Positions 1-64,000 of a DNA stretch of 64,000 nucleotides are shown piece after piece (position 1 is the stretch's first letter; each line of letters begins with the position of its first letter). Origin of the DNA: Enterococcus crotali (GTDB lineage: Bacteria > Bacillota > Bacilli > Lactobacillales > Enterococcaceae); NCBI RefSeq assembly GCF_000633635.1, contig NZ_AYPQ01000003.1, forward strand, positions 215,694 through 279,693, read 5' to 3'. The notes under the pieces were generated by a model. It was not told the DNA's origin and did no database searches. It saw only the letters and a program-made list of their open reading frames with translations. Made by a program: the position numbers and the translations under genes.

Positions 1-40
1 AGAGAGTGAAGTCTTTTCGTGAAAATCAAAAGTAAAAAAT

Positions 41-84
41 AAAACGGTGGAGTGAGGGCAAGCCTGTACTCCATCGTTTTTTCT
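41..84 (+). terminator. Rho-independent terminator of an upstream gene
   Basis: A 12-bp stem (42-53 with 68-79, one G-T pair) is followed by a run of six T at 77-82. It probably ends a gene lying left of the window, since no coding region precedes it here. Confidence 0.75.
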
Positions 85-155
85 AAACTATAGCTGTTCT
101 ATGAAATGTAACCTGGTTATAATGAATAGTATCAATAGTTGAATGGAGTGAAATG

Positions 156-578
156 ATGGATATCTGGGAAACATTGTATGAAAAAGCTAAAAAAGAGTAT
201 TATCCCACAGAAGTTACACCTTTTATTTATGCGCATCATGTTGTTTGCGCATTAGAAAGTGAAAACGGTGAAATTTATACTGGCTTTTGTATTGAAAGTT
301 GTGGTGGTGTTATGGATTTATGCGCTGAGCGGACAGCCGCATTAAATATGTACATGAATAGCGGTCAAACAGTCATTAAACGCAGCATTACATTTCGTAG
401 TGATGCTCCTGAAGGTTTAGGTGGAATGCCTTGTGGTGGTTGTAGAGAACTATTACTCCAATTTTCTCCTAAAAATAAAGATACTGAGATCATGGTCGAT
501 TATCAGACACGAGAAACGGTTAGACTTGAAGAGTTAGTTCCAAAATGGTGGGGTTGGACGCGGTATGAAAATCAATAG
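156..578 (+). CDS. cytidine deaminase-like zinc hydrolase
   Basis: About 140 residues with the signature of the small tetrameric cytidine deaminase fold. A zinc-ligand/catalytic motif CAERTA sits near residue 56 and a second zinc motif PCGGC near residue 93. The CAE form (Cys in place of His as first ligand) is normal for Gram-positive CDA. The overall length fits CDA (about 130-140 aa), but the N-terminal part and spacing are not typical of housekeeping Cdd, so the true substrate (cytidine, a nucleobase or an analogue) is uncertain. Two ATG codons are adjacent (153 and 156); the GGAG at 144-147 is better spaced from the second. A TATAAT lies at 118-123. It seems to be a single-gene unit. Confidence 0.75.
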   Translation: MDIWETLYEKAKKEYYPTEVTPFIYAHHVVCALESENGEIYTGFCIESCGGVMDLCAERTAALNMYMNSGQTVIKRSITFRSDAPEGLGGMPCGGCRELLLQFSPKNKDTEIMVDYQTRETVRLEELVPKWWGWTRYENQ

Positions 579-714
579 ATCTTAACACTTGCGAAAAGGG
601 GTAAAAAGGACAAAAAACAATACACGCTCACTTTCTCCTATTTATTACCTATTAATTACGCACTATTTACGATTTTTCATGAAAATAAAGTTTAAAAAAT
701 TTCTTCTGTTCCCG

Positions 715-743
715 TTGAGCCGACGTATTCAATTCGGTATACT
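715..743 (+). promoter_or_regulatory. putative promoter of the tandem RNA units
   Basis: TTGAGC (715-720), a 17-bp spacer and TATACT (738-743). It reads rightward into the structured repeats that start near 809. No coding region lies directly downstream. Confidence 0.5.
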
Positions 744-808
744 TAAGTTGTAGAATAGAAATGAAACGAAGGTAGCTTTTCCTAGTTTAAACGATAATTA
801 AATAATCA

Positions 809-1005
809 TTGGCACTTTTCAATGGACCGCCAATCCAATGAAAAAGAACATTGTAATGACAGCACACACTGCCGGAACAACTTGCCAATAGTGCGAGAAA
901 CAAACTCGCTTGTTTTGTTGTATCTAACTTCTTTTTAGATATAAAAGACAGGTTTATTTGTTGGACTATTGTCAACGGTATTAGTGAAAGCTGATACCGT
1001 TTTTT
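809..1005 (+). ncRNA. structured RNA unit 1 (first of two tandem paralogues)
   Basis: Unit 1 has TTGGCA (809-814) complementary to TGCCAA (about 883-888), an inner hairpin at 816-847, and the 13-mer GACAGCACACACT at 858-870. A GCGAG/CTCGC hairpin follows at about 893-910, and the unit ends at a strong terminator (974-1005). Unit 2 (1075-1297) shares this order of elements and the exact 13-mer. The plus strand is favoured by the promoter before unit 1 and a T-tract terminator after each unit. The stem around CACACA would pair fully only with G-U pairs on the minus strand, so the strand is not certain. I do not recognise the family; it could be an sRNA or an attenuator-type leader. Confidence 0.5.
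974..1005 (+). terminator. terminator ending RNA unit 1
   Basis: AACGGTAT (974-981) pairs with ATACCGTT (994-1001) and is followed by a T tract to 1005. It lies inside a gene-free stretch, so it must end a non-coding or leader transcript. Confidence 0.8.
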
Positions 1006-1074
1006 CTATTCTGCTAGTTTTACCTGGGAGGTGAATAGTTTACACGTTGTACAAGCATAAAACAGAAAAAAATA

Positions 1075-1297
1075 GGCACTTTATCACTTGGCGCCAACCG
1101 AGTGATAAAGCCCTGCATAGACAGCACACACTATCTATACAAGTTGCCCTTGCTAGTTCCGAAGTTCTAGCTTCTTTATTGTACCGAACTTTTGTCTGAA
1201 TTTCTAGACATGATTGTTATTTTTCGGTCGTTTTGCTAAACTTCTCTCGCATTGGAAACGATATTGGTAGTTGTGCGCTGCTTGTATCGTTTTTTTT
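1075..1297 (+). ncRNA. structured RNA unit 2 (tandem paralogue, upstream of the 1344 gene)
   Basis: The same order of elements as unit 1: GGCA (1075-1078) complementary to TGCC (1145-1148) and a perfect 10-bp hairpin (CTTTATCACT/AGTGATAAAG, 1078-1110). The 13-mer GACAGCACACACT is at 1120-1132, flanked by ATAGA/TCTAT. Next come a GCTAG/CTAGC hairpin at about 1153-1172 and a terminator at 1256-1297. Stem sequences differ from unit 1 while pairing is kept, which argues for a conserved structure. The small gene at 1344 begins 47 nt after the terminator, so an attenuation role is possible. The function is unknown. Confidence 0.5.
1256..1297 (+). terminator. terminator ending RNA unit 2 / attenuator before 1344 gene
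   Basis: AAACGATA (1256-1263) pairs with TATCGTTT (1285-1292) and is followed by T residues to 1297. It sits between the structured unit and the ribosome binding site of the next gene. Confidence 0.8.
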
Positions 1298-1343
1298 GTA
1301 TCATTTCACACATTATTTTAAACGAAAGAAAGGAAGATTTTTT

Positions 1344-1622
1344 ATGAAAAAACCAGTAAAATGTGTTAAAGCAATTCCGTATCAGGATATTTTAGATGTA
1401 AAAGAGGTCTTAGAAAGAATGCAATCTTGGGAAAAACCGTTGTTATTATTGAATGATTTTTTTAGTGATCAAAATATACCTGTGAACAAAAAGAAAATCA
1501 TTCGCGAATATTATGCATGCGGAAAAATCTATCATAGCTATTTTAAAGAAGTGGAAAGCATGCTACAAATTTTAGAGAAACAGATTTGTGTTATTACTGA
1601 AAAACAGTCGATTTCTATATAA
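1344..1622 (+). CDS. small hypothetical protein
   Basis: 92 residues, lysine-rich, with no signal peptide or membrane segment. It appears mostly helical, with two cysteines near residues 7 and 57. The start at 1344 is preceded by a good AGGAAG at about 1331. A longer reading frame from 1233 would run through the terminator and has no ribosome binding site, so it was not used. I do not recognise the family. The size and helical character are loosely like bacteriocin immunity proteins, but I see no motif to support that. The leader with RNA unit 2 and its terminator suggests regulated expression. The toxin locus lies just downstream. Confidence 0.6.
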   Translation: MKKPVKCVKAIPYQDILDVKEVLERMQSWEKPLLLLNDFFSDQNIPVNKKKIIREYYACGKIYHSYFKEVESMLQILEKQICVITEKQSISI

Positions 1623-1673
1623 CAAAATACCGACAAAATGAATAAAATAAACATATATTCTTAATGTTTATTA

Positions 1674-1682
1674 TGATACAAT
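1674..1682 (+). promoter_or_regulatory. extended -10 promoter of the toxin mRNA
   Basis: TG at 1674-1675, one base, then TACAAT (1677-1682): an extended -10. Transcription would start near 1689 and run through the leader peptide and toxin. Confidence 0.55.
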
Positions 1683-1734
1683 AAAAAAACAGAGAAGTTA
1701 TGACGGTGGCTACTTCTGAAAGGTGGTGGTGCTT

Positions 1735-1803
1735 ATGAAAGTAAGTACTGAAATCTTTAGAGAGGAGAATGCCTTTTGTCCGCATTGGAAGCAATTCAGC
1801 TGA
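1735..1803 (+). CDS. possible 22-residue leader peptide overlapping the toxin start
   Basis: An ATG at 1735, with a GGTGG-type ribosome site about 7 nt upstream, opens a 22-codon frame that ends in TGA at 1801-1803. It overlaps the toxin start in another frame. It may couple or limit toxin translation. This is only an inference from the layout, and it may not be translated. Confidence 0.3.
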   Translation: MKVSTEIFREENAFCPHWKQFS

Positions 1804-1874
1804 TTTTAAGCTTTGGTATGTTTACCATCGCCTTGATCAAACTGATTGTGGAATTGCTTAAAGACAAAAAATAA
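1776..1874 (+). CDS. holin-like type I toxin peptide
   Basis: A 32-residue peptide starting at TTG (1776) with GGAG at 1764-1767. It has a short acidic N-terminus (SALEAIQ), one hydrophobic membrane segment (about residues 9-28) and a lysine tail (KDKK). This is the pattern of the putative holin-like toxins common in enterococci and lactobacilli, small membrane-damaging peptides silenced by an antisense RNA. Its 3' end faces a convergent RNA (about 1863-1981) with a shared terminator, as in known type I systems. The family assignment rests on the characteristic sequence and layout; toxicity is not shown by the sequence. Confidence 0.75.
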   Translation: MSALEAIQLILSFGMFTIALIKLIVELLKDKK

Positions 1875-1981
1875 CCGTCAGCTTTAGCAGGGCAACGGTT
1901 ATTCTTAAAAAAATAATTTAGTCTAGTTACCGTCTTAAACGGCTCTGTCGAAGAGGGTATGTTAGCGCATATCCTCTTTAC
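1863..1981 (-). ncRNA. putative antisense antitoxin RNA
   Basis: A minus-strand extended -10 (TGCTATAAT, 1988-1996) would start a roughly 120-nt RNA near 1981. It has an AAGAGG/CCTCTT hairpin (about 1953-1980) and ends at the terminator at 1870-1903, covering the last codons of the toxin. No coding frame is apparent. It matches the antitoxin role in type I systems by position; this is inferred. Confidence 0.6.
1870..1903. terminator. shared bidirectional terminator of toxin mRNA and antitoxin RNA
   Basis: AATAACCGT (1870-1878) pairs with ACGGTTATT (1895-1903). The T tract is good on the minus strand (bases 1864-1870) and poorer on the plus strand. Confidence 0.7.
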
Positions 1982-1987
1982 GAGCTT

Positions 1988-1996
1988 ATTATAGCA
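1988..1996 (-). promoter_or_regulatory. extended -10 promoter of antitoxin RNA
   Basis: On the minus strand TGC precedes a perfect TATAAT. I see no good -35, as is usual for extended -10 promoters. Confidence 0.65.
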
Positions 1997-2108
1997 TAAA
2001 ACAGAGCAAGTTTGTAGAGAAATCTACCTGATTGGTTCAAACAAAAAACGAGTGCCAGAGATAAACTCTTAACACTCGACAATGATAAACTGCTTGATTA
2101 TTTATCCT

Positions 2109-2452
2109 TTAATTCTTCTTCACAAACTCAGATTTCAATTTCATCGGACCAAATCCTTCAACTTTACAATCAATATTATGGCCATCTGCTGCATCAACCA
2201 CTAAACGAATACCTTTCACTTTCGTTCCTTGCTTGATCGCCCCACTTGCCCCTTTGACTTTTAAATCTTTGATAACTGTTACATTATCACCATCAGCTAA
2301 CACGTTGCCATTTGAATCTTTGATCACAGCAGCTGTATCTTCTGCTGTATCTGTTGGTGACCATTCATGTGCGCATTCAGGCAGATCATCAGACCTCCAT
2401 CCTCGTAAGTGTATGTTGAGCCACATTCAGGGCAACTTGGTAAATTTTCCAT
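2109..2452 (-). pseudogene. PhnA-family zinc-ribbon protein, apparent frameshift
   Basis: Starting from ATG at 2452 (GGAGAG about 10 nt upstream), the frame gives an N-terminal zinc ribbon (SCPECGSTY, then [11 protein letters not shown] if repaired). A C-terminal domain ends [17 protein letters not shown], which is the PhnA/YjdM family (about 110 aa, function unclear despite the phosphonate name). As given, the frame breaks at 2380-2381, where GG replaces an expected GGG. One missing base separates the zinc-ribbon half from the remaining roughly 90 residues. Repair gives 114 aa, the normal family length. This may be a sequencing error rather than a dead gene. Confidence 0.75.
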
Positions 2453-2570
2453 TTAGCTTAAACTCTCCTTCATTATCGTTCTCTTTTAAAGTGTTATCAC
2501 TTCATTCTATCGCACTTCTAATCGAAAGAAAAGAATCATTCTCTTTACAAATAGTAAATTAAATCAAAAT

Positions 2571-3413
2571 CTATTTACTTTCTTTCCCTTTCTCTACATA
2601 AGAAAGATCATTTACGCTATCGATCGTATATTTACCATCTTTATACGTTACTTTTGATACACTGGCATTTTTTAATCCGCCATCTGGCAGGTCTGCATTT
2701 GCATCTAATTCACCTAATAATGTAATAATACTCATTCCATGTGACACGACTAAGACATTATTTGCGCCTTCTTTTTCAGCATCCTTCACAATATCATCCA
2801 AGCCAGCTGTTAAGCGGGCAACGATCGTTTTACTATCTTCTGCCGGCCAGTTCACACCTTCTTCAACATTTTTCTTGTCTAAATCAGATAATACATCAGC
2901 AAATTCAATGATCCCTTTATAAAATCCGACTTCTTTCATCCACTCATTGTATTCTTCATATGTTTTGCCTTGTTCTTTGGCAACTGCTGTCAGCATTTCT
3001 TCATTCATCAAGCCTTCATACGTACCAAAATTATATTCTCTTAAACGTTTGTCTTTCGTCATTTCTTTTGTTAATTTTTCTTGTCCGTTATTTTTCAAGA
3101 CTAATTCAGCTGTTTCAATTGCCCGTCCACTGTCACTGGTCACGACCTTATCAAAGGTAACGTCAGATAACCCTTTACCTAATTGTTCTGCTACTTCAAC
3201 GCCAGCTGGTGTCAGCGGTGCATCGATCCATCCTTGAGAACGATCGACTGTATTCAACATCGTTTTACCATGGCGAGCAAGGTAGATCACTACTTCTGAA
3301 TTTTCTTTTTCTTTTGTATCAGCTTTCTTTTCTTCTTTAGCAGTACCATTGCTGCACCCAACTAAAACCATTGACAATAACGCCACACCAACAACCATCT
3401 TTTTCAATTTCAT
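2571..3413 (-). CDS. histidine phosphatase (phosphoglycerate mutase-like) lipoprotein
   Basis: 280 residues. A lipoprotein signal peptide with lipobox LVGC anchors it to the outer face of the membrane after Cys20. A charged linker follows, then the histidine phosphatase domain with the RHG motif (ARHGKTMLN, about residue 47) and the second catalytic histidine in SHGMS (about residue 226). Such proteins remove phosphate from small or protein substrates; the substrate here is unknown. It starts at ATG 3413 after GGAGGAG. The gene is separated from upstream nrnA by a terminator, so it is probably transcribed alone. A cytosolic relative is encoded at 31631. Confidence 0.85.
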   Translation of the reverse strand: MKLKKMVVGVALLSMVLVGCSNGTAKEEKKADTKEKENSEVVIYLARHGKTMLNTVDRSQGWIDAPLTPAGVEVAEQLGKGLSDVTFDKVVTSDSGRAIETAELVLKNNGQEKLTKEMTKDKRLREYNFGTYEGLMNEEMLTAVAKEQGKTYEEYNEWMKEVGFYKGIIEFADVLSDLDKKNVEEGVNWPAEDSKTIVARLTAGLDDIVKDAEKEGANNVLVVSHGMSIITLLGELDANADLPDGGLKNASVSKVTYKDGKYTIDSVNDLSYVEKGKESK

Positions 3414-3493
3414 ACCATTTTCTCCTCCATACTATTCCTTATTTTTCGTTAAACAATACCTGGATACTTTTTTGTCTACCAGAAAAAAGAAAA

Positions 3494-3535
3494 AACCCAA
3501 CTACACCAAATAAAGTTATTTGGCACAATCAGGTT
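3494..3535 (-). terminator. terminator of the ytoI-nrnA operon
   Basis: On the minus strand a 19-bp stem with several G-U pairs ends in GGGTT followed by a T tract (plus-strand A run 3482-3495). It lies between the nrnA stop and the 3413 gene. Confidence 0.65.
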
Positions 3536-3619
3536 TAGCTTGTCATAAACAATCACTATCCGCTATTCAACTAGCTTTAGTATAACGGATGTTTTTGAAA
3601 ATGTAAATGCTTTCAATCG

Positions 3620-4570
3620 TTATTTTTTATATTCTCTGCACAACTGCTGAATCTCACTATAAATAGCATCGATTTCTTTTTGATTTTTAGCATTCGCACC
3701 ACTTGCTAGCGGATGGCCGCCACCGTGATGTTTCTTAGCCAACTCGTTGATCACAGGCCCTTTTGAACGTAAACGTACTCGATAATACCCTTCAGGCTGC
3801 TCCACAAATATGCCCCATGCTAAAACACCATCGATCGCACCTGGTAATGACACAATTGCCGCCGTCTCTGAGTCAACAATACCATACTCAGTAAGTAAAG
3901 ATTGTGGCAGGATCACAAACGCTGCCCCATACTCATCTACGTTGATGTTTTGGTATACATATCCAGCTAATTTAGCGACACTCATTGAAATTTTTTCTAA
4001 TTCACGATTTAACTCAGCAGCATCAAAATCATAGGTCATCAATTCAGCTGCCACTTCTAATGTGTGAGGGGTTGTTGACGGATACAAAAATCTACCTGTG
4101 TCACCTATAATTCCAGCATATAACAAACGAGCAGCGTTATCATTCATCGTCAGTTCCTCTTGATTAAGATGATAAAAATCAGCAATGATCTCACTACAGC
4201 TGCTTGCTTTTGTATTGACCCAGACTAAATCACCATAAGGATCATCGTTAGGATGATGATCGATTTTGATCAATTCAGCACCTAAATTATAACGATCATC
4301 ACTAATTCTTGGAGAATTAGCCGTGTCAGTAACAATCACCAACGCATTTTGATACATCTCATCAGTGACTTCATCCATTTCTGCTAAAAACGCCAACCCC
4401 TCAACAGATCCACCTGCTTGATAAATATTCTTATCTGGAAAACTCGTTCTCAAAATTTCTGCTAATCCAACTTGTGAACCGATTGCATCTGGATCTGGTC
4501 TTTGATGACGATGAATAATGATCGTCTGATACGCTTTAATTTTTGCTAAAATTTCTTTTACAACATCCAT
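3620..4570 (-). CDS. nrnA: bifunctional oligoribonuclease/PAP phosphatase (DHH family)
   Basis: 316 residues. The N-terminal DHH domain has HRHQRPDPDAIGS (about residue 20), TDTANS and the signature IDHHPND (about residue 105). The C-terminal DHHA1 domain has the RNA-binding GGGHPLASG motif (about residue 285). NrnA degrades short oligoribonucleotides and dephosphorylates 3'-phosphoadenosine 5'-phosphate in the cytosol, using Mn2+. Length and motifs are complete. It starts at ATG 4570 after AGGAGGAG, 13 nt after the ytoI stop, so the two are co-transcribed as in many Firmicutes. Confidence 0.92.
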   Translation of the reverse strand: MDVVKEILAKIKAYQTIIIHRHQRPDPDAIGSQVGLAEILRTSFPDKNIYQAGGSVEGLAFLAEMDEVTDEMYQNALVIVTDTANSPRISDDRYNLGAELIKIDHHPNDDPYGDLVWVNTKASSCSEIIADFYHLNQEELTMNDNAARLLYAGIIGDTGRFLYPSTTPHTLEVAAELMTYDFDAAELNRELEKISMSVAKLAGYVYQNINVDEYGAAFVILPQSLLTEYGIVDSETAAIVSLPGAIDGVLAWGIFVEQPEGYYRVRLRSKGPVINELAKKHHGGGHPLASGANAKNQKEIDAIYSEIQQLCREYKK

Positions 4571-4583
4571 GTTCTATCTCCTC

Positions 4584-5903
4584 CTAAGTACGTTCCATCA
4601 CTTGACAGACAACGATCGCTTTGGCCACGATCGCATTTTCCAAGTAGACCTCAATATCCAGTTTTGCGGAACGACGCCCAATTTCTAAGACTCTTGGCCG
4701 AATATCTAATTCGCTTTCCAGTTGGATCAAACGTAGATAATGCAAACTCATCTGCTCAATCAAAACATTTCTCCTTTGATTTGTAATCATTGTACGCTGT
4801 GTGACGTTTGCAATTATTTCACTTAATACACCAAAAGAAATTGTCCCCACACTGTTGACCATTTGTGGCGCTACTGAGAATTTAAATTGAGGTTCACTCG
4901 CTTTCGTTTCTTCTACTGGCATTACTTCACCAGATATTTGATCAGAGATCGTATCAGCAATTTGTGGTTGTCGTTGAACCAACTGCATCGCCTTCATCAC
5001 ATCTTGCCTAGAAACAAAACCAACTAAAGATAAATCATCCTCAACAACCGGCATTACTTCCAATCCATCCCAAATCATTTGATGACTGACACTGGCAACA
5101 CTCATCATTTTTTTCACAACAATTGGATCTTTGGTCATAACTTTATCCATTGTTAAGGTTTCTGTTTTCCCTAAGACATCTTTAGCTGTAACGATCCCAA
5201 CTAAACGCAAGCTCTTATTCACTACTGGAAAACGTGAATGATGTGTCTTTTCAGAAAGCTTTTGATACTCAGCAATTGTGTTGGTCGAAAAGAGATAATT
5301 TGTTTTTTCTAACGTTGTATAAATATCGCTGACTAGCATAATATCTTTTTTGATCAACTGATCACTTAATGCCCGATTGATCATTGTAGCCACTGTAAAC
5401 GTATCATACGTTGTTCTTAACACTGGCATTTCTAATTCATCAGCTAATTCAGCAATTTCAACTTCTGTGTCAAAGCCCCCTGTAATCAAAACGGCCGCGC
5501 CATTTTCTAGCGCTAATTTCTGCACACCTTGACGATTTCCGACAATCATCAAGGAGCCTGGCGTAATATATCGTGTCATCGCTTTTTCAGTCATTGCACC
5601 AATCACGAATTTATTCAATACCTTATCCAGACCTGCTGAACCGCCCAAAACATCTCCTTCGATAATTCGAACGACTTCGCCAAATGTCAATTTTTCAATA
5701 TGTTTTTTTAGTTTTCGTTCAATTCGGATCGTGCCCACACGCTGAATGGTTGAAACCAAACCGATATTTTCTGCATCCTTGATTGCTCGATAGGCAGTTC
5801 CTTCACTGACTCCAAGATTTTTCGCGATACTTCGAACCGAAATGCGATCGCCAATCGGCAATCCTTCAATGTATTTTAATATTTGATCATGTTTCGTAGC
5901 CAT
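4584..5903 (-). CDS. ytoI: YtoI-like protein: HTH, DRTGG, CBS pair and hotdog domain
   Basis: 439 residues in four parts. An N-terminal winged-helix region (about 1-60, ISVRSIAKNLGVSEGTAYR) precedes a DRTGG domain (about 75-180), two CBS repeats (about 190-310, with LRLVGIVTAKDVLG and LSLVGFVSRQDVM) and a C-terminal hotdog fold (about 345-439). CBS pairs usually sense adenosyl ligands, and hotdog domains often act on acyl-CoA thioesters. The cellular role is not established. It starts at ATG 5903 after GAGGAGG and heads an operon with nrnA. Its 5' leader carries the repeated RNA element found before acnA, citZ and oadD, suggesting shared regulation with citrate metabolism. Confidence 0.85.
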   Translation of the reverse strand: MATKHDQILKYIEGLPIGDRISVRSIAKNLGVSEGTAYRAIKDAENIGLVSTIQRVGTIRIERKLKKHIEKLTFGEVVRIIEGDVLGGSAGLDKVLNKFVIGAMTEKAMTRYITPGSLMIVGNRQGVQKLALENGAAVLITGGFDTEVEIAELADELEMPVLRTTYDTFTVATMINRALSDQLIKKDIMLVSDIYTTLEKTNYLFSTNTIAEYQKLSEKTHHSRFPVVNKSLRLVGIVTAKDVLGKTETLTMDKVMTKDPIVVKKMMSVASVSHQMIWDGLEVMPVVEDDLSLVGFVSRQDVMKAMQLVQRQPQIADTISDQISGEVMPVEETKASEPQFKFSVAPQMVNSVGTISFGVLSEIIANVTQRTMITNQRRNVLIEQMSLHYLRLIQLESELDIRPRVLEIGRRSAKLDIEVYLENAIVAKAIVVCQVMERT

Positions 5904-5917
5904 AATATCCTCCTCAT

Positions 5918-6040
5918 AAAAAAGCAGTACAAACTATTTAATTAGTTGACAATCAGAAAATCGATGATAAAACCTGCTTTGTTTCACTCATCATTTATTC
6001 AGCTATTTTCCGAGAGAATCCAGTTTGTCTAGCAAGATTA
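5918..6040 (-). promoter_or_regulatory. leader RNA element, copy 5 (before ytoI)
   Basis: The most divergent copy of the five-copy family, but the predicted pairings are kept. In RNA sense ACAAACT (6022-6028) pairs with AGTTTGT (5929-5935). The hairpin loop AAAGCAG (5974-5980) is complementary to CTGCTTT (5921-5927), which abuts the Shine-Dalgarno. Both helices differ in sequence from the acnA copies, so this copy supplies covariation. The conserved TCTCGGAAAA block is present at about 6006-6018. Confidence 0.6.
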
Positions 6041-6198
6041 GAAATCTATGTTCTTAAGTATCCATACAATTGTTCGACAATCATGGTGACTGTCACGATT
6101 CAGCTCATGTTTTTTCTGAGTAATCAATCTGTTTTAGTTCTTTTTAAATCATTACTGAGACAGAAGGCTCTTTCTCATCATTTGACTTCACTTAAAAA

Positions 6199-6207
6199 GT
6201 ATAACAA
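6199..6207 (-). promoter_or_regulatory. extended -10 promoter for ytoI-nrnA
   Basis: Minus-strand TGTTATACT gives an extended -10. Transcription would start near 6192, giving a roughly 290-nt leader that contains RNA element copy 5. A hairpin-rich segment at 6100-6190 may be a degenerate further copy. Confidence 0.5.
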
Positions 6208-6428
6208 AAAATCCTACATTTTAGTACAGTTATTCTCTTCCTATTGTAACAGAAGATAAAAATAAACGAATGACTTTTTCTTGATTTGGACAATAAACTG
6301 ACCAAATCCCTCCTTTTTCCCAATATTTTGTTGATTAGAATTAGTTTCATTATTTTTTTACTGACATTTTTTTCAAAAAAGGAGTATGATAGTAGCGGAT
6401 CATTTACACTTTTTGAGGAGATGGATAA

Positions 6429-7873
6429 ATGGAAACCATAAATAGTTTTCAAGAAAATACAAAAGTACAAAAAATCGCTGGTGGATTTTGATTTCTGTGG
6501 CAATGTTTACGTTTATGTCCACATTAGATGCCAGTATCGTCAATATAGCATTGCCGACAATTTCCAAAGATATGAATGTACCGATGAATCAATCAGAATG
6601 GATCGTTTCGATTTATTTGATGATCGTCTGCGCTTGTTTATTGCTTTTCGGGAAAATCGGGGATAGTTTTGGCAAGATCAAAGTGTATCGGATCGGGACT
6701 GTAGTCTTTACGATTGGCTCTTTATTATGTGGATTTAATCAGTCGTTGGGCTTTCTTTTATTTGCACGGATTGTTCAAGGGATCGGTTCAAGTATGACGA
6801 TGGCTGCAAATTCCGGGATCATCACAGAAGTTTTTCCATTTAAAGAACGTGGTCGAGCATTAGGATCGATTGGTGCTTTCGTTTCTCTGGGGTCGATTGC
6901 AGGACCTGGGATCGGTGGTTTGATCCTTTCTCAATTTTCATGGTCGTATATTTTTTGGATCAATGTTCCTGTTGGCATCATCACCATTTTGATTGGTGAG
7001 AAATTCTTACCAAAGGATATTACCAAAAGCGGCAAAAAAGTCGATATGCTTGGATTTAGTTTATTTGCGGTATTTATCATGACGTTCTTTGGTGGTATTT
7101 TTATTGGTCAGGAAATTGGCTTTAATGCTGCTTTATCAATGGTACTGTTCGTTTTTGCAGTACTTTCATTTATCATTTTCATTAGAGTGGAAAAACGTGT
7201 TAGTCACCCGTTGATCACCTTTTCGATTTTTAAAAACAAAGTCTTTACCATGAGCTTGATTACAGCTGTGTTGATTTTTTCATCTAACTTCTTTGTCAAT
7301 GTTGTGATTCCGTTTTATTTGCAAAATGCACGTGGTTTACCTGCAAGTAAAGCAGGATTATTGATGATGGTCTTTCCTTTATTGATGGTCGTAGGTTCAC
7401 CTATTAGCGGTTTTTTAACAGATAAAATCGGTACAAAGCTTTTAACTTTTTCTGGATTGATTTTATTATCGATCACGTCTTTGATGTATATGTTTTTAAA
7501 TCAAAGCACGCCGCTTTGGTATTATATTTTAGCGACCGGCATTATGGGGTTGGGCAATGCACTTTTCCAATCGCCCAATAATACAACTGTTATGAGTAGT
7601 GTGTCCAAAGAGGATTTAGGCGTTGCCGGAAGTATGAACTCGTTTGCTCGTAACTTAGGGATGGTTTTAGGCATTGCGTTAGCTACAACGATTTTATATA
7701 ACGCAATGAGCGCCGTTTATGGGCAACGTGTAACAACATTTATCAGCGAACGTCCCGATATCTTTATTTTTGGGATGAGAACCACTTTCTTAGGTTCCTT
7801 TATTTTATGTTTGACAGCTTTAGGGCTGACTTTGTTCCGTTCCTTAAAAGCTAGAAAAAATGAAATAGACTAA
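6429..7873 (+). pseudogene. DHA2-type (14 TM) MFS drug exporter, apparent frameshift near N-terminus
   Basis: An EmrB/QacA-family proton-driven multidrug exporter. After the short cytosolic start the frame gives successive membrane helices, with the TM1 motif STLDASIVNIALPTI, motif A-like GKIGDSFGK, motif C-like GAFVSLGSIAGPGIGG, and 14 predicted helices. The natural start is ATG 6429 after GAGGAG. As given, that frame stops after about 20 codons because the A run at 6469-6474 has six A where seven would restore NRWWILISVAMF. The remaining frame from 6488 has only a poor start. Repaired length is about 481 aa. No regulator is adjacent. Confidence 0.8.
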
Positions 7874-7918
7874 AAAATGAAACTGGTCAGGTCAATCTGA
7901 TTCAGTTTCATTTTTTTA
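7873..7918. terminator. bidirectional terminator between MFS and holin genes
   Basis: AAAATGAAACT pairs with AGTTTCATTTT across a 16-18 nt loop. T tract on the right and A-rich on the left, so it can serve both convergent genes. Confidence 0.7.
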
Positions 7919-7940
7919 ATAGCTACAAAAACGCGTGGAA

Positions 7941-8330
7941 CTATTCATCTTCTTTTCCACTTTTGATATTCTTGATAAAATTCTCAAATAATTCAGTTCC
8001 GATCCCCATTTTTTTGTAATTTTCAAGGATCGACTTTAACTCCATTAGCAGATAACCAACGTATAAAACATAAATCAGCCCCACACCTGCTCCACCTGGA
8101 ATCAATGGTGCTAAAGGAATAAAAAACATCAGCAAGACCATACTTGCTACTTTCCTCAAAATTCCATTGATTCCTACTTTACTTAAAAAGTTGATTTTTG
8201 GATTGATTTTTGCAGCTAAACTACCGCTTAAAAAATCAATGATCATTGCAATACAAATCAATGTCAAGACATAAATTGCTTTGTGATCTGCATCTACTAA
8301 AAAACGATCTAAATACTCAAACACCTTCAT
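7941..8330 (-). CDS. phage holin family protein
   Basis: About 129 residues of the phage holin family related to TcdE (Holin_4_1 type). It has three to four hydrophobic segments, with the family patterns IDFLSGSLAAKINP and GINGILRKVASM, and GVGLIYVLYVGYLLMELKSI towards the C-terminus. Holins form membrane lesions that release endolysin. The start at 8330 has AGGTGG upstream; an in-frame ATG at 8348 lacks one. No endolysin gene is adjacent, so this is a phage remnant or a captured secretion function. Confidence 0.8.
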   Translation of the reverse strand: MKVFEYLDRFLVDADHKAIYVLTLICIAMIIDFLSGSLAAKINPKINFLSKVGINGILRKVASMVLLMFFIPLAPLIPGGAGVGLIYVLYVGYLLMELKSILENYKKMGIGTELFENFIKNIKSGKEDE

Positions 8331-8502
8331 AATTACCACCTTTTTCATTATTTGCTTAAATCTATTCTTGCGTTTTGATTAGATCCGCTAGTTCGAACTA
8401 AATGTTTTTTCTATTCTTTTTGAACATTGTTTAACTAACGATCTAACAATAGTTTACCTGATTTATTTCTAGTTAGATTGGCACATTTCTCCCATAATAA
8501 TG

Positions 8503-8922
8503 TCATTTTTCTATCAATAGTTTCCCGTTCTCATAAGACTCCGCAAACCGAATCATCGCTTTATCTAACTCTCGATAAAACTTACTCTCACTCATGTGAT
8601 GTTTCATATAAATTGCAATATTTGTTGTAAAATTACGATCCATATACTTGTCGTATAATAGTTGTCTATCATACGTATCTAACTGATTCATCGTTTCTGT
8701 GATTTTGGCTAGTTCCAATTCAGCAAGATACTTACGCTCAACTACTTTATCCGCTTTACGGGAAAATTCTCCGTTAGTACTTTTCATTTCAAATGTATAA
8801 GCAGCAGTTACATTAGGTGAATGTTGTTCTCCAGCGATTCTTACTAAAGAACGGTACGTATTTAATAAATCATGGACCTTTTTTTTCGTTTTTTTTCGAT
8901 CAATTTCAGGAAATAATAGCAT
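8503..8922 (-). CDS. ArpU family phage transcriptional regulator
   Basis: 139 residues resembling ArpU, a late-gene regulator of enterococcal and related phages first described as a regulator of muramidase export. It has an N-terminal stretch of basic residues (DRKKTKKKVHDLL), a central helical region and a C-terminal sigma-70-region-4-like HTH (SESKFYRELDKAMIRFA). Start ATG 8922 follows AAAGGAGAGG. It lies 155 nt upstream of the holin gene on the same strand, a usual order (ArpU before late functions) although the late genes are missing. Confidence 0.75.
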   Translation of the reverse strand: MLLFPEIDRKKTKKKVHDLLNTYRSLVRIAGEQHSPNVTAAYTFEMKSTNGEFSRKADKVVERKYLAELELAKITETMNQLDTYDRQLLYDKYMDRNFTTNIAIYMKHHMSESKFYRELDKAMIRFAESYENGKLLIEK

Positions 8923-9253
8923 CCTTTATCCTCTCCTTTACTTAATGTCTGATGTTCAATAGTTAACGTTTGAAGCGTTCATATAGTGTCGTTGTTTTTA
9001 CCACTAAGCAATAGCTCAGCAAAATAATAGCTCTTGATTTTTTTTATAATATTTTTTATTTTCAATTCCTTTCTTTTTCTTATTTAGTGAATTAGCTAAT
9101 ATATAATAAAATCGTTGACTAAAATTAGCATTTACGCTATTATATAAGTATAGTTAAATAAGCTCTATTCTACTTCCGCCGCTTTCTCATTTTAGAGATT
9201 GACTGCTAGAATGCTTTGCCTAACTATTTACTGATAAATTAGCTTATAAGAAC

Positions 9254-9282
9254 ATTTTAATAGCTTAAAAGCTAATTGTCAA
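9254..9282 (-). promoter_or_regulatory. leftward phage-island promoter with operator in its spacer
   Basis: On the minus strand TTGACA (9277-9282), exactly 17 bp, then TAAAAT (9254-9259). The spacer is the palindrome TAGCTTTTAAGCTA, so repressor binding there would block RNA polymerase. It points to the ArpU/holin genes. Confidence 0.7.
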
Positions 9283-9304
9283 CTAAAAATAGCTTAAAAG
9301 CTAA
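9261..9304. promoter_or_regulatory. two identical operator palindromes for the CI-like repressor
   Basis: TAGCTTAAAAGCTAA occurs at 9261-9275 and 9290-9304, 29 bp apart (about three helical turns). Related half sites are at about 9240-9250 (TTAGCTTATAAG) and 9089-9097 (ATTAGCTAA). They lie between divergent genes directly upstream of the repressor, as in a phage immunity region. Confidence 0.65.
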
Positions 9305-9341
9305 CATTTTTTTCATTTAAGCTTATGAAAGGTTGAAAAAC

Positions 9342-9719
9342 ATGAGTTTAACTTACAGAATCAAAGAGCTTGCCGACAAGAAAAAAGTGACCTTTGCAGA
9401 AATCGAGCGAAATACTGGTATTTCTAATGGGCAAATTCGTCGCTGGGATACGTCTTCTCCAAAAATAGAAAATATCCAAAAAGTAGCGGATTATTTTGAT
9501 GTTTCCACTGATTACTTGCTTGGAAGATCAGAAGTACCTTCTATTTCTGCAACAGCTCAAGAAGAAAATCTTTCCTCACAAATTATGTTTCGGATGAATA
9601 CTGATGGCTTGTCTGAAAATGAAGTGGATGAATTGAAAGATGAAGTAGATCGTTTTCTTCGTTTCAGAAGATCTGAAATCGAACGTGAACGAGAATTAAA
9701 ACAAGACGACAAGGCGTGA
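9342..9719 (+). CDS. CI-like XRE family repressor
   Basis: About 125 residues. An N-terminal HTH_3 domain (residues about 1-65: RIKELADKKKVTFAEIERN, GISNGQIRRWD, NIQKVADYFDVSTDYLLGR) is followed by an acidic/basic helical tail. There is no peptidase domain. It probably binds the palindromes at 9261-9304 upstream of its own gene and represses the leftward promoter. ATG 9342 is 9 nt after GAAAGG. It is followed 7 nt later by an ImmA/IrrE-type protease gene, the classic pair of ICE and prophage immunity modules. Confidence 0.88.
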   Translation: MSLTYRIKELADKKKVTFAEIERNTGISNGQIRRWDTSSPKIENIQKVADYFDVSTDYLLGRSEVPSISATAQEENLSSQIMFRMNTDGLSENEVDELKDEVDRFLRFRRSEIERERELKQDDKA

Positions 9720-9726
9720 TTAATGG

Positions 9727-10404
9727 ATGACAGAGCAAATTGATGAATATCTTAGTTTTTCAGATAAAATAAACGATTATATCTCGGCCATGATGGTCGC
9801 AAATAACATCGGTTATGAAAATTATGACAGTTCCTATCTTTGGGATTTCGTAAAATCTAAGGGAGTTTCAATGCGCAGTTTTCCATTTGATGGCGTAGCA
9901 AGAGATCGTATTTCTGGTATGATCGTTAAAGACTCTTTAGAGACAACGATTGGCTATAATCAAAACATGAGTGAAAAAAGAAAAAACTTTACAATCAGTC
10001 ATGAAATCACTCACTATCTATTTCATATGACTGAAAATGATACGATTTTTACTGATACAGATCGTAGCCTTCAGTATTCTTATAATGAAGTGCTGCATGA
10101 ATTTCAAGCAAATATTGGTGCTTCTGCGATTCTTGTACCTGATGTTGTCTTCTTCCGTTTTTTAAAAGAAGGCTGGAATTTATGCCAACTGTCGAATCAT
10201 TTTGGTATATCAGAAAGCGCCCTTTATGTCCGTTTGATTCATACGATGCAGGCTAATTTTGGTGTTTCTTATATCGCAGCTAAAACGAATGCGGATGCTA
10301 TTCGTTATAAATTCAGCGGTAAAGGGCAGCATGCAGCTGTTGAATTAGGGACCAATTTAGAAACTCGACTGTTTAGGACCAATCGATTTATTGAGGCGTT
10401 GTGA
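9727..10404 (+). CDS. ImmA/IrrE family metallopeptidase
   Basis: 225 residues with the zinc motif HEITH (in ISHEITHYLFH, about residue 97) and a third ligand region HEFQANIGASAILVP (about residue 139). In ImmR/ImmA modules the protease cleaves the paired repressor after DNA damage or cell-cell signalling, switching on the element. Here the partner is the XRE protein just upstream. The window shows no integrase or excision genes, so the module may be a remnant that controls only the ArpU/holin segment. Confidence 0.85.
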   Translation: MTEQIDEYLSFSDKINDYISAMMVANNIGYENYDSSYLWDFVKSKGVSMRSFPFDGVARDRISGMIVKDSLETTIGYNQNMSEKRKNFTISHEITHYLFHMTENDTIFTDTDRSLQYSYNEVLHEFQANIGASAILVPDVVFFRFLKEGWNLCQLSNHFGISESALYVRLIHTMQANFGVSYIAAKTNADAIRYKFSGKGQHAAVELGTNLETRLFRTNRFIEAL

Positions 10405-10420
10405 TACAAGCGACAGAACC

Positions 10421-10474
10421 AATGAGAGTGAAACTAAAAATCAGTTATGCTGATTTTAGTTTCACTCTCATTTT
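10421..10474. terminator. bidirectional terminator after the ImmA-like gene
   Basis: AATGAGAGTGAAACTAAAA is repeated in inverted form across a short loop, with T residues on the right. The AAAAATCAG core recurs in several terminators of this window. Confidence 0.7.
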
Positions 10475-10912
10475 GTATAGAGCAAAAAAAACCACCACGA
10501 CCGTCGTCTGTGGTGGAAATGAAGGTTGTTATTTACTCTTTGGTAGGAGTAAGTATGAAAAACCAATTCGGGATAATTGGCATGAAGACATGTTAACATC
10601 TTCACTTAAAATAAAAATGAATAGCTATTTTGTATTCCATAAAAAAACTATGAGGAATTACTCATAGAGTAGTATTTACGTTTCCCTTTAGTTTATATTC
10701 TTTCAAACCATATTAGTTCCAACATTTATATGCCTGTGCTACACTTTTATTAGTACCAACGAAATGTTACTGATGTATTATTTAGCTGTACAAATCACTC
10801 TCTAGAAAACTAGATAACTGTCTATGAAACAAAAATTGTTTCAATCTCACTTCCCTAATTTTCTATGTGATCGACCGATTTGTTCCGCTTTAAAATTTAG
10901 GAGGAATGTATT
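10475..10912. other. intergenic region without a convincing gene
   Basis: It contains a CCACCAC/GTGGTGG hairpin (about 10490-10516) and, on the minus strand, an ATGAG/CTCAT hairpin with a T tract near 10640-10670 that may be a terminator. Reading frames here are short and cross these hairpins. The baeRF-like gene's AGGAGG lies at about 10900. Confidence 0.5.
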
Positions 10913-12043
10913 ATGTTAGATCAAGAAAAAGACAATTTATCTGTTCTATTCTCTGACGAAGTTCAAGGTCCCTTTGTAACATTTATTCTAAATACTCATG
11001 TCGCTCACCAAGATGTCGAAAAGGATTCTTTAGCCTTAAAAAATTTTGCTAAAGCTGCCAAAATCCGCTTTGAAAAAAAATATACTGAACACTCTTGGAT
11101 ACCTATTCAAGAAAAGATCGATGCCTTACTTGCTGATGCGTCATTTTGGCGAAATGCAACGAAGAGTGTATCAATTATTATAAGTGAGAAAGACATTTTC
11201 ATTCACCGTTTAAATGTCCCTGTTGACAATCAATACTACGTTGACGATCGACCTTATCTCCTTGGTATCATCAAAAATAATCAATTTAACTATCGTTATT
11301 ATCTAATGGCTTTAAATCGTGATTCTATGCAGCTGTTTTTAGTTGAAAATAATCAAGTCAAAAAAGTCGATTTACCTGACGATGCGCCAACTGACCTTGT
11401 CAAGGCGTTAGGCGATGAGCTCACTGGCGGTAGTATGAACTACTCGATTCAAGGCGGCACAGGTTATAACGGTTCTTCAAAAGAAGGCGTCGCTTATCAT
11501 GGTGTTAATACAAAAGATGAAGAAGTAAAAATCGACTGGACAAACTATTATCAAGCAATCGATAACTTTTTAAAAGACACCTTTGTAAACCCTGATAACT
11601 TACCTATTCGCTTATATGCGTTACAAGAAAATCAAACATTGTTTAAAAAAATCGCAAAAAACCCTTATCTTGTAACTGATGCTTCAATATCACTTTCACC
11701 TGCACAAGTTTCATTCCAAGAGATTGAAAAGGGTGCACATAAAATCAATGAAGAATTAGAAGCAATTGAAACCGCAACGTACAATTCGTTGCTAGATAAA
11801 AAATTTGTCGATCAGCTTGTTGACATTTTACCAGCATCTAACGAAGGGAAAATATCTCACTTCTTTATCTCTACTGCAAATTTAGTGAATGAAACCACTG
11901 AAATGTCAACAGAAGAATTTGACCGGCGGAAGGTTTTGAATAAAGTCACAGATAATGTTTTAAAAACCGGCGGAACAGTCTTCGTATTAGACCAAAAAGC
12001 TTCACCTGATGAAAAGACATTGTTAGCTATTCTACGGTATTAA
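10913..12043 (+). CDS. baeRF-family (release-factor-like) protein of unknown function
   Basis: 376 residues, soluble, no signal peptide. The C-terminal half (FISTANLVNETTEMSTEEF, then VLKTGGTVFVLD near the end) matches the eRF1-domain-3-like fold of bacterial archaeo-eukaryotic release factor proteins. A Gly/Ser-rich loop (QGGTGYNGSSKEG, about residues 180-195) precedes it. Related proteins are thought to act on stalled ribosomes or in stress, but no role is established for this one. It starts at ATG 10913 after AGGAGG and ends before a strong terminator, so it is a single-gene unit. Confidence 0.65.
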   Translation: MLDQEKDNLSVLFSDEVQGPFVTFILNTHVAHQDVEKDSLALKNFAKAAKIRFEKKYTEHSWIPIQEKIDALLADASFWRNATKSVSIIISEKDIFIHRLNVPVDNQYYVDDRPYLLGIIKNNQFNYRYYLMALNRDSMQLFLVENNQVKKVDLPDDAPTDLVKALGDELTGGSMNYSIQGGTGYNGSSKEGVAYHGVNTKDEEVKIDWTNYYQAIDNFLKDTFVNPDNLPIRLYALQENQTLFKKIAKNPYLVTDASISLSPAQVSFQEIEKGAHKINEELEAIETATYNSLLDKKFVDQLVDILPASNEGKISHFFISTANLVNETTEMSTEEFDRRKVLNKVTDNVLKTGGTVFVLDQKASPDEKTLLAILRY

Positions 12044-12066
12044 GTATCTTTTCATAGTAAAATGGA

Positions 12067-12103
12067 CAAGAGCCGCTCAACAGATACGTTGAGCGGCTCT
12101 TTA
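12067..12103 (+). terminator. strong terminator after baeRF-like gene
   Basis: A perfect 13-bp GC-rich stem (AAGAGCCGCTCAA with its complement, 12067-12079 and 12088-12100) and a short T run. Confidence 0.8.
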
Positions 12104-12396
12104 ATTAAGTGTATTAAATATTTTTTTAGCTATAAACCATGTAAAAACTATCTATTAGTAAGGATAACCTTATTCTCATCTAAACAATCTGAACCCTTCC
12201 TACTTTCAAATCTATGCAGCTCCAAGGCTGCGCCTTCGGAATAGATTTCTACGACATAACTCTATCATTACTTTCATATCTAATGCTTAATACTCCTATA
12301 CTATAACAGAAATAAGTTTTTTTTGACAATTAATCTTTATTTCTTAACAAATTTTTATTTAAAGGAGAGATATCACTAGTCAAACGCGGTTAAATA

Positions 12397-12405
12397 TGCT
12401 ATATT
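12397..12405 (+). promoter_or_regulatory. extended -10 promoter of the cold-shock gene
   Basis: TGCTATATT at 12397-12405 gives an extended -10. The start near 12412 leaves a 5' untranslated region of about 110 nt, typical of cold-shock mRNAs whose leader structure changes with temperature. The region 12104-12395 holds one short hairpin (about 12220-12240) and no gene. Confidence 0.5.
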
Positions 12406-12521
12406 AAGAGTGTAGTTTTTGTTCGGTAATATATGTGTAGCTGTTTCAAATAAACATCTTCCACATTTTCACCTTTCAAGTAATTGCAAAATATGTGTAT
12501 ATCACAAGGAGGATTTTTATT

Positions 12522-12722
12522 ATGGAAACAGGTACAGTAAAATGGTTTAACTCAGACAAAGGTTTTGGATTTATCACTGCAGAAAACGGTAACGATGTAT
12601 TCGTACATTTCTCAGCTATCCAAGGCGACGGATTCAAAACTTTAGAAGAAGGTCAAGCAGTGACTTTCGACGTTGAAGAAGGCCAACGTGGTCCTCAAGC
12701 TACTAACGTTAACAAAGCATAA
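12522..12722 (+). CDS. csp: cold-shock protein (CspA family)
   Basis: 66 residues, a single OB fold with RNP1 (KGFGFI, about residue 15) and RNP2 (VFVHFSAI, about residue 27), preceded by the family start [10 protein letters not shown]. It binds single-stranded RNA and DNA and melts mRNA structure. The start at 12522 follows AGGAGG; an in-frame ATG at 12495 is before that site and was rejected. The long leader suggests post-transcriptional control. A hairpin terminator follows the stop. Confidence 0.96.
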
Positions 12723-12746
12723 TCAACTTAACATTAGTAAATTCAA

Positions 12747-12777
12747 AACCTGACGATTCTTTCGTCAGGTTTTTTTA
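12747..12777 (+). terminator. terminator of the cold-shock gene
   Basis: AACCTGACG pairs with CGTCAGGTT across a 7-nt loop and is followed by a T run. Confidence 0.85.
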
Positions 12778-12789
12778 TGCAAAAAAACA

Positions 12790-12885
12790 AGCCCCGGACA
12801 AAACTAAAAATCAGTTTTGTCCGAAACTCTAAATCCGAATAAACGGTTGGATCAGATGTACCCCCTTCTGACCCAACCTCGTTTT
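12790..12885. repeat. intergenic repeat, copy A (also terminator of icd)
   Basis: GGACAAAACT/AGTTTTGTCC (12796-12822) is followed by AAATCCGAATAAACGG and a GGTTGG...CCAACC hairpin. The same order occurs at 56181-56356 and, inverted, at about 28921-29012. On the minus strand the first hairpin ends in a T tract, so it can terminate icd. Confidence 0.65.
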
Positions 12886-14162
12886 TAACTATTTTCAATA
12901 AGTCGAACTAACTCTTCTCCAAATCCCGAGCAACTTAATACTGTTGCGCCTTCCATTTGCTCTGCAAAATCCTTCGTAACAGTTTTATTGATTAAAGCTT
13001 CTTCTATACTTTTCGTGATTAACTGACTAGCCTCAGTCCAACCTAAATAATCAAACATCAATACGCCAGAAAGCAACAATGATGACGGATTCAACTGATT
13101 TAACCCTGCAAATTCAGGTGCGGTTCCGTGCGTTGCCTCAAAAATTCCATGCCCTGTTTCCAAATTTAAATTCGCTCCTGGAGCAATTCCGATCCCACCA
13201 ACTTGAGCAGCTAATGCATCTGAAATATAATCTCCATTTAAATTCAAGGTGGCAATCACATCATACTTTTCAGGATGTAGTAAAATTTCTTGTAAAAAAA
13301 TATCAGCAATTCGATCTTTAATGATTACTTTTCCAGCTGCCTCAGCTTTGGCTAATTGCTGGTCTGCCGCTTCCTTGCCATCCTTATTTTTAATTGCTAA
13401 GTACATTTCCCACGTGAATACACTGTCTGCAAATTCATTTACAGCCAACGCATAGCCCCAGTTTTTAAAACCGCCTTCTGTAAATTTCATGATGTTCCCT
13501 TTATGAACAAGCGTGACCGATTTTCGATTATTTTTCAAAGCATGTTCAATTGCCCCTCGAATTAAGCGTTCTGTTCCTTCTTTTGATACAGGCTTTATTC
13601 CGATTGCAGATGTTTCCGGAAAGCGAATCTTATTGACTCCAAATTCTGTTCTTAAATAAGAAATCAGTTTCTCCGCTTCTGGACTTTTTGCAGGAAATTC
13701 AATTCCAGCATAAATATCTTCCGTATTTTCTCTAAAAATCATCATATCTGTTTTTTCTGGGTGTTTTAATGGAGAAGGCACTCCTTCAAAATAACGGACC
13801 GGTCGATAACAGATATATAAATCTAATTCTTGTCGCAACGCTACATTCAATGAACGAATTCCTCCACCAATTGGCGTTGTTAATGGACCTTTGATCGCTA
13901 TCAGGTGGCTTTTGATCGTTTCTAATGTTTCATCTGGCAACCAGCTACCAGTTTTATTAAATGCCTTTTCTCCAGCTAACACTTCTTGCCAAATTACTTT
14001 CCGAGATCCTTTATAGGCCTTATTTACAGCTACATCGAACACATTCTTAGCAGCTTGCCAAATTTCAGGCCCAATTCCATCTCCTTCAATAAAAGGAATA
14101 ATCGGAAAATCAGGAACGACTAATGCCCCATTTTCCAACACAACTTTCTTTCCACTTGTCAT
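12885..14162 (-). CDS. icd: isocitrate dehydrogenase (NADP type)
   Basis: 425 residues, the full length of bacterial NADP-dependent Icd. It oxidatively decarboxylates isocitrate to 2-oxoglutarate. Visible family motifs include [12 protein letters not shown] near the start, [18 protein letters not shown] (substrate arginines, about residues 100-117), [20 protein letters not shown] (about 220-240), and [12 protein letters not shown]-like and [12 protein letters not shown] regions towards the C-terminus. Its ATG overlaps the citZ stop (ATGA), so translation is coupled. With citZ and acnA it forms the route from oxaloacetate and acetyl-CoA to 2-oxoglutarate and glutamate. Confidence 0.95.
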
Positions 14163-15304
14163 GCTTCCATGCCTCCCGAATGTAATCTCGTGTTCAAGTC
14201 ACTATACTTCAACTGTTTAGGACCAATATAGTGCGAGCGAGGTCGAATTAAGCAATCTTCTTTCTTCTGTTCATCAATATGGCCTAACCAACCAGAAACT
14301 CGACTCATTGCAAAAATCAACGTAAATAAATCACTATCAATATCTAAACAATGATACACCGTTGCAGAATAAAAATCGACGTTTGGAATCAAGCCTTTGG
14401 TCTCTTTTAAATAGTGCTCTACTTGGCAAGATAAAAAGTACCACTGTTCTTTTTTAGCAATCGCTGTTAACTCTTTAGCCAGTTTTTTCAAATGTTTTTT
14501 CCTTGGATCTTCGGTTTTATAAACACGATGCCCAAAGCCCATAACTTTTTCTTTACGATCTAATTTTTGATTTAGATAGTCTTCTACATTTAAATTTTTA
14601 GAATCAATTTCTTTTAACATATCAAATACTTTCTCATTAGCGCCCCCGTGAAGTGGGCCTTTTAAAGAACCAATTGCAGCCGTAATGCAAGAATAAACAT
14701 CTGACAATGTAGATGCACAGACTCTAGCTGTAAACGTACTGGCGTTTAAATCATGATCTGCGTGTAGCACTAGCGCTTGATTCATAGCTTCAACTTGCAC
14801 AGGATCTGCTTGCACTCCTGTTAGCATATACAGAAAGTTTGCTGCCAACGATAAATCACTTCGCGGAGAAATAGGATCAAGACCTTTTCTCAAACGGGCA
14901 TATGCAGCAATAATCGTGGGCATTTTTGCTTGTATCGAAATACTTTGCTGATACGCCGAAATTTCATCTGTTGCTTCAGCATTTGGATCAAATACGCCTA
15001 ATAATGAAATCGTTGAACGCAACACACTCATTGGATGAAGATTTTGGCGTGTTTGGATTTTTAAACACGTAATGATCGTATCAGATATCGGCATTTGTAA
15101 AGATAGTTCTTGTTTGAATTTTGTCAACTCTTCTTTTGACGGTATTTTTAAATACCATAATAGATAAATCACTTCTTCAAATTGAACATTCTCAGCAACT
15201 AAATCATCAATATTAAAACCTGCAAAAAGCAGTTGATTTTCTACGATCGAACTAATTTTTGTTTCAGAGACAACGACTCCGTCTAACCCTCTGTGAATCT
15301 CCAT
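14159..15304 (-). CDS. citZ: citrate synthase
   Basis: 381 residues from ATG 15304, which has GGAGGG 8 nt upstream. A longer frame to 15397 would translate the conserved RNA leader and was rejected. Catalytic and binding motifs are present: [12 protein letters not shown] (catalytic His, about residue 185), [10 protein letters not shown] (about 220) and the MGFGHRVYK loop (about 260). It condenses acetyl-CoA and oxaloacetate to citrate, the reverse in carbon flow of the citrate lyase encoded next door. It overlaps icd by 4 nt and carries leader RNA element copy 3 directly before its ribosome binding site. Confidence 0.95.
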
Positions 15305-15321
15305 CCAATCCCTCCTTATTT

Positions 15322-15440
15322 TAAAAGCGTAGTAGGCTCGTTTAACTCCGACTAGAAAATAGGAACCGATGACTGAGGTGCTCTTTGCCTCATTCATCAG
15401 TTATCTTTTTTCCGAGAGACTAGCCATGCAGCTAGATAAC
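15322..15440 (-). promoter_or_regulatory. leader RNA element, copy 3 (before citZ-icd)
   Basis: In RNA sense it has GGCTAG, TCTCGGAAAA, a hairpin with loop CAAAGAGC and GAGCCTAC, then ACGCTTTT (15323-15330) ending 6 nt before GGAGG. The loop can pair with GCTTTT with one G-U pair. The closing stem is shorter here (GGCT/AGCC). It lies within the acnA-citZ gap, so citZ can be controlled separately from acnA. Confidence 0.65.
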
Positions 15441-15471
15441 ATACAGCGTAACCGTCAATTTTACTTTGCCT

Positions 15472-15499
15472 AAAAAATTGGAATTGATCTTTTCCAATG
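15472..15499 (-). terminator. terminator or attenuator after acnA
   Basis: On the minus strand ATTGGAA pairs with TTCCAAT and is followed by a T run (plus-strand A run 15472-15476). It partly separates acnA from citZ-icd. Confidence 0.65.
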
Positions 15500-15573
15500 A
15501 ATCAGCCTATCTAGCTAAAGAGAAGTAAAATAACAACCTTCATGTCATTTTATCTTATATTTTTTATCTAGAA

Positions 15574-18288
15574 TTACCCTTGAAGTTTCTTACGAATCAC
15601 CATTGGCAAAATGCCACCATGCTGATAATAGGTGATATCAACAGCCGAATCAAAACGAAGGATGGTTTCAAATTGAATGATTTCTCCATTCGTTTTCGTT
15701 GCAGTAACAACTACCGTATCTAAAATCCCTTTGGTCTCATCAATAGCAATGTCAAATAACTCGGTTCCTGTTAGTCCTAAGCTATCCGCATCTTCACCTG
15801 GCTTGAACTGTAATGGTAAAACACCCATCATAACTAAGTTAGAGCGGTGGATTCGCTCATAACTTTTCGCAATAACTGCCTCAACGCCTAATAGTTGAAC
15901 ACCTTTAGCTGCCCAGTCTCTTGATGAGCCCATCCCGTAGTCATCACCTGCTAAAATCACGAGCTTCGTATCTTGTTTTTGATACTTCATTGCTGCGTCA
16001 TAAATAGCCATCTTTTCTTGCGTTGGTGCAAAAATAGTATAGCCACCTTCTACATCTGGTACTAGCTGATTGCGAATGCGAATATTAGCTAATGTTCCTC
16101 TCATCATCACTTCATGGTGACCACGTCTGGCACCATAAGAGTTAAATTCACGAACTGGTACCCCTCGATCTATCAAATACTCACCTGCTGGACTATTTTT
16201 TTGAATGTTTCCAGCAGGAGAAATGTGATCGGTTGTTACAGAATCACCAAACTTAGCTAAGACAGCTAATTGTTTTAATGGTTTTCTAGGTTCTCTTTCT
16301 TTAGTCATTCCTTCAAAATAAGGTGGATTCGCAATGTAAGTAGATGCTTCTTCCCAACCGTATAGCGGCTTATCATCAGTTTCGATACGATTCCATTCTT
16401 CATTGTCACTAAAGACTCGTGCATATTCTTGTTTATATAGTTCAGGTGTCACACATTCATCGATCAGTGTTTGAATTTCATCACGAGTTGGCCATAAATC
16501 GTTGAAGTAAACCGGGATATCATTTTCACCAAAACCAATTGGTTCATGGAGTACATCAAGGTTTACTGTTCCAGCTAATGCGTATAAAACAACAAGTGGT
16601 GGTGAAGCTAAATAATTTGCTTTAACTAATGGATGAATACGTCCCTCAAAGTTCCGATTTCCACTTAAAACGCCTGACATTAGAAGATCATTTTCTTTTA
16701 TGACTTCTTCCACTTCTGGCTTCAACGAACCTGAATTACCAATACACGTTGTACAACCATACCCTACCAAATGAAAACCTAGTTCTTCTAAGTAAGGCAA
16801 TAATCCAGCTTTTTCTAAATAAGCTGTTACGACTTTTGAACCTGGTGCTAAAGAAGTTTTTACATAATTTGGTACTTTTAACCCAAGCTGAGCAGCTTTT
16901 TTAGCTACTAATCCTGCACTTAACATCACAAATGGATTTGATGTGTTTGTACACGAGGTGATTGCTGCAATCGCTACTGCTCCTGGTTTTAATTCATGAT
17001 GCACGCCCTCTAAATCTAACGCAACACTTTGCTCCTGTTGTTTTTTAGATAATCCATATCCTTGCAAACCTTCTGGCGCATTTATTGCTTGTTCAAATGC
17101 TTCTTTCATTTCTGATAAAGGAACGAGATCTTGTGGTCTTTTTGGTCCGGCAAGGTTGGCCTCAATTTCACTTAAATCAATTTCAATGACCTTAGTATAA
17201 TTCGGCTCTAAATCATTTAAAGGCTCATAAAATAATTGATTTTCCTTCAAATAACGTTCGGTAACTGATACCGCTTCTGCTTCCCTCCCTGTTAGTCGCA
17301 AATAACGAATCGTTTCCTCATCGACAGGAAAAAAACCACACGTTGCGCCATATTCAGGTGCCATATTAGCTACAGTTGCCCGATCAGCCAAACTTAAACT
17401 AACTAAGCCTGCCCCAAAGAATTCAACAAATTTCCCAACCACTTTTTGTTCTCTTAATACTTGAGTTACTTTTAAAGCCAAATCGGTCGCCGTTGCGCCT
17501 TGAGATAACTCATTGACAAAGCGAACACCAACAACTTCGGGAATTGGAAAATAAGAGGGTTCACCAAGCATACTCGCCTCGGCCTCAATTCCGCCAACAC
17601 CCCAACCTAATACCCCTAATCCATTGACCATCGTTGTATGTGAATCTGTTCCAACTAAGGTATCAGGATAGAGTAAAATCGTACCATCCTCTAGTTTTTT
17701 CTGTGTCACAACAGAAGCTAAATATTCAATATTGACTTGATGAACAATGCCTGTTGCAGGTGGTACGACCCGATAATTATCAAAAACTTTTTGAGCCCAA
17801 CTTAAAAAACGATAACGCTCTTGATTGCGTTGAAACTCCATTTTCATATTTAACTGTAACGCTTGTTTGACCCCAGCTACATCCACTTGAACAGAATGAT
17901 CCACAACCAAATCAACAGGAACTTCGGGATTTATAGTCGTAGGATCGCCACCAAAATCAGCGATTGTTTTTCGTAAAGATGCTAAATCAACGACCGCTGG
18001 CACACCTGTAAAATCCTGAAGAATTACTCGAGCTGGTTTAAATGGGACTTCGCCTTTATTTGGATGAGACGCTGACCATTGGGCTAAATTTTCAATATGC
18101 TCTTGCGTGATACCGATACCATTTTCCTGACGCAATAAAGATTCCAACAATACCCGAATACTAAACGGTAACTTTGAAACAAACTGATCTTGTTCCGTTT
18201 CTAATGAAGCTAATGAATAATATTGATACTTCTGATCCTTCATTTCAAAAACTTTTTCTGAAGATTGCTTACTCGTAATCAAAAACAT
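15574..18288 (-). CDS. acnA: aconitate hydratase A
   Basis: About 904 residues, the full length of AcnA/IRP1-type aconitase, isomerising citrate and isocitrate with a 4Fe-4S cluster. Cluster ligands appear in [10 protein letters not shown] (about residue 440) and [10 protein letters not shown] (two Cys, about 505-510). [20 protein letters not shown] (about residue 215) and the swivel-domain [16 protein letters not shown] (about 785) are also seen. The ATG at 18288 touches GGAGGG; a TTG two codons on (18282) is better spaced and may be the real start. It is followed by citZ-icd on the same strand. Two tandem leader RNA elements lie between promoter and start. Confidence 0.95.
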
Positions 18289-18299
18289 CCCTCCTAATT

Positions 18300-18420
18300 T
18301 AAAAGCGTAGCAGGCTCGTTCTGGCTTGACAGGAAAATAGGAAAAATTGATTGAGACGCTTTTTGTCTCACTCCTTTTTTATCTTTTTCCCGAAAGGCTA
18401 GCCTGTGAAGCTAGATAACA
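18300..18420 (-). promoter_or_regulatory. leader RNA element, copy 1 (proximal, before acnA)
   Basis: Closing stem: RNA ACAGGCT (18400-18406) with AGCCTG (18311-18316). Hairpin GAGAC/GTCTC carries the loop AAAAGCGT (18356-18363), which is perfectly complementary over 8 nt to ACGCTTTT (18301-18308). That 3' strand lies 6 nt upstream of GGAGGG. This copy shows the pseudoknot most clearly. Confidence 0.7.
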
Positions 18421-18422
18421 AT

Positions 18423-18545
18423 AAAAGCGTAGCAGGCTCGTTCAGCTCTGGCAGGAAAATAAGAAAATACGTTTGTAACGCTTTTCGTCACAAGCAGATT
18501 TTATCCTTTTTCTGTAAAGCTAGCCCATATAATCAACTATCTCAA
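18423..18545 (-). promoter_or_regulatory. leader RNA element, copy 2 (distal, before acnA)
   Basis: Directly upstream of copy 1 in head-to-tail order. Hairpin GTGAC/GTTAC has the loop AAAAGCGT, complementary over 8 nt to ACGCTTTT (18423-18430). A GGGCT/AGCCT closing stem has one G-U pair. It is not followed by a ribosome site, so it would act together with copy 1. Confidence 0.65.
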
Positions 18546-18602
18546 TTCATAACTATGTACAGTATCAAAAACCGTATCTCCATATATGACTTGATTTTAG
18601 CC

Positions 18603-18631
18603 ATTATAACGGCATTATAAATAAATGTAAA
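18603..18631 (-). promoter_or_regulatory. acnA promoter
   Basis: Minus-strand TTTACA (18626-18631), 17 bp, TATAAT (18603-18608). Transcription from about 18596 gives a roughly 300-nt leader holding both RNA elements. The remaining gap to 18930 is AT-rich with no gene. Confidence 0.75.
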
Positions 18632-18933
18632 CCTTTATAACGATGAGAAAAGTCAGATTAATTCACACTATTATGTTATGATTATGTCATATAATAGAAG
18701 CTGATAACTAAAAGCTTTATCTCATGTTATACTATTTTAAAAAGCATAAAATTAGCTATATTACATCTTTTTCACATTTGAATCTAATTTTAAGCTCATA
18801 ATAAAAAACGAAAAACTTCTCTCTGAAGATGTGACATTTACTAAGTCATTTTCACTCTATTTCCACTGATTTTTACCGCTTTCATGTAAGACAAAAAGAA
18901 TTTTTTCTAGTTAATAAATTTTTTAAGAAATAG

Positions 18934-18971
18934 CAAAAAGCGTTGCGAAATCGACTGATTTCACAACGCTT
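18934..18971 (-). terminator. terminator of the oad/cit operon
   Basis: AGCGTTG.GAAATC pairs with GATTTC.CAACGCT just after the oadA stop, followed on the minus strand by a T run. Confidence 0.8.
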
Positions 18972-18975
18972 CTCA

Positions 18976-20367
18976 TTAAATATCTATCGTAACTTTCACT
19001 TCTTGCATTGGAACATCATAAAAGCGATCTTCTCTTCTTCCTAAGAAATCTTTTCCTTGTTGCGGGAATAACGCATACATCAATACATCTTCAGTTGATT
19101 TTGCATATTCTTCAATTTCTTTTTTGTATATAGGAAGCTCTGGTGTTAATAGATCTGCTGGTCTAACTGTAATTACTTCTTCTTCACCAATGATCAGTTT
19201 GGTCATTTCTTCGGAAATCGCAACAGGTGGTTTTCCATACAGTCCTTTAACATAGTCTTTGATCTCTTTAGGAATCATTTTGTAGCGCTCTCCACTGATC
19301 ACATTCATTACAGCTTGTGTTCCTACCATTTGTGACAATGGCGTTACAAGTGGCGGATAGCCTAGATCTGCACGAACTTTCGGTACTTCTCTTAAGACTT
19401 CTTCATACTTATCTGCTAGCCCTTGTTCTGTTAACTGACTGAGCAAATTCGATAACATGCCACCGGGTACTTTATAGATCAGTGTTTTTGGTTCTGTATC
19501 TTTCACTTTAGGATTTAACAAACCTTCTTCTCTAAATTTATCACGAATCGGATTAAAATAGTCAGCTGCTTCTGCGACTTTTTTCATATCTAAATGCGTA
19601 TTATATCCTAAATTTTCTAAAGCAAGTGCCATTGACTCTGTGGCTGGTTGACTTGTTCCACCAGAAAATGAAGAAATGGCTGTATCAATGATATCCGCTC
19701 CTGCTTCCACCGCTTTCAAATAAGTCATCTCAGAAATACCGCTAGTCGCATGTGTATGAACTTCCAAAGGTACTTGGATTTTACTCTTAATTTCTGTGAC
19801 CAAACGATAAGCATCGTCAGGTGTGAGAATTCCTGCCATATCTTTGATACAGATCGAATCAGCCCCCATTTTTTCAAGTTCTGTCGTTAATCCCACAAAA
19901 TAGTCAATTGTATGAAACTCACTGGTCGTATATGAGATTGCTGGCTGACAATGACCACCGAACTTCTTTGTTGCTTCAATCGAAGTTTGTAAGTTTCTTG
20001 TATCATTTAACGCGTCGAAAACACGAATAATATCAATCCCGTTTTCAATTGATTTTTGTACGAAGGCTTCTACAACATCATCGGCGTAATTTTTATAACC
20101 AAGTAAATTTTGTCCTCGTAAAAGCATTTGCAGCTTTGTTTTTTTAGTCGCTTTTCGAATCGCTCTTAGTCGTTCCCAAGGATCTTCATTCAAAAAACGA
20201 ATACAAGCATCAAATGTTGCTCCGCCCCACATTTCTAAGGCGTGATAACCTGCTTCATCCAGAGTTTGAATGATCGGTAACATATCACTTGTCGGCATTC
20301 GTGTAGCAATTTGACTTTGTTGGCCATCACGAAGCACAGTTTCTGTAAAAAGGATTTCTTTTGTCAT
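18976..20367 (-). CDS. oadA: oxaloacetate decarboxylase alpha subunit (carboxyltransferase)
   Basis: 463 residues. A TIM-barrel carboxyltransferase with the start motif ETVLRDGQQS, the metal/lysine region CIKDMAGILTP (about residue 170) and the metal-binding EVHTHATSG (about residue 203). It transfers the carboxyl group of oxaloacetate, made by citrate lyase, to biotin. It ends near the close of the conserved PYC_OADA region and has no C-terminal biotinyl domain; biotin is carried by the separate OadD protein (25955-26353). The ATG overlaps the citX stop (ATGA). It is the last gene of the operon before the terminator. Confidence 0.93.
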   Translation of the reverse strand: MTKEILFTETVLRDGQQSQIATRMPTSDMLPIIQTLDEAGYHALEMWGGATFDACIRFLNEDPWERLRAIRKATKKTKLQMLLRGQNLLGYKNYADDVVEAFVQKSIENGIDIIRVFDALNDTRNLQTSIEATKKFGGHCQPAISYTTSEFHTIDYFVGLTTELEKMGADSICIKDMAGILTPDDAYRLVTEIKSKIQVPLEVHTHATSGISEMTYLKAVEAGADIIDTAISSFSGGTSQPATESMALALENLGYNTHLDMKKVAEAADYFNPIRDKFREEGLLNPKVKDTEPKTLIYKVPGGMLSNLLSQLTEQGLADKYEEVLREVPKVRADLGYPPLVTPLSQMVGTQAVMNVISGERYKMIPKEIKDYVKGLYGKPPVAISEEMTKLIIGEEEVITVRPADLLTPELPIYKKEIEEYAKSTEDVLMYALFPQQGKDFLGRREDRFYDVPMQEVKVTIDI

Positions 20368-20906
20368 TTCATCCTTCCTTTCTCAATAAGTTGACGAATT
20401 GCTTGCTGCATCTCTTCTACGCTATGATTCCTTTGTCTCCCACAAACTTTTGCTTCTTCTTCACAGATAAAACAAATTCTTGGCTTGTGATTTAGTTCAG
20501 TCCGGCTAACAGAACATAGGGTTTTTGCTTTTTGATAAATAACATCTAAATCCATTAAGCGGCCGTAGACATGCGTTTCTTCAATTTCAATTAGTTTTTC
20601 CTTCAGCTCTTCTGGTGTTTCATTAAGGACTAGATAATATTCAGAACCTGTTTTTAACTCTCGCTGTTTATGCGCAACTATTTTTTCAGGAGGAAAAAGA
20701 ATATTGATCTCTTTAATGACAGTTAAAAAGGCATGTTTTAGCTGCTCGTTGGTCTTGACAGGTCCTGGAATATTCATCGTAGCGCTTAACAAGGCACATG
20801 TAGGATATTGTTGTAATAGATCTTGCTGGATACTTACTCGTTTCTCTCGAGCATCCAGCATTTCTATCAGTGTAGTCGTTTCTCCCTTTAAATGGGTTTT
20901 AGACAT
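20364..20906 (-). CDS. citX: citrate lyase holo-ACP synthase
   Basis: About 180 residues from ATG 20906, overlapping the citF stop by 8 nt. An earlier in-frame ATG (20936) lies deep in citF and lacks a ribosome site. The family signature GRLMDLDV is at about residue 125, with cysteines near the C-terminus (RICFICEEEAKVCGR). CitX attaches the phosphoribosyl-dephospho-CoA prosthetic group to the serine of CitD, activating citrate lyase. The companion CitG, which makes that cofactor, is not seen in this window. Confidence 0.88.
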   Translation of the reverse strand: MSKTHLKGETTTLIEMLDAREKRVSIQQDLLQQYPTCALLSATMNIPGPVKTNEQLKHAFLTVIKEINILFPPEKIVAHKQRELKTGSEYYLVLNETPEELKEKLIEIEETHVYGRLMDLDVIYQKAKTLCSVSRTELNHKPRICFICEEEAKVCGRQRNHSVEEMQQAIRQLIEKGRMK

Positions 20907-22428
20907 TTCTAACCACATCAATAATTGAACCATCACGATATTCGATCAATGCAACAACTTTATCTCCATAGTTGATTGCATCTGGTCTATCTACGATACT
21001 ATAGGCTTTTTCCTGAAGTTCTTTCATCGTTAATTGCGGAACGTCTAAGGCCTTAAAATGTTCTACTAAATCTTGTCGTGCCTGATTGATTGCTATTCCA
21101 ACTTCTGTCACCACAACATCAATGCTACTGCCAGGTGTTACCACTGTATTCACTTCTTCAACAATTGTTGGAATTCTACCTCTGATCAATGGTGCGATCA
21201 CTAAGCTCATCTTACAAGCCGCACTAGTATCCGAATGTCCTCCAGATGCCCCGCGAATCACACCATCTGATCCTGTAATAACATTGACATTGAAATTTGT
21301 ATCAATTTCTAGTGCCGAAAGAATGGCGGTGTCTAGCTGATTGATCACAGAGCCTTTACTTAATGGCGAAGCATACATGTTTGCATCGATTTCGTAGTGA
21401 TTTTCATTTTTGCCTAAAGAAACGGCAGACGGATGATCAAAATCTTGGACATCGATGATTTTTTCAACTAATCCTTCTTCCAACAATTCAACCATTGCAT
21501 TTGTAATACCACCTAGAGCAAAACTAGCAGTAATACCATCTTTGATCATTGCCTCTTTCAAGAATCTAGAAACAGCTAGGGCTGCGCCTCCTGTTCCTGT
21601 TTGGAAAGAGAAGCCATTTTTATAATAAGGCGAATGTGTGATGACTTTCGCTGCATATTCTGCAATCAATAATTCTTTCGGATTTTTTGTAAAACGCGTA
21701 GCGCCTTTGGCAATCCCATCAGGATCACCGATCGCGTCAACTTCTACGACAAAATCCACATCAGTTTGTGGGATACTGATTGGTGTGTTCGGATAAGGCA
21801 TCAAGCTATCTGTAATGACTACTACTTGATCTGCATACTTCGCATCAATCATGGCATAACCTAATGAACCACATGTTGCTTTGCCTTTCGTTCCATTTAC
21901 ATTACCATAGGCATCTGAACTTGGTGCACCTAAAAAGGCCACATCAATATGAATATCTCCGGTAGCAATTGCTCTAGCACGACCACCATGCGAACGTATT
22001 ACAACTGGATTGTCCATGATCCCTTCAGAGATCGCCGCGCCAACTTTATCACGCAATCCACTAGAGGTAATATTTGTCACGACGCCATTTTTGATATGTT
22101 CGATCAATGGTTCATGTACATTAGCAATCGAGCTAGGTGCAATCGATAGATTTTTGATTCCTAACGCAGCGATTTCTTCTAGTACCCTATTCATCACAAA
22201 ATCACCTTCGCGAAAATGATGATGGAAAGAAATCGTCATACCATCTTTTAATCCTGTTTTTTCAATGGCCTCTCTCAAACTACCTAACAGCTTCGTATCT
22301 CTTGGTCTGACCGGATTAATCGTGCGGCTGGCTTCTTTGTATTCGTGAATATTCGCTAGCTCCCCTTTAAATAAACCATATTGTTCAGCATAATTATCTG
22401 GAATTTCTTTGCCTACATTATTTTTCAT
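20899..22428 (-). CDS. citF: citrate lyase alpha subunit (citrate:acetyl-ACP transferase)
   Basis: 509 residues, full length for CitF. It exchanges the acetyl group on the lyase ACP for citrate, giving citryl-ACP. Visible regions include the CoA-transferase-like GMTISFHHHFREGDFV (about residue 60), SHGGRARAIATGDI, GSLGYAMIDAKYADQVVVITDS and GSDGVIRGASGGHSDT (about 390-405). It starts one base after the citE stop and overlaps citX. It acts in a complex with CitD and CitE in the cytosol. Confidence 0.95.
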   Translation of the reverse strand: MKNNVGKEIPDNYAEQYGLFKGELANIHEYKEASRTINPVRPRDTKLLGSLREAIEKTGLKDGMTISFHHHFREGDFVMNRVLEEIAALGIKNLSIAPSSIANVHEPLIEHIKNGVVTNITSSGLRDKVGAAISEGIMDNPVVIRSHGGRARAIATGDIHIDVAFLGAPSSDAYGNVNGTKGKATCGSLGYAMIDAKYADQVVVITDSLMPYPNTPISIPQTDVDFVVEVDAIGDPDGIAKGATRFTKNPKELLIAEYAAKVITHSPYYKNGFSFQTGTGGAALAVSRFLKEAMIKDGITASFALGGITNAMVELLEEGLVEKIIDVQDFDHPSAVSLGKNENHYEIDANMYASPLSKGSVINQLDTAILSALEIDTNFNVNVITGSDGVIRGASGGHSDTSAACKMSLVIAPLIRGRIPTIVEEVNTVVTPGSSIDVVVTEVGIAINQARQDLVEHFKALDVPQLTMKELQEKAYSIVDRPDAINYGDKVVALIEYRDGSIIDVVRNV

Positions 22429-22429
22429 T

Positions 22430-23317
22430 TTAGACTTCCTCCTCAGAAATTAATTTTGCTGCAATCGCTAACGCAATTACTCGCTCTGCTCGTTCAACAA
22501 TCGGTTTATCCACCATTTTCCCATTGACTGAAATCACGCCTGAACCTTTTGCTTCGGCTTCGCGAATACCCCAAATCACTTCTTTGGCATTTTGAATTTC
22601 TTTTTCAGTCGGTTCATAGACACTGTTAACTAATGGTATTTGACGCGGATTGATGACAGATTTACCATCAAAGCCTAATTGTTTGATCAGCTCAACTTCA
22701 GCTAAGAACCCTTGTGTATTATCAACATCTGAATATACAGTATCAATTGCTGCAATTCCGGCTGCTCTTGCTGAGTGTAAAATAAAACTACGAGCAAAAA
22801 ACAATTCTTGACCATCTGGGTAACGATGTGTTTTCATATTCGTTACATAATCCTCTGCTCCAAGTGCGATACCAATCAATCGATCACTTGCACATGCAAT
22901 TTCTCGGGCGTTCAAAACACCTTCAGCTGATTCGATTGCCGCCATCATTTTAGTTTTTCCAACACTAATGCCATATTTTGTTTCCATTTCAGTGATCACT
23001 GCCGCAACATCAATAATATCTTGAGCTGTTTCTGTCTTTGGTAGACGAATCACATCAACACCTGCCAAAACCATCGCTTCAACATCTTGGCGACCAACTG
23101 TATCTAACCCATTGATTCGCACAACTGTTTCTACAGTTGAGTAATCAAATGTCCGCAAAGCATTATACACAAGCAGACGAGCACTATCTTTTTCTTTTAA
23201 AGAAACAGCATCTTCTAGGTCAAACATCAATGAATCAGCGCCATATAAGGTTGCATCTCTAAGCATTGAAGCATTGGCTCCAGGTACAAACATCATCGTT
23301 CTTCTTAAGCGTTCCAT
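22430..23317 (-). CDS. citE: citrate lyase beta subunit (citryl-ACP lyase)
   Basis: About 295 residues from ATG 23317 ([13 protein letters not shown]), which overlaps the citD end. A longer frame to 23398 only shadows citD. It is an HpcH/HpaI-type TIM barrel with [17 protein letters not shown] (metal-binding region, about residue 40), VIRLPKTE and [11 protein letters not shown] (about 160). It splits citryl-ACP into oxaloacetate and acetyl-ACP. The gene order citC-D-E-F-X is the standard one. Confidence 0.95.
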
Positions 23318-23612
23318 GTATTTAACACCTGCCAATCTACATTTTCTTCGCCAGCAGCACGATAAACTGCCGCAATAGTCCGCGCTTCGATCGTACAATC
23401 TAGCGCTCCTTTGTCTACTGCATTGACCTTCACATTCGTTACTTCTAATTTTTCCAATGTTTCTTGAATTTTCGCTCGAATCTGACGACCAAATTGTTTT
23501 TCAACACTGCTATCTAAATCAATTTGAATCCCCTTTACTTCATTTTGATCGAGCATGATCAAATGTCGCTTGATTCTGTTGTACCTGCGGATGCGTTTTG
23601 CTTAATTTCCAA
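23305..23612 (-). pseudogene. citD: citrate lyase acyl carrier protein, apparent frameshift
   Basis: From TTG 23612, 12 nt after citC with AGAGGTG upstream, the frame reads [17 protein letters not shown], the conserved CitD start that includes the serine carrying the prosthetic group. It then hits a stop because the A run at 23561-23563 (plus strand) has three bases where four would keep the frame. The remaining 85 codons ([24 protein letters not shown]) are intact CitD in the shifted frame and could start only at a weak TTG (23562) lacking the modified serine. Repaired length is about 102 aa, normal for CitD. If the deletion were real, citrate lyase would be inactive. Confidence 0.85.
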
Positions 23613-23624
23613 AATGGACACCTC

Positions 23625-24620
23625 TTATTCTTTTTTTTGATTCATTATTTCTTTGAATGTACTATCAGGAACAAGCGATTTTATTGCTTCATACGCTTGT
23701 TTTTCCATTAAAGCTCGGACCCTTGAAGCACTGATCACTTCATTATCCGCTGTTTTTCTAGGTAGAACGATCAAGTTCAATGCAGAAGAAAATACTTTTT
23801 TCATTGCTTGATTATAGATATTTGTCACAGGTGACAATGGTTCTTCCCCAACAAACCTTGTCGTAATATCTAAAATAGGTGCAATTTTCTCTTTAAAGAG
23901 TGTCGCATCCAATTCTGCTTGAACTTTTGCTACATTGTCTTTTGCTTGGTTTTTTAAAAAATATGAAGGAAATGTTGCGCTTGAAACGATATATTCTCTT
24001 GTCGGTAAAACAACGACATTTGATAAATGACTAGTTCCTTCTTTTACCAATTCAAAACGTGTCTTTGCATCAAATAAGGAGCGTTCCTCAGACAAAACAA
24101 AGAGATAAACTGTTTCAGTACGTTTAGCTGCTTCTGTAACTAAATATAAATGACCATTCGTAAATGGGTTTGCATTCATTACGATTGCTGCATTTTGTTT
24201 TGTCATTCGTTGCTGCTTTTTGAGTTCCACTAAATAATCTTCAAAATCAGGAAAACCTTGCTCCATAAAAACTAGTTCGGCTGTTGCCGCAATTTCAGTA
24301 AAGCCTAAAGAGCGAAATAGCTTACTAGTTTCTGGCTTTGTATACAAAAAATAATGCTGATAGCCTATTTCCTGCAGCCTTTCACGTAATGCTTGAACGA
24401 TTTGAGAAAGCAGGTTTTCATTTTGATAAGAGGAGTCAATTGCAACACATTTCAAAATATTTCTAAAAATCGATCCTGTTCCAATCAACTGCTCCTGATC
24501 AAAGATGCCGATTGTATAGTCTAACTGATCATCAGGTAGTAGATCAGCCGCAGCTAGAAAATCTGACCACTGCTGTTTTCCTACCTGATCTCGATCAAGC
24601 CAAATTCTTCTGACATTCAT
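23625..24620 (-). CDS. citC: [citrate (pro-3S)-lyase] ligase
   Basis: 331 residues. An N-terminal GNAT-like domain (about 1-130) precedes a nucleotidyltransferase domain with the HxGH-type motif NPFTNGHLYLV (about residue 152), and ISASRVRALME near the end. It acetylates the CitD prosthetic group with acetate and ATP, switching citrate lyase on. Complete length for CitC. It is followed 12 nt later by citD and preceded by the small Oad subunit gene. Confidence 0.93.
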   Translation of the reverse strand: MNVRRIWLDRDQVGKQQWSDFLAAADLLPDDQLDYTIGIFDQEQLIGTGSIFRNILKCVAIDSSYQNENLLSQIVQALRERLQEIGYQHYFLYTKPETSKLFRSLGFTEIAATAELVFMEQGFPDFEDYLVELKKQQRMTKQNAAIVMNANPFTNGHLYLVTEAAKRTETVYLFVLSEERSLFDAKTRFELVKEGTSHLSNVVVLPTREYIVSSATFPSYFLKNQAKDNVAKVQAELDATLFKEKIAPILDITTRFVGEEPLSPVTNIYNQAMKKVFSSALNLIVLPRKTADNEVISASRVRALMEKQAYEAIKSLVPDSTFKEIMNQKKE

Positions 24621-24633
24621 TTCTTACCACTTC

Positions 24634-24759
24634 CTACTTCTTCGGTGGAAATAATTTATTCAACATAAAAGACGCAAAGTAAATCACGAAAATGACAACA
24701 AACACGCCACCCCATCCAAAAACCAAAAGTTCCAATGATTTAAGTAAATCAGCTGACAT
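24634..24759 (-). CDS. small membrane subunit of oxaloacetate decarboxylase (gamma/OadG-like)
   Basis: A 41-residue peptide (start MSADLLKSLE, end KLFPPKK) with one transmembrane helix of about 22 residues (GWGGVFVVIFVIYFASFML). It lies between oadB and citC with its own ribosome site. Size, topology and position match the short gamma-type subunits that anchor decarboxylase complexes. It is easily missed by gene finders. The assignment rests on context and topology, not on a catalytic motif. Confidence 0.7.
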   Translation of the reverse strand: MSADLLKSLELLVFGWGGVFVVIFVIYFASFMLNKLFPPKK

Positions 24760-24794
24760 AAGCCAAACCCCTTTCCTTTTCTTCTATTAAAATT

Positions 24795-25910
24795 CTAGGC
24801 AAGTAATGCTAGTAATAAACCGCCTGCAATAACAGACGCAATTTGTCCAGATACATTCGCACCTGCTGCATGCATTAAAATAAAGTTCTGTGGATCTTCA
24901 TCTGTTGCCATTTTTTGGATCACTCGACTAGACATTGGAAAGGCAGAAATCCCAGCTGCACCAATCATCGGATTGATTTTTTCTTTTCTAAACAGATTCA
25001 ATAATTTGGCAAACAAAACACCACCAACTGAATCCATGATAAAGGCAACTAATCCAAGACCAATGACCATTAAGGTATCAACTTGTAAAAATTCTTCGTA
25101 CTGCATTTTTACTGAAATCGCCAATCCAAGCACAATACTGATTAGGTTTACCAACTCATTTTGAGCCGTCACAGATAAACGATCCAAGACGCCACATTCA
25201 CGTAATAAGTTCCCAAACATTAAGAAACCAACTAACGGAAGCGAAACCGGCGCTACTAAGCCAGCAACGACCGTGATCACGATAGGGAATAAAATCTTCG
25301 CTGTTTGTGATACTTCACCAGCACGATAAGTCATGCGGATTTTGCGTTCTTTTTTCGTTGTAACTGCTTTGATTGCCACAGGCTGAATGATCGGAACCAA
25401 GGCCATATATGAATAAGCTGCCACCATAATTGCACCCATGTATTTCGAATTCAACGTATTCGCAACGAAAATAGAGGTTGGTCCATCAGCTGCTCCGATA
25501 ATCCCGATAGAAGCCGCATCATTTAAATCAAAACCTAATAGAACGGCTGCAATAATCGTAAAGAAAATCCCAAATTGCGCGGCTGCTCCGAACAATAATA
25601 AAAATGGATTTTGTAATAATGGCCCAAAATCGATCATAGCGCCAATGCCGATAAATAGTAATAATGGAAATAACTCTGTTGAAATTCCCATATCAAACAA
25701 CACTTGAAACGGGCCTGCTTCGCCGCCCGCACTTAGTACACCTGAATTGGGAAAATTGACTAAAATCGTTCCTAATCCCATTGGAACGAGTAAGGTAGGT
25801 TCGTACTCTTTTTTGATCCCTAAGTACATCAGGATGGCTCCAATCAGCATCATTACAATACGACCAGGCTCCTGTCCCATTCCCACTACGCCTTCAATTA
25901 ATGTTTCCAC
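24795..25910 (-). CDS. oadB: oxaloacetate decarboxylase beta subunit (sodium pump)
   Basis: About 371 residues with around nine to eleven membrane helices. OadB decarboxylates carboxybiotin and couples this to outward Na+ transport. Family features seen are GAMIDFGPLLQNP, GIIGAADGPTSIFVANTL (the conserved aspartate region, about residue 140), VAYSYMALVPIIQP, and NPMIGAAGISAFPMSSRV near the C-terminus. A GTG at 25919 is too close to its AGAGG; the GTG at 25910 is better spaced. It lies 45 nt after oadD. Confidence 0.93.
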   Translation of the reverse strand: METLIEGVVGMGQEPGRIVMMLIGAILMYLGIKKEYEPTLLVPMGLGTILVNFPNSGVLSAGGEAGPFQVLFDMGISTELFPLLLFIGIGAMIDFGPLLQNPFLLLFGAAAQFGIFFTIIAAVLLGFDLNDAASIGIIGAADGPTSIFVANTLNSKYMGAIMVAAYSYMALVPIIQPVAIKAVTTKKERKIRMTYRAGEVSQTAKILFPIVITVVAGLVAPVSLPLVGFLMFGNLLRECGVLDRLSVTAQNELVNLISIVLGLAISVKMQYEEFLQVDTLMVIGLGLVAFIMDSVGGVLFAKLLNLFRKEKINPMIGAAGISAFPMSSRVIQKMATDEDPQNFILMHAAGANVSGQIASVIAGGLLLALLA

Positions 25911-25954
25911 AAACGTCACTTCCTCTTTTAAAATTTAACTACTTTTTTATTTAT

Positions 25955-26353
25955 TTAACCGATTGTAATCAATGGTTCTCCCGGATTGACCATCTCACCT
26001 TGTTGAACATGGATCCCTGTGACCGTGCCAGCTTTGCCAGCAACGATTTCATTTTCCATTTTCATCGCTTCAAGAATCATTAATGGCTGATTTTCTTGGA
26101 CAGTATCACCAACATTTACCAAGATTTTCAAGATAGTTCCAGGCATTGGTGATGGCATGGCATCGTTTCCGGCCGGCGTGTTTGCAATAGGTGCTGTTGG
26201 TTCAGTTGCAGGTGTTGGTGTTGGTGTCGCTTCTTCTACAGGAGCCACTGGTGCAACAGGTGCTGCGATTGGTGCTTGGGGTACCCCACCAATTTCTTCC
26301 ATTTCTACTAAATACTCTTTTCCATCAATTGAAATTTTAAACTTACGTAACAT
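25955..26353 (-). CDS. oadD: biotin carrier subunit of oxaloacetate decarboxylase
   Basis: 132 residues. A short N-terminal segment and a Pro/Ala/Thr linker (about residues 22-65) precede a biotinyl domain with the biotinylation motif EAMKMEN (lysine about residue 98). The carrier shuttles carboxybiotin between OadA and OadB. Enterococci use a separate carrier, and here OadA indeed lacks one. It is the first gene of the main operon, starting at ATG 26353 after AGGAGGAG. Leader RNA element copy 4 lies immediately upstream. Confidence 0.92.
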   Translation of the reverse strand: MLRKFKISIDGKEYLVEMEEIGGVPQAPIAAPVAPVAPVEEATPTPTPATEPTAPIANTPAGNDAMPSPMPGTILKILVNVGDTVQENQPLMILEAMKMENEIVAGKAGTVTGIHVQQGEMVNPGEPLITIG

Positions 26354-26369
26354 TTTTTCTCCTCCTAAA

Positions 26370-26492
26370 ATTTAAAGTGTAATGGACTCGTTGAGACTCG
26401 ACTGAAAAATAGGAAATTATGACTGAGGTGCTTTTTGCCTCATTCATCATTTATCTTTTTTCCGAGAGTCTAGCCCATGAAACTAAATAATA
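26370..26492 (-). promoter_or_regulatory. leader RNA element, copy 4 (before oadD-cit operon)
   Basis: Closing stem: RNA ATGGGCT (26472-26478) with AGTCCAT (26382-26388), 7 bp including one G-U pair and different in sequence from other copies. It has TCTCGGAAAAAAGAT and an ATGA.TGAGG hairpin with loop CAAAAAGCA. The 3' strand here is CACTTT, so loop pairing is only about 4 bp. It ends 8-10 nt before AGGAGG. Confidence 0.65.
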
Positions 26493-26599
26493 CATCTGTA
26501 ACAACGTTCCGTTTCACTTCACCTTGTACGTTTCAACATCAGTACATCTCATAATGTACCTTTAAAAAAACGAATCGATACAGTCCAGTAATCCAAAAA

Positions 26600-26929
26600 C
26601 TAATTCGTTCTTTTCTCCTTGATTGACTGAATGACAAACTGGCTTTTTGTGTGATCAGCTGATGCAATACTGGTGGCGATCACAGAAACCAGTTGTGCTT
26701 CTGGATTTCTTTTTGAAATGCGTTTAATCACAAACTCACTTTCTGGTTGATTCCCAGCAGCGATTGCTGTTGCAATTAATGAAACAAATTGATACTCTGT
26801 GCTATCTACTGGGATATATCCTGCAATTTCTTGCCACTCCTCTTTTTCCTCTATAGTAGAAAAAAGTAGTTGCTCCTCTGTTTTCATTTCTGCTTTTTCT
26901 TTATTAAACAGCCGTTCAAATAGACCCAT
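26600..26929 (-). CDS. OadH-like accessory subunit of oxaloacetate decarboxylase
   Basis: 109 residues, soluble. A basic N-terminus and an acidic segment precede two related repeats: FVSLIATAIAAGNQPESEFVIKR (split by spacing) and LVSVIATSIASADHTKSQFVIQ, suggesting internal duplication. It resembles the extra small subunit described for the E. faecalis decarboxylase complex (OadH), which also lies upstream of oadD; I infer the identity mainly from position and size. It starts at ATG 26929 after GAAAGGA. It has its own promoter and is separated from oadD by 246 nt including RNA element copy 4. Confidence 0.6.
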   Translation of the reverse strand: MGLFERLFNKEKAEMKTEEQLLFSTIEEKEEWQEIAGYIPVDSTEYQFVSLIATAIAAGNQPESEFVIKRISKRNPEAQLVSVIATSIASADHTKSQFVIQSIKEKRTN

Positions 26930-26958
26930 GAACTCACATCCTTTCTGTTTATGAATTC

Positions 26959-26964
26959 ATTATA
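26959..26964 (-). promoter_or_regulatory. -10 region for the oadH/oad/cit transcript
   Basis: A perfect minus-strand TATAAT about 30 nt upstream of the first gene; the -35 is weak, suggesting an activator. The rest of the divergent gap to citH (26965-27329) is AT-rich, with an AACG/CGTT hairpin near 27052-27075 and no gene. Confidence 0.55.
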
Positions 26965-27329
26965 GGTAAAAACGATTACAATAAAATGAAATCATCAAGC
27001 CTGAATTGTTCTTTCGCTGTTCCTCTTCACGCTAAATCCTTTAAAACACAAAAAAACGCTGATATATCAACGTTTCTACGCATTTAAGGTTTTATTAATA
27101 TCTTATTAACATCTCTTTAAGAAACCGCTCCCATTTGTGTTTTTTTGGTGTTCTTTTTCCTCTTCTCGTCTATTTATCTAAACTTTCTTCGATTAAACTT
27201 AGCCTTGTTAAACGAAACAAGAAAGGGCTTTCTGAATTTACCTGACTGTTATTTTTCTATAGACCCAACACCACAAAGAGAGGCCCGATTGTTTCGGAGA
27301 ACGAATTTAGTGTTGAAGGAGAGAAAAAA

Positions 27330-28673
27330 ATGTTATTAACTGTTTTGTCTTATGTGATGATCATCGTCTTCATGTTTGTCATCATGAAAAAGAAAATGTC
27401 ACCGTTTACAGCTTTGGTTTTGATTCCACTGATTTTTGCCCTGATCGCAATGTTTGCGGGTGTTTCTAAGAAAGGCTCTATTGGAGACTTTGTTATGGAA
27501 GGAATCAAAACAACATCCACCACAGGTATCATGTTATTGTTTGCCATTCTTTATTTTTCAATCATGCTGGATGCTGGGTTATTTGACCCAATCACGAAAA
27601 AAATGATCCACATTGCAAAAGGCGATCCGATGAAAGTACTGATCGCTACAGCTGTTGTTGCAGCGGCCGTTTCTCTTAACGGAGATGGTACAACAACAAC
27701 CTTGATTTGCTGTTCTGCTTTTATTCCTATTTATAAAAAATTGGATATGAAATTAATGAACTTAGCGGTTATTGTTATTTTGCAAAATACGATCATGAAC
27801 TTACTTCCTTGGGGTGGACCGACAGCTCGCGCGATGAGTGTGTTGAATGTTGGGGCTGAAATTTTAGCTTATTTAATTCCTGGAATGATCATTGCCTTAC
27901 TTTATGTCATTTTCATCGTTGCACCTTCAATGGGTAGAAAAGAACGTGCTCGTCTAGGAATCAAACAACTGACAGATGAAGAAATCGATGCAATGACAAC
28001 TGTTACAGATGAAGAAACCTTAGCAATTCGTCGACCTAAAATTTGGCTATTCAATGCGATCTTAACGATTTCTTTGATTGCGTTGTTAGTAACAGATTCA
28101 TTCGTTGGACTTGGTTTACCACCGTTGTTCTTATTCTTAACAGGTACTGTGATTGCGTTGATGGTCAATTATCCTGTATTGAAAGATCAATCTAAACGGA
28201 TCGGTGCAAATGGCGGCGATGCTGTGCAAGTAGTTATTTTAGTGTTTGCTGCTGGTGTTTTCATGGGACTTTTCCAAGGGACTGGTATGGCAGATGCATT
28301 AGCTCAAAGTTTCACAAAAATCATTCCAAATCAATTGGCTGGTTTCTGGGGCTTAGTGATTGCGTTGATTTCCGCTCCTGGTACCTTCTTTATTTCAAAT
28401 GATGGATTCTACTTTGGTGTGCTACCTGTCTTAGCCGAAGCTGGACGTGCTTATGGTTTCACTGATATGCAAATGGCGTTAGCTTCCTTGATGGGACAAG
28501 CATTCCACTTGTTAAGTCCATTAGTTGCCTTCATCTATCTATTACTTCGTTTAACTGGTTTAGATATGGGGCAATGGCAAAAAGAATCAGCGAAATGGGC
28601 GTTAGGTATTTTCGTTATCTTTGTTGTAACAATCATTTTGACTGGTCATATGCCACTTTATATTCCGCAATAA
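27330..28673 (+). CDS. citH: CitMHS-family metal-citrate transporter
   Basis: 447 residues, about 12 membrane helices. It belongs to the CitMHS family of proton symporters that import citrate complexed with a divalent metal. Recognisable segments are AVVAAAVSLNGDGTTTTLICC (about residue 108), LLPWGGPTARA (about 153) and ISNDGFYFGVLPVLAE near residue 352. ATG 27330 follows AAGGAGAG. It is divergent from the oad/cit operon, so uptake, cleavage and decarboxylation are encoded together. The metal preference cannot be read from the sequence. Confidence 0.9.
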   Translation: MLLTVLSYVMIIVFMFVIMKKKMSPFTALVLIPLIFALIAMFAGVSKKGSIGDFVMEGIKTTSTTGIMLLFAILYFSIMLDAGLFDPITKKMIHIAKGDPMKVLIATAVVAAAVSLNGDGTTTTLICCSAFIPIYKKLDMKLMNLAVIVILQNTIMNLLPWGGPTARAMSVLNVGAEILAYLIPGMIIALLYVIFIVAPSMGRKERARLGIKQLTDEEIDAMTTVTDEETLAIRRPKIWLFNAILTISLIALLVTDSFVGLGLPPLFLFLTGTVIALMVNYPVLKDQSKRIGANGGDAVQVVILVFAAGVFMGLFQGTGMADALAQSFTKIIPNQLAGFWGLVIALISAPGTFFISNDGFYFGVLPVLAEAGRAYGFTDMQMALASLMGQAFHLLSPLVAFIYLLLRLTGLDMGQWQKESAKWALGIFVIFVVTIILTGHMPLYIPQ

Positions 28674-28697
28674 AAAACTTATTCCTTGAAAAGGCTG

Positions 28698-29081
28698 AGA
28701 CAAAAGCGTTTAGCTCCTAGAACCAAGTAGGTACTGTGCAACATCAACTCGTACCTCGTTGTGTTTTACAGCAATAAGAGGGAATTTACGAAAATTGCCA
28801 AGAATCACAGTGGTTTTACGAACTGATGATGATTGGTACCTACTTGGTGCTTTTCAAATTTTTGTGACCAAGTAGGTACTGTTTTACATCAGCTCATGCT
28901 TCGCTGTGTTTCATAGCAATTCCAGCTTATTTCCGAAGGAGCTGCTTTTTTCTCGCCGTTTATTCGATTTTAAAGCGGACATCAAAACTGATTTTTAGTT
29001 TTGTCCCACCCACGCATAAAATCCAAATAAATAGTGACAAACAAGCAGCACCTTCTTAGTCCTTGAAGCTAGGCGCTTTTG
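28698..29081. repeat. composite inverted/direct repeat between citH and brnQ
   Basis: The ends are imperfect inverted repeats (28698-28718 and 29064-29081, sharing AGCT and CGCTTTT). Inside, ACCAAGTAGGTAC occurs at 28722-28734 and 28867-28879, with its complement at 28836-28848. Part of the right half (about 28921-29012) is copy B of the repeat seen at 12790 and 56181, inverted. No gene is seen in 28674-29168. It may also terminate citH and brnQ. Confidence 0.6.
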
Positions 29082-29168
29082 CTCCAACCTAGGTCGCATG
29101 TACCCTGATAAATAGTATGATCAGTTATAGTGCTATGGTGTGTATTATTCAAATTCACATCAGATCAA

Positions 29169-30515
29169 TTATAGTGCTTCTTTTTTAAATGTAATCCAAA
29201 TCAAACCAATTAAGAAACCGATGGTCGCAGGTACTACCCAACCCATGCCTATAGTAAATAAAGGCAGGTATTTTTCTGCATTAGCTAAAATAGCTGTAAC
29301 GACTGTTTGGTTTTTAACAAATTCTGGAGCACTATTCAACGCATCAAGCAGTGCAGCAAACAAAGTTACATAAGTAGTCATGCGGTAGACTTCTTTTCGG
29401 TGACGGAATAAAGGACTGATGATCACTAAAATCATCAATGTCATTGCTAATGGATAAAGAAACATCAAAACAGGAACCGAAAACTGAATAATATTTGTTA
29501 GACCAACATTTGCAAATAAGCAAGGTAAAATACTAGCTGCTGCAATATAGAAGGCATAAGAACCTTTTGGAAACAGTTCGCTGAACGTTTCAGAACAAGC
29601 TGTAATCAATCCAATCGCCGTTTTTAAACAAGCTAAAATAACAATAAAAGCGAGTAAAATACTGCCTAAATTACCCAAGTAATGGTTAGCAATCTGCGCT
29701 AAAGCAATCCCACCATTCTCACTAAGAGGGAATTTTCCTAAACTCATCGTTCCCATGTAAGATAATAGCGTATAAATGATTCCCATCAAGATAATGCTGA
29801 TTGCACCAGATTTTATTGTATCTTTAGCAATATCATTTGGCTTTTCTACACCCATGCCTCTAATTGTTGAAACAATGATGATTCCAAAAGCAAGAGAAGC
29901 CAGTGCATCTAATGTATTATATCCTTCAGTAAAGCCCTTGAAAAAAGGATTTGTTGCATAAGTTTCAGCGACAGGCGCAGAAGATACAGATCCTAACGGA
30001 GTCAGAAAAGCAAATAAAATCAAAATAGCCAATAAAGATAAAAATAATGGATTTAAAAATTTGCCTACATAACCTAATAATTTAGTCGGCTTACGTGAAA
30101 AGGCCCAGGCGACTAAAAAGAACAGCGCTGAAAAGATTGCTAAAATCAATTTATGCTGATCGCTTGGAATAAAAGGAGCCAACCCAATTTCAAACGATGT
30201 CGTTGCTAAACGGGGTAATGCAAAGAACGGTCCAATCGTCAGATATAATAATACAGTAAAAGCAACGGCATAACGACGGTTGACCCGAGTCGCTAAATCA
30301 AAAACTCCATTACTTTTGGAAATACCGATAGCAATCACACCTAAAAACGGTAAGCCAATTCCTGTAATCAAAAAGCCCAGATTAGCTAGAAAAATACTAG
30401 CGCCAGCTTCTTGCCCCATATGAACAGGAAAAATCAGATTTCCAGCTCCGAAAAATAGGCCAAATAGCATGGAACCAACATAAAGGTAATCGCGCCATGA
30501 TAATTTCTTTGTCAC
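29169..30515 (-). CDS. brnQ: branched-chain amino acid transport system II carrier protein
   Basis: 448 residues, 12 membrane helices, LIVCS family. It imports leucine, isoleucine or valine with Na+ or H+. Family patterns include the N-terminal [18 protein letters not shown] (about residue 20), PFLGVIAIG and [13 protein letters not shown] at the end. Single-gene unit on the minus strand, followed by the repeat region that separates it from citH. Start at ATG 30515. Confidence 0.92.
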
Positions 30516-30630
30516 ACTTCAACACTCCTTAAACTTTGTCCTTACTAAAAGTACCAGAATAAGAAGGGTACAGCAAGTGAATTTTCAGAAAAAGCTTGAG
30601 GTTTTCAGAGAACATTAAAGAACGCTGAGA

Positions 30631-31122
30631 TTAATCGACAAAATAGGCAAATTGATAATCATCACAGAACGTTTCATTGATAAAAAATTCATCCTTAAAT
30701 AGTGCTTCTTGAATAAAACCGTTCTTGCGATAAAACTGGATTGCTTTGGTATTTGGGCCCATGACCCGTAAAGAAATCTTGTGGATCCCTTCTTTGACAG
30801 CAGCATCTTTTACATAGTTCAGTAGCTTTCCGCCAATCCCTAATGATTGACTATCTGGATGAACGCCTATACCAAGCATCCATTGTTTTTTATGTGCGAT
30901 TAGTGGTGTTGGATGGTGAACATCGATAAAACCGTGAACCCTATCTTCACTTACTGCAACAAAAATGGTTCGTCCTTCAGTTTTTTCTTTATACTCATCA
31001 ACTGAGTGATAATAGTGAAGAACAGGAGAGTTTTCATTTGTCCAAATGCTATTTTCAATTTCAAGTAATGCTGGAAAATCTTTTTCTTCAAGTAGTCTAA
31101 TTTCTATTTTTTTATTCATCAT
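30631..31122 (-). CDS. GNAT family N-acetyltransferase
   Basis: 163 residues with the GNAT fold. Motif A is LGIGVHPDSQSLGIGGKLL (acetyl-CoA binding Q/R-x-x-G-x-G/A variant, about residue 85), followed by a NTKAIQFYRKNGF motif B (about residue 125). The substrate is unknown. The start overlaps the mazG stop (ATATGATG), so the two genes are translationally coupled. Confidence 0.85.
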   Translation of the reverse strand: MMNKKIEIRLLEEKDFPALLEIENSIWTNENSPVLHYYHSVDEYKEKTEGRTIFVAVSEDRVHGFIDVHHPTPLIAHKKQWMLGIGVHPDSQSLGIGGKLLNYVKDAAVKEGIHKISLRVMGPNTKAIQFYRKNGFIQEALFKDEFFINETFCDDYQFAYFVD

Positions 31123-31460
31123 ATGCTCTCTTTCCCTATGTTTTGCTCATTAAAACGTTCTTCAAGTTTTTGTTTGTGAGAAGTTAAAATATCTTCAAAA
31201 CGAATATCATATTTATCAGCTAAAATGAAAATGTTATCTAAAACGTCACCAAGCTCTTCAGTCAGGTCTTGAATTAAGGCTTCTGGCGCTTTTTCGTCTT
31301 CATCTGGTCGATCACGTCCAATCTCTAATGCACGAACCGCGCGTGCAACTTCACCTGTTTCTTCAGCTAAAAAGCCAACACGAGCGAATGAGTTGAGTGC
31401 ATACCATCCTCTCTTTTTATAAAAATTACTGATCCATAATTGATAATGTTGAAGTTCCAT
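31119..31460 (-). CDS. MazG-like nucleotide pyrophosphohydrolase
   Basis: 113 residues of the short MazG/all-alpha NTP pyrophosphatase type. It has the metal-binding pattern EETGEVARAVRALE (about residue 32) and a second E-x-x-D element, EELGDVLDNIFILAD (about residue 70). Such enzymes hydrolyse non-canonical or excess nucleoside triphosphates. Start at ATG 31460; overlaps the GNAT gene downstream. Confidence 0.85.
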   Translation of the reverse strand: MELQHYQLWISNFYKKRGWYALNSFARVGFLAEETGEVARAVRALEIGRDRPDEDEKAPEALIQDLTEELGDVLDNIFILADKYDIRFEDILTSHKQKLEERFNEQNIGKESI

Positions 31461-31630
31461 ATCAATCCCTCCATTCTATTTTACTATGTTAGCATATAGA
31501 TAGAAAAAAAAGAGCCTTTAAGTTACTAGATATTAAAATAATAAACATTTTTTTCAAAGCAAATAGTTCCTATTTGTAGTATCATAATCAAATATAAGGA
31601 ATAACTCAAAAAATGGAGGAGAATAAGCAA

Positions 31631-32269
31631 ATGACCACATTTTATTTTGTTAGACATGGAAAAACTGAATTGAATCTAAGCTTGCGCTTTCAAGGAGGAG
31701 AGATCGATTCGCCCTTATTACCTGTAGGGATTGAACAAGCAATCCAGGCTGGCCGTTATCTTTCTGATATCTCGTTTGATGCAGTTGCAGTCAGTACTCA
31801 AAAGCGCGCGATGGACACGGCCAATTATCTTCTTAAGGAAAATAACTTTTTAGATGGTTTGACCGTTCAGTATCATAATAGTTTGAGAGAAATTAGATTT
31901 GGCAAACGAGAAGGGGCTGAGATTGATCATAACGATGAACAAACTAATTATTTACGTAACCGTCCAGATTTATATGATCCCACGGCGTTTGGCGGTGAGA
32001 CGATCGATTCTTTAGTTACCCGTTCGACTGAAATGATCGAACAGCTCAGCAGAAGCTATCCAAATGGGAAAGTACTAATTGTCGCCCATGGTGTGTTATT
32101 GATTACGTTGATCAATTCATTGGCTGGAAAAGAAAAATCGAAATGGCGTGAAGGCGGACCGCTAGCAAATACCAGTATTACGATCTTAGAAAATAAACAT
32201 GAGCAAAAAAACTATACGATAAAATCATTTAATGATATTTCCTACCAATCACAAAATGAAGAGGCATAA
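31631..32269 (+). CDS. histidine phosphatase family protein
   Basis: About 212 residues from ATG 31631, after GGAGG; an ATG at 31613 precedes that site. The RHG motif VRHGKTELN is near the N-terminus and the second histidine is in VAHGVLLIT (about residue 155). Cytosolic, unlike the lipoprotein relative at 2571-3413, with which it shares the ending pattern (SFNDISY against SVNDLSY). The substrate is unknown. Followed 44 nt later by a LOG protein gene. Confidence 0.88.
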   Translation: MTTFYFVRHGKTELNLSLRFQGGEIDSPLLPVGIEQAIQAGRYLSDISFDAVAVSTQKRAMDTANYLLKENNFLDGLTVQYHNSLREIRFGKREGAEIDHNDEQTNYLRNRPDLYDPTAFGGETIDSLVTRSTEMIEQLSRSYPNGKVLIVAHGVLLITLINSLAGKEKSKWREGGPLANTSITILENKHEQKNYTIKSFNDISYQSQNEEA

Positions 32270-32313
32270 AAGTAAATAAAGGGTTATATTTAACTGGAAT
32301 AGGTGGAGATTAT

Positions 32314-32880
32314 ATGAAGAAAATGGCCGTATATTGTGGTGCCAGTACAGGCAATAATGTAATATACCAAGAACGAACTGAAGAATTAGGACAATGGATG
32401 AGCAACAATGAGTATGAGCTTGTCTTTGGTGGAGGAAAAGTTGGTTTAATGGGCATTTTGGCAGATACTATTATTGAAAATGGTGGTAAAGCGATCGGTG
32501 TTATGCCGACTTTTCTAATGGAAAGAGAACTAGCCCATCAAACAATCACAGAAATGCATATTGTGAATGATATGCACGAACGTAAAAGAAAAATGATCGA
32601 CTTAGCAGATTGCTATTTAGCACTACCAGGAGGTCCAGGAACATTGGAAGAAATTTCAGAGGTTGTTTCTTGGGGACGTATTGGGGAACATCAAAATCCT
32701 TGTATCTTTTTTAATGTGGCTGGCTATTATGATTTATTAGCCGATTTCTTTGATAAGATGGTTATGGATGGTTTTTTAACTAAGGAAGATCGAGCAAAAA
32801 TATTCTTTTCAGAAGATCTGGATCAGATACAACAGTTTATTGAAAAATATACGCCACCTGAAATCCGTTCTTATAAATAG
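32314..32880 (+). CDS. LOG family protein (putative cytokinin riboside monophosphate hydrolase)
   Basis: 188 residues, Rossmann fold, with CGASTGN at the start, FGGGKVGLMG (about residue 37) and the family signature PGGPGTLEE (about residue 106). LOG enzymes release the base from nucleoside 5'-monophosphates; the natural bacterial substrate is unclear. It probably shares a transcript with the histidine phosphatase gene and ends at a strong terminator. Confidence 0.88.
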   Translation: MKKMAVYCGASTGNNVIYQERTEELGQWMSNNEYELVFGGGKVGLMGILADTIIENGGKAIGVMPTFLMERELAHQTITEMHIVNDMHERKRKMIDLADCYLALPGGPGTLEEISEVVSWGRIGEHQNPCIFFNVAGYYDLLADFFDKMVMDGFLTKEDRAKIFFSEDLDQIQQFIEKYTPPEIRSYK

Positions 32881-32894
32881 CTGGAAAGACTAAT

Positions 32895-32952
32895 AAAATC
32901 CGGTGCTTGTGCGTAACTTTTAACGTTATACACAAGCACCGGATTTCTTTTC
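32895..32952. terminator. strong bidirectional terminator
   Basis: AATCCGGTGCTTGTG is perfectly complementary to a second arm ending at about 32947. It serves the LOG gene and the convergent surface-protein gene. Confidence 0.85.
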
Positions 32953-32982
32953 TAAACGCACCATCATTTGGCTAAAAATTCG

Positions 32983-35738
32983 TTATTCTTTTTTATTCCG
33001 CTTATTTCTATAGTACAAAATGACAGCTACAACAATGATGATCAATCCAATCAGCAATAACCATGACTGAACTTTTTCACCAGCATTAGGAATTTGTCCA
33101 CTACTTTTTGGTGTTTCTGGAACTTTTGGATTTATGGTATCTTTTGGTTTTACAGCGTCTTTTATTTTTTTATTGACGACTTTGTAGGACCAATTTTCAG
33201 GAGTAGTAACTGCTAGTTCGCCTTTTGAATTTTGATCGATCGTTAACTGGATCGGAGCGATTGCTTCATAACCTGATAAAGGTGCAATTTCAACTAATTG
33301 ATAGCTTCCTTTATCCAAATTAGTAAAGGTCACCGCACCATTTTTATCGGATGTTTGGACATCTCCAACCTGTACACCTTGTGCATTTAGCAATTTGAAG
33401 CGTACATTCTGCAGAGGTTGATCCTCTTCATCAACTTTAGTAAACGTTAAATTCGTTTTATTCAACTGATTCGTCAGAATTATTTTATCGTGAGTAGTGT
33501 CAGTGCTAGAAATATAATTGGGATCCGTATTGACTTCAGTTGCTGAATAGGTAAAGTCTTCCCCTTTATTATTAAAAGCTGCTAAAAAGACACTGTTTGT
33601 TTCATTTTGCGGCGTGATCGAATCAACAGTAAATGACCATTGATCAGAAGTTTCGGTAGGCTTACTTAATAAAATAGGCTGACTTTCTTGCCAAGCGGTA
33701 CTTGTTACGACTGTACGTTTCAGAATAACGGAAATAGCATCTGGTCGTAAGCCAAGTTGGTTGTTATTATCTATCCAATTTTTTTCAATGTTCACCATTG
33801 TTCCAGGAGCTTTCACAGAAGGAATTGGAAAATCTACAAGGTTCCCTTTGCTAGTTGTATCTAAGGTTGTTCGACCATTTGCTAGATACCAATGATCCGG
33901 AATAAAGGAGGATGCTTCCGTATCGATTCGTATTTGATAAGTCATGCTTAAGTGTTCATCTTTACCTAAAGTTATTCCTGTTAGTTCCAGTTGGTTATCT
34001 GCTGCAGTAATAACCACTTTATTCACTAATTCGGGTGCAACTACCCAGAAACCAGATTCATTTTTTCGAAATCCTTGTAAAGTGTAATCTTCTGGCGAAA
34101 ATGTACTACTGTTTTTTGCAGTAGAATTTGCTCCCCCATAGGATCAATTACAGTTCCATTTGGGACAGTATGTTCCACTCGTGCGGCAACGTTACTTAAA
34201 GCTTCTCCTAATTGTGAGAGATCAGCATCAATAGGTAAATATTTGGCTTCGCTGCTTGCCAAGTTTTTAGAGACATATTCGCCACGATCACTTGGTGCCA
34301 CCCCAATGGAATAAAGGTCATACCCTTTTAATTTTAAGTCGACAGAAGTACCTAGAGATAAATTAGCAATTTCTTTGGCACTCATGAATGTTGCATTTGC
34401 TGGATCTTCGTCCACAGTTGTTTGACTACTTGAATAATACAGTGGGGAATTAATAGCAAAATCACGATAATAGGTTTTGTCACTAAATCCATTGTAAGGT
34501 TTTATTTGTCCATCATTTGTGTATAAAATTGCATCATCAGCAGGATGATAAGCACGGTTAACGCTGCCATCTCCAATATGCACGATCATCTTCCGTTGAA
34601 CGTCAGGTTTGGCAGATGTCTCAAATAAATTATCAGCAGCTACCAAACCTTTTTGTATAAATGTTCCAGAATGGCTCTTACTGGAATCTTCAAGAAAGTT
34701 TACTAATTCTTCTTTGTTCCCAGTAAATGGTTGAACATAACTATCCCGATTATAGGCAATAATGCCAACTCTAACTTTTCCGCTGGCTAAAGAGTTATCG
34801 ATTTGGTCTAAAAATTCCTCAACACCATGAATTGTATTTTGCAGCTTTTGTCCGTTCATTGTGGAAGAATAATCAATAACTAAAGCTATCTCTATCGGAT
34901 TTGGTAATTCGTTTCCTTTTATGTCTAAAGTGATGTCGAATAATCCTTGTTTACCCGTTACTTCTTTTACTGTTTTTTTCACGTAAGCTTCATCATTATA
35001 ATTCACATATCCTTCATTATCGAATGGTGATTCTGTTGTAGCTCCATACGCGTAATTTAATGTGTTTTCACCTGATTTCCCTTGATCATTATTTGTTATA
35101 TAATCTCCACTTGAGTTAGTTGTATAATCAAAATTGATTGTTTGCAGTGTTGGTGAGATTAAATCTGGAATGACTGAATCATGGAGCGCAGGTTCAAAAT
35201 CTGTTTGATCTTCTTTCGTTTGTACAGTTGTAGCTTTCTCCTGTAGCGACTGATTGTTAGGACTAGGAGTTACTTCCTTGGATGGTAAAAGAATCTCTTT
35301 AGAAAAATTGGCACTTGTGACTTTCAAAAGAGAATTAGGTGAAAATGCACTAATAGGTGACTTTAACGATAACTTGATTAAGCCTTGATAGGTTGGAGCA
35401 ATTGTTAATTGAAGCTTGTTTTCTTTTAATGAGCCAACACCAACGGTTTGACTGTTCTGATCACTTAATAATAAGTTGTCGTTATCCGTGAATTGTATAT
35501 CGTTTGAAAACATAATAATTTGTTCTGAAATATCACCGACAGGTTTTGATAACGATAAAGAAACATTCAATTCATTTGCTTCTTTATCGTTATCAATATG
35601 GATATCTTCTAAATCTACAAAGGCAGTGGGTTGCCCAGTTATTTCTTGGGCCGTCGCTACCAGTGGAATAAGCATCTGGACAACTGTTAGTATTAGTAGA
35701 CTTACGAAAGTAATTAATTTTCCTTGATAATTTCTCAT
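32983..35738 (-). pseudogene. VWA-domain cell-wall surface protein, apparent frameshift
   Basis: One large gene split in two frames. The N-terminal part (34041-35738) has a signal peptide (cleavage near ATAQE), a roughly 230-residue leader region and a von Willebrand A domain with a MIDAS-like DYSSTMNG and a later GDGSVN. The C-terminal part (to 32983) has a SpaA/Cna-B-type repeat (LTFTKVDEEDQPLQNVRFKL), a proline-rich stretch, a sorting-signal-like IPNAGE, a membrane helix and a KRNKK tail. The frames join if the run of six T at 34112-34117 were seven. The start at 35738 follows GGGAG. It is likely a pilin-tip or adhesin-type protein; the ligand is unknown. Confidence 0.75.
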
Positions 35739-35871
35739 GTAAAACTCCCTGCTTTCCAAATTTTTATAATTATAATAGATGTCACCTTACATTGTAGGTT
35801 TATTTTTTATTTATTCCAAATATATTACTTTGAAAAGTCTTTTTTTTTAAACAAATGAACAAAAGTGTAAA

Positions 35872-35904
35872 AAAACAAACTAGAAAAAGGTCTAGTTTGT
35901 TTTG
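35872..35904 (-). terminator. terminator after the amino acid ABC transporter operon
   Basis: AAACAAACTAGA pairs with TCTAGTTTGTTT, followed on the minus strand by a T tract, 13 nt after the glnQ-like stop. Confidence 0.8.
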
Positions 35905-35916
35905 ATAGTTATTTGT

Positions 35917-36656
35917 TTATTCCTTTGATAAAATACGATGTAAAAATTCTTTCGTCCGTTCTTCTTTTGGATGAACAAAAATATCTTCTGAGGTGCCTTC
36001 CTCTGCGATTACACCTTTATCCATAAAAATCACACGATCTGATACTTCTTTCGCAAATTCCATTTCATGGGTCACGATGATCATCGTTAATCCTGTATGG
36101 CTAAATCCTTCATTGTTTTTAGTACTTCACCAACCATTTCAGGATCAAGGGCCGAAGTAGGCTCATCGAATAACATTACATCAGGATTCATTGATAACGC
36201 GCGAGCGATAGCTACACGTTGTTTTTGCCCACCAGACAGTTGTGCTGGTTTTGCATCGATAAATCGTTTCATACCAACTTTATCTAGATTTTCTAAAGCG
36301 ATTTTTTGAGCGTCTTCTTTACCACGTTTCAAGACAGTGATCTGTCCAGACGTACAATTTTCTAAAACGTTCATATTATTGAATAAGTTAAACGATTGGA
36401 AAACCATGCCTAAATGTGTGCGATATTTTGGTAAGTTATAGCCACGCTCCAAAACATTTTCACCATTGTAGATGATTTTACCACCAGTTGGTTTTTCTAA
36501 TAAATTGATGCAGCGTAAAAGGGTGGATTTACCAGAACCAGAAGAACCAATGATGGTTACAACTTCTCCTTTATTTACTGTCACATTGATATCTTTTAAA
36601 ACTTCATTTTCACCGAAACTTTTTCGTAAATGCTCGACGTCAATAATTGTATTCAT
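35917..36656 (-). pseudogene. polar amino acid ABC transporter ATP-binding protein, apparent frameshift
   Basis: GlnQ/ArtM-type ATPase. Walker A is GSSGSGKST (about residue 37), the Q-loop FQSFNLF, the signature [15 protein letters not shown] (about residue 140) and Walker [13 protein letters not shown]. As given, the frame stops after IQD near 36087. The rest ([18 protein letters not shown], with the H-loop histidine, to a stop at 35917) is in another frame. One extra T at about 36098 joins them ([15 protein letters not shown]) to 247 aa, the normal length. It starts at ATG 36656 after AGGAGG. The operon lies under a lysine riboswitch, so the substrate is probably lysine. Confidence 0.85.
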
Positions 36657-36788
36657 CACTATTTCCTCCTATAGTTAAAAGTCAAACAAATCGGCTGATC
36701 CTGTAAAAATTTAGAAAACCGTCATTGAAGCGTTCGATGTTTCAATGACCATTCATCTGAATTATTAAAGATTTATTTGTACAATTAA

Positions 36789-38372
36789 CTAGCTTTCTTT
36801 TGTATTTTCTGTTTCTTCTAATTTTACATAAGCAGAAGGGCCGTCCATTTTTTTCTCAACAACACGTAAGACACGTGTGATTGCATAGGTCATGATCAAG
36901 TACATGATTCCAACGATCGTAAATGTTTGGAAGAATTGGAAGTTCGCACCAGATGCAGAATTTCCTTGGAAGAATAGGTCAGCTACACCGATAACACTCA
37001 AAACAGCTGTATCTTTAATGTTGATGACAAATTCATTTCCGGTTGCTGGTAAAATATTGCGTAGGACTTGAGGGACTACAACTTTGCGCATTGTTTGTCC
37101 ATGGGTCATTCCGATTGCTTGTGCCGCTTCAAATTGCCCTGAATCAACTGCGAAAATTCCGCCACGGACGATTTCAGACATATAAGCACCTGTATTGATA
37201 GAAACAATAAACAAAGCGGCAACTGTTCGGTCCAGAGAAATCCCAAAAGCTAAGGCTAAACCATAGAAGATGACCATGGCTTGTACCATCATAGGCGTAC
37301 CACGGAAGACTTCAATATAGATCGAAAGCAAGGCATTGCCTAATTTTTGGAAGAAACGTTTCACTTTATTTTCAGATTCTGGAATCGTACGAACAACTCC
37401 GATCAATAAACCTAGAGCCGTTCCGACAAATGTACCGATCAAAGCAATAAATAAGGTTAAACCTGCACCACGTAAGAACATACCGCCGTATTGATCCCAG
37501 ATATTTTTAAAATCAGCTAAAATACCTGTTTTTTCACTATCACTTGCTTCAGCAGCTGGTTGATCTTTGACTGCTTGATCCATGATTTTTGTGCGCTCGT
37601 CTGATGAAATACCTGATAAAATTTGGTTGACCTTGCTGATTTCGGGATCTGCTTTGCGCATACCCACTGCGATTTGAACATCTTCGGCATTGGTTTGGAA
37701 ACCATTTTCTTTAGAGAACTCAAGCATTGTTAAATCTTTATTGACACTGGTAGCAGTTACTCCTTCAGGTCGTTCACTGACATAGCCATCGATCATGCCA
37801 GAGGCTAAAGCTGTTCTCATTGCTGAAAAATTATCCATAGCTTGTTGCTTATTTACACCAGGGATTTGATCGATCACACTATAATGGAAGGTATTTAACT
37901 GTGCTGTGATTTTAGCACCTGATAAATCGTTCAGATTTTTAGCATCTGCAAACTTGCTTTTCTTCTGAACAACGACAACTAATTGTGATTCATAGTAAGG
38001 ATCTGTAAAATCAATTTCCTTACGACGTTCTGCAGTGGGGCTCATCCCAGCAATAATGGCATCGATTTTACCTGATTGTAAGGCTGGAGCCAAACCATCC
38101 CATTTTGTTTGAACGATCACTAGTTTTTTTTCTAATCCGTCTGCAATTTTTTTAGCAATTTGAACATCATATCCTCCTGCATAAGAAGAATTTCCTTGTA
38201 TTGGTACTGCGCCATTTGCATCTGTTTTTTGCGACCAGTTAAAAGGGGCGTATCCTGCCTCCATCCCGACGCGGAATTCACCGTTTGTTTCTGCTTGACT
38301 GAATACTGGAGAACAGAACACACTTAAAATAATTGCAAAAAGTAAGCCAAGTGAAAATGATTTCTTGTTCAT
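36789..38372 (-). CDS. amino acid ABC transporter substrate-binding/permease fusion, probably lysine
   Basis: 527 residues. A signal peptide (to about residue 28) is followed by an extracytoplasmic SBP_bac_3 domain (about 30-270, FRVGMEAGYAPFNW start) and a fused HisM-type permease (about 290-500) with the EAA-like loop EAAQAIGMTHGQTMRKVVVP. Such fusions are common in enterococci and streptococci for glutamine, arginine or lysine uptake. A lysine riboswitch directly upstream points to lysine. Start ATG 38372 after GAAAGGA. The ATPase gene follows 130 nt later. Confidence 0.88.
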   Translation of the reverse strand: MNKKSFSLGLLFAIILSVFCSPVFSQAETNGEFRVGMEAGYAPFNWSQKTDANGAVPIQGNSSYAGGYDVQIAKKIADGLEKKLVIVQTKWDGLAPALQSGKIDAIIAGMSPTAERRKEIDFTDPYYESQLVVVVQKKSKFADAKNLNDLSGAKITAQLNTFHYSVIDQIPGVNKQQAMDNFSAMRTALASGMIDGYVSERPEGVTATSVNKDLTMLEFSKENGFQTNAEDVQIAVGMRKADPEISKVNQILSGISSDERTKIMDQAVKDQPAAEASDSEKTGILADFKNIWDQYGGMFLRGAGLTLFIALIGTFVGTALGLLIGVVRTIPESENKVKRFFQKLGNALLSIYIEVFRGTPMMVQAMVIFYGLALAFGISLDRTVAALFIVSINTGAYMSEIVRGGIFAVDSGQFEAAQAIGMTHGQTMRKVVVPQVLRNILPATGNEFVINIKDTAVLSVIGVADLFFQGNSASGANFQFFQTFTIVGIMYLIMTYAITRVLRVVEKKMDGPSAYVKLEETENTKES

Positions 38373-38465
38373 GTTTTTCTTCCTTTCTTTTTAACCACTT
38401 AATTTGTTCTACTATAATTTAGTTTAAAGAGTTTTGAAGGATCTGTCTAAACATATTCTTCCTAC

Positions 38466-38700
38466 AAAAAAAGCAACCATACAAAAATGCATGGTTGCCT
38501 ACTATCGTCAGGTACTCTCAACAAAAACATAGCGCAACTTAGCATCACTACTAAGACAGTCCGCAAGTTGTTCGCTTACGTCCCAACATATAACAGTGAG
38601 GCTGTTATACATTTCGGCGATTTTTCCTAGACTTGCTTCGATGTGTCCTCTCACTCCACAAGCTTAATAAAAACCGCAACCTCTACCTCGATTTGAGGTA
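38466..38700 (-). promoter_or_regulatory. lysine riboswitch with terminator
   Basis: In RNA sense the leader shows the L-box core in order: AGAGGTTGCGG, AAAATCGCCGAAATG with its long hairpin (ATAACAG.CTGTTAT), TTGGGACG, CTTGCGGACTGTC and GAGAGTACC. A perfect terminator follows (GCAACCAT/ATGGTTGC plus T tract, 38466-38498). The elements match the lysine riboswitch consensus; binding of lysine would favour termination and shut off the ABC transporter. Recognised by eye; a covariance-model search would confirm it. Confidence 0.85.
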
Positions 38701-38727
38701 CTATTTAATTATTAGATTCAAGTAGAA

Positions 38728-38756
38728 AGTGTACGTTATTTGAGTAGAAAAGTCAA
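38728..38756 (-). promoter_or_regulatory. promoter of the lysine riboswitch leader
   Basis: Minus-strand TTGACT (38751-38756), 17 bp, TACACT (38728-38733), about 25 nt before the aptamer. The rest of the gap to 38971 is AT-rich with no gene. Confidence 0.65.
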
Positions 38757-38971
38757 TGCTTTAGGTAAAAACAGCGTGAATAATGAGAAAATTGTTTAGT
38801 AATGTTTTTCCTTTGTTATTTGAGAAAATAATCTACAAAATTAGAGAGGAATAAAGTGATAGAATGAAGAAAATATCGAAAATTTCTCAATTTTATCGAA
38901 AAAAACTACTATTTGTATTTTAATTTGTTATAATTAAATTGTAATAAAATAAGTTCATAAAGGAGAAAAAA

Positions 38972-39775
38972 ATGAAGAAAAGGTTGTTTAAACAGTTGGT
39001 AGTGACTTCCGCATTTGCAAGTGTTGTTTTGTGTCCCAAAGTAGGTGTTGCAGATAGCATAGAAGCGAAGCAGGAAATCAAGACAGAGGTCATGGATGGG
39101 AATATTGCAGTTAAGGCTAAGAATATAAATTTATCCTTTGACAATATCAAATATGGAAATAAAGAAACACAATATATTTACCCAACGATCGATAAGGAAA
39201 GTATCAGTCAATCTGATCAACAAACGGTGATAGAGACGGTAAATCCATACAGTGGAGAGCAACCGGTAGTTCCACCAGAGCCTTGGTATCCTTGGAAAGA
39301 TGTGATGATGACCATCACGAATAATAAAACGAGTGCCCCAGATTTTAAAATCACATTAAAACGTACAGGATTTACTAATAAAAAATCTGGAAAAGAAATG
39401 ACGGGTGCTAATTTCTATATGGGGAAATTTCATGATAGTTTAGATTTTAAAGGAGAGAAACGCTCTAAAAATGCTGGTGAGGCTGATAAATATTGGCTAG
39501 CTGAATATGTTACTTTAGAAAAAGACAGTTCTGCTTTGATTGCTGATTATCGAGGTGAGGCAGCGATTGGTGAACATTGGTTATCACCTTTCCAAGTTCC
39601 TGAGACTGATGAAGATGGGTATAGAAAGAATCCATATCCTGGTGGGTATGCTCATGGAGAGGAAACCTATCAAGAGAAAAATATTTCATTGGGAATTGAT
39701 GCAAATACTAAAATCCCAACAGCCGGTTCTTACGTGACAACATTAACTTGGTCTGTGGAACAAACGCCAGGATAA
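38972..39775 (+). CDS. secreted WxL-like domain protein
   Basis: 267 residues with a signal peptide (KKRLFKQLVVTSAFASVVLC..., cleavage near VGVADS). The mature protein is beta-rich, with a Pro-rich segment VVPPEPWYPW (about residue 97) and the ending YVTTLTWSVEQTP, which resembles the last strand of WxL domains that bind peptidoglycan noncovalently. It lacks a clear first W-x-L motif, so the family call is tentative. Start ATG 38972 after AAAGGAG. It stands alone rather than in a WxL operon. Confidence 0.55.
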   Translation: MKKRLFKQLVVTSAFASVVLCPKVGVADSIEAKQEIKTEVMDGNIAVKAKNINLSFDNIKYGNKETQYIYPTIDKESISQSDQQTVIETVNPYSGEQPVVPPEPWYPWKDVMMTITNNKTSAPDFKITLKRTGFTNKKSGKEMTGANFYMGKFHDSLDFKGEKRSKNAGEADKYWLAEYVTLEKDSSALIADYRGEAAIGEHWLSPFQVPETDEDGYRKNPYPGGYAHGEETYQEKNISLGIDANTKIPTAGSYVTTLTWSVEQTPG

Positions 39776-39806
39776 ATGACAAGGAACAAACTCTTGAAAC
39801 AATAGT

Positions 39807-39852
39807 AAAAGTCTGTAGTGAAAATCATTTTTGATTTTCACTACAGACTTAA
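39807..39852. terminator. bidirectional terminator
   Basis: AAGTCTGTAGTGAAAATCA faces its complement across a short loop, between convergent genes. Confidence 0.8.
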
Positions 39853-39902
39853 CATTTGTCTCGTCTAGGTTAAATTAGATGAAGGATAAGAAGTAGTAAA
39901 TT

Positions 39903-41768
39903 TTAACGTTGTTCAACGATAAAGTAATCTTTCACAATTGTTGGATTTTTCTTATCTACGTACATAATAACTATTTTACTATTTTCTAATTTTCGATCAA
40001 CGTCTACATCATAGAGTGTTTGAATGATCGGATGACCCAATGTTAATGGTCGAATATTATACATTCCTGTTCCACCAACAAAATCTAATTCACCGATTTT
40101 TAGATCATACATAGTATTTAGTTTATTTAAATGGAAAAGAATATGAGGTGTTCCATCTGGAATAGCTTTCATTTCAAATGTATCTGTTAGGTCTTTTTTA
40201 GAAAAATATAAGCCTTTTTTCGCTGGGAAGTTTAAGTCTACTGACTGTAATTGTTCTTTTTCTTTAACTGTAACAGTAATTCGTTTTTCAATTTCACCAA
40301 AGTTAGTCACAGATAATACTAAAATTTCAGTTGTTCCTTCTTTTTTACCTGTGATTTTACCATTATCGTCAACATCAACGATTGATTCATCCATTGAAAT
40401 CCAGAATAATTCTTTGTCTGTTGTATTGGCAGGTAAAACAGAAGCTTTAAGCGTTAATGAGTTACCTAAATTTAATTCTACATTGTCTTTGTCAACAACG
40501 ATTTCTTTAGGCGCGACTTCGTTTACAGTAACATTGATGTATTTTGTGATTTCTCCATTGGCTGTTTGCACGTCGATGATCGTAGAACCAGGATTTACAC
40601 CTGTAATTCGCCCATTTGAATCCACTGTAGCAACTCCCTCATCAGTTGTTTCAAAATTTAATTGTTTGTTTGAGGCATTTTCAGGTAAAACTGATGCTTT
40701 AAGATCAAAAGAGTCTCCAGCATTTAATTCCACTGATTCTGTTTCAACGACGATTTCTTTAGGCTTAACGATATTTGTTACTGTCACTTCAATATATTTT
40801 GTGATTTTTCCATCATCAGTTGACACATCGATAATAGTTACACCAGGTCCAGTTGCAGTAATCTTTCCATTTTGATCTACGGTAGCGATTTGATCAGCAG
40901 TAGTGTCCCAATGTAATTTGTTATTCGCAGCGTTTACTGGTAAAACGTTCGCCTTAACGTCAGTAGATTCACCGATGTTTAATGTTACCTTTTGTTTGTC
41001 CACTTGAATATCTTTAGCTTCAATAGGGCTGTCTAAATGTTGTGAGACAAAATCAAAGTATTCTGAGTTCATTTTAGTTCCAAAATTATAATAAGTAGAA
41101 GCATACGCCACAACACCGATTATTTGTTGTTGATCATTATAAATTGGGGAACCAGATTGTCCGCCCATAACATCCATATCAAAATTGATTCTGTTTTTTG
41201 TTTCTCCAACAACTTTTCCAGAAGCTTCCCACAATGTTGCCCATGGTTTATCACCGGGATAACCAGAAGTAGTAACCTTAGTATCATTACCGACTGTGTC
41301 TGTTTCAATAAATGGCATTGGAGCAACGAGATCACCGATGCTTTGTCCATTATTTTGTTCAAGGGTTATAACCGCAATATCACTATCAGGATTATGCGCG
41401 TCAAGGTAACTTTGAGGAATAAAAACTTCTTTGATTTTAAATTTTCCATAAGGGGTTGTTGAACCTGTTCTGCCAGGAACTACATAAACATTATCTTGCG
41501 TTGGATTATTACGGATTTTATTAACAACATGAGCTGCTGTTAATACTGTATTTTTCCCAATAACTGCTCCAGATCCCGTACTACCATCTACCGCGATAAA
41601 TGTAGTACTTTGATAGGGTGCCTTTGTACCGTCAGTGATTTGCACACGATCATCTGATCCAATGATCGTTCTATTTTCAATCTCGACTGCGTGTGCTTCC
41701 GGAGCAAAATTAACAAGAGATGCTCCCAATAAAGAAATACCAATTAAACCTAATTTCCAATTTTTCAA
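39903..41768 (-). CDS. secreted V8-like glutamyl endopeptidase with three Big_2 domains
   Basis: About 621 residues. A signal peptide ends near EAHAVE. The trypsin-fold protease domain (about 30-270) has the triad His in TAAHVV, Asp in DSDIAVITL and Ser in GGQSGSPIY. Three bacterial Ig-like Big_2 repeats (about 280-520; each with VELNxGxSLxLKASVLP and ATVDxNGxITG patterns) and a C-terminal unknown domain follow. It is related to SprE/V8 proteases that cut after Glu, but much longer because of the Ig repeats. GGAAAGGA favours TTG 41768 as start rather than the ATG at 41789. No gelE-like gene is adjacent. Confidence 0.85.
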   Translation of the reverse strand: MKNWKLGLIGISLLGASLVNFAPEAHAVEIENRTIIGSDDRVQITDGTKAPYQSTTFIAVDGSTGSGAVIGKNTVLTAAHVVNKIRNNPTQDNVYVVPGRTGSTTPYGKFKIKEVFIPQSYLDAHNPDSDIAVITLEQNNGQSIGDLVAPMPFIETDTVGNDTKVTTSGYPGDKPWATLWEASGKVVGETKNRINFDMDVMGGQSGSPIYNDQQQIIGVVAYASTYYNFGTKMNSEYFDFVSQHLDSPIEAKDIQVDKQKVTLNIGESTDVKANVLPVNAANNKLHWDTTADQIATVDQNGKITATGPGVTIIDVSTDDGKITKYIEVTVTNIVKPKEIVVETESVELNAGDSFDLKASVLPENASNKQLNFETTDEGVATVDSNGRITGVNPGSTIIDVQTANGEITKYINVTVNEVAPKEIVVDKDNVELNLGNSLTLKASVLPANTTDKELFWISMDESIVDVDDNGKITGKKEGTTEILVLSVTNFGEIEKRITVTVKEKEQLQSVDLNFPAKKGLYFSKKDLTDTFEMKAIPDGTPHILFHLNKLNTMYDLKIGELDFVGGTGMYNIRPLTLGHPIIQTLYDVDVDRKLENSKIVIMYVDKKNPTIVKDYFIVEQR

Positions 41769-41986
41769 TATAACTCTTTCCTTTCCCATTTGAGGTTACT
41801 ATCTACTATTTATAGAATAATAGATAGTATAATTGTAATATAAATATGAAACAATAGCAATAAAGAAAAGATAGAAACCCATGCTAAATTGCAAATGATC
41901 TAGCAAAGGTTAGTTATTATTGTTGAAAAAGAAACAATCATTCCATATACTAATGGTAATAAACAAGTGGACAGGAGAAAAAAACC

Positions 41987-42460
41987 ATGAATAAAAAGGA
42001 ACAAGTAGCAAAGGAATTTAGGGCTGTATTCAACAAATTAGCTTGGTTGAATAAGTGCAAAATGGAAGAAGCTTTGAAAGAGTATAAACCTTCAGAAGTG
42101 CATTGCATTGAAGCAATTGGCAAAACTGTAGATCCAAATGTGACAAAGCTTGCGGACTCTTTATATATGACACGGGGCGCCATTAGTAAAATAACGAAAA
42201 AGCTTATTAAAAAGAATGTGATCGAAAGTTACCAAAAACTTGAGAATAAAAAGGAAATCTATTTTAAGCTCACCAAGCAAGGGCAAGAAGTGTTTGACCT
42301 TCATGAGCAACTGCACGAAGAGTTTCGAAAGCGAGATGAAGTAGTCTATGAACAAGTCACAGAAGCACAATATGATGACATGCTTCGTTTTGTAAAGCGA
42401 TATAGTGAGCATATAGATGAAGAGATAGAGAAACAAGGGATAGATAGTAAGTCTGAATAA
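41987..42460 (+). CDS. MarR family transcriptional regulator
   Basis: 157 residues with the winged-helix core (VHCIEAIGKTVDPNVTKLADSLYMTRGAISKITKKL, shown here only as residues 40-75; wing EKKEIYFKLTKQG variant after it) and acidic C-terminal dimer helices. It is followed by an MFS exporter gene whose promoter carries a palindrome, so it probably represses that gene. Start ATG 41987 after CAGGAG. Confidence 0.85.
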   Translation: MNKKEQVAKEFRAVFNKLAWLNKCKMEEALKEYKPSEVHCIEAIGKTVDPNVTKLADSLYMTRGAISKITKKLIKKNVIESYQKLENKKEIYFKLTKQGQEVFDLHEQLHEEFRKRDEVVYEQVTEAQYDDMLRFVKRYSEHIDEEIEKQGIDSKSE

Positions 42461-42510
42461 AATAATGACAGCGAACAAACGAATTCTTTAGGAGTTGGTT
42501 TGTTTTTTTG

Positions 42511-42559
42511 TTGACAAGGAAACAATGAGGGGTTAAGATGTATATGTTTCCAAGGAAAC
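42511..42559 (+). promoter_or_regulatory. MFS exporter promoter with palindromic operator
   Basis: TTGACA (42511-42516), 17 bp, TAAGAT (42534-42539). A perfect palindrome GTTTCCAAGGAAAC lies at 42546-42559 over the transcription start. An imperfect TTGTT...AACAA repeat overlaps the -35. The likely binder is the adjacent MarR protein. Confidence 0.65.
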
Positions 42560-42585
42560 TAAAAAACGGTCAAGGAGAACAATCA

Positions 42586-43821
42586 ATGTCAAAATTTAAA
42601 ACAAAAAATGAAATAAATACGAGACAAATGGCGGATAAACATGCCTTAGCTTTCGGTTTAATCTCTGTATTTCTGATCGGAATAGGGTTTAGTATCATAA
42701 CGCCTGTCATTCCGTTCTTAGTGCAACCCTATATTACTAATCCAAATAATCAAGCAATCGTTGTGACACTTTTAATTTCAGTCTATGCCATCTGTATGTT
42801 CTTTTCAGCTCCTATTCTGGGGGCTTTAAGTGATCGATTTGGCCGACGACCATTATTATTATGCAGTTTGTTGGGCGCGTCAGTTGGATTCTTTGTTTTT
42901 GGTATCGGCGGCTCTTTAGGGGTATTGTTTGCTGGACGAATCATTGAAGGAATCACAGGAGGCAGTATCAGCACGATTTTTGCTTACTTTGCTGATATCA
43001 CGCCCAAAGAACAACGGACGAAATATTTTGGCTGGGTCAGTGCCATCACTGGCGTCGGTTCAGTGATGGGACCAGCATTAGGCGGCGTATTAGCAGCGAA
43101 ATTCGGTTATGCGGCACCATTGTATTTTGGAGCAATGATCACATTGTTAAATGTTGTGTATGGTTTCTTTTTTATGCCAGAAAGTCTGCATAAAAATAAT
43201 CGTCTAAAAGAGATTACTCCTTCAAGATTAAATCCATTTCTTCAGCTATTCAATGTATTATCAATGAAAAATTTAAACCGATTGCTTATTTCAGCCTTTT
43301 TACTTTGGATTCCAAGTGGCTCCTTACAAGCTATCTTGTCGCAGTTTACAATCGATACATTTAATTGGAAACCAGCTCTGATCGGTCTGGTATTTTCGAT
43401 TATGGGTATTCAGGATATTATTTCACAAGGGTTGATTATGCCACGGTTATTACTCAAACTTAGTGATAAACAAATCGTCGTTTTAGGAATGTTTTCAGAA
43501 ATGATCGGTTATGGGTTGATTGCTGGATCAGCGCTACTATCTTTTTATCCTTTTTTCATCATTGGGATGTTTGTCTTTGGTTTTGGTGATTCTATTTTTG
43601 GCCCTGCATTTAATGGGATGGTCTCTAAATCAGCTGACATAAGTGAGCAAGGGCGTGTTCAAGGCGGCAGTCAATCAATTCAGTCATTGGCAAGGATCGT
43701 CGGTCCGATTATTGGGGGACAACTCTATGTAACGTTTGGATCGGCTGCACCTGCTTTTATGGGGGTGTTATTGATTACAGCGGCAATCGCTGTTCTAGTT
43801 AAAGGAAAAGTCGCAGCTTAA
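42586..43821 (+). CDS. MFS transporter (DHA1-type, multidrug or tetracycline-like)
   Basis: About 411 residues, 12 membrane helices. Motif A is ALSDRFGRRPLLL (about residue 85) and the motif-C-like region is GVGSVMGPALGGVLAAKFG (about 155). It belongs to the drug:H+ antiporter-1 group, near TetA-type pumps, but the substrate is unknown. Start at 42586 after AAGGAG; the ATG at 42538 lies within the promoter and was rejected. It is probably repressed by the MarR protein encoded upstream. Confidence 0.85.
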   Translation: MSKFKTKNEINTRQMADKHALAFGLISVFLIGIGFSIITPVIPFLVQPYITNPNNQAIVVTLLISVYAICMFFSAPILGALSDRFGRRPLLLCSLLGASVGFFVFGIGGSLGVLFAGRIIEGITGGSISTIFAYFADITPKEQRTKYFGWVSAITGVGSVMGPALGGVLAAKFGYAAPLYFGAMITLLNVVYGFFFMPESLHKNNRLKEITPSRLNPFLQLFNVLSMKNLNRLLISAFLLWIPSGSLQAILSQFTIDTFNWKPALIGLVFSIMGIQDIISQGLIMPRLLLKLSDKQIVVLGMFSEMIGYGLIAGSALLSFYPFFIIGMFVFGFGDSIFGPAFNGMVSKSADISEQGRVQGGSQSIQSLARIVGPIIGGQLYVTFGSAAPAFMGVLLITAAIAVLVKGKVAA

Positions 43822-43905
43822 ATCCCAACACTGACTAGACCAACTTATTTCTTATGGTAAACTAGTAGATAGTGGTTTAATCAAAAAGAAGTTTTTGATG
43901 ATACG

Positions 43906-45297
43906 TTGGGAGGAATTGGTATTATAAAATTTAAGAAAATAACAAAAGCAGCGGTGTTGTTGCCGCTTCTGATTTTTATTGCAACATTTATCTACGGATT
44001 GTTGAAATTTGATTTTTCAGGGAATACTCCGAATCAACCTTACGGATTGATTTATTCCTTTGTAGTATTGCAGTTTGTTTTTATAGGTTATATCTTTTCA
44101 TTTGTAGTAAATGCGGTTGTGGTTGTATTTTTTTTGAAAAAATTTAATCAAAAGAGTCAACAGGTTCAACGTTTGATCAGTATCTATATAACATCTTGGC
44201 TTTTATTACTTATTTTATTTTTTAAGTTTGGCTACTCTGCGTTGTTTCCATATAGTACACTGTTTGCCCCTGGAACAATTGGTGTCGGGCTAATGGTGTT
44301 GTTTGTAGCGGTGTCGGGCTGGTTAGTTGTTGATCGCTCAACAGGTTTTACTCATGATCAAGGAGAAAGAGTTCGCGTAAAAGCGGTTATTTTTGGCGTG
44401 ACGCTGCCAGTTTTGCTGATCATTTTGACTGTTGGAACACGCCTTGGTTTTCTTGCGTATGCCCAAAATAATCGAAATGATGAATACCAACAAGTGATTG
44501 AACAAAAGCTCCACAGTGTTGGAACAAAAGGTCAGGTAAAAATCGTCAAAGCGTATGATTCTTCAAAGTCGAAACATGTCCAGTTGAATTATACTGTGAC
44601 CCAAGACGGCGTTTCTGTATCTGCCAAAGGAGTCTTAAGGCGAAAAAATACAACAGACAAGTGGAAACTAGTTGATAGTAGTCTCACTACCTATGACAAC
44701 TCAATTCAAACAATTCTTCAAGTGCCAGCACATTCACAAGAAGCGAAAACGTTTCTAGATGAATTTACTGAAGAAGTCGAAAAGAGTATTGCTAAAAGTG
44801 GGTTAACAAAAGAGATAGGCACAAATATGCCACTTGAGAAAAATGAGACTCGAACAGACTATGACCTACCTTATCTAGCCTTTAACAATGAGGGTAGTAC
44901 TGAAAAAATCAAGCAATGGGCAAAAGAAAACAGCCAATCTACAAACAAAAAAGAGGCAGCTTTTGGTGGCTACGCAGCATTGACAGTCAAACAATTGATG
45001 AAAAGCCATATGATCATTGCCAATGTCCCAATACAATATCCATATGTAGAAGAAAGTGATTTTGACGAAAGAACAGAGAATGCGGAGAAATATCGCGATC
45101 AAGTGATAAAAAATCTTGATTATTCCAAATTGATGGATGGATATTATGAGATACAGGTAGGCTCGTCAGGTAATCCACGATTGTTCCTTGTGAAAAATCA
45201 TCAAATGAGTGAAGTAAAAGGTCTTTTAAGTAGTTCCCTGCTACGAGAACCAGCAGAGGATGTAGGAAGTTTTGGTTTTGATTGTATGGAATGGTGA
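43906..45297 (+). CDS. hypothetical membrane protein
   Basis: About 458 residues. Five hydrophobic segments fill the first 185 residues. A long extracellular-type domain (about 190-460) follows, with a small SH3-like or cystatin-like part (VKIVKAYDSSKSKHVQLNYT). I do not recognise the family. The start is unusual. GGGAGG at 43908-43913 is well spaced only to ATT 43921 or ATA 43924; no in-frame ATG is near. A TTG at 43906 overlaps the ribosome site itself. Either a rare start codon is used or a base is wrong. Confidence 0.65.
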   Translation: MGGIGIIKFKKITKAAVLLPLLIFIATFIYGLLKFDFSGNTPNQPYGLIYSFVVLQFVFIGYIFSFVVNAVVVVFFLKKFNQKSQQVQRLISIYITSWLLLLILFFKFGYSALFPYSTLFAPGTIGVGLMVLFVAVSGWLVVDRSTGFTHDQGERVRVKAVIFGVTLPVLLIILTVGTRLGFLAYAQNNRNDEYQQVIEQKLHSVGTKGQVKIVKAYDSSKSKHVQLNYTVTQDGVSVSAKGVLRRKNTTDKWKLVDSSLTTYDNSIQTILQVPAHSQEAKTFLDEFTEEVEKSIAKSGLTKEIGTNMPLEKNETRTDYDLPYLAFNNEGSTEKIKQWAKENSQSTNKKEAAFGGYAALTVKQLMKSHMIIANVPIQYPYVEESDFDERTENAEKYRDQVIKNLDYSKLMDGYYEIQVGSSGNPRLFLVKNHQMSEVKGLLSSSLLREPAEDVGSFGFDCMEW

Positions 45298-45356
45298 GAG
45301 AGTATGTGTTTTTGCAGTAATAACAGAGTCCAAGAAATGAGCCGTTCATTCAGATA

Positions 45357-45402
45357 TAGAGAGCGTAATAAAAACTGATTTTTAGTTTTTATTACGCTCT
45401 CT
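45357..45402. terminator. bidirectional terminator
   Basis: AGAGAGCGTAATAAAAACT is perfectly repeated in inverse around a GATTTTT loop, between convergent genes. Confidence 0.8.
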
Positions 45403-45414
45403 ATAAAATATCGC

Positions 45415-47190
45415 TTAAGTTTGTTGAAACTGACTATTATACAACGATGCATACAATGAAGGTTTCGCCAATAACTCTTGGTGATTTCCTTTTTCCACGA
45501 TATCGCCATCTTTCATCACTAAAATCAAATCAGCATTTTCAATCGTAGATAAACGGTGCGCAATCACAAAGCTAGTTCGGTTATTTGTTACCTCATCCAT
45601 CGCTTTTTGAATGTGAGCTTCCGTTCTAGTATCCACGCTAGATGTAGCTTCGTCCAAAATAACAACAGGAGGATTAGCTAAAATGATTCTAGCAATCGTC
45701 AGTAATTGTTGCTGCCCTTGTGATAGTGAGCCATTTTCACTGGAAATAATTGAATCATAACCATTAGGCAACGTCCGAATAAAGTGATCACATTGGGCGA
45801 TTTTAGCAGCTTCGATGACTTCTTCTCGTGTCGCATCCATTCGTCCATACGCAATATTCTCCGCAATCGTTCCTTCAAACAGCCACGTGTTTTGTAAAAC
45901 CATTCCAAACATGGCACGTAGATTTGTTCTTGAAAGATCTGTGATATCCACGCCGTCAAAGGTGATTCGACCACCATTTAATTCGTAAAAACGCATTAGT
46001 AAGTTCACTAATGTTGTTTTACCAGCACCAGTTGGTCCAACGATGGCCACCATTTGTTTCGGTTTAACCGTGAAATCAACTTGTTTCATCAACATTTTTT
46101 CTTCTGTATAACCAAACTGAACCTTATCAAAAGCAATGGCACCAGCTGGCTGATCGATGATTTGTACGTTGGCTTTTTCTGGAACATCATCTTCGGCATC
46201 TAAAATCTCAAAAATCCGGTCAACCGCGGCTAATGCTGCTTGAATCGAGTTGATGACATAAGAAGCAGTAGAAATCGGTTCAGAGACTTGATTGATATAT
46301 TGCAGATAAGCTTGAAGCAATCCAATCGTGATTCCACCTTGTAAAACTAAGAACGCACCAATGATCGCACTGACGATAAAGGCCAATTGATTGATCAAAC
46401 GAATCGCTGGGTAAATGGCAAAGTTCATAAACTGAGCACTTAAAAATGCTTGGTAATGCTTTTGATTTGTTTGTGAAATAACATCTTTGGCATGAGCTTG
46501 TTGATTAAAGGTTTTCGTTACCAAATTACCTGATAGAAACTCTTCTGTTTTATTATTTAAAATCCCAAGTTCTGCCTGACTTGCTTCAGCTAATTTTTTG
46601 TTTTTGTTGGCAATTTTACCAGTTAAATAGGAACTTCCTGCAATCAGTAAAACAACGATCAAAGTTAATTTGACATCAATATAAAACAACATGATCCCAG
46701 CAAAGACGATCGTTGAGATCGAGGTGAAGAATTGGTTGATCCCAGTTAGAAAAACTTGTGACAGTTGATTTAAACTGGTTGTTGTCCGGCTTAAGATATC
46801 GCCTACTTGGTGTTGGTCGAAAAAGGCCATTGGTAATGACTTGAACTTTTTCGTGACTTCTTTTCTAACTCTTAATGTGATCCGTTCGCTTAAAGAAGCC
46901 ATCACGCGTTCTTGCGTGTAAGACATTAAACTACTGATGACTGAAAAAACGATCAAAATCAACACAGGTGTCAATAAAGCATCTTGCACCATCGGAAATG
47001 TGATCTGACCGACGCCATGAGTTTTGATCAGAGTCAGCAAATCATCGATGGCGATCCCCATGATGAAAGGCATAGCAATGACTAAGGCATTCCCAATCAA
47101 ACTACATAGAATCAAGCCGAAAAATATTGGACGTTCAGGTCGAATCAATTGAAAGAATCGTTTTAATGTTTGTTTGTTTAATTTTTCCAT
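45415..47190 (-). CDS. efrF: heterodimeric multidrug ABC exporter, second half (EfrF-like)
   Basis: 591 residues. A type IV exporter with six membrane helices (about 1-320) and a nucleotide-binding domain with Walker A GPTGAGKTT (about residue 380), signature LSQGQQQL, Walker B VVILDEATSSVD and H-loop AHRLST. It pairs with the upstream half-transporter. Its ATG overlaps that gene's stop (TGATG). With the divergent MerR regulator, the arrangement matches the chlorhexidine-linked chlR-efrEF locus of E. faecalis; that identity is inferred from layout. Confidence 0.85.
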   Translation of the reverse strand: MEKLNKQTLKRFFQLIRPERPIFFGLILCSLIGNALVIAMPFIMGIAIDDLLTLIKTHGVGQITFPMVQDALLTPVLILIVFSVISSLMSYTQERVMASLSERITLRVRKEVTKKFKSLPMAFFDQHQVGDILSRTTTSLNQLSQVFLTGINQFFTSISTIVFAGIMLFYIDVKLTLIVVLLIAGSSYLTGKIANKNKKLAEASQAELGILNNKTEEFLSGNLVTKTFNQQAHAKDVISQTNQKHYQAFLSAQFMNFAIYPAIRLINQLAFIVSAIIGAFLVLQGGITIGLLQAYLQYINQVSEPISTASYVINSIQAALAAVDRIFEILDAEDDVPEKANVQIIDQPAGAIAFDKVQFGYTEEKMLMKQVDFTVKPKQMVAIVGPTGAGKTTLVNLLMRFYELNGGRITFDGVDITDLSRTNLRAMFGMVLQNTWLFEGTIAENIAYGRMDATREEVIEAAKIAQCDHFIRTLPNGYDSIISSENGSLSQGQQQLLTIARIILANPPVVILDEATSSVDTRTEAHIQKAMDEVTNNRTSFVIAHRLSTIENADLILVMKDGDIVEKGNHQELLAKPSLYASLYNSQFQQT

Positions 47191-48932
47191 CAGACTAGCG
47201 CTCCTTCCGTGAGGATCCCTTGTGAGCGGGCAAACTCTTGGTATGTTTTATTATTTTGTAGCAGTTGGCTGTGAGTTCCTTGTCCAACGATTTTGCCTTC
47301 ATCTAGGACAATAATGTTATCTGCTTGTTGGATCGTGCTTAATCTTTGAGCAACGATCAGCAACGTTTTATCAGCCATTTCTTCTTTTAATGCGACTCTT
47401 AATGCGGCATCTGTTTGATAATCAAGGGCTGAAAAGCTATCGTCAAAGATATAAATATCCGCAGGTTTGATCAAGGCGCGAGCGATACACAACCGTTGTC
47501 TTTGTCCGCCTGAGAAGTTCGTTCCACCTTGGGCTACAAATGAATCATAACCATCTTCTAAAGTATCAAGATAAGAAGAAAGTTGAGAAATTTTAGCCGC
47601 TCGATCCATATCTATTTTTGTTGCTTCTGGATAGCCCATTAATAAATTACTCTTGATGGTTCCGCTAAATAGAAAGGCTTTTTGAGGAACATAACTGATT
47701 TTTGAACGTAGCTCTTCTTGTGTAACATTTCTGATGTCTATGCCATCGAATAAAATCGCTCCTTCAGAGACATCACTAAGTCGTAATAATAATTTAGCAA
47801 CGGTACTTTTACCAGATCCTGTTCCGCCAACGATCGCCGTTGTTTTTCCTTTTGGAATATTGAAATGGATGTTCTCTAAAACGGGTTCATCTGCTTGATC
47901 ATAGCTGAATGTTACATGATCTAACTCAATCAAAGCATCTTGCGGACTTGTTTCTTTAAGCAAAACAGGCTGGTCAGTATCAAGAATCTGGTCTTGTGTA
48001 TTCAAAATTTCTTCGATTCTTTTTACAGAAGCAAGTGATCTCGGCAACATAACTAAAACCATTGCGGCAATCATCAAGTAAGCAAGTGTTAATAAAGAGT
48101 ACTCAACGACTGCTGAAACCGTTCCGATTTGCAAAGTACCAAGCGCAACAAAGTTTCCGCCAAACCATAATATAGAAGAGAAAACCACACCCATTAACAG
48201 GAAAGCGACAGGTGTAATAAAAGCGAAAATACTGTTTACGCGGATCATGCCGTTTGCATAATCAGAAAATGTTTTATTTGTTCGTTCTTCTTCATACTCT
48301 TGATTGTTGAACGCTCGAATCATATTGATTCCAGTGAAAAATTCTCGCAAGGTCACAATAATTTTATCCATTTTTGGTTGGATCAATAGTGAAAGAGGTG
48401 TTCCTTTTTTCATCAAAATATAGACGATCAATCCGAAAGCAACGATGGCAATCAGTGGAACTAAAGCCAACGTTGCGGAATAAGTGAATGTCATATAAAG
48501 TGAGAAGACTGCAATGATCGGTGCAGGTAAAATCAGTTGTAAAAACAACACAATCATTTGTTGAATGTTATCAACATCATTGGTCATTCGCGTTAGCAGG
48601 GAGCCTGTCCCAAAGTTATCTGCATCTTTAATAGAAAATGTTTGTAGTTTGTCAAAGAACATTTTTCGTGTTTCTAAACCGAATTTAGCGGCTACTTTAG
48701 CAGAAAGATAACTTCCGGCAATTGCTGAGAGCGCACCAAATAAAGCCATTGCGAGCATTTTAAGCCCAATCATTTTGATGGATTGTTCATCACCGCTTGC
48801 AATCCCCACATCGATCAATTGCGCTACGAGTAACGGGACACCAAGTGTTCCGATAATTTGTAAACATAAACAAAGAACTGTCGCTAAAATAAGTGTCAGA
48901 TTCTTTTTAATGAAAAATTGAATAATTTTCAT
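47190..48932 (-). CDS. efrE: heterodimeric multidrug ABC exporter, first half (EfrE-like)
   Basis: 580 residues. Membrane domain about 1-310 and nucleotide-binding domain with Walker A GGTGSGKST (about residue 365), signature FSGGQRQRLCIARAL and D-loop SALD. The residue after Walker B is Asp rather than Glu (YIFDDSFSALD), which marks the degenerate catalytic site usual in one half of heterodimeric exporters. The promoter has a 19-bp spacer and is probably activated by the MerR protein encoded divergently. Confidence 0.87.
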   Translation of the reverse strand: MKIIQFFIKKNLTLILATVLCLCLQIIGTLGVPLLVAQLIDVGIASGDEQSIKMIGLKMLAMALFGALSAIAGSYLSAKVAAKFGLETRKMFFDKLQTFSIKDADNFGTGSLLTRMTNDVDNIQQMIVLFLQLILPAPIIAVFSLYMTFTYSATLALVPLIAIVAFGLIVYILMKKGTPLSLLIQPKMDKIIVTLREFFTGINMIRAFNNQEYEEERTNKTFSDYANGMIRVNSIFAFITPVAFLLMGVVFSSILWFGGNFVALGTLQIGTVSAVVEYSLLTLAYLMIAAMVLVMLPRSLASVKRIEEILNTQDQILDTDQPVLLKETSPQDALIELDHVTFSYDQADEPVLENIHFNIPKGKTTAIVGGTGSGKSTVAKLLLRLSDVSEGAILFDGIDIRNVTQEELRSKISYVPQKAFLFSGTIKSNLLMGYPEATKIDMDRAAKISQLSSYLDTLEDGYDSFVAQGGTNFSGGQRQRLCIARALIKPADIYIFDDSFSALDYQTDAALRVALKEEMADKTLLIVAQRLSTIQQADNIIVLDEGKIVGQGTHSQLLQNNKTYQEFARSQGILTEGALV

Positions 48933-48963
48933 CTAAATTCCTCCTTTTCAAGACTCAAAGGGA

Positions 48964-48994
48964 ATTCTACACCTTCAAGTTACTTGAATGTCAA
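48964..48994 (-). promoter_or_regulatory. MerR-type promoter of the ABC exporter
   Basis: Minus-strand TTGACA (48989-48994) and TAGAAT (48964-48969) are separated by 19 bp, too long for free RNA polymerase and typical of MerR-activated promoters. The spacer holds the perfect palindrome TTCAAGTAACTTGAA, a good binding site for the adjacent MerR protein. Confidence 0.8.
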
Positions 48995-49030
48995 CGTTTT
49001 TTGTTTATAATTAAAATCAGAGGTGAGAGG

Positions 49031-49798
49031 ATGGAAAAAGAGAAGTTATTAACTGTAGGGCAAGTGGCTGAAATCATGAAATTACCCAAGTCTAAGATTC
49101 GTTATTGGGACGATATGAATCTACTGACATCCTCAAGAAATAGACATAATGGTTATCGGATGTTCGATATGGAGGATATTTTGACGATCAGTGATATTGA
49201 TTTTTACCGTAGGCTAGATATTCCCATCAATAAAATGACGAACCTTTATCGAAAATCACCAGAGGAATTATGGAGTATATTAGATGAAACAGAAACACGA
49301 GTGGCCGCAGAATTAACTGAACTTGAGAAAAAACAGCAAGGGATCAAACATAGAAAAGACCAATTATTGAGTTTGATCAAGTTGAAAGAAAAAGAATTTA
49401 TTGACGAGCCGTTAGATGTAGAACGAATTATTCCAATTGATTTAAAAGATCCAAATGAATTACAAACTTACATTGATAACCCTTCAAGTTTAGTTGTCTA
49501 TATCGAGAATGATCATGAAGATGAAATTATCTACGGATTTGCAGTAACAACGAAAGAATTTATGGAAGAAGAAACGATTTGGCAACAACCCGAGCAGCCA
49601 AAATATGCTTATAAACAATTTTTACTTACAATTAAGTCAGATGATCCGTTGGAAAACAATTTCCAAGTAATGAAGGAGAAATTGGAGCAAGAAGGCTATC
49701 GGACTGGAACGATGGTTGGGCGCTATATCATGACCGCAGAAGAGCAAGACGGATTTTATAGAGATTATTATAAAGCATGGATTGAAGTGGCTAAGTAA
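49031..49798 (+). CDS. MerR family regulator of the ABC exporter (ChlR-like)
   Basis: 255 residues. An N-terminal MerR DNA-binding domain (about 1-75: TVGQVAEIMKLPKSKIRYWD, HNGYRMFDMEDILTISDIDFY in two parts) is followed by a coiled-coil dimer helix (about 85-120) and a roughly 120-residue ligand domain. It probably binds the palindrome in the 19-bp spacer of the exporter promoter and twists it for activation when a drug is bound. Start ATG 49031 after GAGGTG; an ATG at 49001 lacks a site. Confidence 0.85.
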   Translation: MEKEKLLTVGQVAEIMKLPKSKIRYWDDMNLLTSSRNRHNGYRMFDMEDILTISDIDFYRRLDIPINKMTNLYRKSPEELWSILDETETRVAAELTELEKKQQGIKHRKDQLLSLIKLKEKEFIDEPLDVERIIPIDLKDPNELQTYIDNPSSLVVYIENDHEDEIIYGFAVTTKEFMEEETIWQQPEQPKYAYKQFLLTIKSDDPLENNFQVMKEKLEQEGYRTGTMVGRYIMTAEEQDGFYRDYYKAWIEVAK

Positions 49799-49872
49799 TC
49801 ATTGGGCAAAAAAATCGTAATCTTGATAAGAAGGTGCTATGATTTAGCCAACTACAAAAGGGTGATCAGTTT

Positions 49873-50205
49873 ATGAAAAAATTACAAACAATTCAAGAGG
49901 TTATAACCTTTATCAATGAAAATCATCTTGCTTTCTTGTATGTCTCGCAAGAAGATTGTTCGGTGTGTCATGCGCTTAGACCTAAATTAGTCGAGCTATT
50001 AAAAAATTATCCTAAAGTTGAACTAAGAGAAGTGGAAGCAGATCAAGTCAAAGCAATTTCAGCCGAATATTTGATTTTTTCAGCCCCGACCCTACTTTTT
50101 TTCGTCAATGGAAAAGAGTATCTTCGGGAAGGAAAGTTTGTTCAGTTTAAAAAATTAGCCGACTCAATCGCGCAAATTTATTCATTTGAAGTAGATAAAG
50201 TATAA
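49873..50205 (+). CDS. thioredoxin-like protein
   Basis: 110 residues, thioredoxin fold, with a redox-type CSVC motif (EDCSVCHALRP, about residue 31) and the cis-Pro region SAPTLLFFVNGKE (about residue 62). It is likely a small cytosolic disulfide exchange protein. The CxxC residues differ from CGPC, so partner specificity is unclear. Start ATG 49873 after AGGGTGA. Stand-alone gene. Confidence 0.85.
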   Translation: MKKLQTIQEVITFINENHLAFLYVSQEDCSVCHALRPKLVELLKNYPKVELREVEADQVKAISAEYLIFSAPTLLFFVNGKEYLREGKFVQFKKLADSIAQIYSFEVDKV

Positions 50206-50275
50206 TTTAAAATCAGTAAATCCAGGGGTTTTGGTAATGTGTAAGGGTGTTTGTTGTCAAAATGTAAGCGTACTA

Positions 50276-50304
50276 TTGACAAAGGAAATCAGACGTTGTA
50301 TACT
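50276..50304 (+). promoter_or_regulatory. promoter of beta-glucoside cassette 1
   Basis: TTGACA (50276-50281), 17 bp, TATACT (50299-50304). Start near 50311, just before the antiterminator target. Confidence 0.8.
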
Positions 50305-50313
50305 TTGGTCAAC

Positions 50314-50395
50314 GGATCGTTACTGGTTAAGCAGGCGTGACCTCTCACATTACTTTTTTTGGTGATGTTTGATATGGTCAGGTCTTTTTTCGTTT
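50314..50395 (+). promoter_or_regulatory. RAT site and terminator, cassette 1, upstream of bglG
   Basis: A 29-nt ribonucleic antiterminator (50314-50342, GGATCGTTACTGG start, GCAGGCGTGACC end) overlaps the left arm of a terminator ending in a T tract at about 50393. BglG-type protein binding stops terminator formation. Confidence 0.85.
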
Positions 50396-50423
50396 TTCAA
50401 GTCAAGAACAGGAGATAATTTCA

Positions 50424-51260
50424 ATGAAAGTACTGAAAGTTTTTAATAATAATGTTTCTTTGGTTTTAAATGATGACAATATCGAAGAAATCATTATGGG
50501 CAAAGGTGTCGGCTTTAACAAGCGTGAAGGCGATGTGATCGATTCAGCCCTGATTGAAAAAAGATTTGTTCTTGAAGGTAATAATTCCGTTAACAATTTA
50601 GATAATCTGCTTGCACGAATCGATATTGAAGATATTGAACTGGCCAGTGATATTATTCAATTAGGCGAAGCAGAATTAGAACAATCGATCGATGACTCCA
50701 TTTTGCTGACATTATCCGATCATATCGGGTTTGTTTTAAATCGAGCTGCAGAAGGATTACAAATGCGCTCACCGCTAGAATGGGACATCAAACAAATCTA
50801 CACAAAAGAATATGCATTTGCGTTGAAAGCCGTTCAAATGATGCGGGAGAAAACAGGCATTGATATTCCAGATCAAGAAGCAGCTTTTATAACCCTTCAT
50901 TTTGTAAATGCCTATAATTCTGCTAGCAATATGAACGAAACGATGCTGACAACGAAAATTATCCAAAGTATTATTGACATTATTAAGTATCATTATGGAA
51001 GAGAATACGATGAAACGTCCTATGATTTTACTCGTTTCATTACTCACATTCGTTACTTTGTCAAAAGACAGCTAGACAAAGAAGTTTCATCAAATGAGGA
51101 TTCATCTTTGATCAATCTGATCGCTGTCAAATATGAACAAGATTATCAGTGTGCAGTCAAAATCAAAACATTTTTGGAACAACAATATGATTGGACGATT
51201 TCAAATGATGAATTGATGTACTTAACACTTCACTTAAATCGCTTATCAAGCAATCAATAG
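50424..51260 (+). CDS. licT: BglG/LicT family transcription antiterminator
   Basis: 278 residues. An N-terminal RNA-binding CAT domain (about 1-57, VFNNNVSLVLND) and two PTS regulation domains (PRD1 about 65-165, PRD2 about 170-278) with conserved histidines in LSDHIGF, TLHFVNAY, FITHIRYF and LTLHLNRL. Phosphorylation of these by HPr and the PTS enzyme sets activity. Active protein binds the RAT sites at 50314 and 51260, allowing read-through into itself and the PTS gene. Start ATG after CAGGAG. Confidence 0.93.
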   Translation: MKVLKVFNNNVSLVLNDDNIEEIIMGKGVGFNKREGDVIDSALIEKRFVLEGNNSVNNLDNLLARIDIEDIELASDIIQLGEAELEQSIDDSILLTLSDHIGFVLNRAAEGLQMRSPLEWDIKQIYTKEYAFALKAVQMMREKTGIDIPDQEAAFITLHFVNAYNSASNMNETMLTTKIIQSIIDIIKYHYGREYDETSYDFTRFITHIRYFVKRQLDKEVSSNEDSSLINLIAVKYEQDYQCAVKIKTFLEQQYDWTISNDELMYLTLHLNRLSSNQ

Positions 51261-51338
51261 GATCGTTACTGGTTAAGCAGGCGTGACCTAAGAAAAACAC
51301 TTAGTGTATAAGTGTTTCTTCTTGGGTCATTTTTTTCT
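51260..51338 (+). promoter_or_regulatory. RAT site and terminator, cassette 1, upstream of the PTS gene
   Basis: A RAT sequence identical to the first copy over 29 nt starts at 51260 (last base of the bglG stop). It overlaps a terminator GACCTAAGAAA...TTCTTGGGTC with a T tract to about 51337. It gives a second checkpoint inside the operon. Confidence 0.85.
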
Positions 51339-51394
51339 TCTGTTTCCACCGTTTATCATCAATAAAAAATGAATCAAAGAGAGGGATTATCATC

Positions 51395-54708
<3,314 letters not shown>

Positions 54709-54722
54709 GCAATTGTATAAAA

Positions 54723-54772
54723 AGTTCTCTCACTGTATTTTAGTAAATTAAAAACAGTGAGAGCTTTTTTGC
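54723..54772 (+). terminator. terminator of beta-glucoside cassette 1
   Basis: CTCTCACTGT pairs with ACAGTGAGAG and is followed by a T run. Confidence 0.8.
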
Positions 54773-54822
54773 GTAAAAAAGCATAAAATAGAATGGAATG
54801 CTATAGAATGGGGAACGAATAA

Positions 54823-56163
54823 ATGAGAAAAAAGATTGGCTTGGCTTTACTGAGTATATTCATTGTGTTAGCTGCGGTCATTTATTCTGGACGGAATAAA
54901 GAGCAGAAAGAAGAAACCTTATTTAAAAAAGAAGCACTTGAGTTTTGGGTGATCAGTGATCCTCATTACATTGATAAAAGCTTAACTGATTCGGGAACTG
55001 CTTATAAAAAAATTAAACAAACAGCTGCTGGAAAAGAACTAGATTACCAAGAAGAAAGTTGGCAGGCGTTGATTGATAAAGCACTAGAGGAAAAACCAGA
55101 TATGTTGATCATCACAGGGGATTTAACATTAAACGGAGAAAAAGCCAGCGCCGAAAAACTAGCTGGATTACTTAAAAGATTAACCGAAAAAGGAATCAAA
55201 ACCTTTGTGATCCCGGGGAACCATGATATCAACGATGGCTGGGCTAGAAAATTTGTTGGGGATAAACAAGAGCAAACAGAAGCAATTTCAATTGCTGACT
55301 TTAAAAAAATATTTGCTGATAATGGGTATCAAAATGCAACAACGTATGATAAAAACTCATTAAGTTATTTGGTAGCTGTGAACGAACAATATAATTTTCT
55401 TTTTCTTGATTCCAATATCTATCCAGAAGATAATCAGCCCAAAACAAGACCTAACACAGGAGGAACGATTCGCAGGAAAACCATGAAATGGGTTGAAAAA
55501 CAGCTAGATGAGGGAAAACAGGCAAAGAAAAAGACGCTTGTTTTTATGCACCATAACATTTATGCTCACAACAAATTATTGTCTAGCGGCTTTGTGCTTA
55601 ATAATGCAAAGGCAGTTAAGCAACTTTTGGCGCAGTATCAAGTACCAGTAGTGTTTTCAGGGCATATTCATGCGCAAGATATTATGACAGAGACGGTAAA
55701 TGATGAACAATTGACTGAAATTGTGTCGGGGTCTTTTTCTATCACACCGCAAGGCTATGGCGTAGTCAACTTGAAGGGGAATTCATTCAATTACCAAAGA
55801 AAAGAAAATGATGTAGCAAGTTGGGCTAAAGAAAAGAACATCACAACGCCTCAGATCAGAAATTACCAAGAATACCTCAAAGAAGTTTTCGTTGAAGATG
55901 GCAAACGCTTAGCATATGCTCAATTGATCGATAGTGGTATGACTGATGAGAAACAGATGGATACAGCAGCTGATTTTGTTGGGGAAATGAACGTTCGCTT
56001 TTTTTCTGGTAATGATTACAGTACAGATGAAGAAGTCAAAAAAATCCAGAAAGAATCTGGTTACCGTATTATTGCAGAGAATAGTAAATTTTTGAAAGAC
56101 TATATTGATTCGATCATCCAAGATAGAAATGAAGAGGATAATTCCTTAGCTAAAGAATTTTGA
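54823..56163 (+). CDS. membrane-anchored or secreted metallophosphoesterase
   Basis: 446 residues. An N-terminal hydrophobic segment (about 6-24) gives export or anchoring. The calcineurin-like domain has all five blocks: ISDPHYID, ITGDLTLNG, IPGNHDIND, MHHNIYAH and SGHIHAQD (about residues 50-290). The C-terminal 150 residues are extra. Substrates could be cyclic dinucleotides or nucleotides, but none can be read from the sequence. Start ATG 54823 after GGGGAA. Single-gene unit. Confidence 0.85.
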   Translation: MRKKIGLALLSIFIVLAAVIYSGRNKEQKEETLFKKEALEFWVISDPHYIDKSLTDSGTAYKKIKQTAAGKELDYQEESWQALIDKALEEKPDMLIITGDLTLNGEKASAEKLAGLLKRLTEKGIKTFVIPGNHDINDGWARKFVGDKQEQTEAISIADFKKIFADNGYQNATTYDKNSLSYLVAVNEQYNFLFLDSNIYPEDNQPKTRPNTGGTIRRKTMKWVEKQLDEGKQAKKKTLVFMHHNIYAHNKLLSSGFVLNNAKAVKQLLAQYQVPVVFSGHIHAQDIMTETVNDEQLTEIVSGSFSITPQGYGVVNLKGNSFNYQRKENDVASWAKEKNITTPQIRNYQEYLKEVFVEDGKRLAYAQLIDSGMTDEKQMDTAADFVGEMNVRFFSGNDYSTDEEVKKIQKESGYRIIAENSKFLKDYIDSIIQDRNEEDNSLAKEF

Positions 56164-56180
56164 GTGATAATAGAAAGCGA

Positions 56181-56356
56181 GTCCGGGACAAAACTAAAAA
56201 TCAGTTTTGTTTCGGGCTCTAAATCCGAATAAACGGTGGGATCAGAAGCAACCCCTTCGGAAATAAGCTGAGATTCACAAAAATTTGAAGAGCAATTTTC
56301 GTGAATCTCTTCTTATTTCTCGGGGTTAAACACTTCTGACCCAACCTCTTTTTTCA
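56181..56356. repeat. intergenic repeat, copy C
   Basis: GGGACAAAACT/AGTTTTGT hairpin, AAATCCGAATAAACGG and GGATCAGAAG...CTTCTGACCC (as in copy A at 12790), with an inserted inner segment that itself forms a long hairpin (AGATTCACAAAAATT/AATTTTCGTGAATCT). The inner part CCTTCGGAAATAAGCTG is shared with copy B. Confidence 0.65.
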
Positions 56357-56459
56357 TTGATAGCTTTTAGTTATCATACCTGTGAATAAACTATTATCAG
56401 TATGCTGCATTATCGTGGTACCATAAAGAAAACGCTACAAAAGCAAAGGAGTAAATAAA

Positions 56460-56837
56460 ATGGAATTGATTTCAAGTGAAAAGGGATTTGAATTGGTCCA
56501 CCAAAGTGGTAACTGGATATTAAAAAAAGAGCTTGGCTTTTCCCCAGTTGAAATGTTAGTGGCATCGATCGGAGCTTGTGGTGCTTATGTTTATGAAAAA
56601 ATCCTGACGAATTCCCATATCGATTTTACTATTGATAAAGTAGAGATCGCATATGAAAGAGCAGAAGAGAAACAAGCAAAACCGTTAAGTCGTGTTCTAA
56701 TTACGTTTGCTATTCATGTTTCGCAAGAAGATCAAGGGAAAGCTGAACGGGCGCTGAAGCTGATAGGGAAAAATTGTCCAGTCATGCAGTCATTGGATCC
56801 AGAGATAGCGGTTATTGAAAAGGTTATCTTTCTATAA
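56460..56837 (+). CDS. OsmC family protein
   Basis: 125 residues with the OsmC fold: SPVEMLVASIGACGAYVYEKIL around the first cysteine (about residue 40) and GKNCPVMQSL with the second (about residue 103). OsmC/Ohr proteins reduce organic hydroperoxides with a cysteine pair. This belongs to the shorter YhfA-like branch, whose role is less clear. Start ATG 56460 after AAAGGAG; the oppA-like gene begins 56 nt later. Confidence 0.85.
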   Translation: MELISSEKGFELVHQSGNWILKKELGFSPVEMLVASIGACGAYVYEKILTNSHIDFTIDKVEIAYERAEEKQAKPLSRVLITFAIHVSQEDQGKAERALKLIGKNCPVMQSLDPEIAVIEKVIFL

Positions 56838-56893
56838 CCGATCAAACATAACAGAAGAGAATCGTTCAATTGTTAACCACAGGGAGGCATAAA

Positions 56894-58534
56894 ATGAAAA
56901 AAAGTTTGACTATCAGTACTCTGATGCTGCTATTGTTTTTGACTGGCTGTAATGCAACAAATAAATCGGCAACCACTGAGACAAAAAAAGCAGTCGTTCA
57001 TTTTACTGAACCAGCAGAACTACTGACGCTTGATACCACGCAAGAAGAAGATTTTACCAGTTTTAATGCTCAAAACCAAGTGTTGGAAGGTCTCTATCAA
57101 TTAAATGAAAAAGATGAAGCTATCCCAGCTGTAGCTAAAGAATTACCCGAAATAAGCGAAAACAAACGAACCTATACAATCTCTTTAAGAGAGGATGCAA
57201 AATGGTCAAATGGAGAAACGGTCACAGCAGCTGACTTTCTCTATGCCTGGAGACGAGCGGTTACGCCAGAAACAGCGCCGTCATATGCTAGTTTATTTGT
57301 TTCTTCTATAGAAAATGCAGATGCTATTTATCAAGGGAAAATGAAGCCGGAACAACTTGGAGTAGAAGCCCCCGATGAACACACAGTAGTGATCCATCTG
57401 CTCAAACCAATTCCTTACTTTACTTCCTTACTGACCTTTGAAACATTTTTTCCAATCAATCAAGCGTTTGCCGAAAAGCAAGGGAGTGATTATGGGACCT
57501 CAGCTAAAACGACTCTTTATAATGGACCATTTGTCTTAAAGGGCTGGGAGCAAAACTCTGATACATGGCAGTACGTCAAAAATCCAGAGTACTGGGACAA
57601 GCAGAATGTGAAAGTGGATGAAATCCAAACAACTGTTGTAAAATCAACCAGTACCGCTGTCAACTTATATCAAACAGATGAGCTAGATCGTGTTGTTTTA
57701 GACGGTGAATTTTCTAAGCAGTATAAAAATGATCCTGACTTTCAAAATCAAAACGATACAAAAATGGGGTATCTTCGTTTCAATCAAGGGCAAGGTAAAC
57801 TACTGGAAAATACTCACTTACGCAAAGCGATTTCTCTGGCAATTGACCGTGAAACTTTCGTAGAAAATATCTTGGGAGACGGTTCTATTGCGGCGACAGG
57901 TTTCGTTCCGCAAAATTTAGTCCAAAATCCAAAAACAGGAGAAGACTTCCGCAAAGAAAATGGTGTTCAGCAAGAATTTGATAAAACAGAGGCGCAAAAA
58001 GCTTACGAACAAGCAAAAACAGAGTTGAATAAAAAAGAAATCAGCTTAGTCTATTTAGCCAAAGATACCGATATAGAGAAAAAAACAGCTGAATATTTGG
58101 CAAGTCAAATCGCTGAAGTATTACCAGATATCAAGTTTAAAATTACTACATTACCAAGCAATAACTTACAAGAGCGATATTTATCTGGTGATTACGATAT
58201 TGCTTTTGGGCAATGGATGCCTGATTTTAAAGATGCAATCACGTTTTTAGATATGTTTGCTTCAACATCTGGATTAAATCACATTCATTATAAAAATCCC
58301 ACCTATGATCGATTGATCCAAGCAGCTACTGAAACAGATGCGGCAAACGAAGAAAAAAGATGGTCCGATCTATTACAAGCAGAACATTTATTATTAGCAG
58401 AAGATTACGCAATTGCACCGATTTATCAGCAACAAACAGCATTATTACAAAAGCAAAATATTAGCGGTGTAGTAAAACATAGTTTTGGCTCACCATATAG
58501 TTTTAAATATATTCAAGTAAAAGAAACAGAATAA
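56894..58534 (+). CDS. oligopeptide-binding lipoprotein (OppA-like, SBP_bac_5)
   Basis: About 546 residues. Lipobox LTGC near residue 19 anchors it outside the membrane. The body is a family 5 solute-binding protein with the usual LEGLYQLNEKDEAIPAVAK and YTISLREDAKWSNGETVTAADF regions (about residues 70-120). It binds peptides for an ABC importer, but no permease or ATPase genes are nearby, so it is an orphan receptor, possibly also for signalling peptides. ATG 56894 follows GGGAGG; an earlier start at 56870 precedes that site. Confidence 0.9.
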   Translation: MKKSLTISTLMLLLFLTGCNATNKSATTETKKAVVHFTEPAELLTLDTTQEEDFTSFNAQNQVLEGLYQLNEKDEAIPAVAKELPEISENKRTYTISLREDAKWSNGETVTAADFLYAWRRAVTPETAPSYASLFVSSIENADAIYQGKMKPEQLGVEAPDEHTVVIHLLKPIPYFTSLLTFETFFPINQAFAEKQGSDYGTSAKTTLYNGPFVLKGWEQNSDTWQYVKNPEYWDKQNVKVDEIQTTVVKSTSTAVNLYQTDELDRVVLDGEFSKQYKNDPDFQNQNDTKMGYLRFNQGQGKLLENTHLRKAISLAIDRETFVENILGDGSIAATGFVPQNLVQNPKTGEDFRKENGVQQEFDKTEAQKAYEQAKTELNKKEISLVYLAKDTDIEKKTAEYLASQIAEVLPDIKFKITTLPSNNLQERYLSGDYDIAFGQWMPDFKDAITFLDMFASTSGLNHIHYKNPTYDRLIQAATETDAANEEKRWSDLLQAEHLLLAEDYAIAPIYQQQTALLQKQNISGVVKHSFGSPYSFKYIQVKETE

Positions 58535-58544
58535 AGAAAGTCAT

Positions 58545-58580
58545 AGAACAAAGCCTTTTACGCTTTGTTCTATTTTTTTG
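58545..58580 (+). terminator. terminator after oppA-like gene
   Basis: AGAACAAAGC pairs with GCTTTGTTCT, followed by a T run. Confidence 0.85.
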
Positions 58581-58598
58581 CAAAAAATCAGTTTTCGC

Positions 58599-58656
58599 TT
58601 GACATATGATTGAACGTTCATGTATTATGAGTATATGATATATGAACGGTCATTCA
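58599..58656 (+). promoter_or_regulatory. metal ATPase promoter with TGAAC palindromes
   Basis: TTGACA (58599-58604), 18 bp, TATTAT (58623-58628). The perfect palindrome TGAACGTTCA (58611-58620) sits in the spacer and TGAACGGTCATTCA (58643-58656) lies after the start. Such sites suit a TetR-type repressor, but none is encoded nearby. Confidence 0.6.
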
Positions 58657-58711
58657 TTTGAAAAGATAAGATGTATCTTTTCAGAAAATACCCAAAAGGA
58701 GGAAATATAAA

Positions 58712-60694
58712 ATGGATACAACAAAAACACATGATCATAGTTGTTCAAACGAAAAAGGCCATAATCACGAGCACGATCATAATCATGATAGCAGTCATAG
58801 TCATAGTCATAGTCATAGCCATAGCCACGGGAAATCACCTGTCGTTTTATTTTTTACAGGATTGGTTATTTTTATCGTTGCATTTTTTATCAATGAAGGG
58901 TCACTCTTACAGAATATTCTTTTCGTGAGTGCAATGCTATTATCTGGCTATCATATTATTTTAGAAGGTATCGTTGATACAATCAGCGAGTCAAAAGAGC
59001 AAAAGAAGTTTGTACCGAATGTTCACATTTTGATGACCTTAGCCGCATTTGGTGCAACGATCATCGGAAACTATGAAGAAGGCGCGTTGCTGATCATCAT
59101 TTTTGCAGCAGCTCACTTTCTTGAAGAATATGCAGAAGGACGTAGTAAAAGAGAAATCACAAATCTTCTTAAAATGAATCCGACAGAAGCTCGTCTCATT
59201 CAAGCGGATGGCAGCGTAAAGACAGTAGATGTAGCGACGCTAAAAATCGGTGATAAACTACAAGTATTGAATGGCGACCAAATTGCTACCGATGGAATCA
59301 TTCTATCTGGGCGTACGTCGATCGATGAGTCGTCGATCAATGGTGAAAGTATTCCTAGAGAAAAAACAGTTGGCGATGAAGTGTTTGGCAGTACGATCAA
59401 TGGTAATGGTACGTTTACTATGGAAGTGACAAAAGACAGCAGTGATACAGTCTTTGCTAAAATTCTCCAATTAGTCAATCAGTCACAATCAAACTTATCG
59501 AAAACAGCTACTAAGATCCAAAAATTAGAACCTTATTATGTTACGATCGTCTTGATTTTAGTACCGATTTTTATCGCAGCAGGTCCCTTTGTATTTAATT
59601 GGACATGGAACGAAAGTTTTTATCGCGGTATGGTATTTTTAATCTCCGCATCTCCTTGTGCCCTTGCGGCTAGTGCCATTCCAGCAACCTTATCAGGCAT
59701 TTCAAATTTAGCTAAACGAGGCGTTTTATTCAAAGGCGGTTCTTTCTTAGCCAATTTAGCAACAATTAAATCTGTTGCTTTTGATAAAACTGGAACATTG
59801 ACCAAAGGCAAACCATCTGTTACGGACTTTTATTTTTTAAGTGACACAGCACAGCTAACAGAACAACAGTGTATCGACTTAATTGTTGCGATGGAAAAAA
59901 CAGCGAATCATCCGTTAGCCAATGCCATTTTAGCCAAATTTAAAGCAGAAACTGAACTAAGTTTAACGGTGGAAAATGAGATTGGGAAAGGGCTTGTGAC
60001 AGAATATCTTGGTGATACGTATCAAATTGGTAAACCGGAAATATTCAGTCTAGTTAATACTCAAATCAATGCGCATAATGAGCAATACGCAAAAGAAGGA
60101 AAAACAGTTGTTTATTTTGCTAAAAATAATGAAGTCATTGGTTTGATCGCTATGATGGATGTACCAAATGAAAATGCTAAACCGGTGATCAGTTATCTGA
60201 AATCACAAGGAATTCATACAACCATGATCACTGGAGATGCAGAACTCACTGGACAAGCAGTTGGACGTCAAATCGGCATTGATGAAGTGGTAGGAAATGT
60301 TCTACCAGAAAATAAGGCTGCGATCATCAAAGATCAACAAGCTCGTTTTGGTAATGTAGCAATGCTAGGTGATGGTGTCAATGATGCGCCTGCTTTAGTA
60401 ACGGCAGATATCGGTGTTGCAATGGGTGATGGAACGGATATTGCAATTGACGTGGCAGATGCGGTCTTGATGCAAAATGATTTAACCAAATTCAGCTATG
60501 CCCACAAGGTCTCTAAACGTCTAGATCGAGTGGTTTGGCAAAATATCATCTTTTCAATGTTTATCGTGGTTTTATTGATCACATTGAATATTCTTGGGAA
60601 AATGGACATTACGATTGGCGTGATTGCACATGAAGGAAGTACTTTATTAGTTATTTTAAATGGCTTACGATTATTGATTCCCTCAAAAGAATAA
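58712..60694 (+). CDS. P1B-type heavy-metal-transporting ATPase with His-rich N-terminus
   Basis: 660 residues. The first 45 residues are rich in His (six SH pairs near residue 28), likely a metal-binding tail. Six to eight membrane helices follow. The ion-binding motif is SPC (ISASPCALAA, about residue 312), with phosphorylation site DKTGTLTKG, ATP-binding TGDAELTG and GDGVNDAPAL. SPC in place of CPC and the absence of a CxxC domain resemble the ZosA/PfeT branch (Zn, Fe or Co export) more than CadA or CopA. Start ATG 58712 after AAGGAGG. Confidence 0.87.
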   Translation: MDTTKTHDHSCSNEKGHNHEHDHNHDSSHSHSHSHSHSHGKSPVVLFFTGLVIFIVAFFINEGSLLQNILFVSAMLLSGYHIILEGIVDTISESKEQKKFVPNVHILMTLAAFGATIIGNYEEGALLIIIFAAAHFLEEYAEGRSKREITNLLKMNPTEARLIQADGSVKTVDVATLKIGDKLQVLNGDQIATDGIILSGRTSIDESSINGESIPREKTVGDEVFGSTINGNGTFTMEVTKDSSDTVFAKILQLVNQSQSNLSKTATKIQKLEPYYVTIVLILVPIFIAAGPFVFNWTWNESFYRGMVFLISASPCALAASAIPATLSGISNLAKRGVLFKGGSFLANLATIKSVAFDKTGTLTKGKPSVTDFYFLSDTAQLTEQQCIDLIVAMEKTANHPLANAILAKFKAETELSLTVENEIGKGLVTEYLGDTYQIGKPEIFSLVNTQINAHNEQYAKEGKTVVYFAKNNEVIGLIAMMDVPNENAKPVISYLKSQGIHTTMITGDAELTGQAVGRQIGIDEVVGNVLPENKAAIIKDQQARFGNVAMLGDGVNDAPALVTADIGVAMGDGTDIAIDVADAVLMQNDLTKFSYAHKVSKRLDRVVWQNIIFSMFIVVLLITLNILGKMDITIGVIAHEGSTLLVILNGLRLLIPSKE

Positions 60695-60705
60695 GGCGCA
60701 GTTAC

Positions 60706-60752
60706 CTAAACAAACACCGGTGGCAGTACTTGCTATCGGTGTTTGTTTAGGT
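60706..60752. terminator. long perfect hairpin after the metal ATPase gene
   Basis: A 15-bp perfect stem (CCTAAACAAACACCG and its complement) without a T tract on either side. It may stabilise the 3' end or act as a weak terminator. Confidence 0.5.
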
Positions 60753-60836
60753 AGCTTGATGTGATGAAGCAGTTGGTAGTATAACTGTATTTTTCATGGT
60801 TTATTCATGTTCTTTTTGTAGCTGTCTTTTTTAGTA

Positions 60837-60865
60837 TTGACAGCCCTTCCAATATTTGCTATGCT
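60837..60865 (+). promoter_or_regulatory. promoter of beta-glucoside cassette 2
   Basis: TTGACA (60837-60842), 17 bp, TATGCT (60860-60865), placed just before the first RAT-like site. Confidence 0.75.
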
Positions 60866-60879
60866 AAGCAACAAGCAGT

Positions 60880-60907
60880 GGATGTTATTACTTCGGGTAA
60901 GCATGCC
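60880..60907 (+). promoter_or_regulatory. RAT-like site 1, cassette 2
   Basis: GGATGTTATTACTTCGGG start and AAGCATGCC end, an antiterminator-target pattern. No clear terminator follows directly, unlike the other RAT sites here. Confidence 0.6.
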
Positions 60908-60931
60908 GCAGCTCATTAATTTTAATTAACT

Positions 60932-61003
60932 GGATGTTATCACGAAAGTGAGCAGGACCTATTTGCACCGTTATTTAGCGACGGGTAAATGGGATTTTTT
61001 TGT
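60932..61003 (+). promoter_or_regulatory. RAT site 2 and terminator, cassette 2, upstream of bglG
   Basis: RAT (60932-60959, GGATGTTATCACG start, AGCAGGACC end) overlaps a terminator arm pairing CCTATTTGCACCG with CGGGTAAATGGG, T tract to 61002. Confidence 0.75.
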
Positions 61004-61018
61004 AATTGGGGACTTATT

Positions 61019-61852
61019 ATGATCATAAAACGAGTACTAAACAACAATACAGTCATTTCTAGCAACAGTAAAGGTGTCGAAGTTCTTTTAATGGGAAAAG
61101 GGATTGCGTTTGGGCAGAAAAAAGGTCAAACCGTAGATCTGGAACTGGTCGAAAAAACCTTTTTACTAAGAGATAAAGATACACAAAATAAATTTACTGA
61201 GCTATTGATCGATGTGCCGATGGAGCATATCTTAGTAGCAGAAAAAATTATTAATTTCGGTAAAATCAAGCTTGGAAAAAATTTAAGTGAAACCATTTAC
61301 GTCAATCTGACTGATCATATTCATTCAGCTGTTGAGCGCTATCGAGAGGGCATCATCCTGAAAAATCCGTTAAGATGGGATATCGAACGGTTTTATCCAG
61401 ACGAATACGTGGTAGGGGAAAAGGCAATAGAAATCATTCGGAAAGAACTAGACGTCGAGTTTGTTATCGACGAAGCCGCATTTATTGCTATTCATTTTGT
61501 TAATGCTGAACAGTCTAAAAGCTTTGATTTAGCCTATGAAATGGCAGAAATCACTAAAAATATCGAGGATATCGTAAAAAAGGAGTACAACACAGAATTT
61601 GATGAGTCGTCGTTAGATTATTATCGCTTTATAACTCACGTTAAATTTTTTGCCCAAAGGCTGTTGGTTGGAGAACATTATGATGATGAAGATGCTGAAC
61701 TGCTTGATACACTCAAGAAAAAGTATGAGCTAGAATACCGCTGTTCATTAACGATAGGCGAGTATGTTCAAAAGGCGTTTGATTACTGCTTAAGTTCGAC
61801 AGAGTTAGTTTATCTTACTGCACATATCAGAAGAATCACGAAAAATTTATAA
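61019..61852 (+). CDS. BglG family transcription antiterminator, cassette 2
   Basis: 277 residues from ATG 61019 (GGGG 8 nt upstream); an ATG at 60989 lies in the terminator and was rejected. CAT RNA-binding domain about 1-57 (RVLNNNTVISSN), PRD1 and PRD2 with histidines in LTDHIHSAV, IAIHFVNAE, FITHVKFF and LTAHIRRI. It probably acts on the RAT sites at 60880, 60932 and 61860. These differ from those of cassette 1, so the two antiterminators need not cross-talk. Confidence 0.92.
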   Translation: MIIKRVLNNNTVISSNSKGVEVLLMGKGIAFGQKKGQTVDLELVEKTFLLRDKDTQNKFTELLIDVPMEHILVAEKIINFGKIKLGKNLSETIYVNLTDHIHSAVERYREGIILKNPLRWDIERFYPDEYVVGEKAIEIIRKELDVEFVIDEAAFIAIHFVNAEQSKSFDLAYEMAEITKNIEDIVKKEYNTEFDESSLDYYRFITHVKFFAQRLLVGEHYDDEDAELLDTLKKKYELEYRCSLTIGEYVQKAFDYCLSSTELVYLTAHIRRITKNL

Positions 61853-61859
61853 ACAAATA

Positions 61860-61928
61860 GGATTGTTATCCATTAGGAGCATGACCTAAAACAGGACCCA
61901 AAGAAAGGGGCTGTTTTGGGTCTTTTTT
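61860..61928 (+). promoter_or_regulatory. RAT site and terminator, cassette 2, upstream of the PTS gene
   Basis: RAT (61860-61886, GGATTGTTATCC start) overlaps a terminator with arms GACC.AAAACAG and CTGTTTT.GGTC and a T run. Confidence 0.85.
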
Positions 61929-61948
61929 AGTTAGAAAGGAAGAAAAAA

Positions 61949-64000
<2,052 letters not shown>

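Follow-up and report, generated by a model that had tools for sequence, protein, structure and literature searches.

Our main reading, to which we give roughly even odds, is that of a structured repeat of about 120 nt that occurs throughout Bacilli, is anchored at Shine-Dalgarno (SD) sequences in one enterococcal clade, and there tunes genes in cis without a dedicated ligand. The element came to attention in a 64,000-nucleotide stretch of Enterococcus crotali DNA (the window), where a first-pass annotation had proposed a five-copy riboswitch; that guess gives way to a structured-repeat family across Bacilli. Sequence comparisons demonstrate that the family exists, that its predicted structure covaries and how far it has spread, and they show that copies are gained, lost and multiplied in tandem at orthologous sites.

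Copies of the element in the window and their target genes

The five copies of about 120 nt reported initially are all present and alignable, and all five are on the minus strand. Their limits and bit scores were set by a covariance-model search. The set was incomplete, as the window contains two more clear copies (10776 to 10893, plus strand, 65.1 bits; 36676 to 36794, minus strand, 46.3 bits) and a copy of a weaker related subtype (56242 to 56339, plus strand, 35.1 bits, covering model positions 15 to 111) that has no adjoining SD. Placement on the minus strand alone therefore describes the five copies first noted but not the window, where the copies at 10776 and 56242 are on the plus strand. 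The gene-proximal copies are oriented with their genes and end at the SD as claimed, 15 to 18 nt ahead of an SD-preceded start.

Two tandem copies precede the aconitase gene acnA (longest ORF 15574 to 18288, minus strand; a possible start is the TTG at 18282), a gene-proximal one at 18300 to 18420 (minus strand, 127.8 bits) and an upstream one at 18422 to 18542 (minus strand, 86.9 bits). Upstream of both is a promoter-like TTTACA/TATAAT (18603 to 18631, minus strand, computed position) that a scan of 16 orthologues detected in 15, placing the acnA copies within the presumed transcribed leader. The copy in the leader of the citrate synthase gene citZ (15322 to 15441, minus strand, 105.6 bits) overlaps the longest ORF call, which starts at 15397. 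An SD-preceded start lies instead 17 nt 3' of the element, and this start defines the citZ coordinates used here (14159 to 15304, minus strand). In the oad cluster, the copy at 26372 to 26492 (minus strand, 128.3 bits) lies 18 nt ahead of the ATG of the gene for the biotin carboxyl carrier subunit (25955 to 26353, minus strand).

The remaining copies also adjoin gene starts, apart from the weaker subtype. A divergent copy at 5919 to 6042 (minus strand, 36.9 bits) has an SD-preceded ATG 15 nt downstream, that of a ytoI/SpxR-like CBS/HotDog regulator gene (4584 to 5903, minus strand) whose product scored 485 bits, short of the curated cut-off of 600. The copy at 10776, which the first-pass annotation lacked, precedes an ORF call of 376 amino acids (10913 to 12043, plus strand) with an SD-preceded ATG 19 nt away. 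The other copy absent from that annotation, at 36676, lies just 5' of the SD and start of an ORF for an amino-acid-type ABC transporter ATPase (36087 to 36659, minus strand), which scores under curated cut-offs.

Predicted fold and covariation

The predicted RNA fold is one long interrupted hairpin composed of P0 (AGC/GCU), P1, P2, P3, P3b and P4, with a conserved unpaired core consisting of UCGG, AGAUAAA facing CCUA, and a GAACG-like bulge between P2 and P1. Among 53 copies from this genome, 29 of 40 pairs had two-sided changes (272 cells against 95 after shuffling, with 0 of 500 shuffles as high), including all seven pairs of the closing stem that had been suggested to covary, and the signal collapsed in a slid-structure control. 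Such changes affected all 34 pairs in an alignment of 71 distinct rows taken from 11 further genomes (803 cells, compared with 231 after shuffling; 0 of 500), and 112 distinct rows that included Bacillales gave 1330 two-sided cells against 384 shuffled (0 of 500), both of these alignments having been fitted to the model. The stems consequently covary both in this genome and across families, as the larger-alignment check proposed at the outset called for, and strongly enough for an Rfam entry.

At the base of the hairpin, the 3' GCU of P0 covaries with the 5' AGC (26 cells with two-sided change, compared with 6.2 after shuffling; 0 of 500), a signal that comes mainly from pair 11-118 (C-G 79, U-A 19). 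We prefer P0 to the loop-to-3'-tail pseudoknot proposed initially, for which covariation failed to appear. Two-sided change was found in 0 of 6 pseudoknot pairs among the 53 copies, and the 112 distinct rows, drawn from many genomes, contained 7 such cells against 4.9 shuffled, a value reached by 98 of 500 shuffles, and a re-dealing control gave 94 of 200. Complementarity between loop and tail is itself frequent, at 79.9% of cells, so the two may nevertheless pair. An alternative 5' hairpin, CUAGC/GCUAG, was paired in 90.2% of cases, yet it had 0 two-sided changes, no better than shuffles, and was rejected.

Most copies in the genome are anchored at SD sequences

The E. crotali genome contains at least 143 copies in 92 clusters, a count that adds the divergent copy of the window to 142 model matches across 3.9 Mb; 150 candidates were scored, and the copy at 36676 is not among the matches. 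A blastn query with a single copy against its own genome returned 78 matches (best non-self E value, 1.7e-37). In 70 of the 90 clusters read, an SD-preceded start codon lay 14 to 22 nt past the element, compared with 48 of 3360 intergenic positions drawn at random and none of the 90 when the elements were reversed. Of the 20 clusters that failed this test, 2 look anchored by eye. Throughout the genus, copies are mostly upstream of genes and in the sense orientation, with the base of the hairpin a few nucleotides 5' of the SD. Up to six copies stand in a row before one gene, and each extra copy adds about 121 nt to the leader.

The first-pass annotation had set its riboswitch against a mobile repeat scattered without regard to gene starts or orientation, and our findings fall on both sides. 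The copies are genome-wide and resemble a dispersed repeat, yet in this genus they follow gene starts and orientation very strongly. Outside the genus, copies in several other genera and families lie elsewhere than at gene starts.

Gain and loss at orthologous sites

Among 21 genomes with acnA, intact copies precede the gene in 7 (one to six copies each), decayed copies in 2, and none were detected in 12. The copies, numbering from zero to six, lie between a conserved promoter and the SD, and the SD is also present where there are no copies. In all six element-free genomes whose upstream region was read, both promoter and SD are kept. This site speaks against a riboswitch on which control of the targets depends, since the conserved promoter and an identically placed SD are there whatever the copy number, from none to six. 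At tsf, copies were found by HMM match in 16 of 22 genomes, one of them truncated, so that presence/absence polymorphism at orthologous sites occurs at both acnA and tsf.

The tails of the copies suggested that the SD might be part of the mobile unit. We dropped this idea on finding that acnA and tsf sites lacking the element already have an SD at that position, several of these being AAATTTAGGAGG-like. Inspection of the tsf and acnA sites by eye, which was not systematic, showed no target-site duplication. The search for a mobilizing enzyme covered the Y1 transposase, which was unsupported as a general mover: 5 of the 12 element-bearing genomes have it, and the E. crotali genome does not.

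Distribution and relation to known repeats

Element-bearing genomes made up 22 of 22 searched in the genus, 55 of 105 in the family, 150 of 395 in the order and 43 of 348 in the class, and the 22 genomes of the genus carry from 3 to at least 150 copies each. Anchoring is uncommon outside the genus: of 43 loci in ten genomes, 6 passed a similar test, and of 20 Bacillales loci none did. A blastn search with a window copy found no match among 72,556 plasmid records and 50,697 phage records. Seven core-word matches in viral contigs were read, of which three were real elements (two locus entries, one 22,996-base contig) and four were not.

The initial view that the element fits no described class holds for Rfam. 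No Rfam family matched at gathering score over the element in the window or at 13 Bacillales loci, and with permissive filters the overlapping matches at 4 E. crotali loci and 15 loci of relatives were all far below gathering. In open-licence PMC text, searched with core words included, no title or abstract described this hairpin-repeat family, which does not by itself establish absence from print.

With dispersed non-genic copies, a palindromic fold and site polymorphism, the element is best read as an interspersed structured repeat family of the BOX/ERIC/bcr1 kind. BOX of Streptococcus pneumoniae and the BOX-type repeats of S. suis are described as interspersed structured intergenic repeats of 67 to 637 bp, and the element resembles them in being multi-copy and intergenic with varying array length (PMC3049150). 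As described there, BOX has a modular A-B-C organization, and BOX, RUP and SPRITE are over-represented between convergent genes, whereas our element is a single hairpin in tandem, in the sense orientation before SDs in this genus. The account of bcr1 and other Bacillus cereus group repeats gives lengths of 100 to 400 bp, features of mobile elements and an average of 39 bcr1 copies per strain (PMC6542083); these repeats differ by description in being group specific and TTTAT linked, some with plasmid copies. Efa-1 of Enterococcus faecalis, a stem-loop family of 163 bp with 65 matches, shares with the element an intergenic, structured and enterococcal character but is described as an adjacent stem-loop pair of 163 bp (PMC2267715). 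Going by these descriptions, the hairpin-repeat family differs from BOX, bcr1 and Efa-1, although it may yet be related to BOX or Efa-1. The family is apparently undescribed.

Possible function of the anchored copies

In this clade, an effect of the element in cis on translation or mRNA fate is likely. The hairpin may have inserted beside preexisting SDs, would have been retained there owing to a position just outside the 30S footprint, and could then act in cis, with no dedicated ligand, to adjust how translation starts or how stable the leader is. Predicted SD accessibility was intermediate (mean unpaired probability of 0.43, or 0.48 with P1 enforced). The idea that the CCUA strand of P3 masks the SD was rejected because its signal was weak: the duplex with this 3' strand had -6.5 kcal/mol against -5.6 kcal/mol for shuffled strands, and its value was the lower one in 74% of the 68 leaders. 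One enterococcal group provides dozens of natural 5' leaders, including that of acnA with zero to six hairpin copies behind the same promoter. They offer a ready set for measuring what a structured module just outside the ribosome footprint does and for studying how a repeat turns into a regulatory part.

A possible though doubtful alternative is that the element is a selfish or neutral MITE-like repeat that strongly prefers to insert next to SDs and stop codons, and whose fold serves its own spread with no effect on host genes. The gain, loss and decay at acnA and the unrelated targets would fit such a repeat, and BOX has been viewed in print as parasitic (PMC3049150). Also consistent is a second placing mode beside opposite-strand ORFs, in which the 3' end of the element lies within 16 nt of the stop side at 10 of 43 loci from other genera and families and at 4 of 90 E. 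crotali clusters, and within 7 nt at 6 of 20 Bacillales loci. However, anchoring to within a few nucleotides in a single orientation is hard to obtain by insertion alone, and neither the plasmid and phage collections nor the patchy occurrence of the Y1 transposase favors this explanation. In 22 of 31 arrays the gene-proximal copies outscore the most distal, which also speaks against a purely selfish repeat but would equally result from recency.

We hold it unlikely, but worth stating, that the element is a Bacilli-wide structured RNA whose sequence-specific core is read by a conserved cellular factor and that one enterococcal clade recruited it, ahead of more than 70 ribosome-binding sites, as a modular leader tuned by copy number, so that a dispersed repeat gave rise to a genome-wide post-transcriptional network. 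Rather improbable, too, is a landing site for a conserved RNA-binding protein, RNase or sRNA that recognizes the unpaired core, making the leaders a post-transcriptional regulon. UCGG, AGAUAAA and CCUA are kept across several families while the stems change, and many targets recur between species. Of 49 SD-anchored loci in other genomes, 35 stand before orthologues of E. crotali targets (several loci being one array), which indicates conservation between species above expectation for a freely moving repeat. Against a trans-acting factor, some Enterococcaceae genera and Bacillales have something else in place of AGAUAAA/CCUA, copies read in several families are mostly outside leaders, target functions are incoherent, and no candidate partner was found.

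Returning to cis tuning by the anchored hairpin, we regard a transcription attenuator or terminator, in which the hairpin and the UUUU after it would make RNA polymerase stop or pause ahead of the gene, as a very improbable substitute. GCUUUU does lie directly at the base of the hairpin, and pneumococcal SPRITE repeats are described as terminator-like (PMC3049150), but the basal P0 has 3 bp, with an internal loop between it and P1, and is not a GC-rich stem, and up to six strong terminators in tandem before one gene would silence it.

Least probable of all is the initial proposal of a riboswitch with citrate, 2-oxoglutarate or glutamate as its metabolite ligand: window copies do precede acnA, citZ and the oad cluster, and the element is a covarying structured RNA with a conserved unpaired core, but we rejected this reading because the targets are heterogeneous (at least 70 functionally unrelated genes with no common pathway, among them tsf, clpB, hslV, codY, nfo and acnA) and presence is patchy, to which the copies of relatives outside leaders and the pseudoknot without covariation can be added. 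Tandem riboswitches such as those for glycine and c-di-GMP, as described, are likewise structured leader RNAs for which a tandem arrangement is possible. They control coherent sets of genes. In contrast, the element reaches six copies, precedes unrelated genes, and comes and goes at orthologous sites.

Element copies within and beyond the window

Comparisons within and across genomes showed the element to be structured, dispersed, and gained and lost, with a fixed place 5' of Shine-Dalgarno sequences (SDs) in this genus. All five copies reported by the first-pass annotation were present and alignable. With limits set by R1, a covariance model built from 53 element copies, they lie on the minus strand at 5919-6042 (divergent), 15322-15441, 18300-18420, 18422-18542, and 26372-26492. 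R1 also identified a clear copy just 5' of an SD and start codon at 10776-10893 (plus strand), an SD-anchored clear copy 5' of an ABC transporter ATPase ORF at 36676-36794 (minus strand) that had gone unreported, and a weaker, related but different subtype not adjoining an SD at 56242-56339 (plus strand). No Rfam family attained its gathering cutoff across the element when the window and 13 Bacillales loci were scanned, and permissive scans of 4 own and 15 relative loci gave only matches far below gathering over the elements. Elsewhere in the window, Rfam matched an ordinary lysine riboswitch (38522-38693, minus strand; 83.6 bits), the cspA thermoregulator (12390-12776, plus strand), rli28 (1667-1842, plus strand), and RatA (1905-1991, minus strand).

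A blastn search of the window's own genome with one element copy as query returned 78 matches, and R1 returned at least 142 at E values up to 0.001 (150 of 3099 candidates scored), missing the window copy at 36676. Together with the divergent copy at 5919, the R1 matches amount to at least 143 copies in 92 clusters. We read 90 of these clusters, holding 141 copies, which contained one (54 clusters), two (25), three (9), four (1), or six (1) copies with a period of approximately 121 nt. An SD-preceded start codon lay 14 to 22 nt past the element in 70 of the 90, most commonly at 18 nt. By comparison, 48 of 3360 random intergenic positions and strands from the same loci, window excluded, passed this test, as did none of the 90 clusters with elements read backwards. 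Two further sites (contig positions C6:31954 and C1:639747) appeared anchored by eye yet failed the ORF rule. Among the 20 failing clusters, 4 end no more than 7 nt from the stop codon of an ORF on the opposite strand that is 100 codons or longer. The gene-proximal copy outscored the most distal one in 22 of 31 arrays, which fits either selection or recency. In locus L034, both element copies are followed, just past 3098 and 3294, by another, distinct repeat-like sequence (AAAACACAG..GAACGAAGTGAACTG), and a similar stretch lies 3' of one element copy in locus L025.

The genes behind the element share no common pathway. Window targets are acnA, citZ, and a gene for a biotin carrier, and family searches identified clpB, tsf, hslV, codY, nfo, queG, and a fructose-type PTS gene. 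By our reading of N termini by eye in the same genome, further likely targets include dnaA, recG, serS, argF, pyrB, ddl, dapA, fabD, asp23, and lgt, among others.

RNA structure and covariation

The first-pass annotation had proposed a candidate riboswitch or RNA regulator whose loop and 3' tail would form a pseudoknot. When this pseudoknot and the interrupted P1-P4 hairpin were scored together over the 53 copies, 90.4% of cells were standard, 29 of 40 pairs had two-sided changes (both partners altered), and two-sided cells numbered 272 versus 95 after shuffling, a level reached in 0 of 500 shuffles; the covariation collapsed on sliding the structure. None of the two-sided changes came from the six pseudoknot pairs. 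Across 112 distinct rows, the pseudoknot gave 79.9% standard cells, equal to shuffles, and 7 two-sided cells versus 4.9 (98 of 500 shuffles as high). Loop/tail complementarity is common among element copies, and re-dealt loops and tails matched as well as real ones. These alignments leave the pseudoknot unsupported rather than disproved.

RNAalifold instead proposed a stem, P0, in which AGC near the 5' end pairs with GCU near the 3' end. In the 112 distinct rows fitted to R1, P0 gave 26 two-sided cells versus 6.2 shuffled (0 of 500), nearly all at pair 11-118 (C-G in 79, U-A in 19), with 7 and 0 from the other two pairs. We describe the element as a putative rod closed by P0. Covariation gave no support to a different hairpin at the 5' end.

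In sequences read from ten families, the architecture was kept and the stems were altered. Two-sided changes occurred at all 34 pairs in 71 distinct rows from 11 genomes of five families (803 cells versus 231 shuffled), and the 112 rows, with Bacillales and others added, gave 1330 versus 384 (0 of 500); both alignments were fitted to R1 and thus lean toward its structure. The core UCGG is widely retained among relatives, and AGAUAAA/CCUA is replaced in Bacillales and some Enterococcaceae genera.

Spread and placement among relatives

R1 matched all 22 genus genomes and, under filters stricter than in the genus search, 55 of 105 family genomes, 150 of 395 order genomes (E up to 1e-4), and 43 of 348 class genomes (E up to 1e-7). 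The word at the element-SD junction occurs in E. ureasiticus, E. quebecensis, E. caccae, E. plantarum, E. moraviensis, E. termitis, and E. ureilyticus, among others (80 of 96 stretches listed), and 42 of 97 occurrences had the element core upstream in a loose text test. Its non-enterococcal matches are probably due to chance.

In the 21 other genus genomes, 49 of 55 loci were SD-anchored by a loose test, several loci in these counts sharing one array. Of the 49, 35 lie 5' of genes orthologous (at least 77% identity) to targets in the window's genome, 3 lie 5' of weaker relatives, and 11 are next to neither. Ten genomes from other genera and families supplied 43 loci, in which ORFs were called by length only. 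At 6 of these (genomes G209, G195, and G288) an SD-preceded start lay 14 to 19 nt downstream, and at 10 (G156, G113, G060, G031, and G288) the element ended no more than 16 nt from the stop side of an ORF on the opposite strand. None of 20 Bacillales loci had such an SD-preceded start; at 6 of them the element ended no more than 7 nt from an ORF on the opposite strand. In loci L218-L241 (G156 and G113), several elements end beside the stop side of ORFs on the opposite strand; G113 also contains long tandem arrays.

Gain and loss at acnA and tsf

An acnA match was found in 21 of 22 genus genomes, with intact copies (one to six) at 7 sites, decayed copies at 2, and none detected at 12, one of which holds a remnant by eye. 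Six empty sites that were read have an SD in the corresponding position, and several of these SDs are AAATTTAGGAGG-like. A TTTACA/TATAAT-type promoter was present in 15 of 16 acnA orthologues scanned. It lies at -142 to -174 (four genomes) or -78 (two others) with no copies, -221 with one, -325 and -346 with one plus a partial copy, -343 with two, -613 with four, -864 with five, and -967 with six. Because the promoter-gene distance increases with copy number, the copies lie inside the presumed transcribed leader.

At tsf, 16 of 22 genomes carry copies (one to four detected; one truncated) between a terminator-like stem behind rpsB and the tsf SD; the other 6 gave no element match, with a remnant by eye in one. 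The stem itself is conserved across the genus ahead of the array (loci L144-L165) and is possibly an attenuator of its own.

Relation to known repeats and possible action

By description rather than by sequence, the element appears to be of the same kind as the interspersed structured repeats BOX (PMC3049150), bcr1 (PMC6542083), and Efa-1 (PMC2267715). As far as we can see from the open-licence literature, its strict SD anchoring and class-wide spread are new. A Y1 transposase is unlikely to be its general mover, because only 5 of 12 element-bearing genomes have one and the window's genome has none. The blastn searches gave no match for a window copy against plasmids and phages, for four relatives' copies against plasmids, or for one relative's copy against phages. 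A 22,996-base IMG/VR contig (loci L343 and L346) carries three copies; because these match the copies of locus L024 by eye, the contig may represent chromosomal DNA, from this genome or one nearly identical to it, that was classified as a provirus.

We infer that the element would act in cis, either on the initiation of translation or on the fate of the leader. The SD was predicted to be of intermediate accessibility (0.43, or 0.48 with P1 enforced), and the SD-masking pairing with the CCUA strand of P3 was weak.
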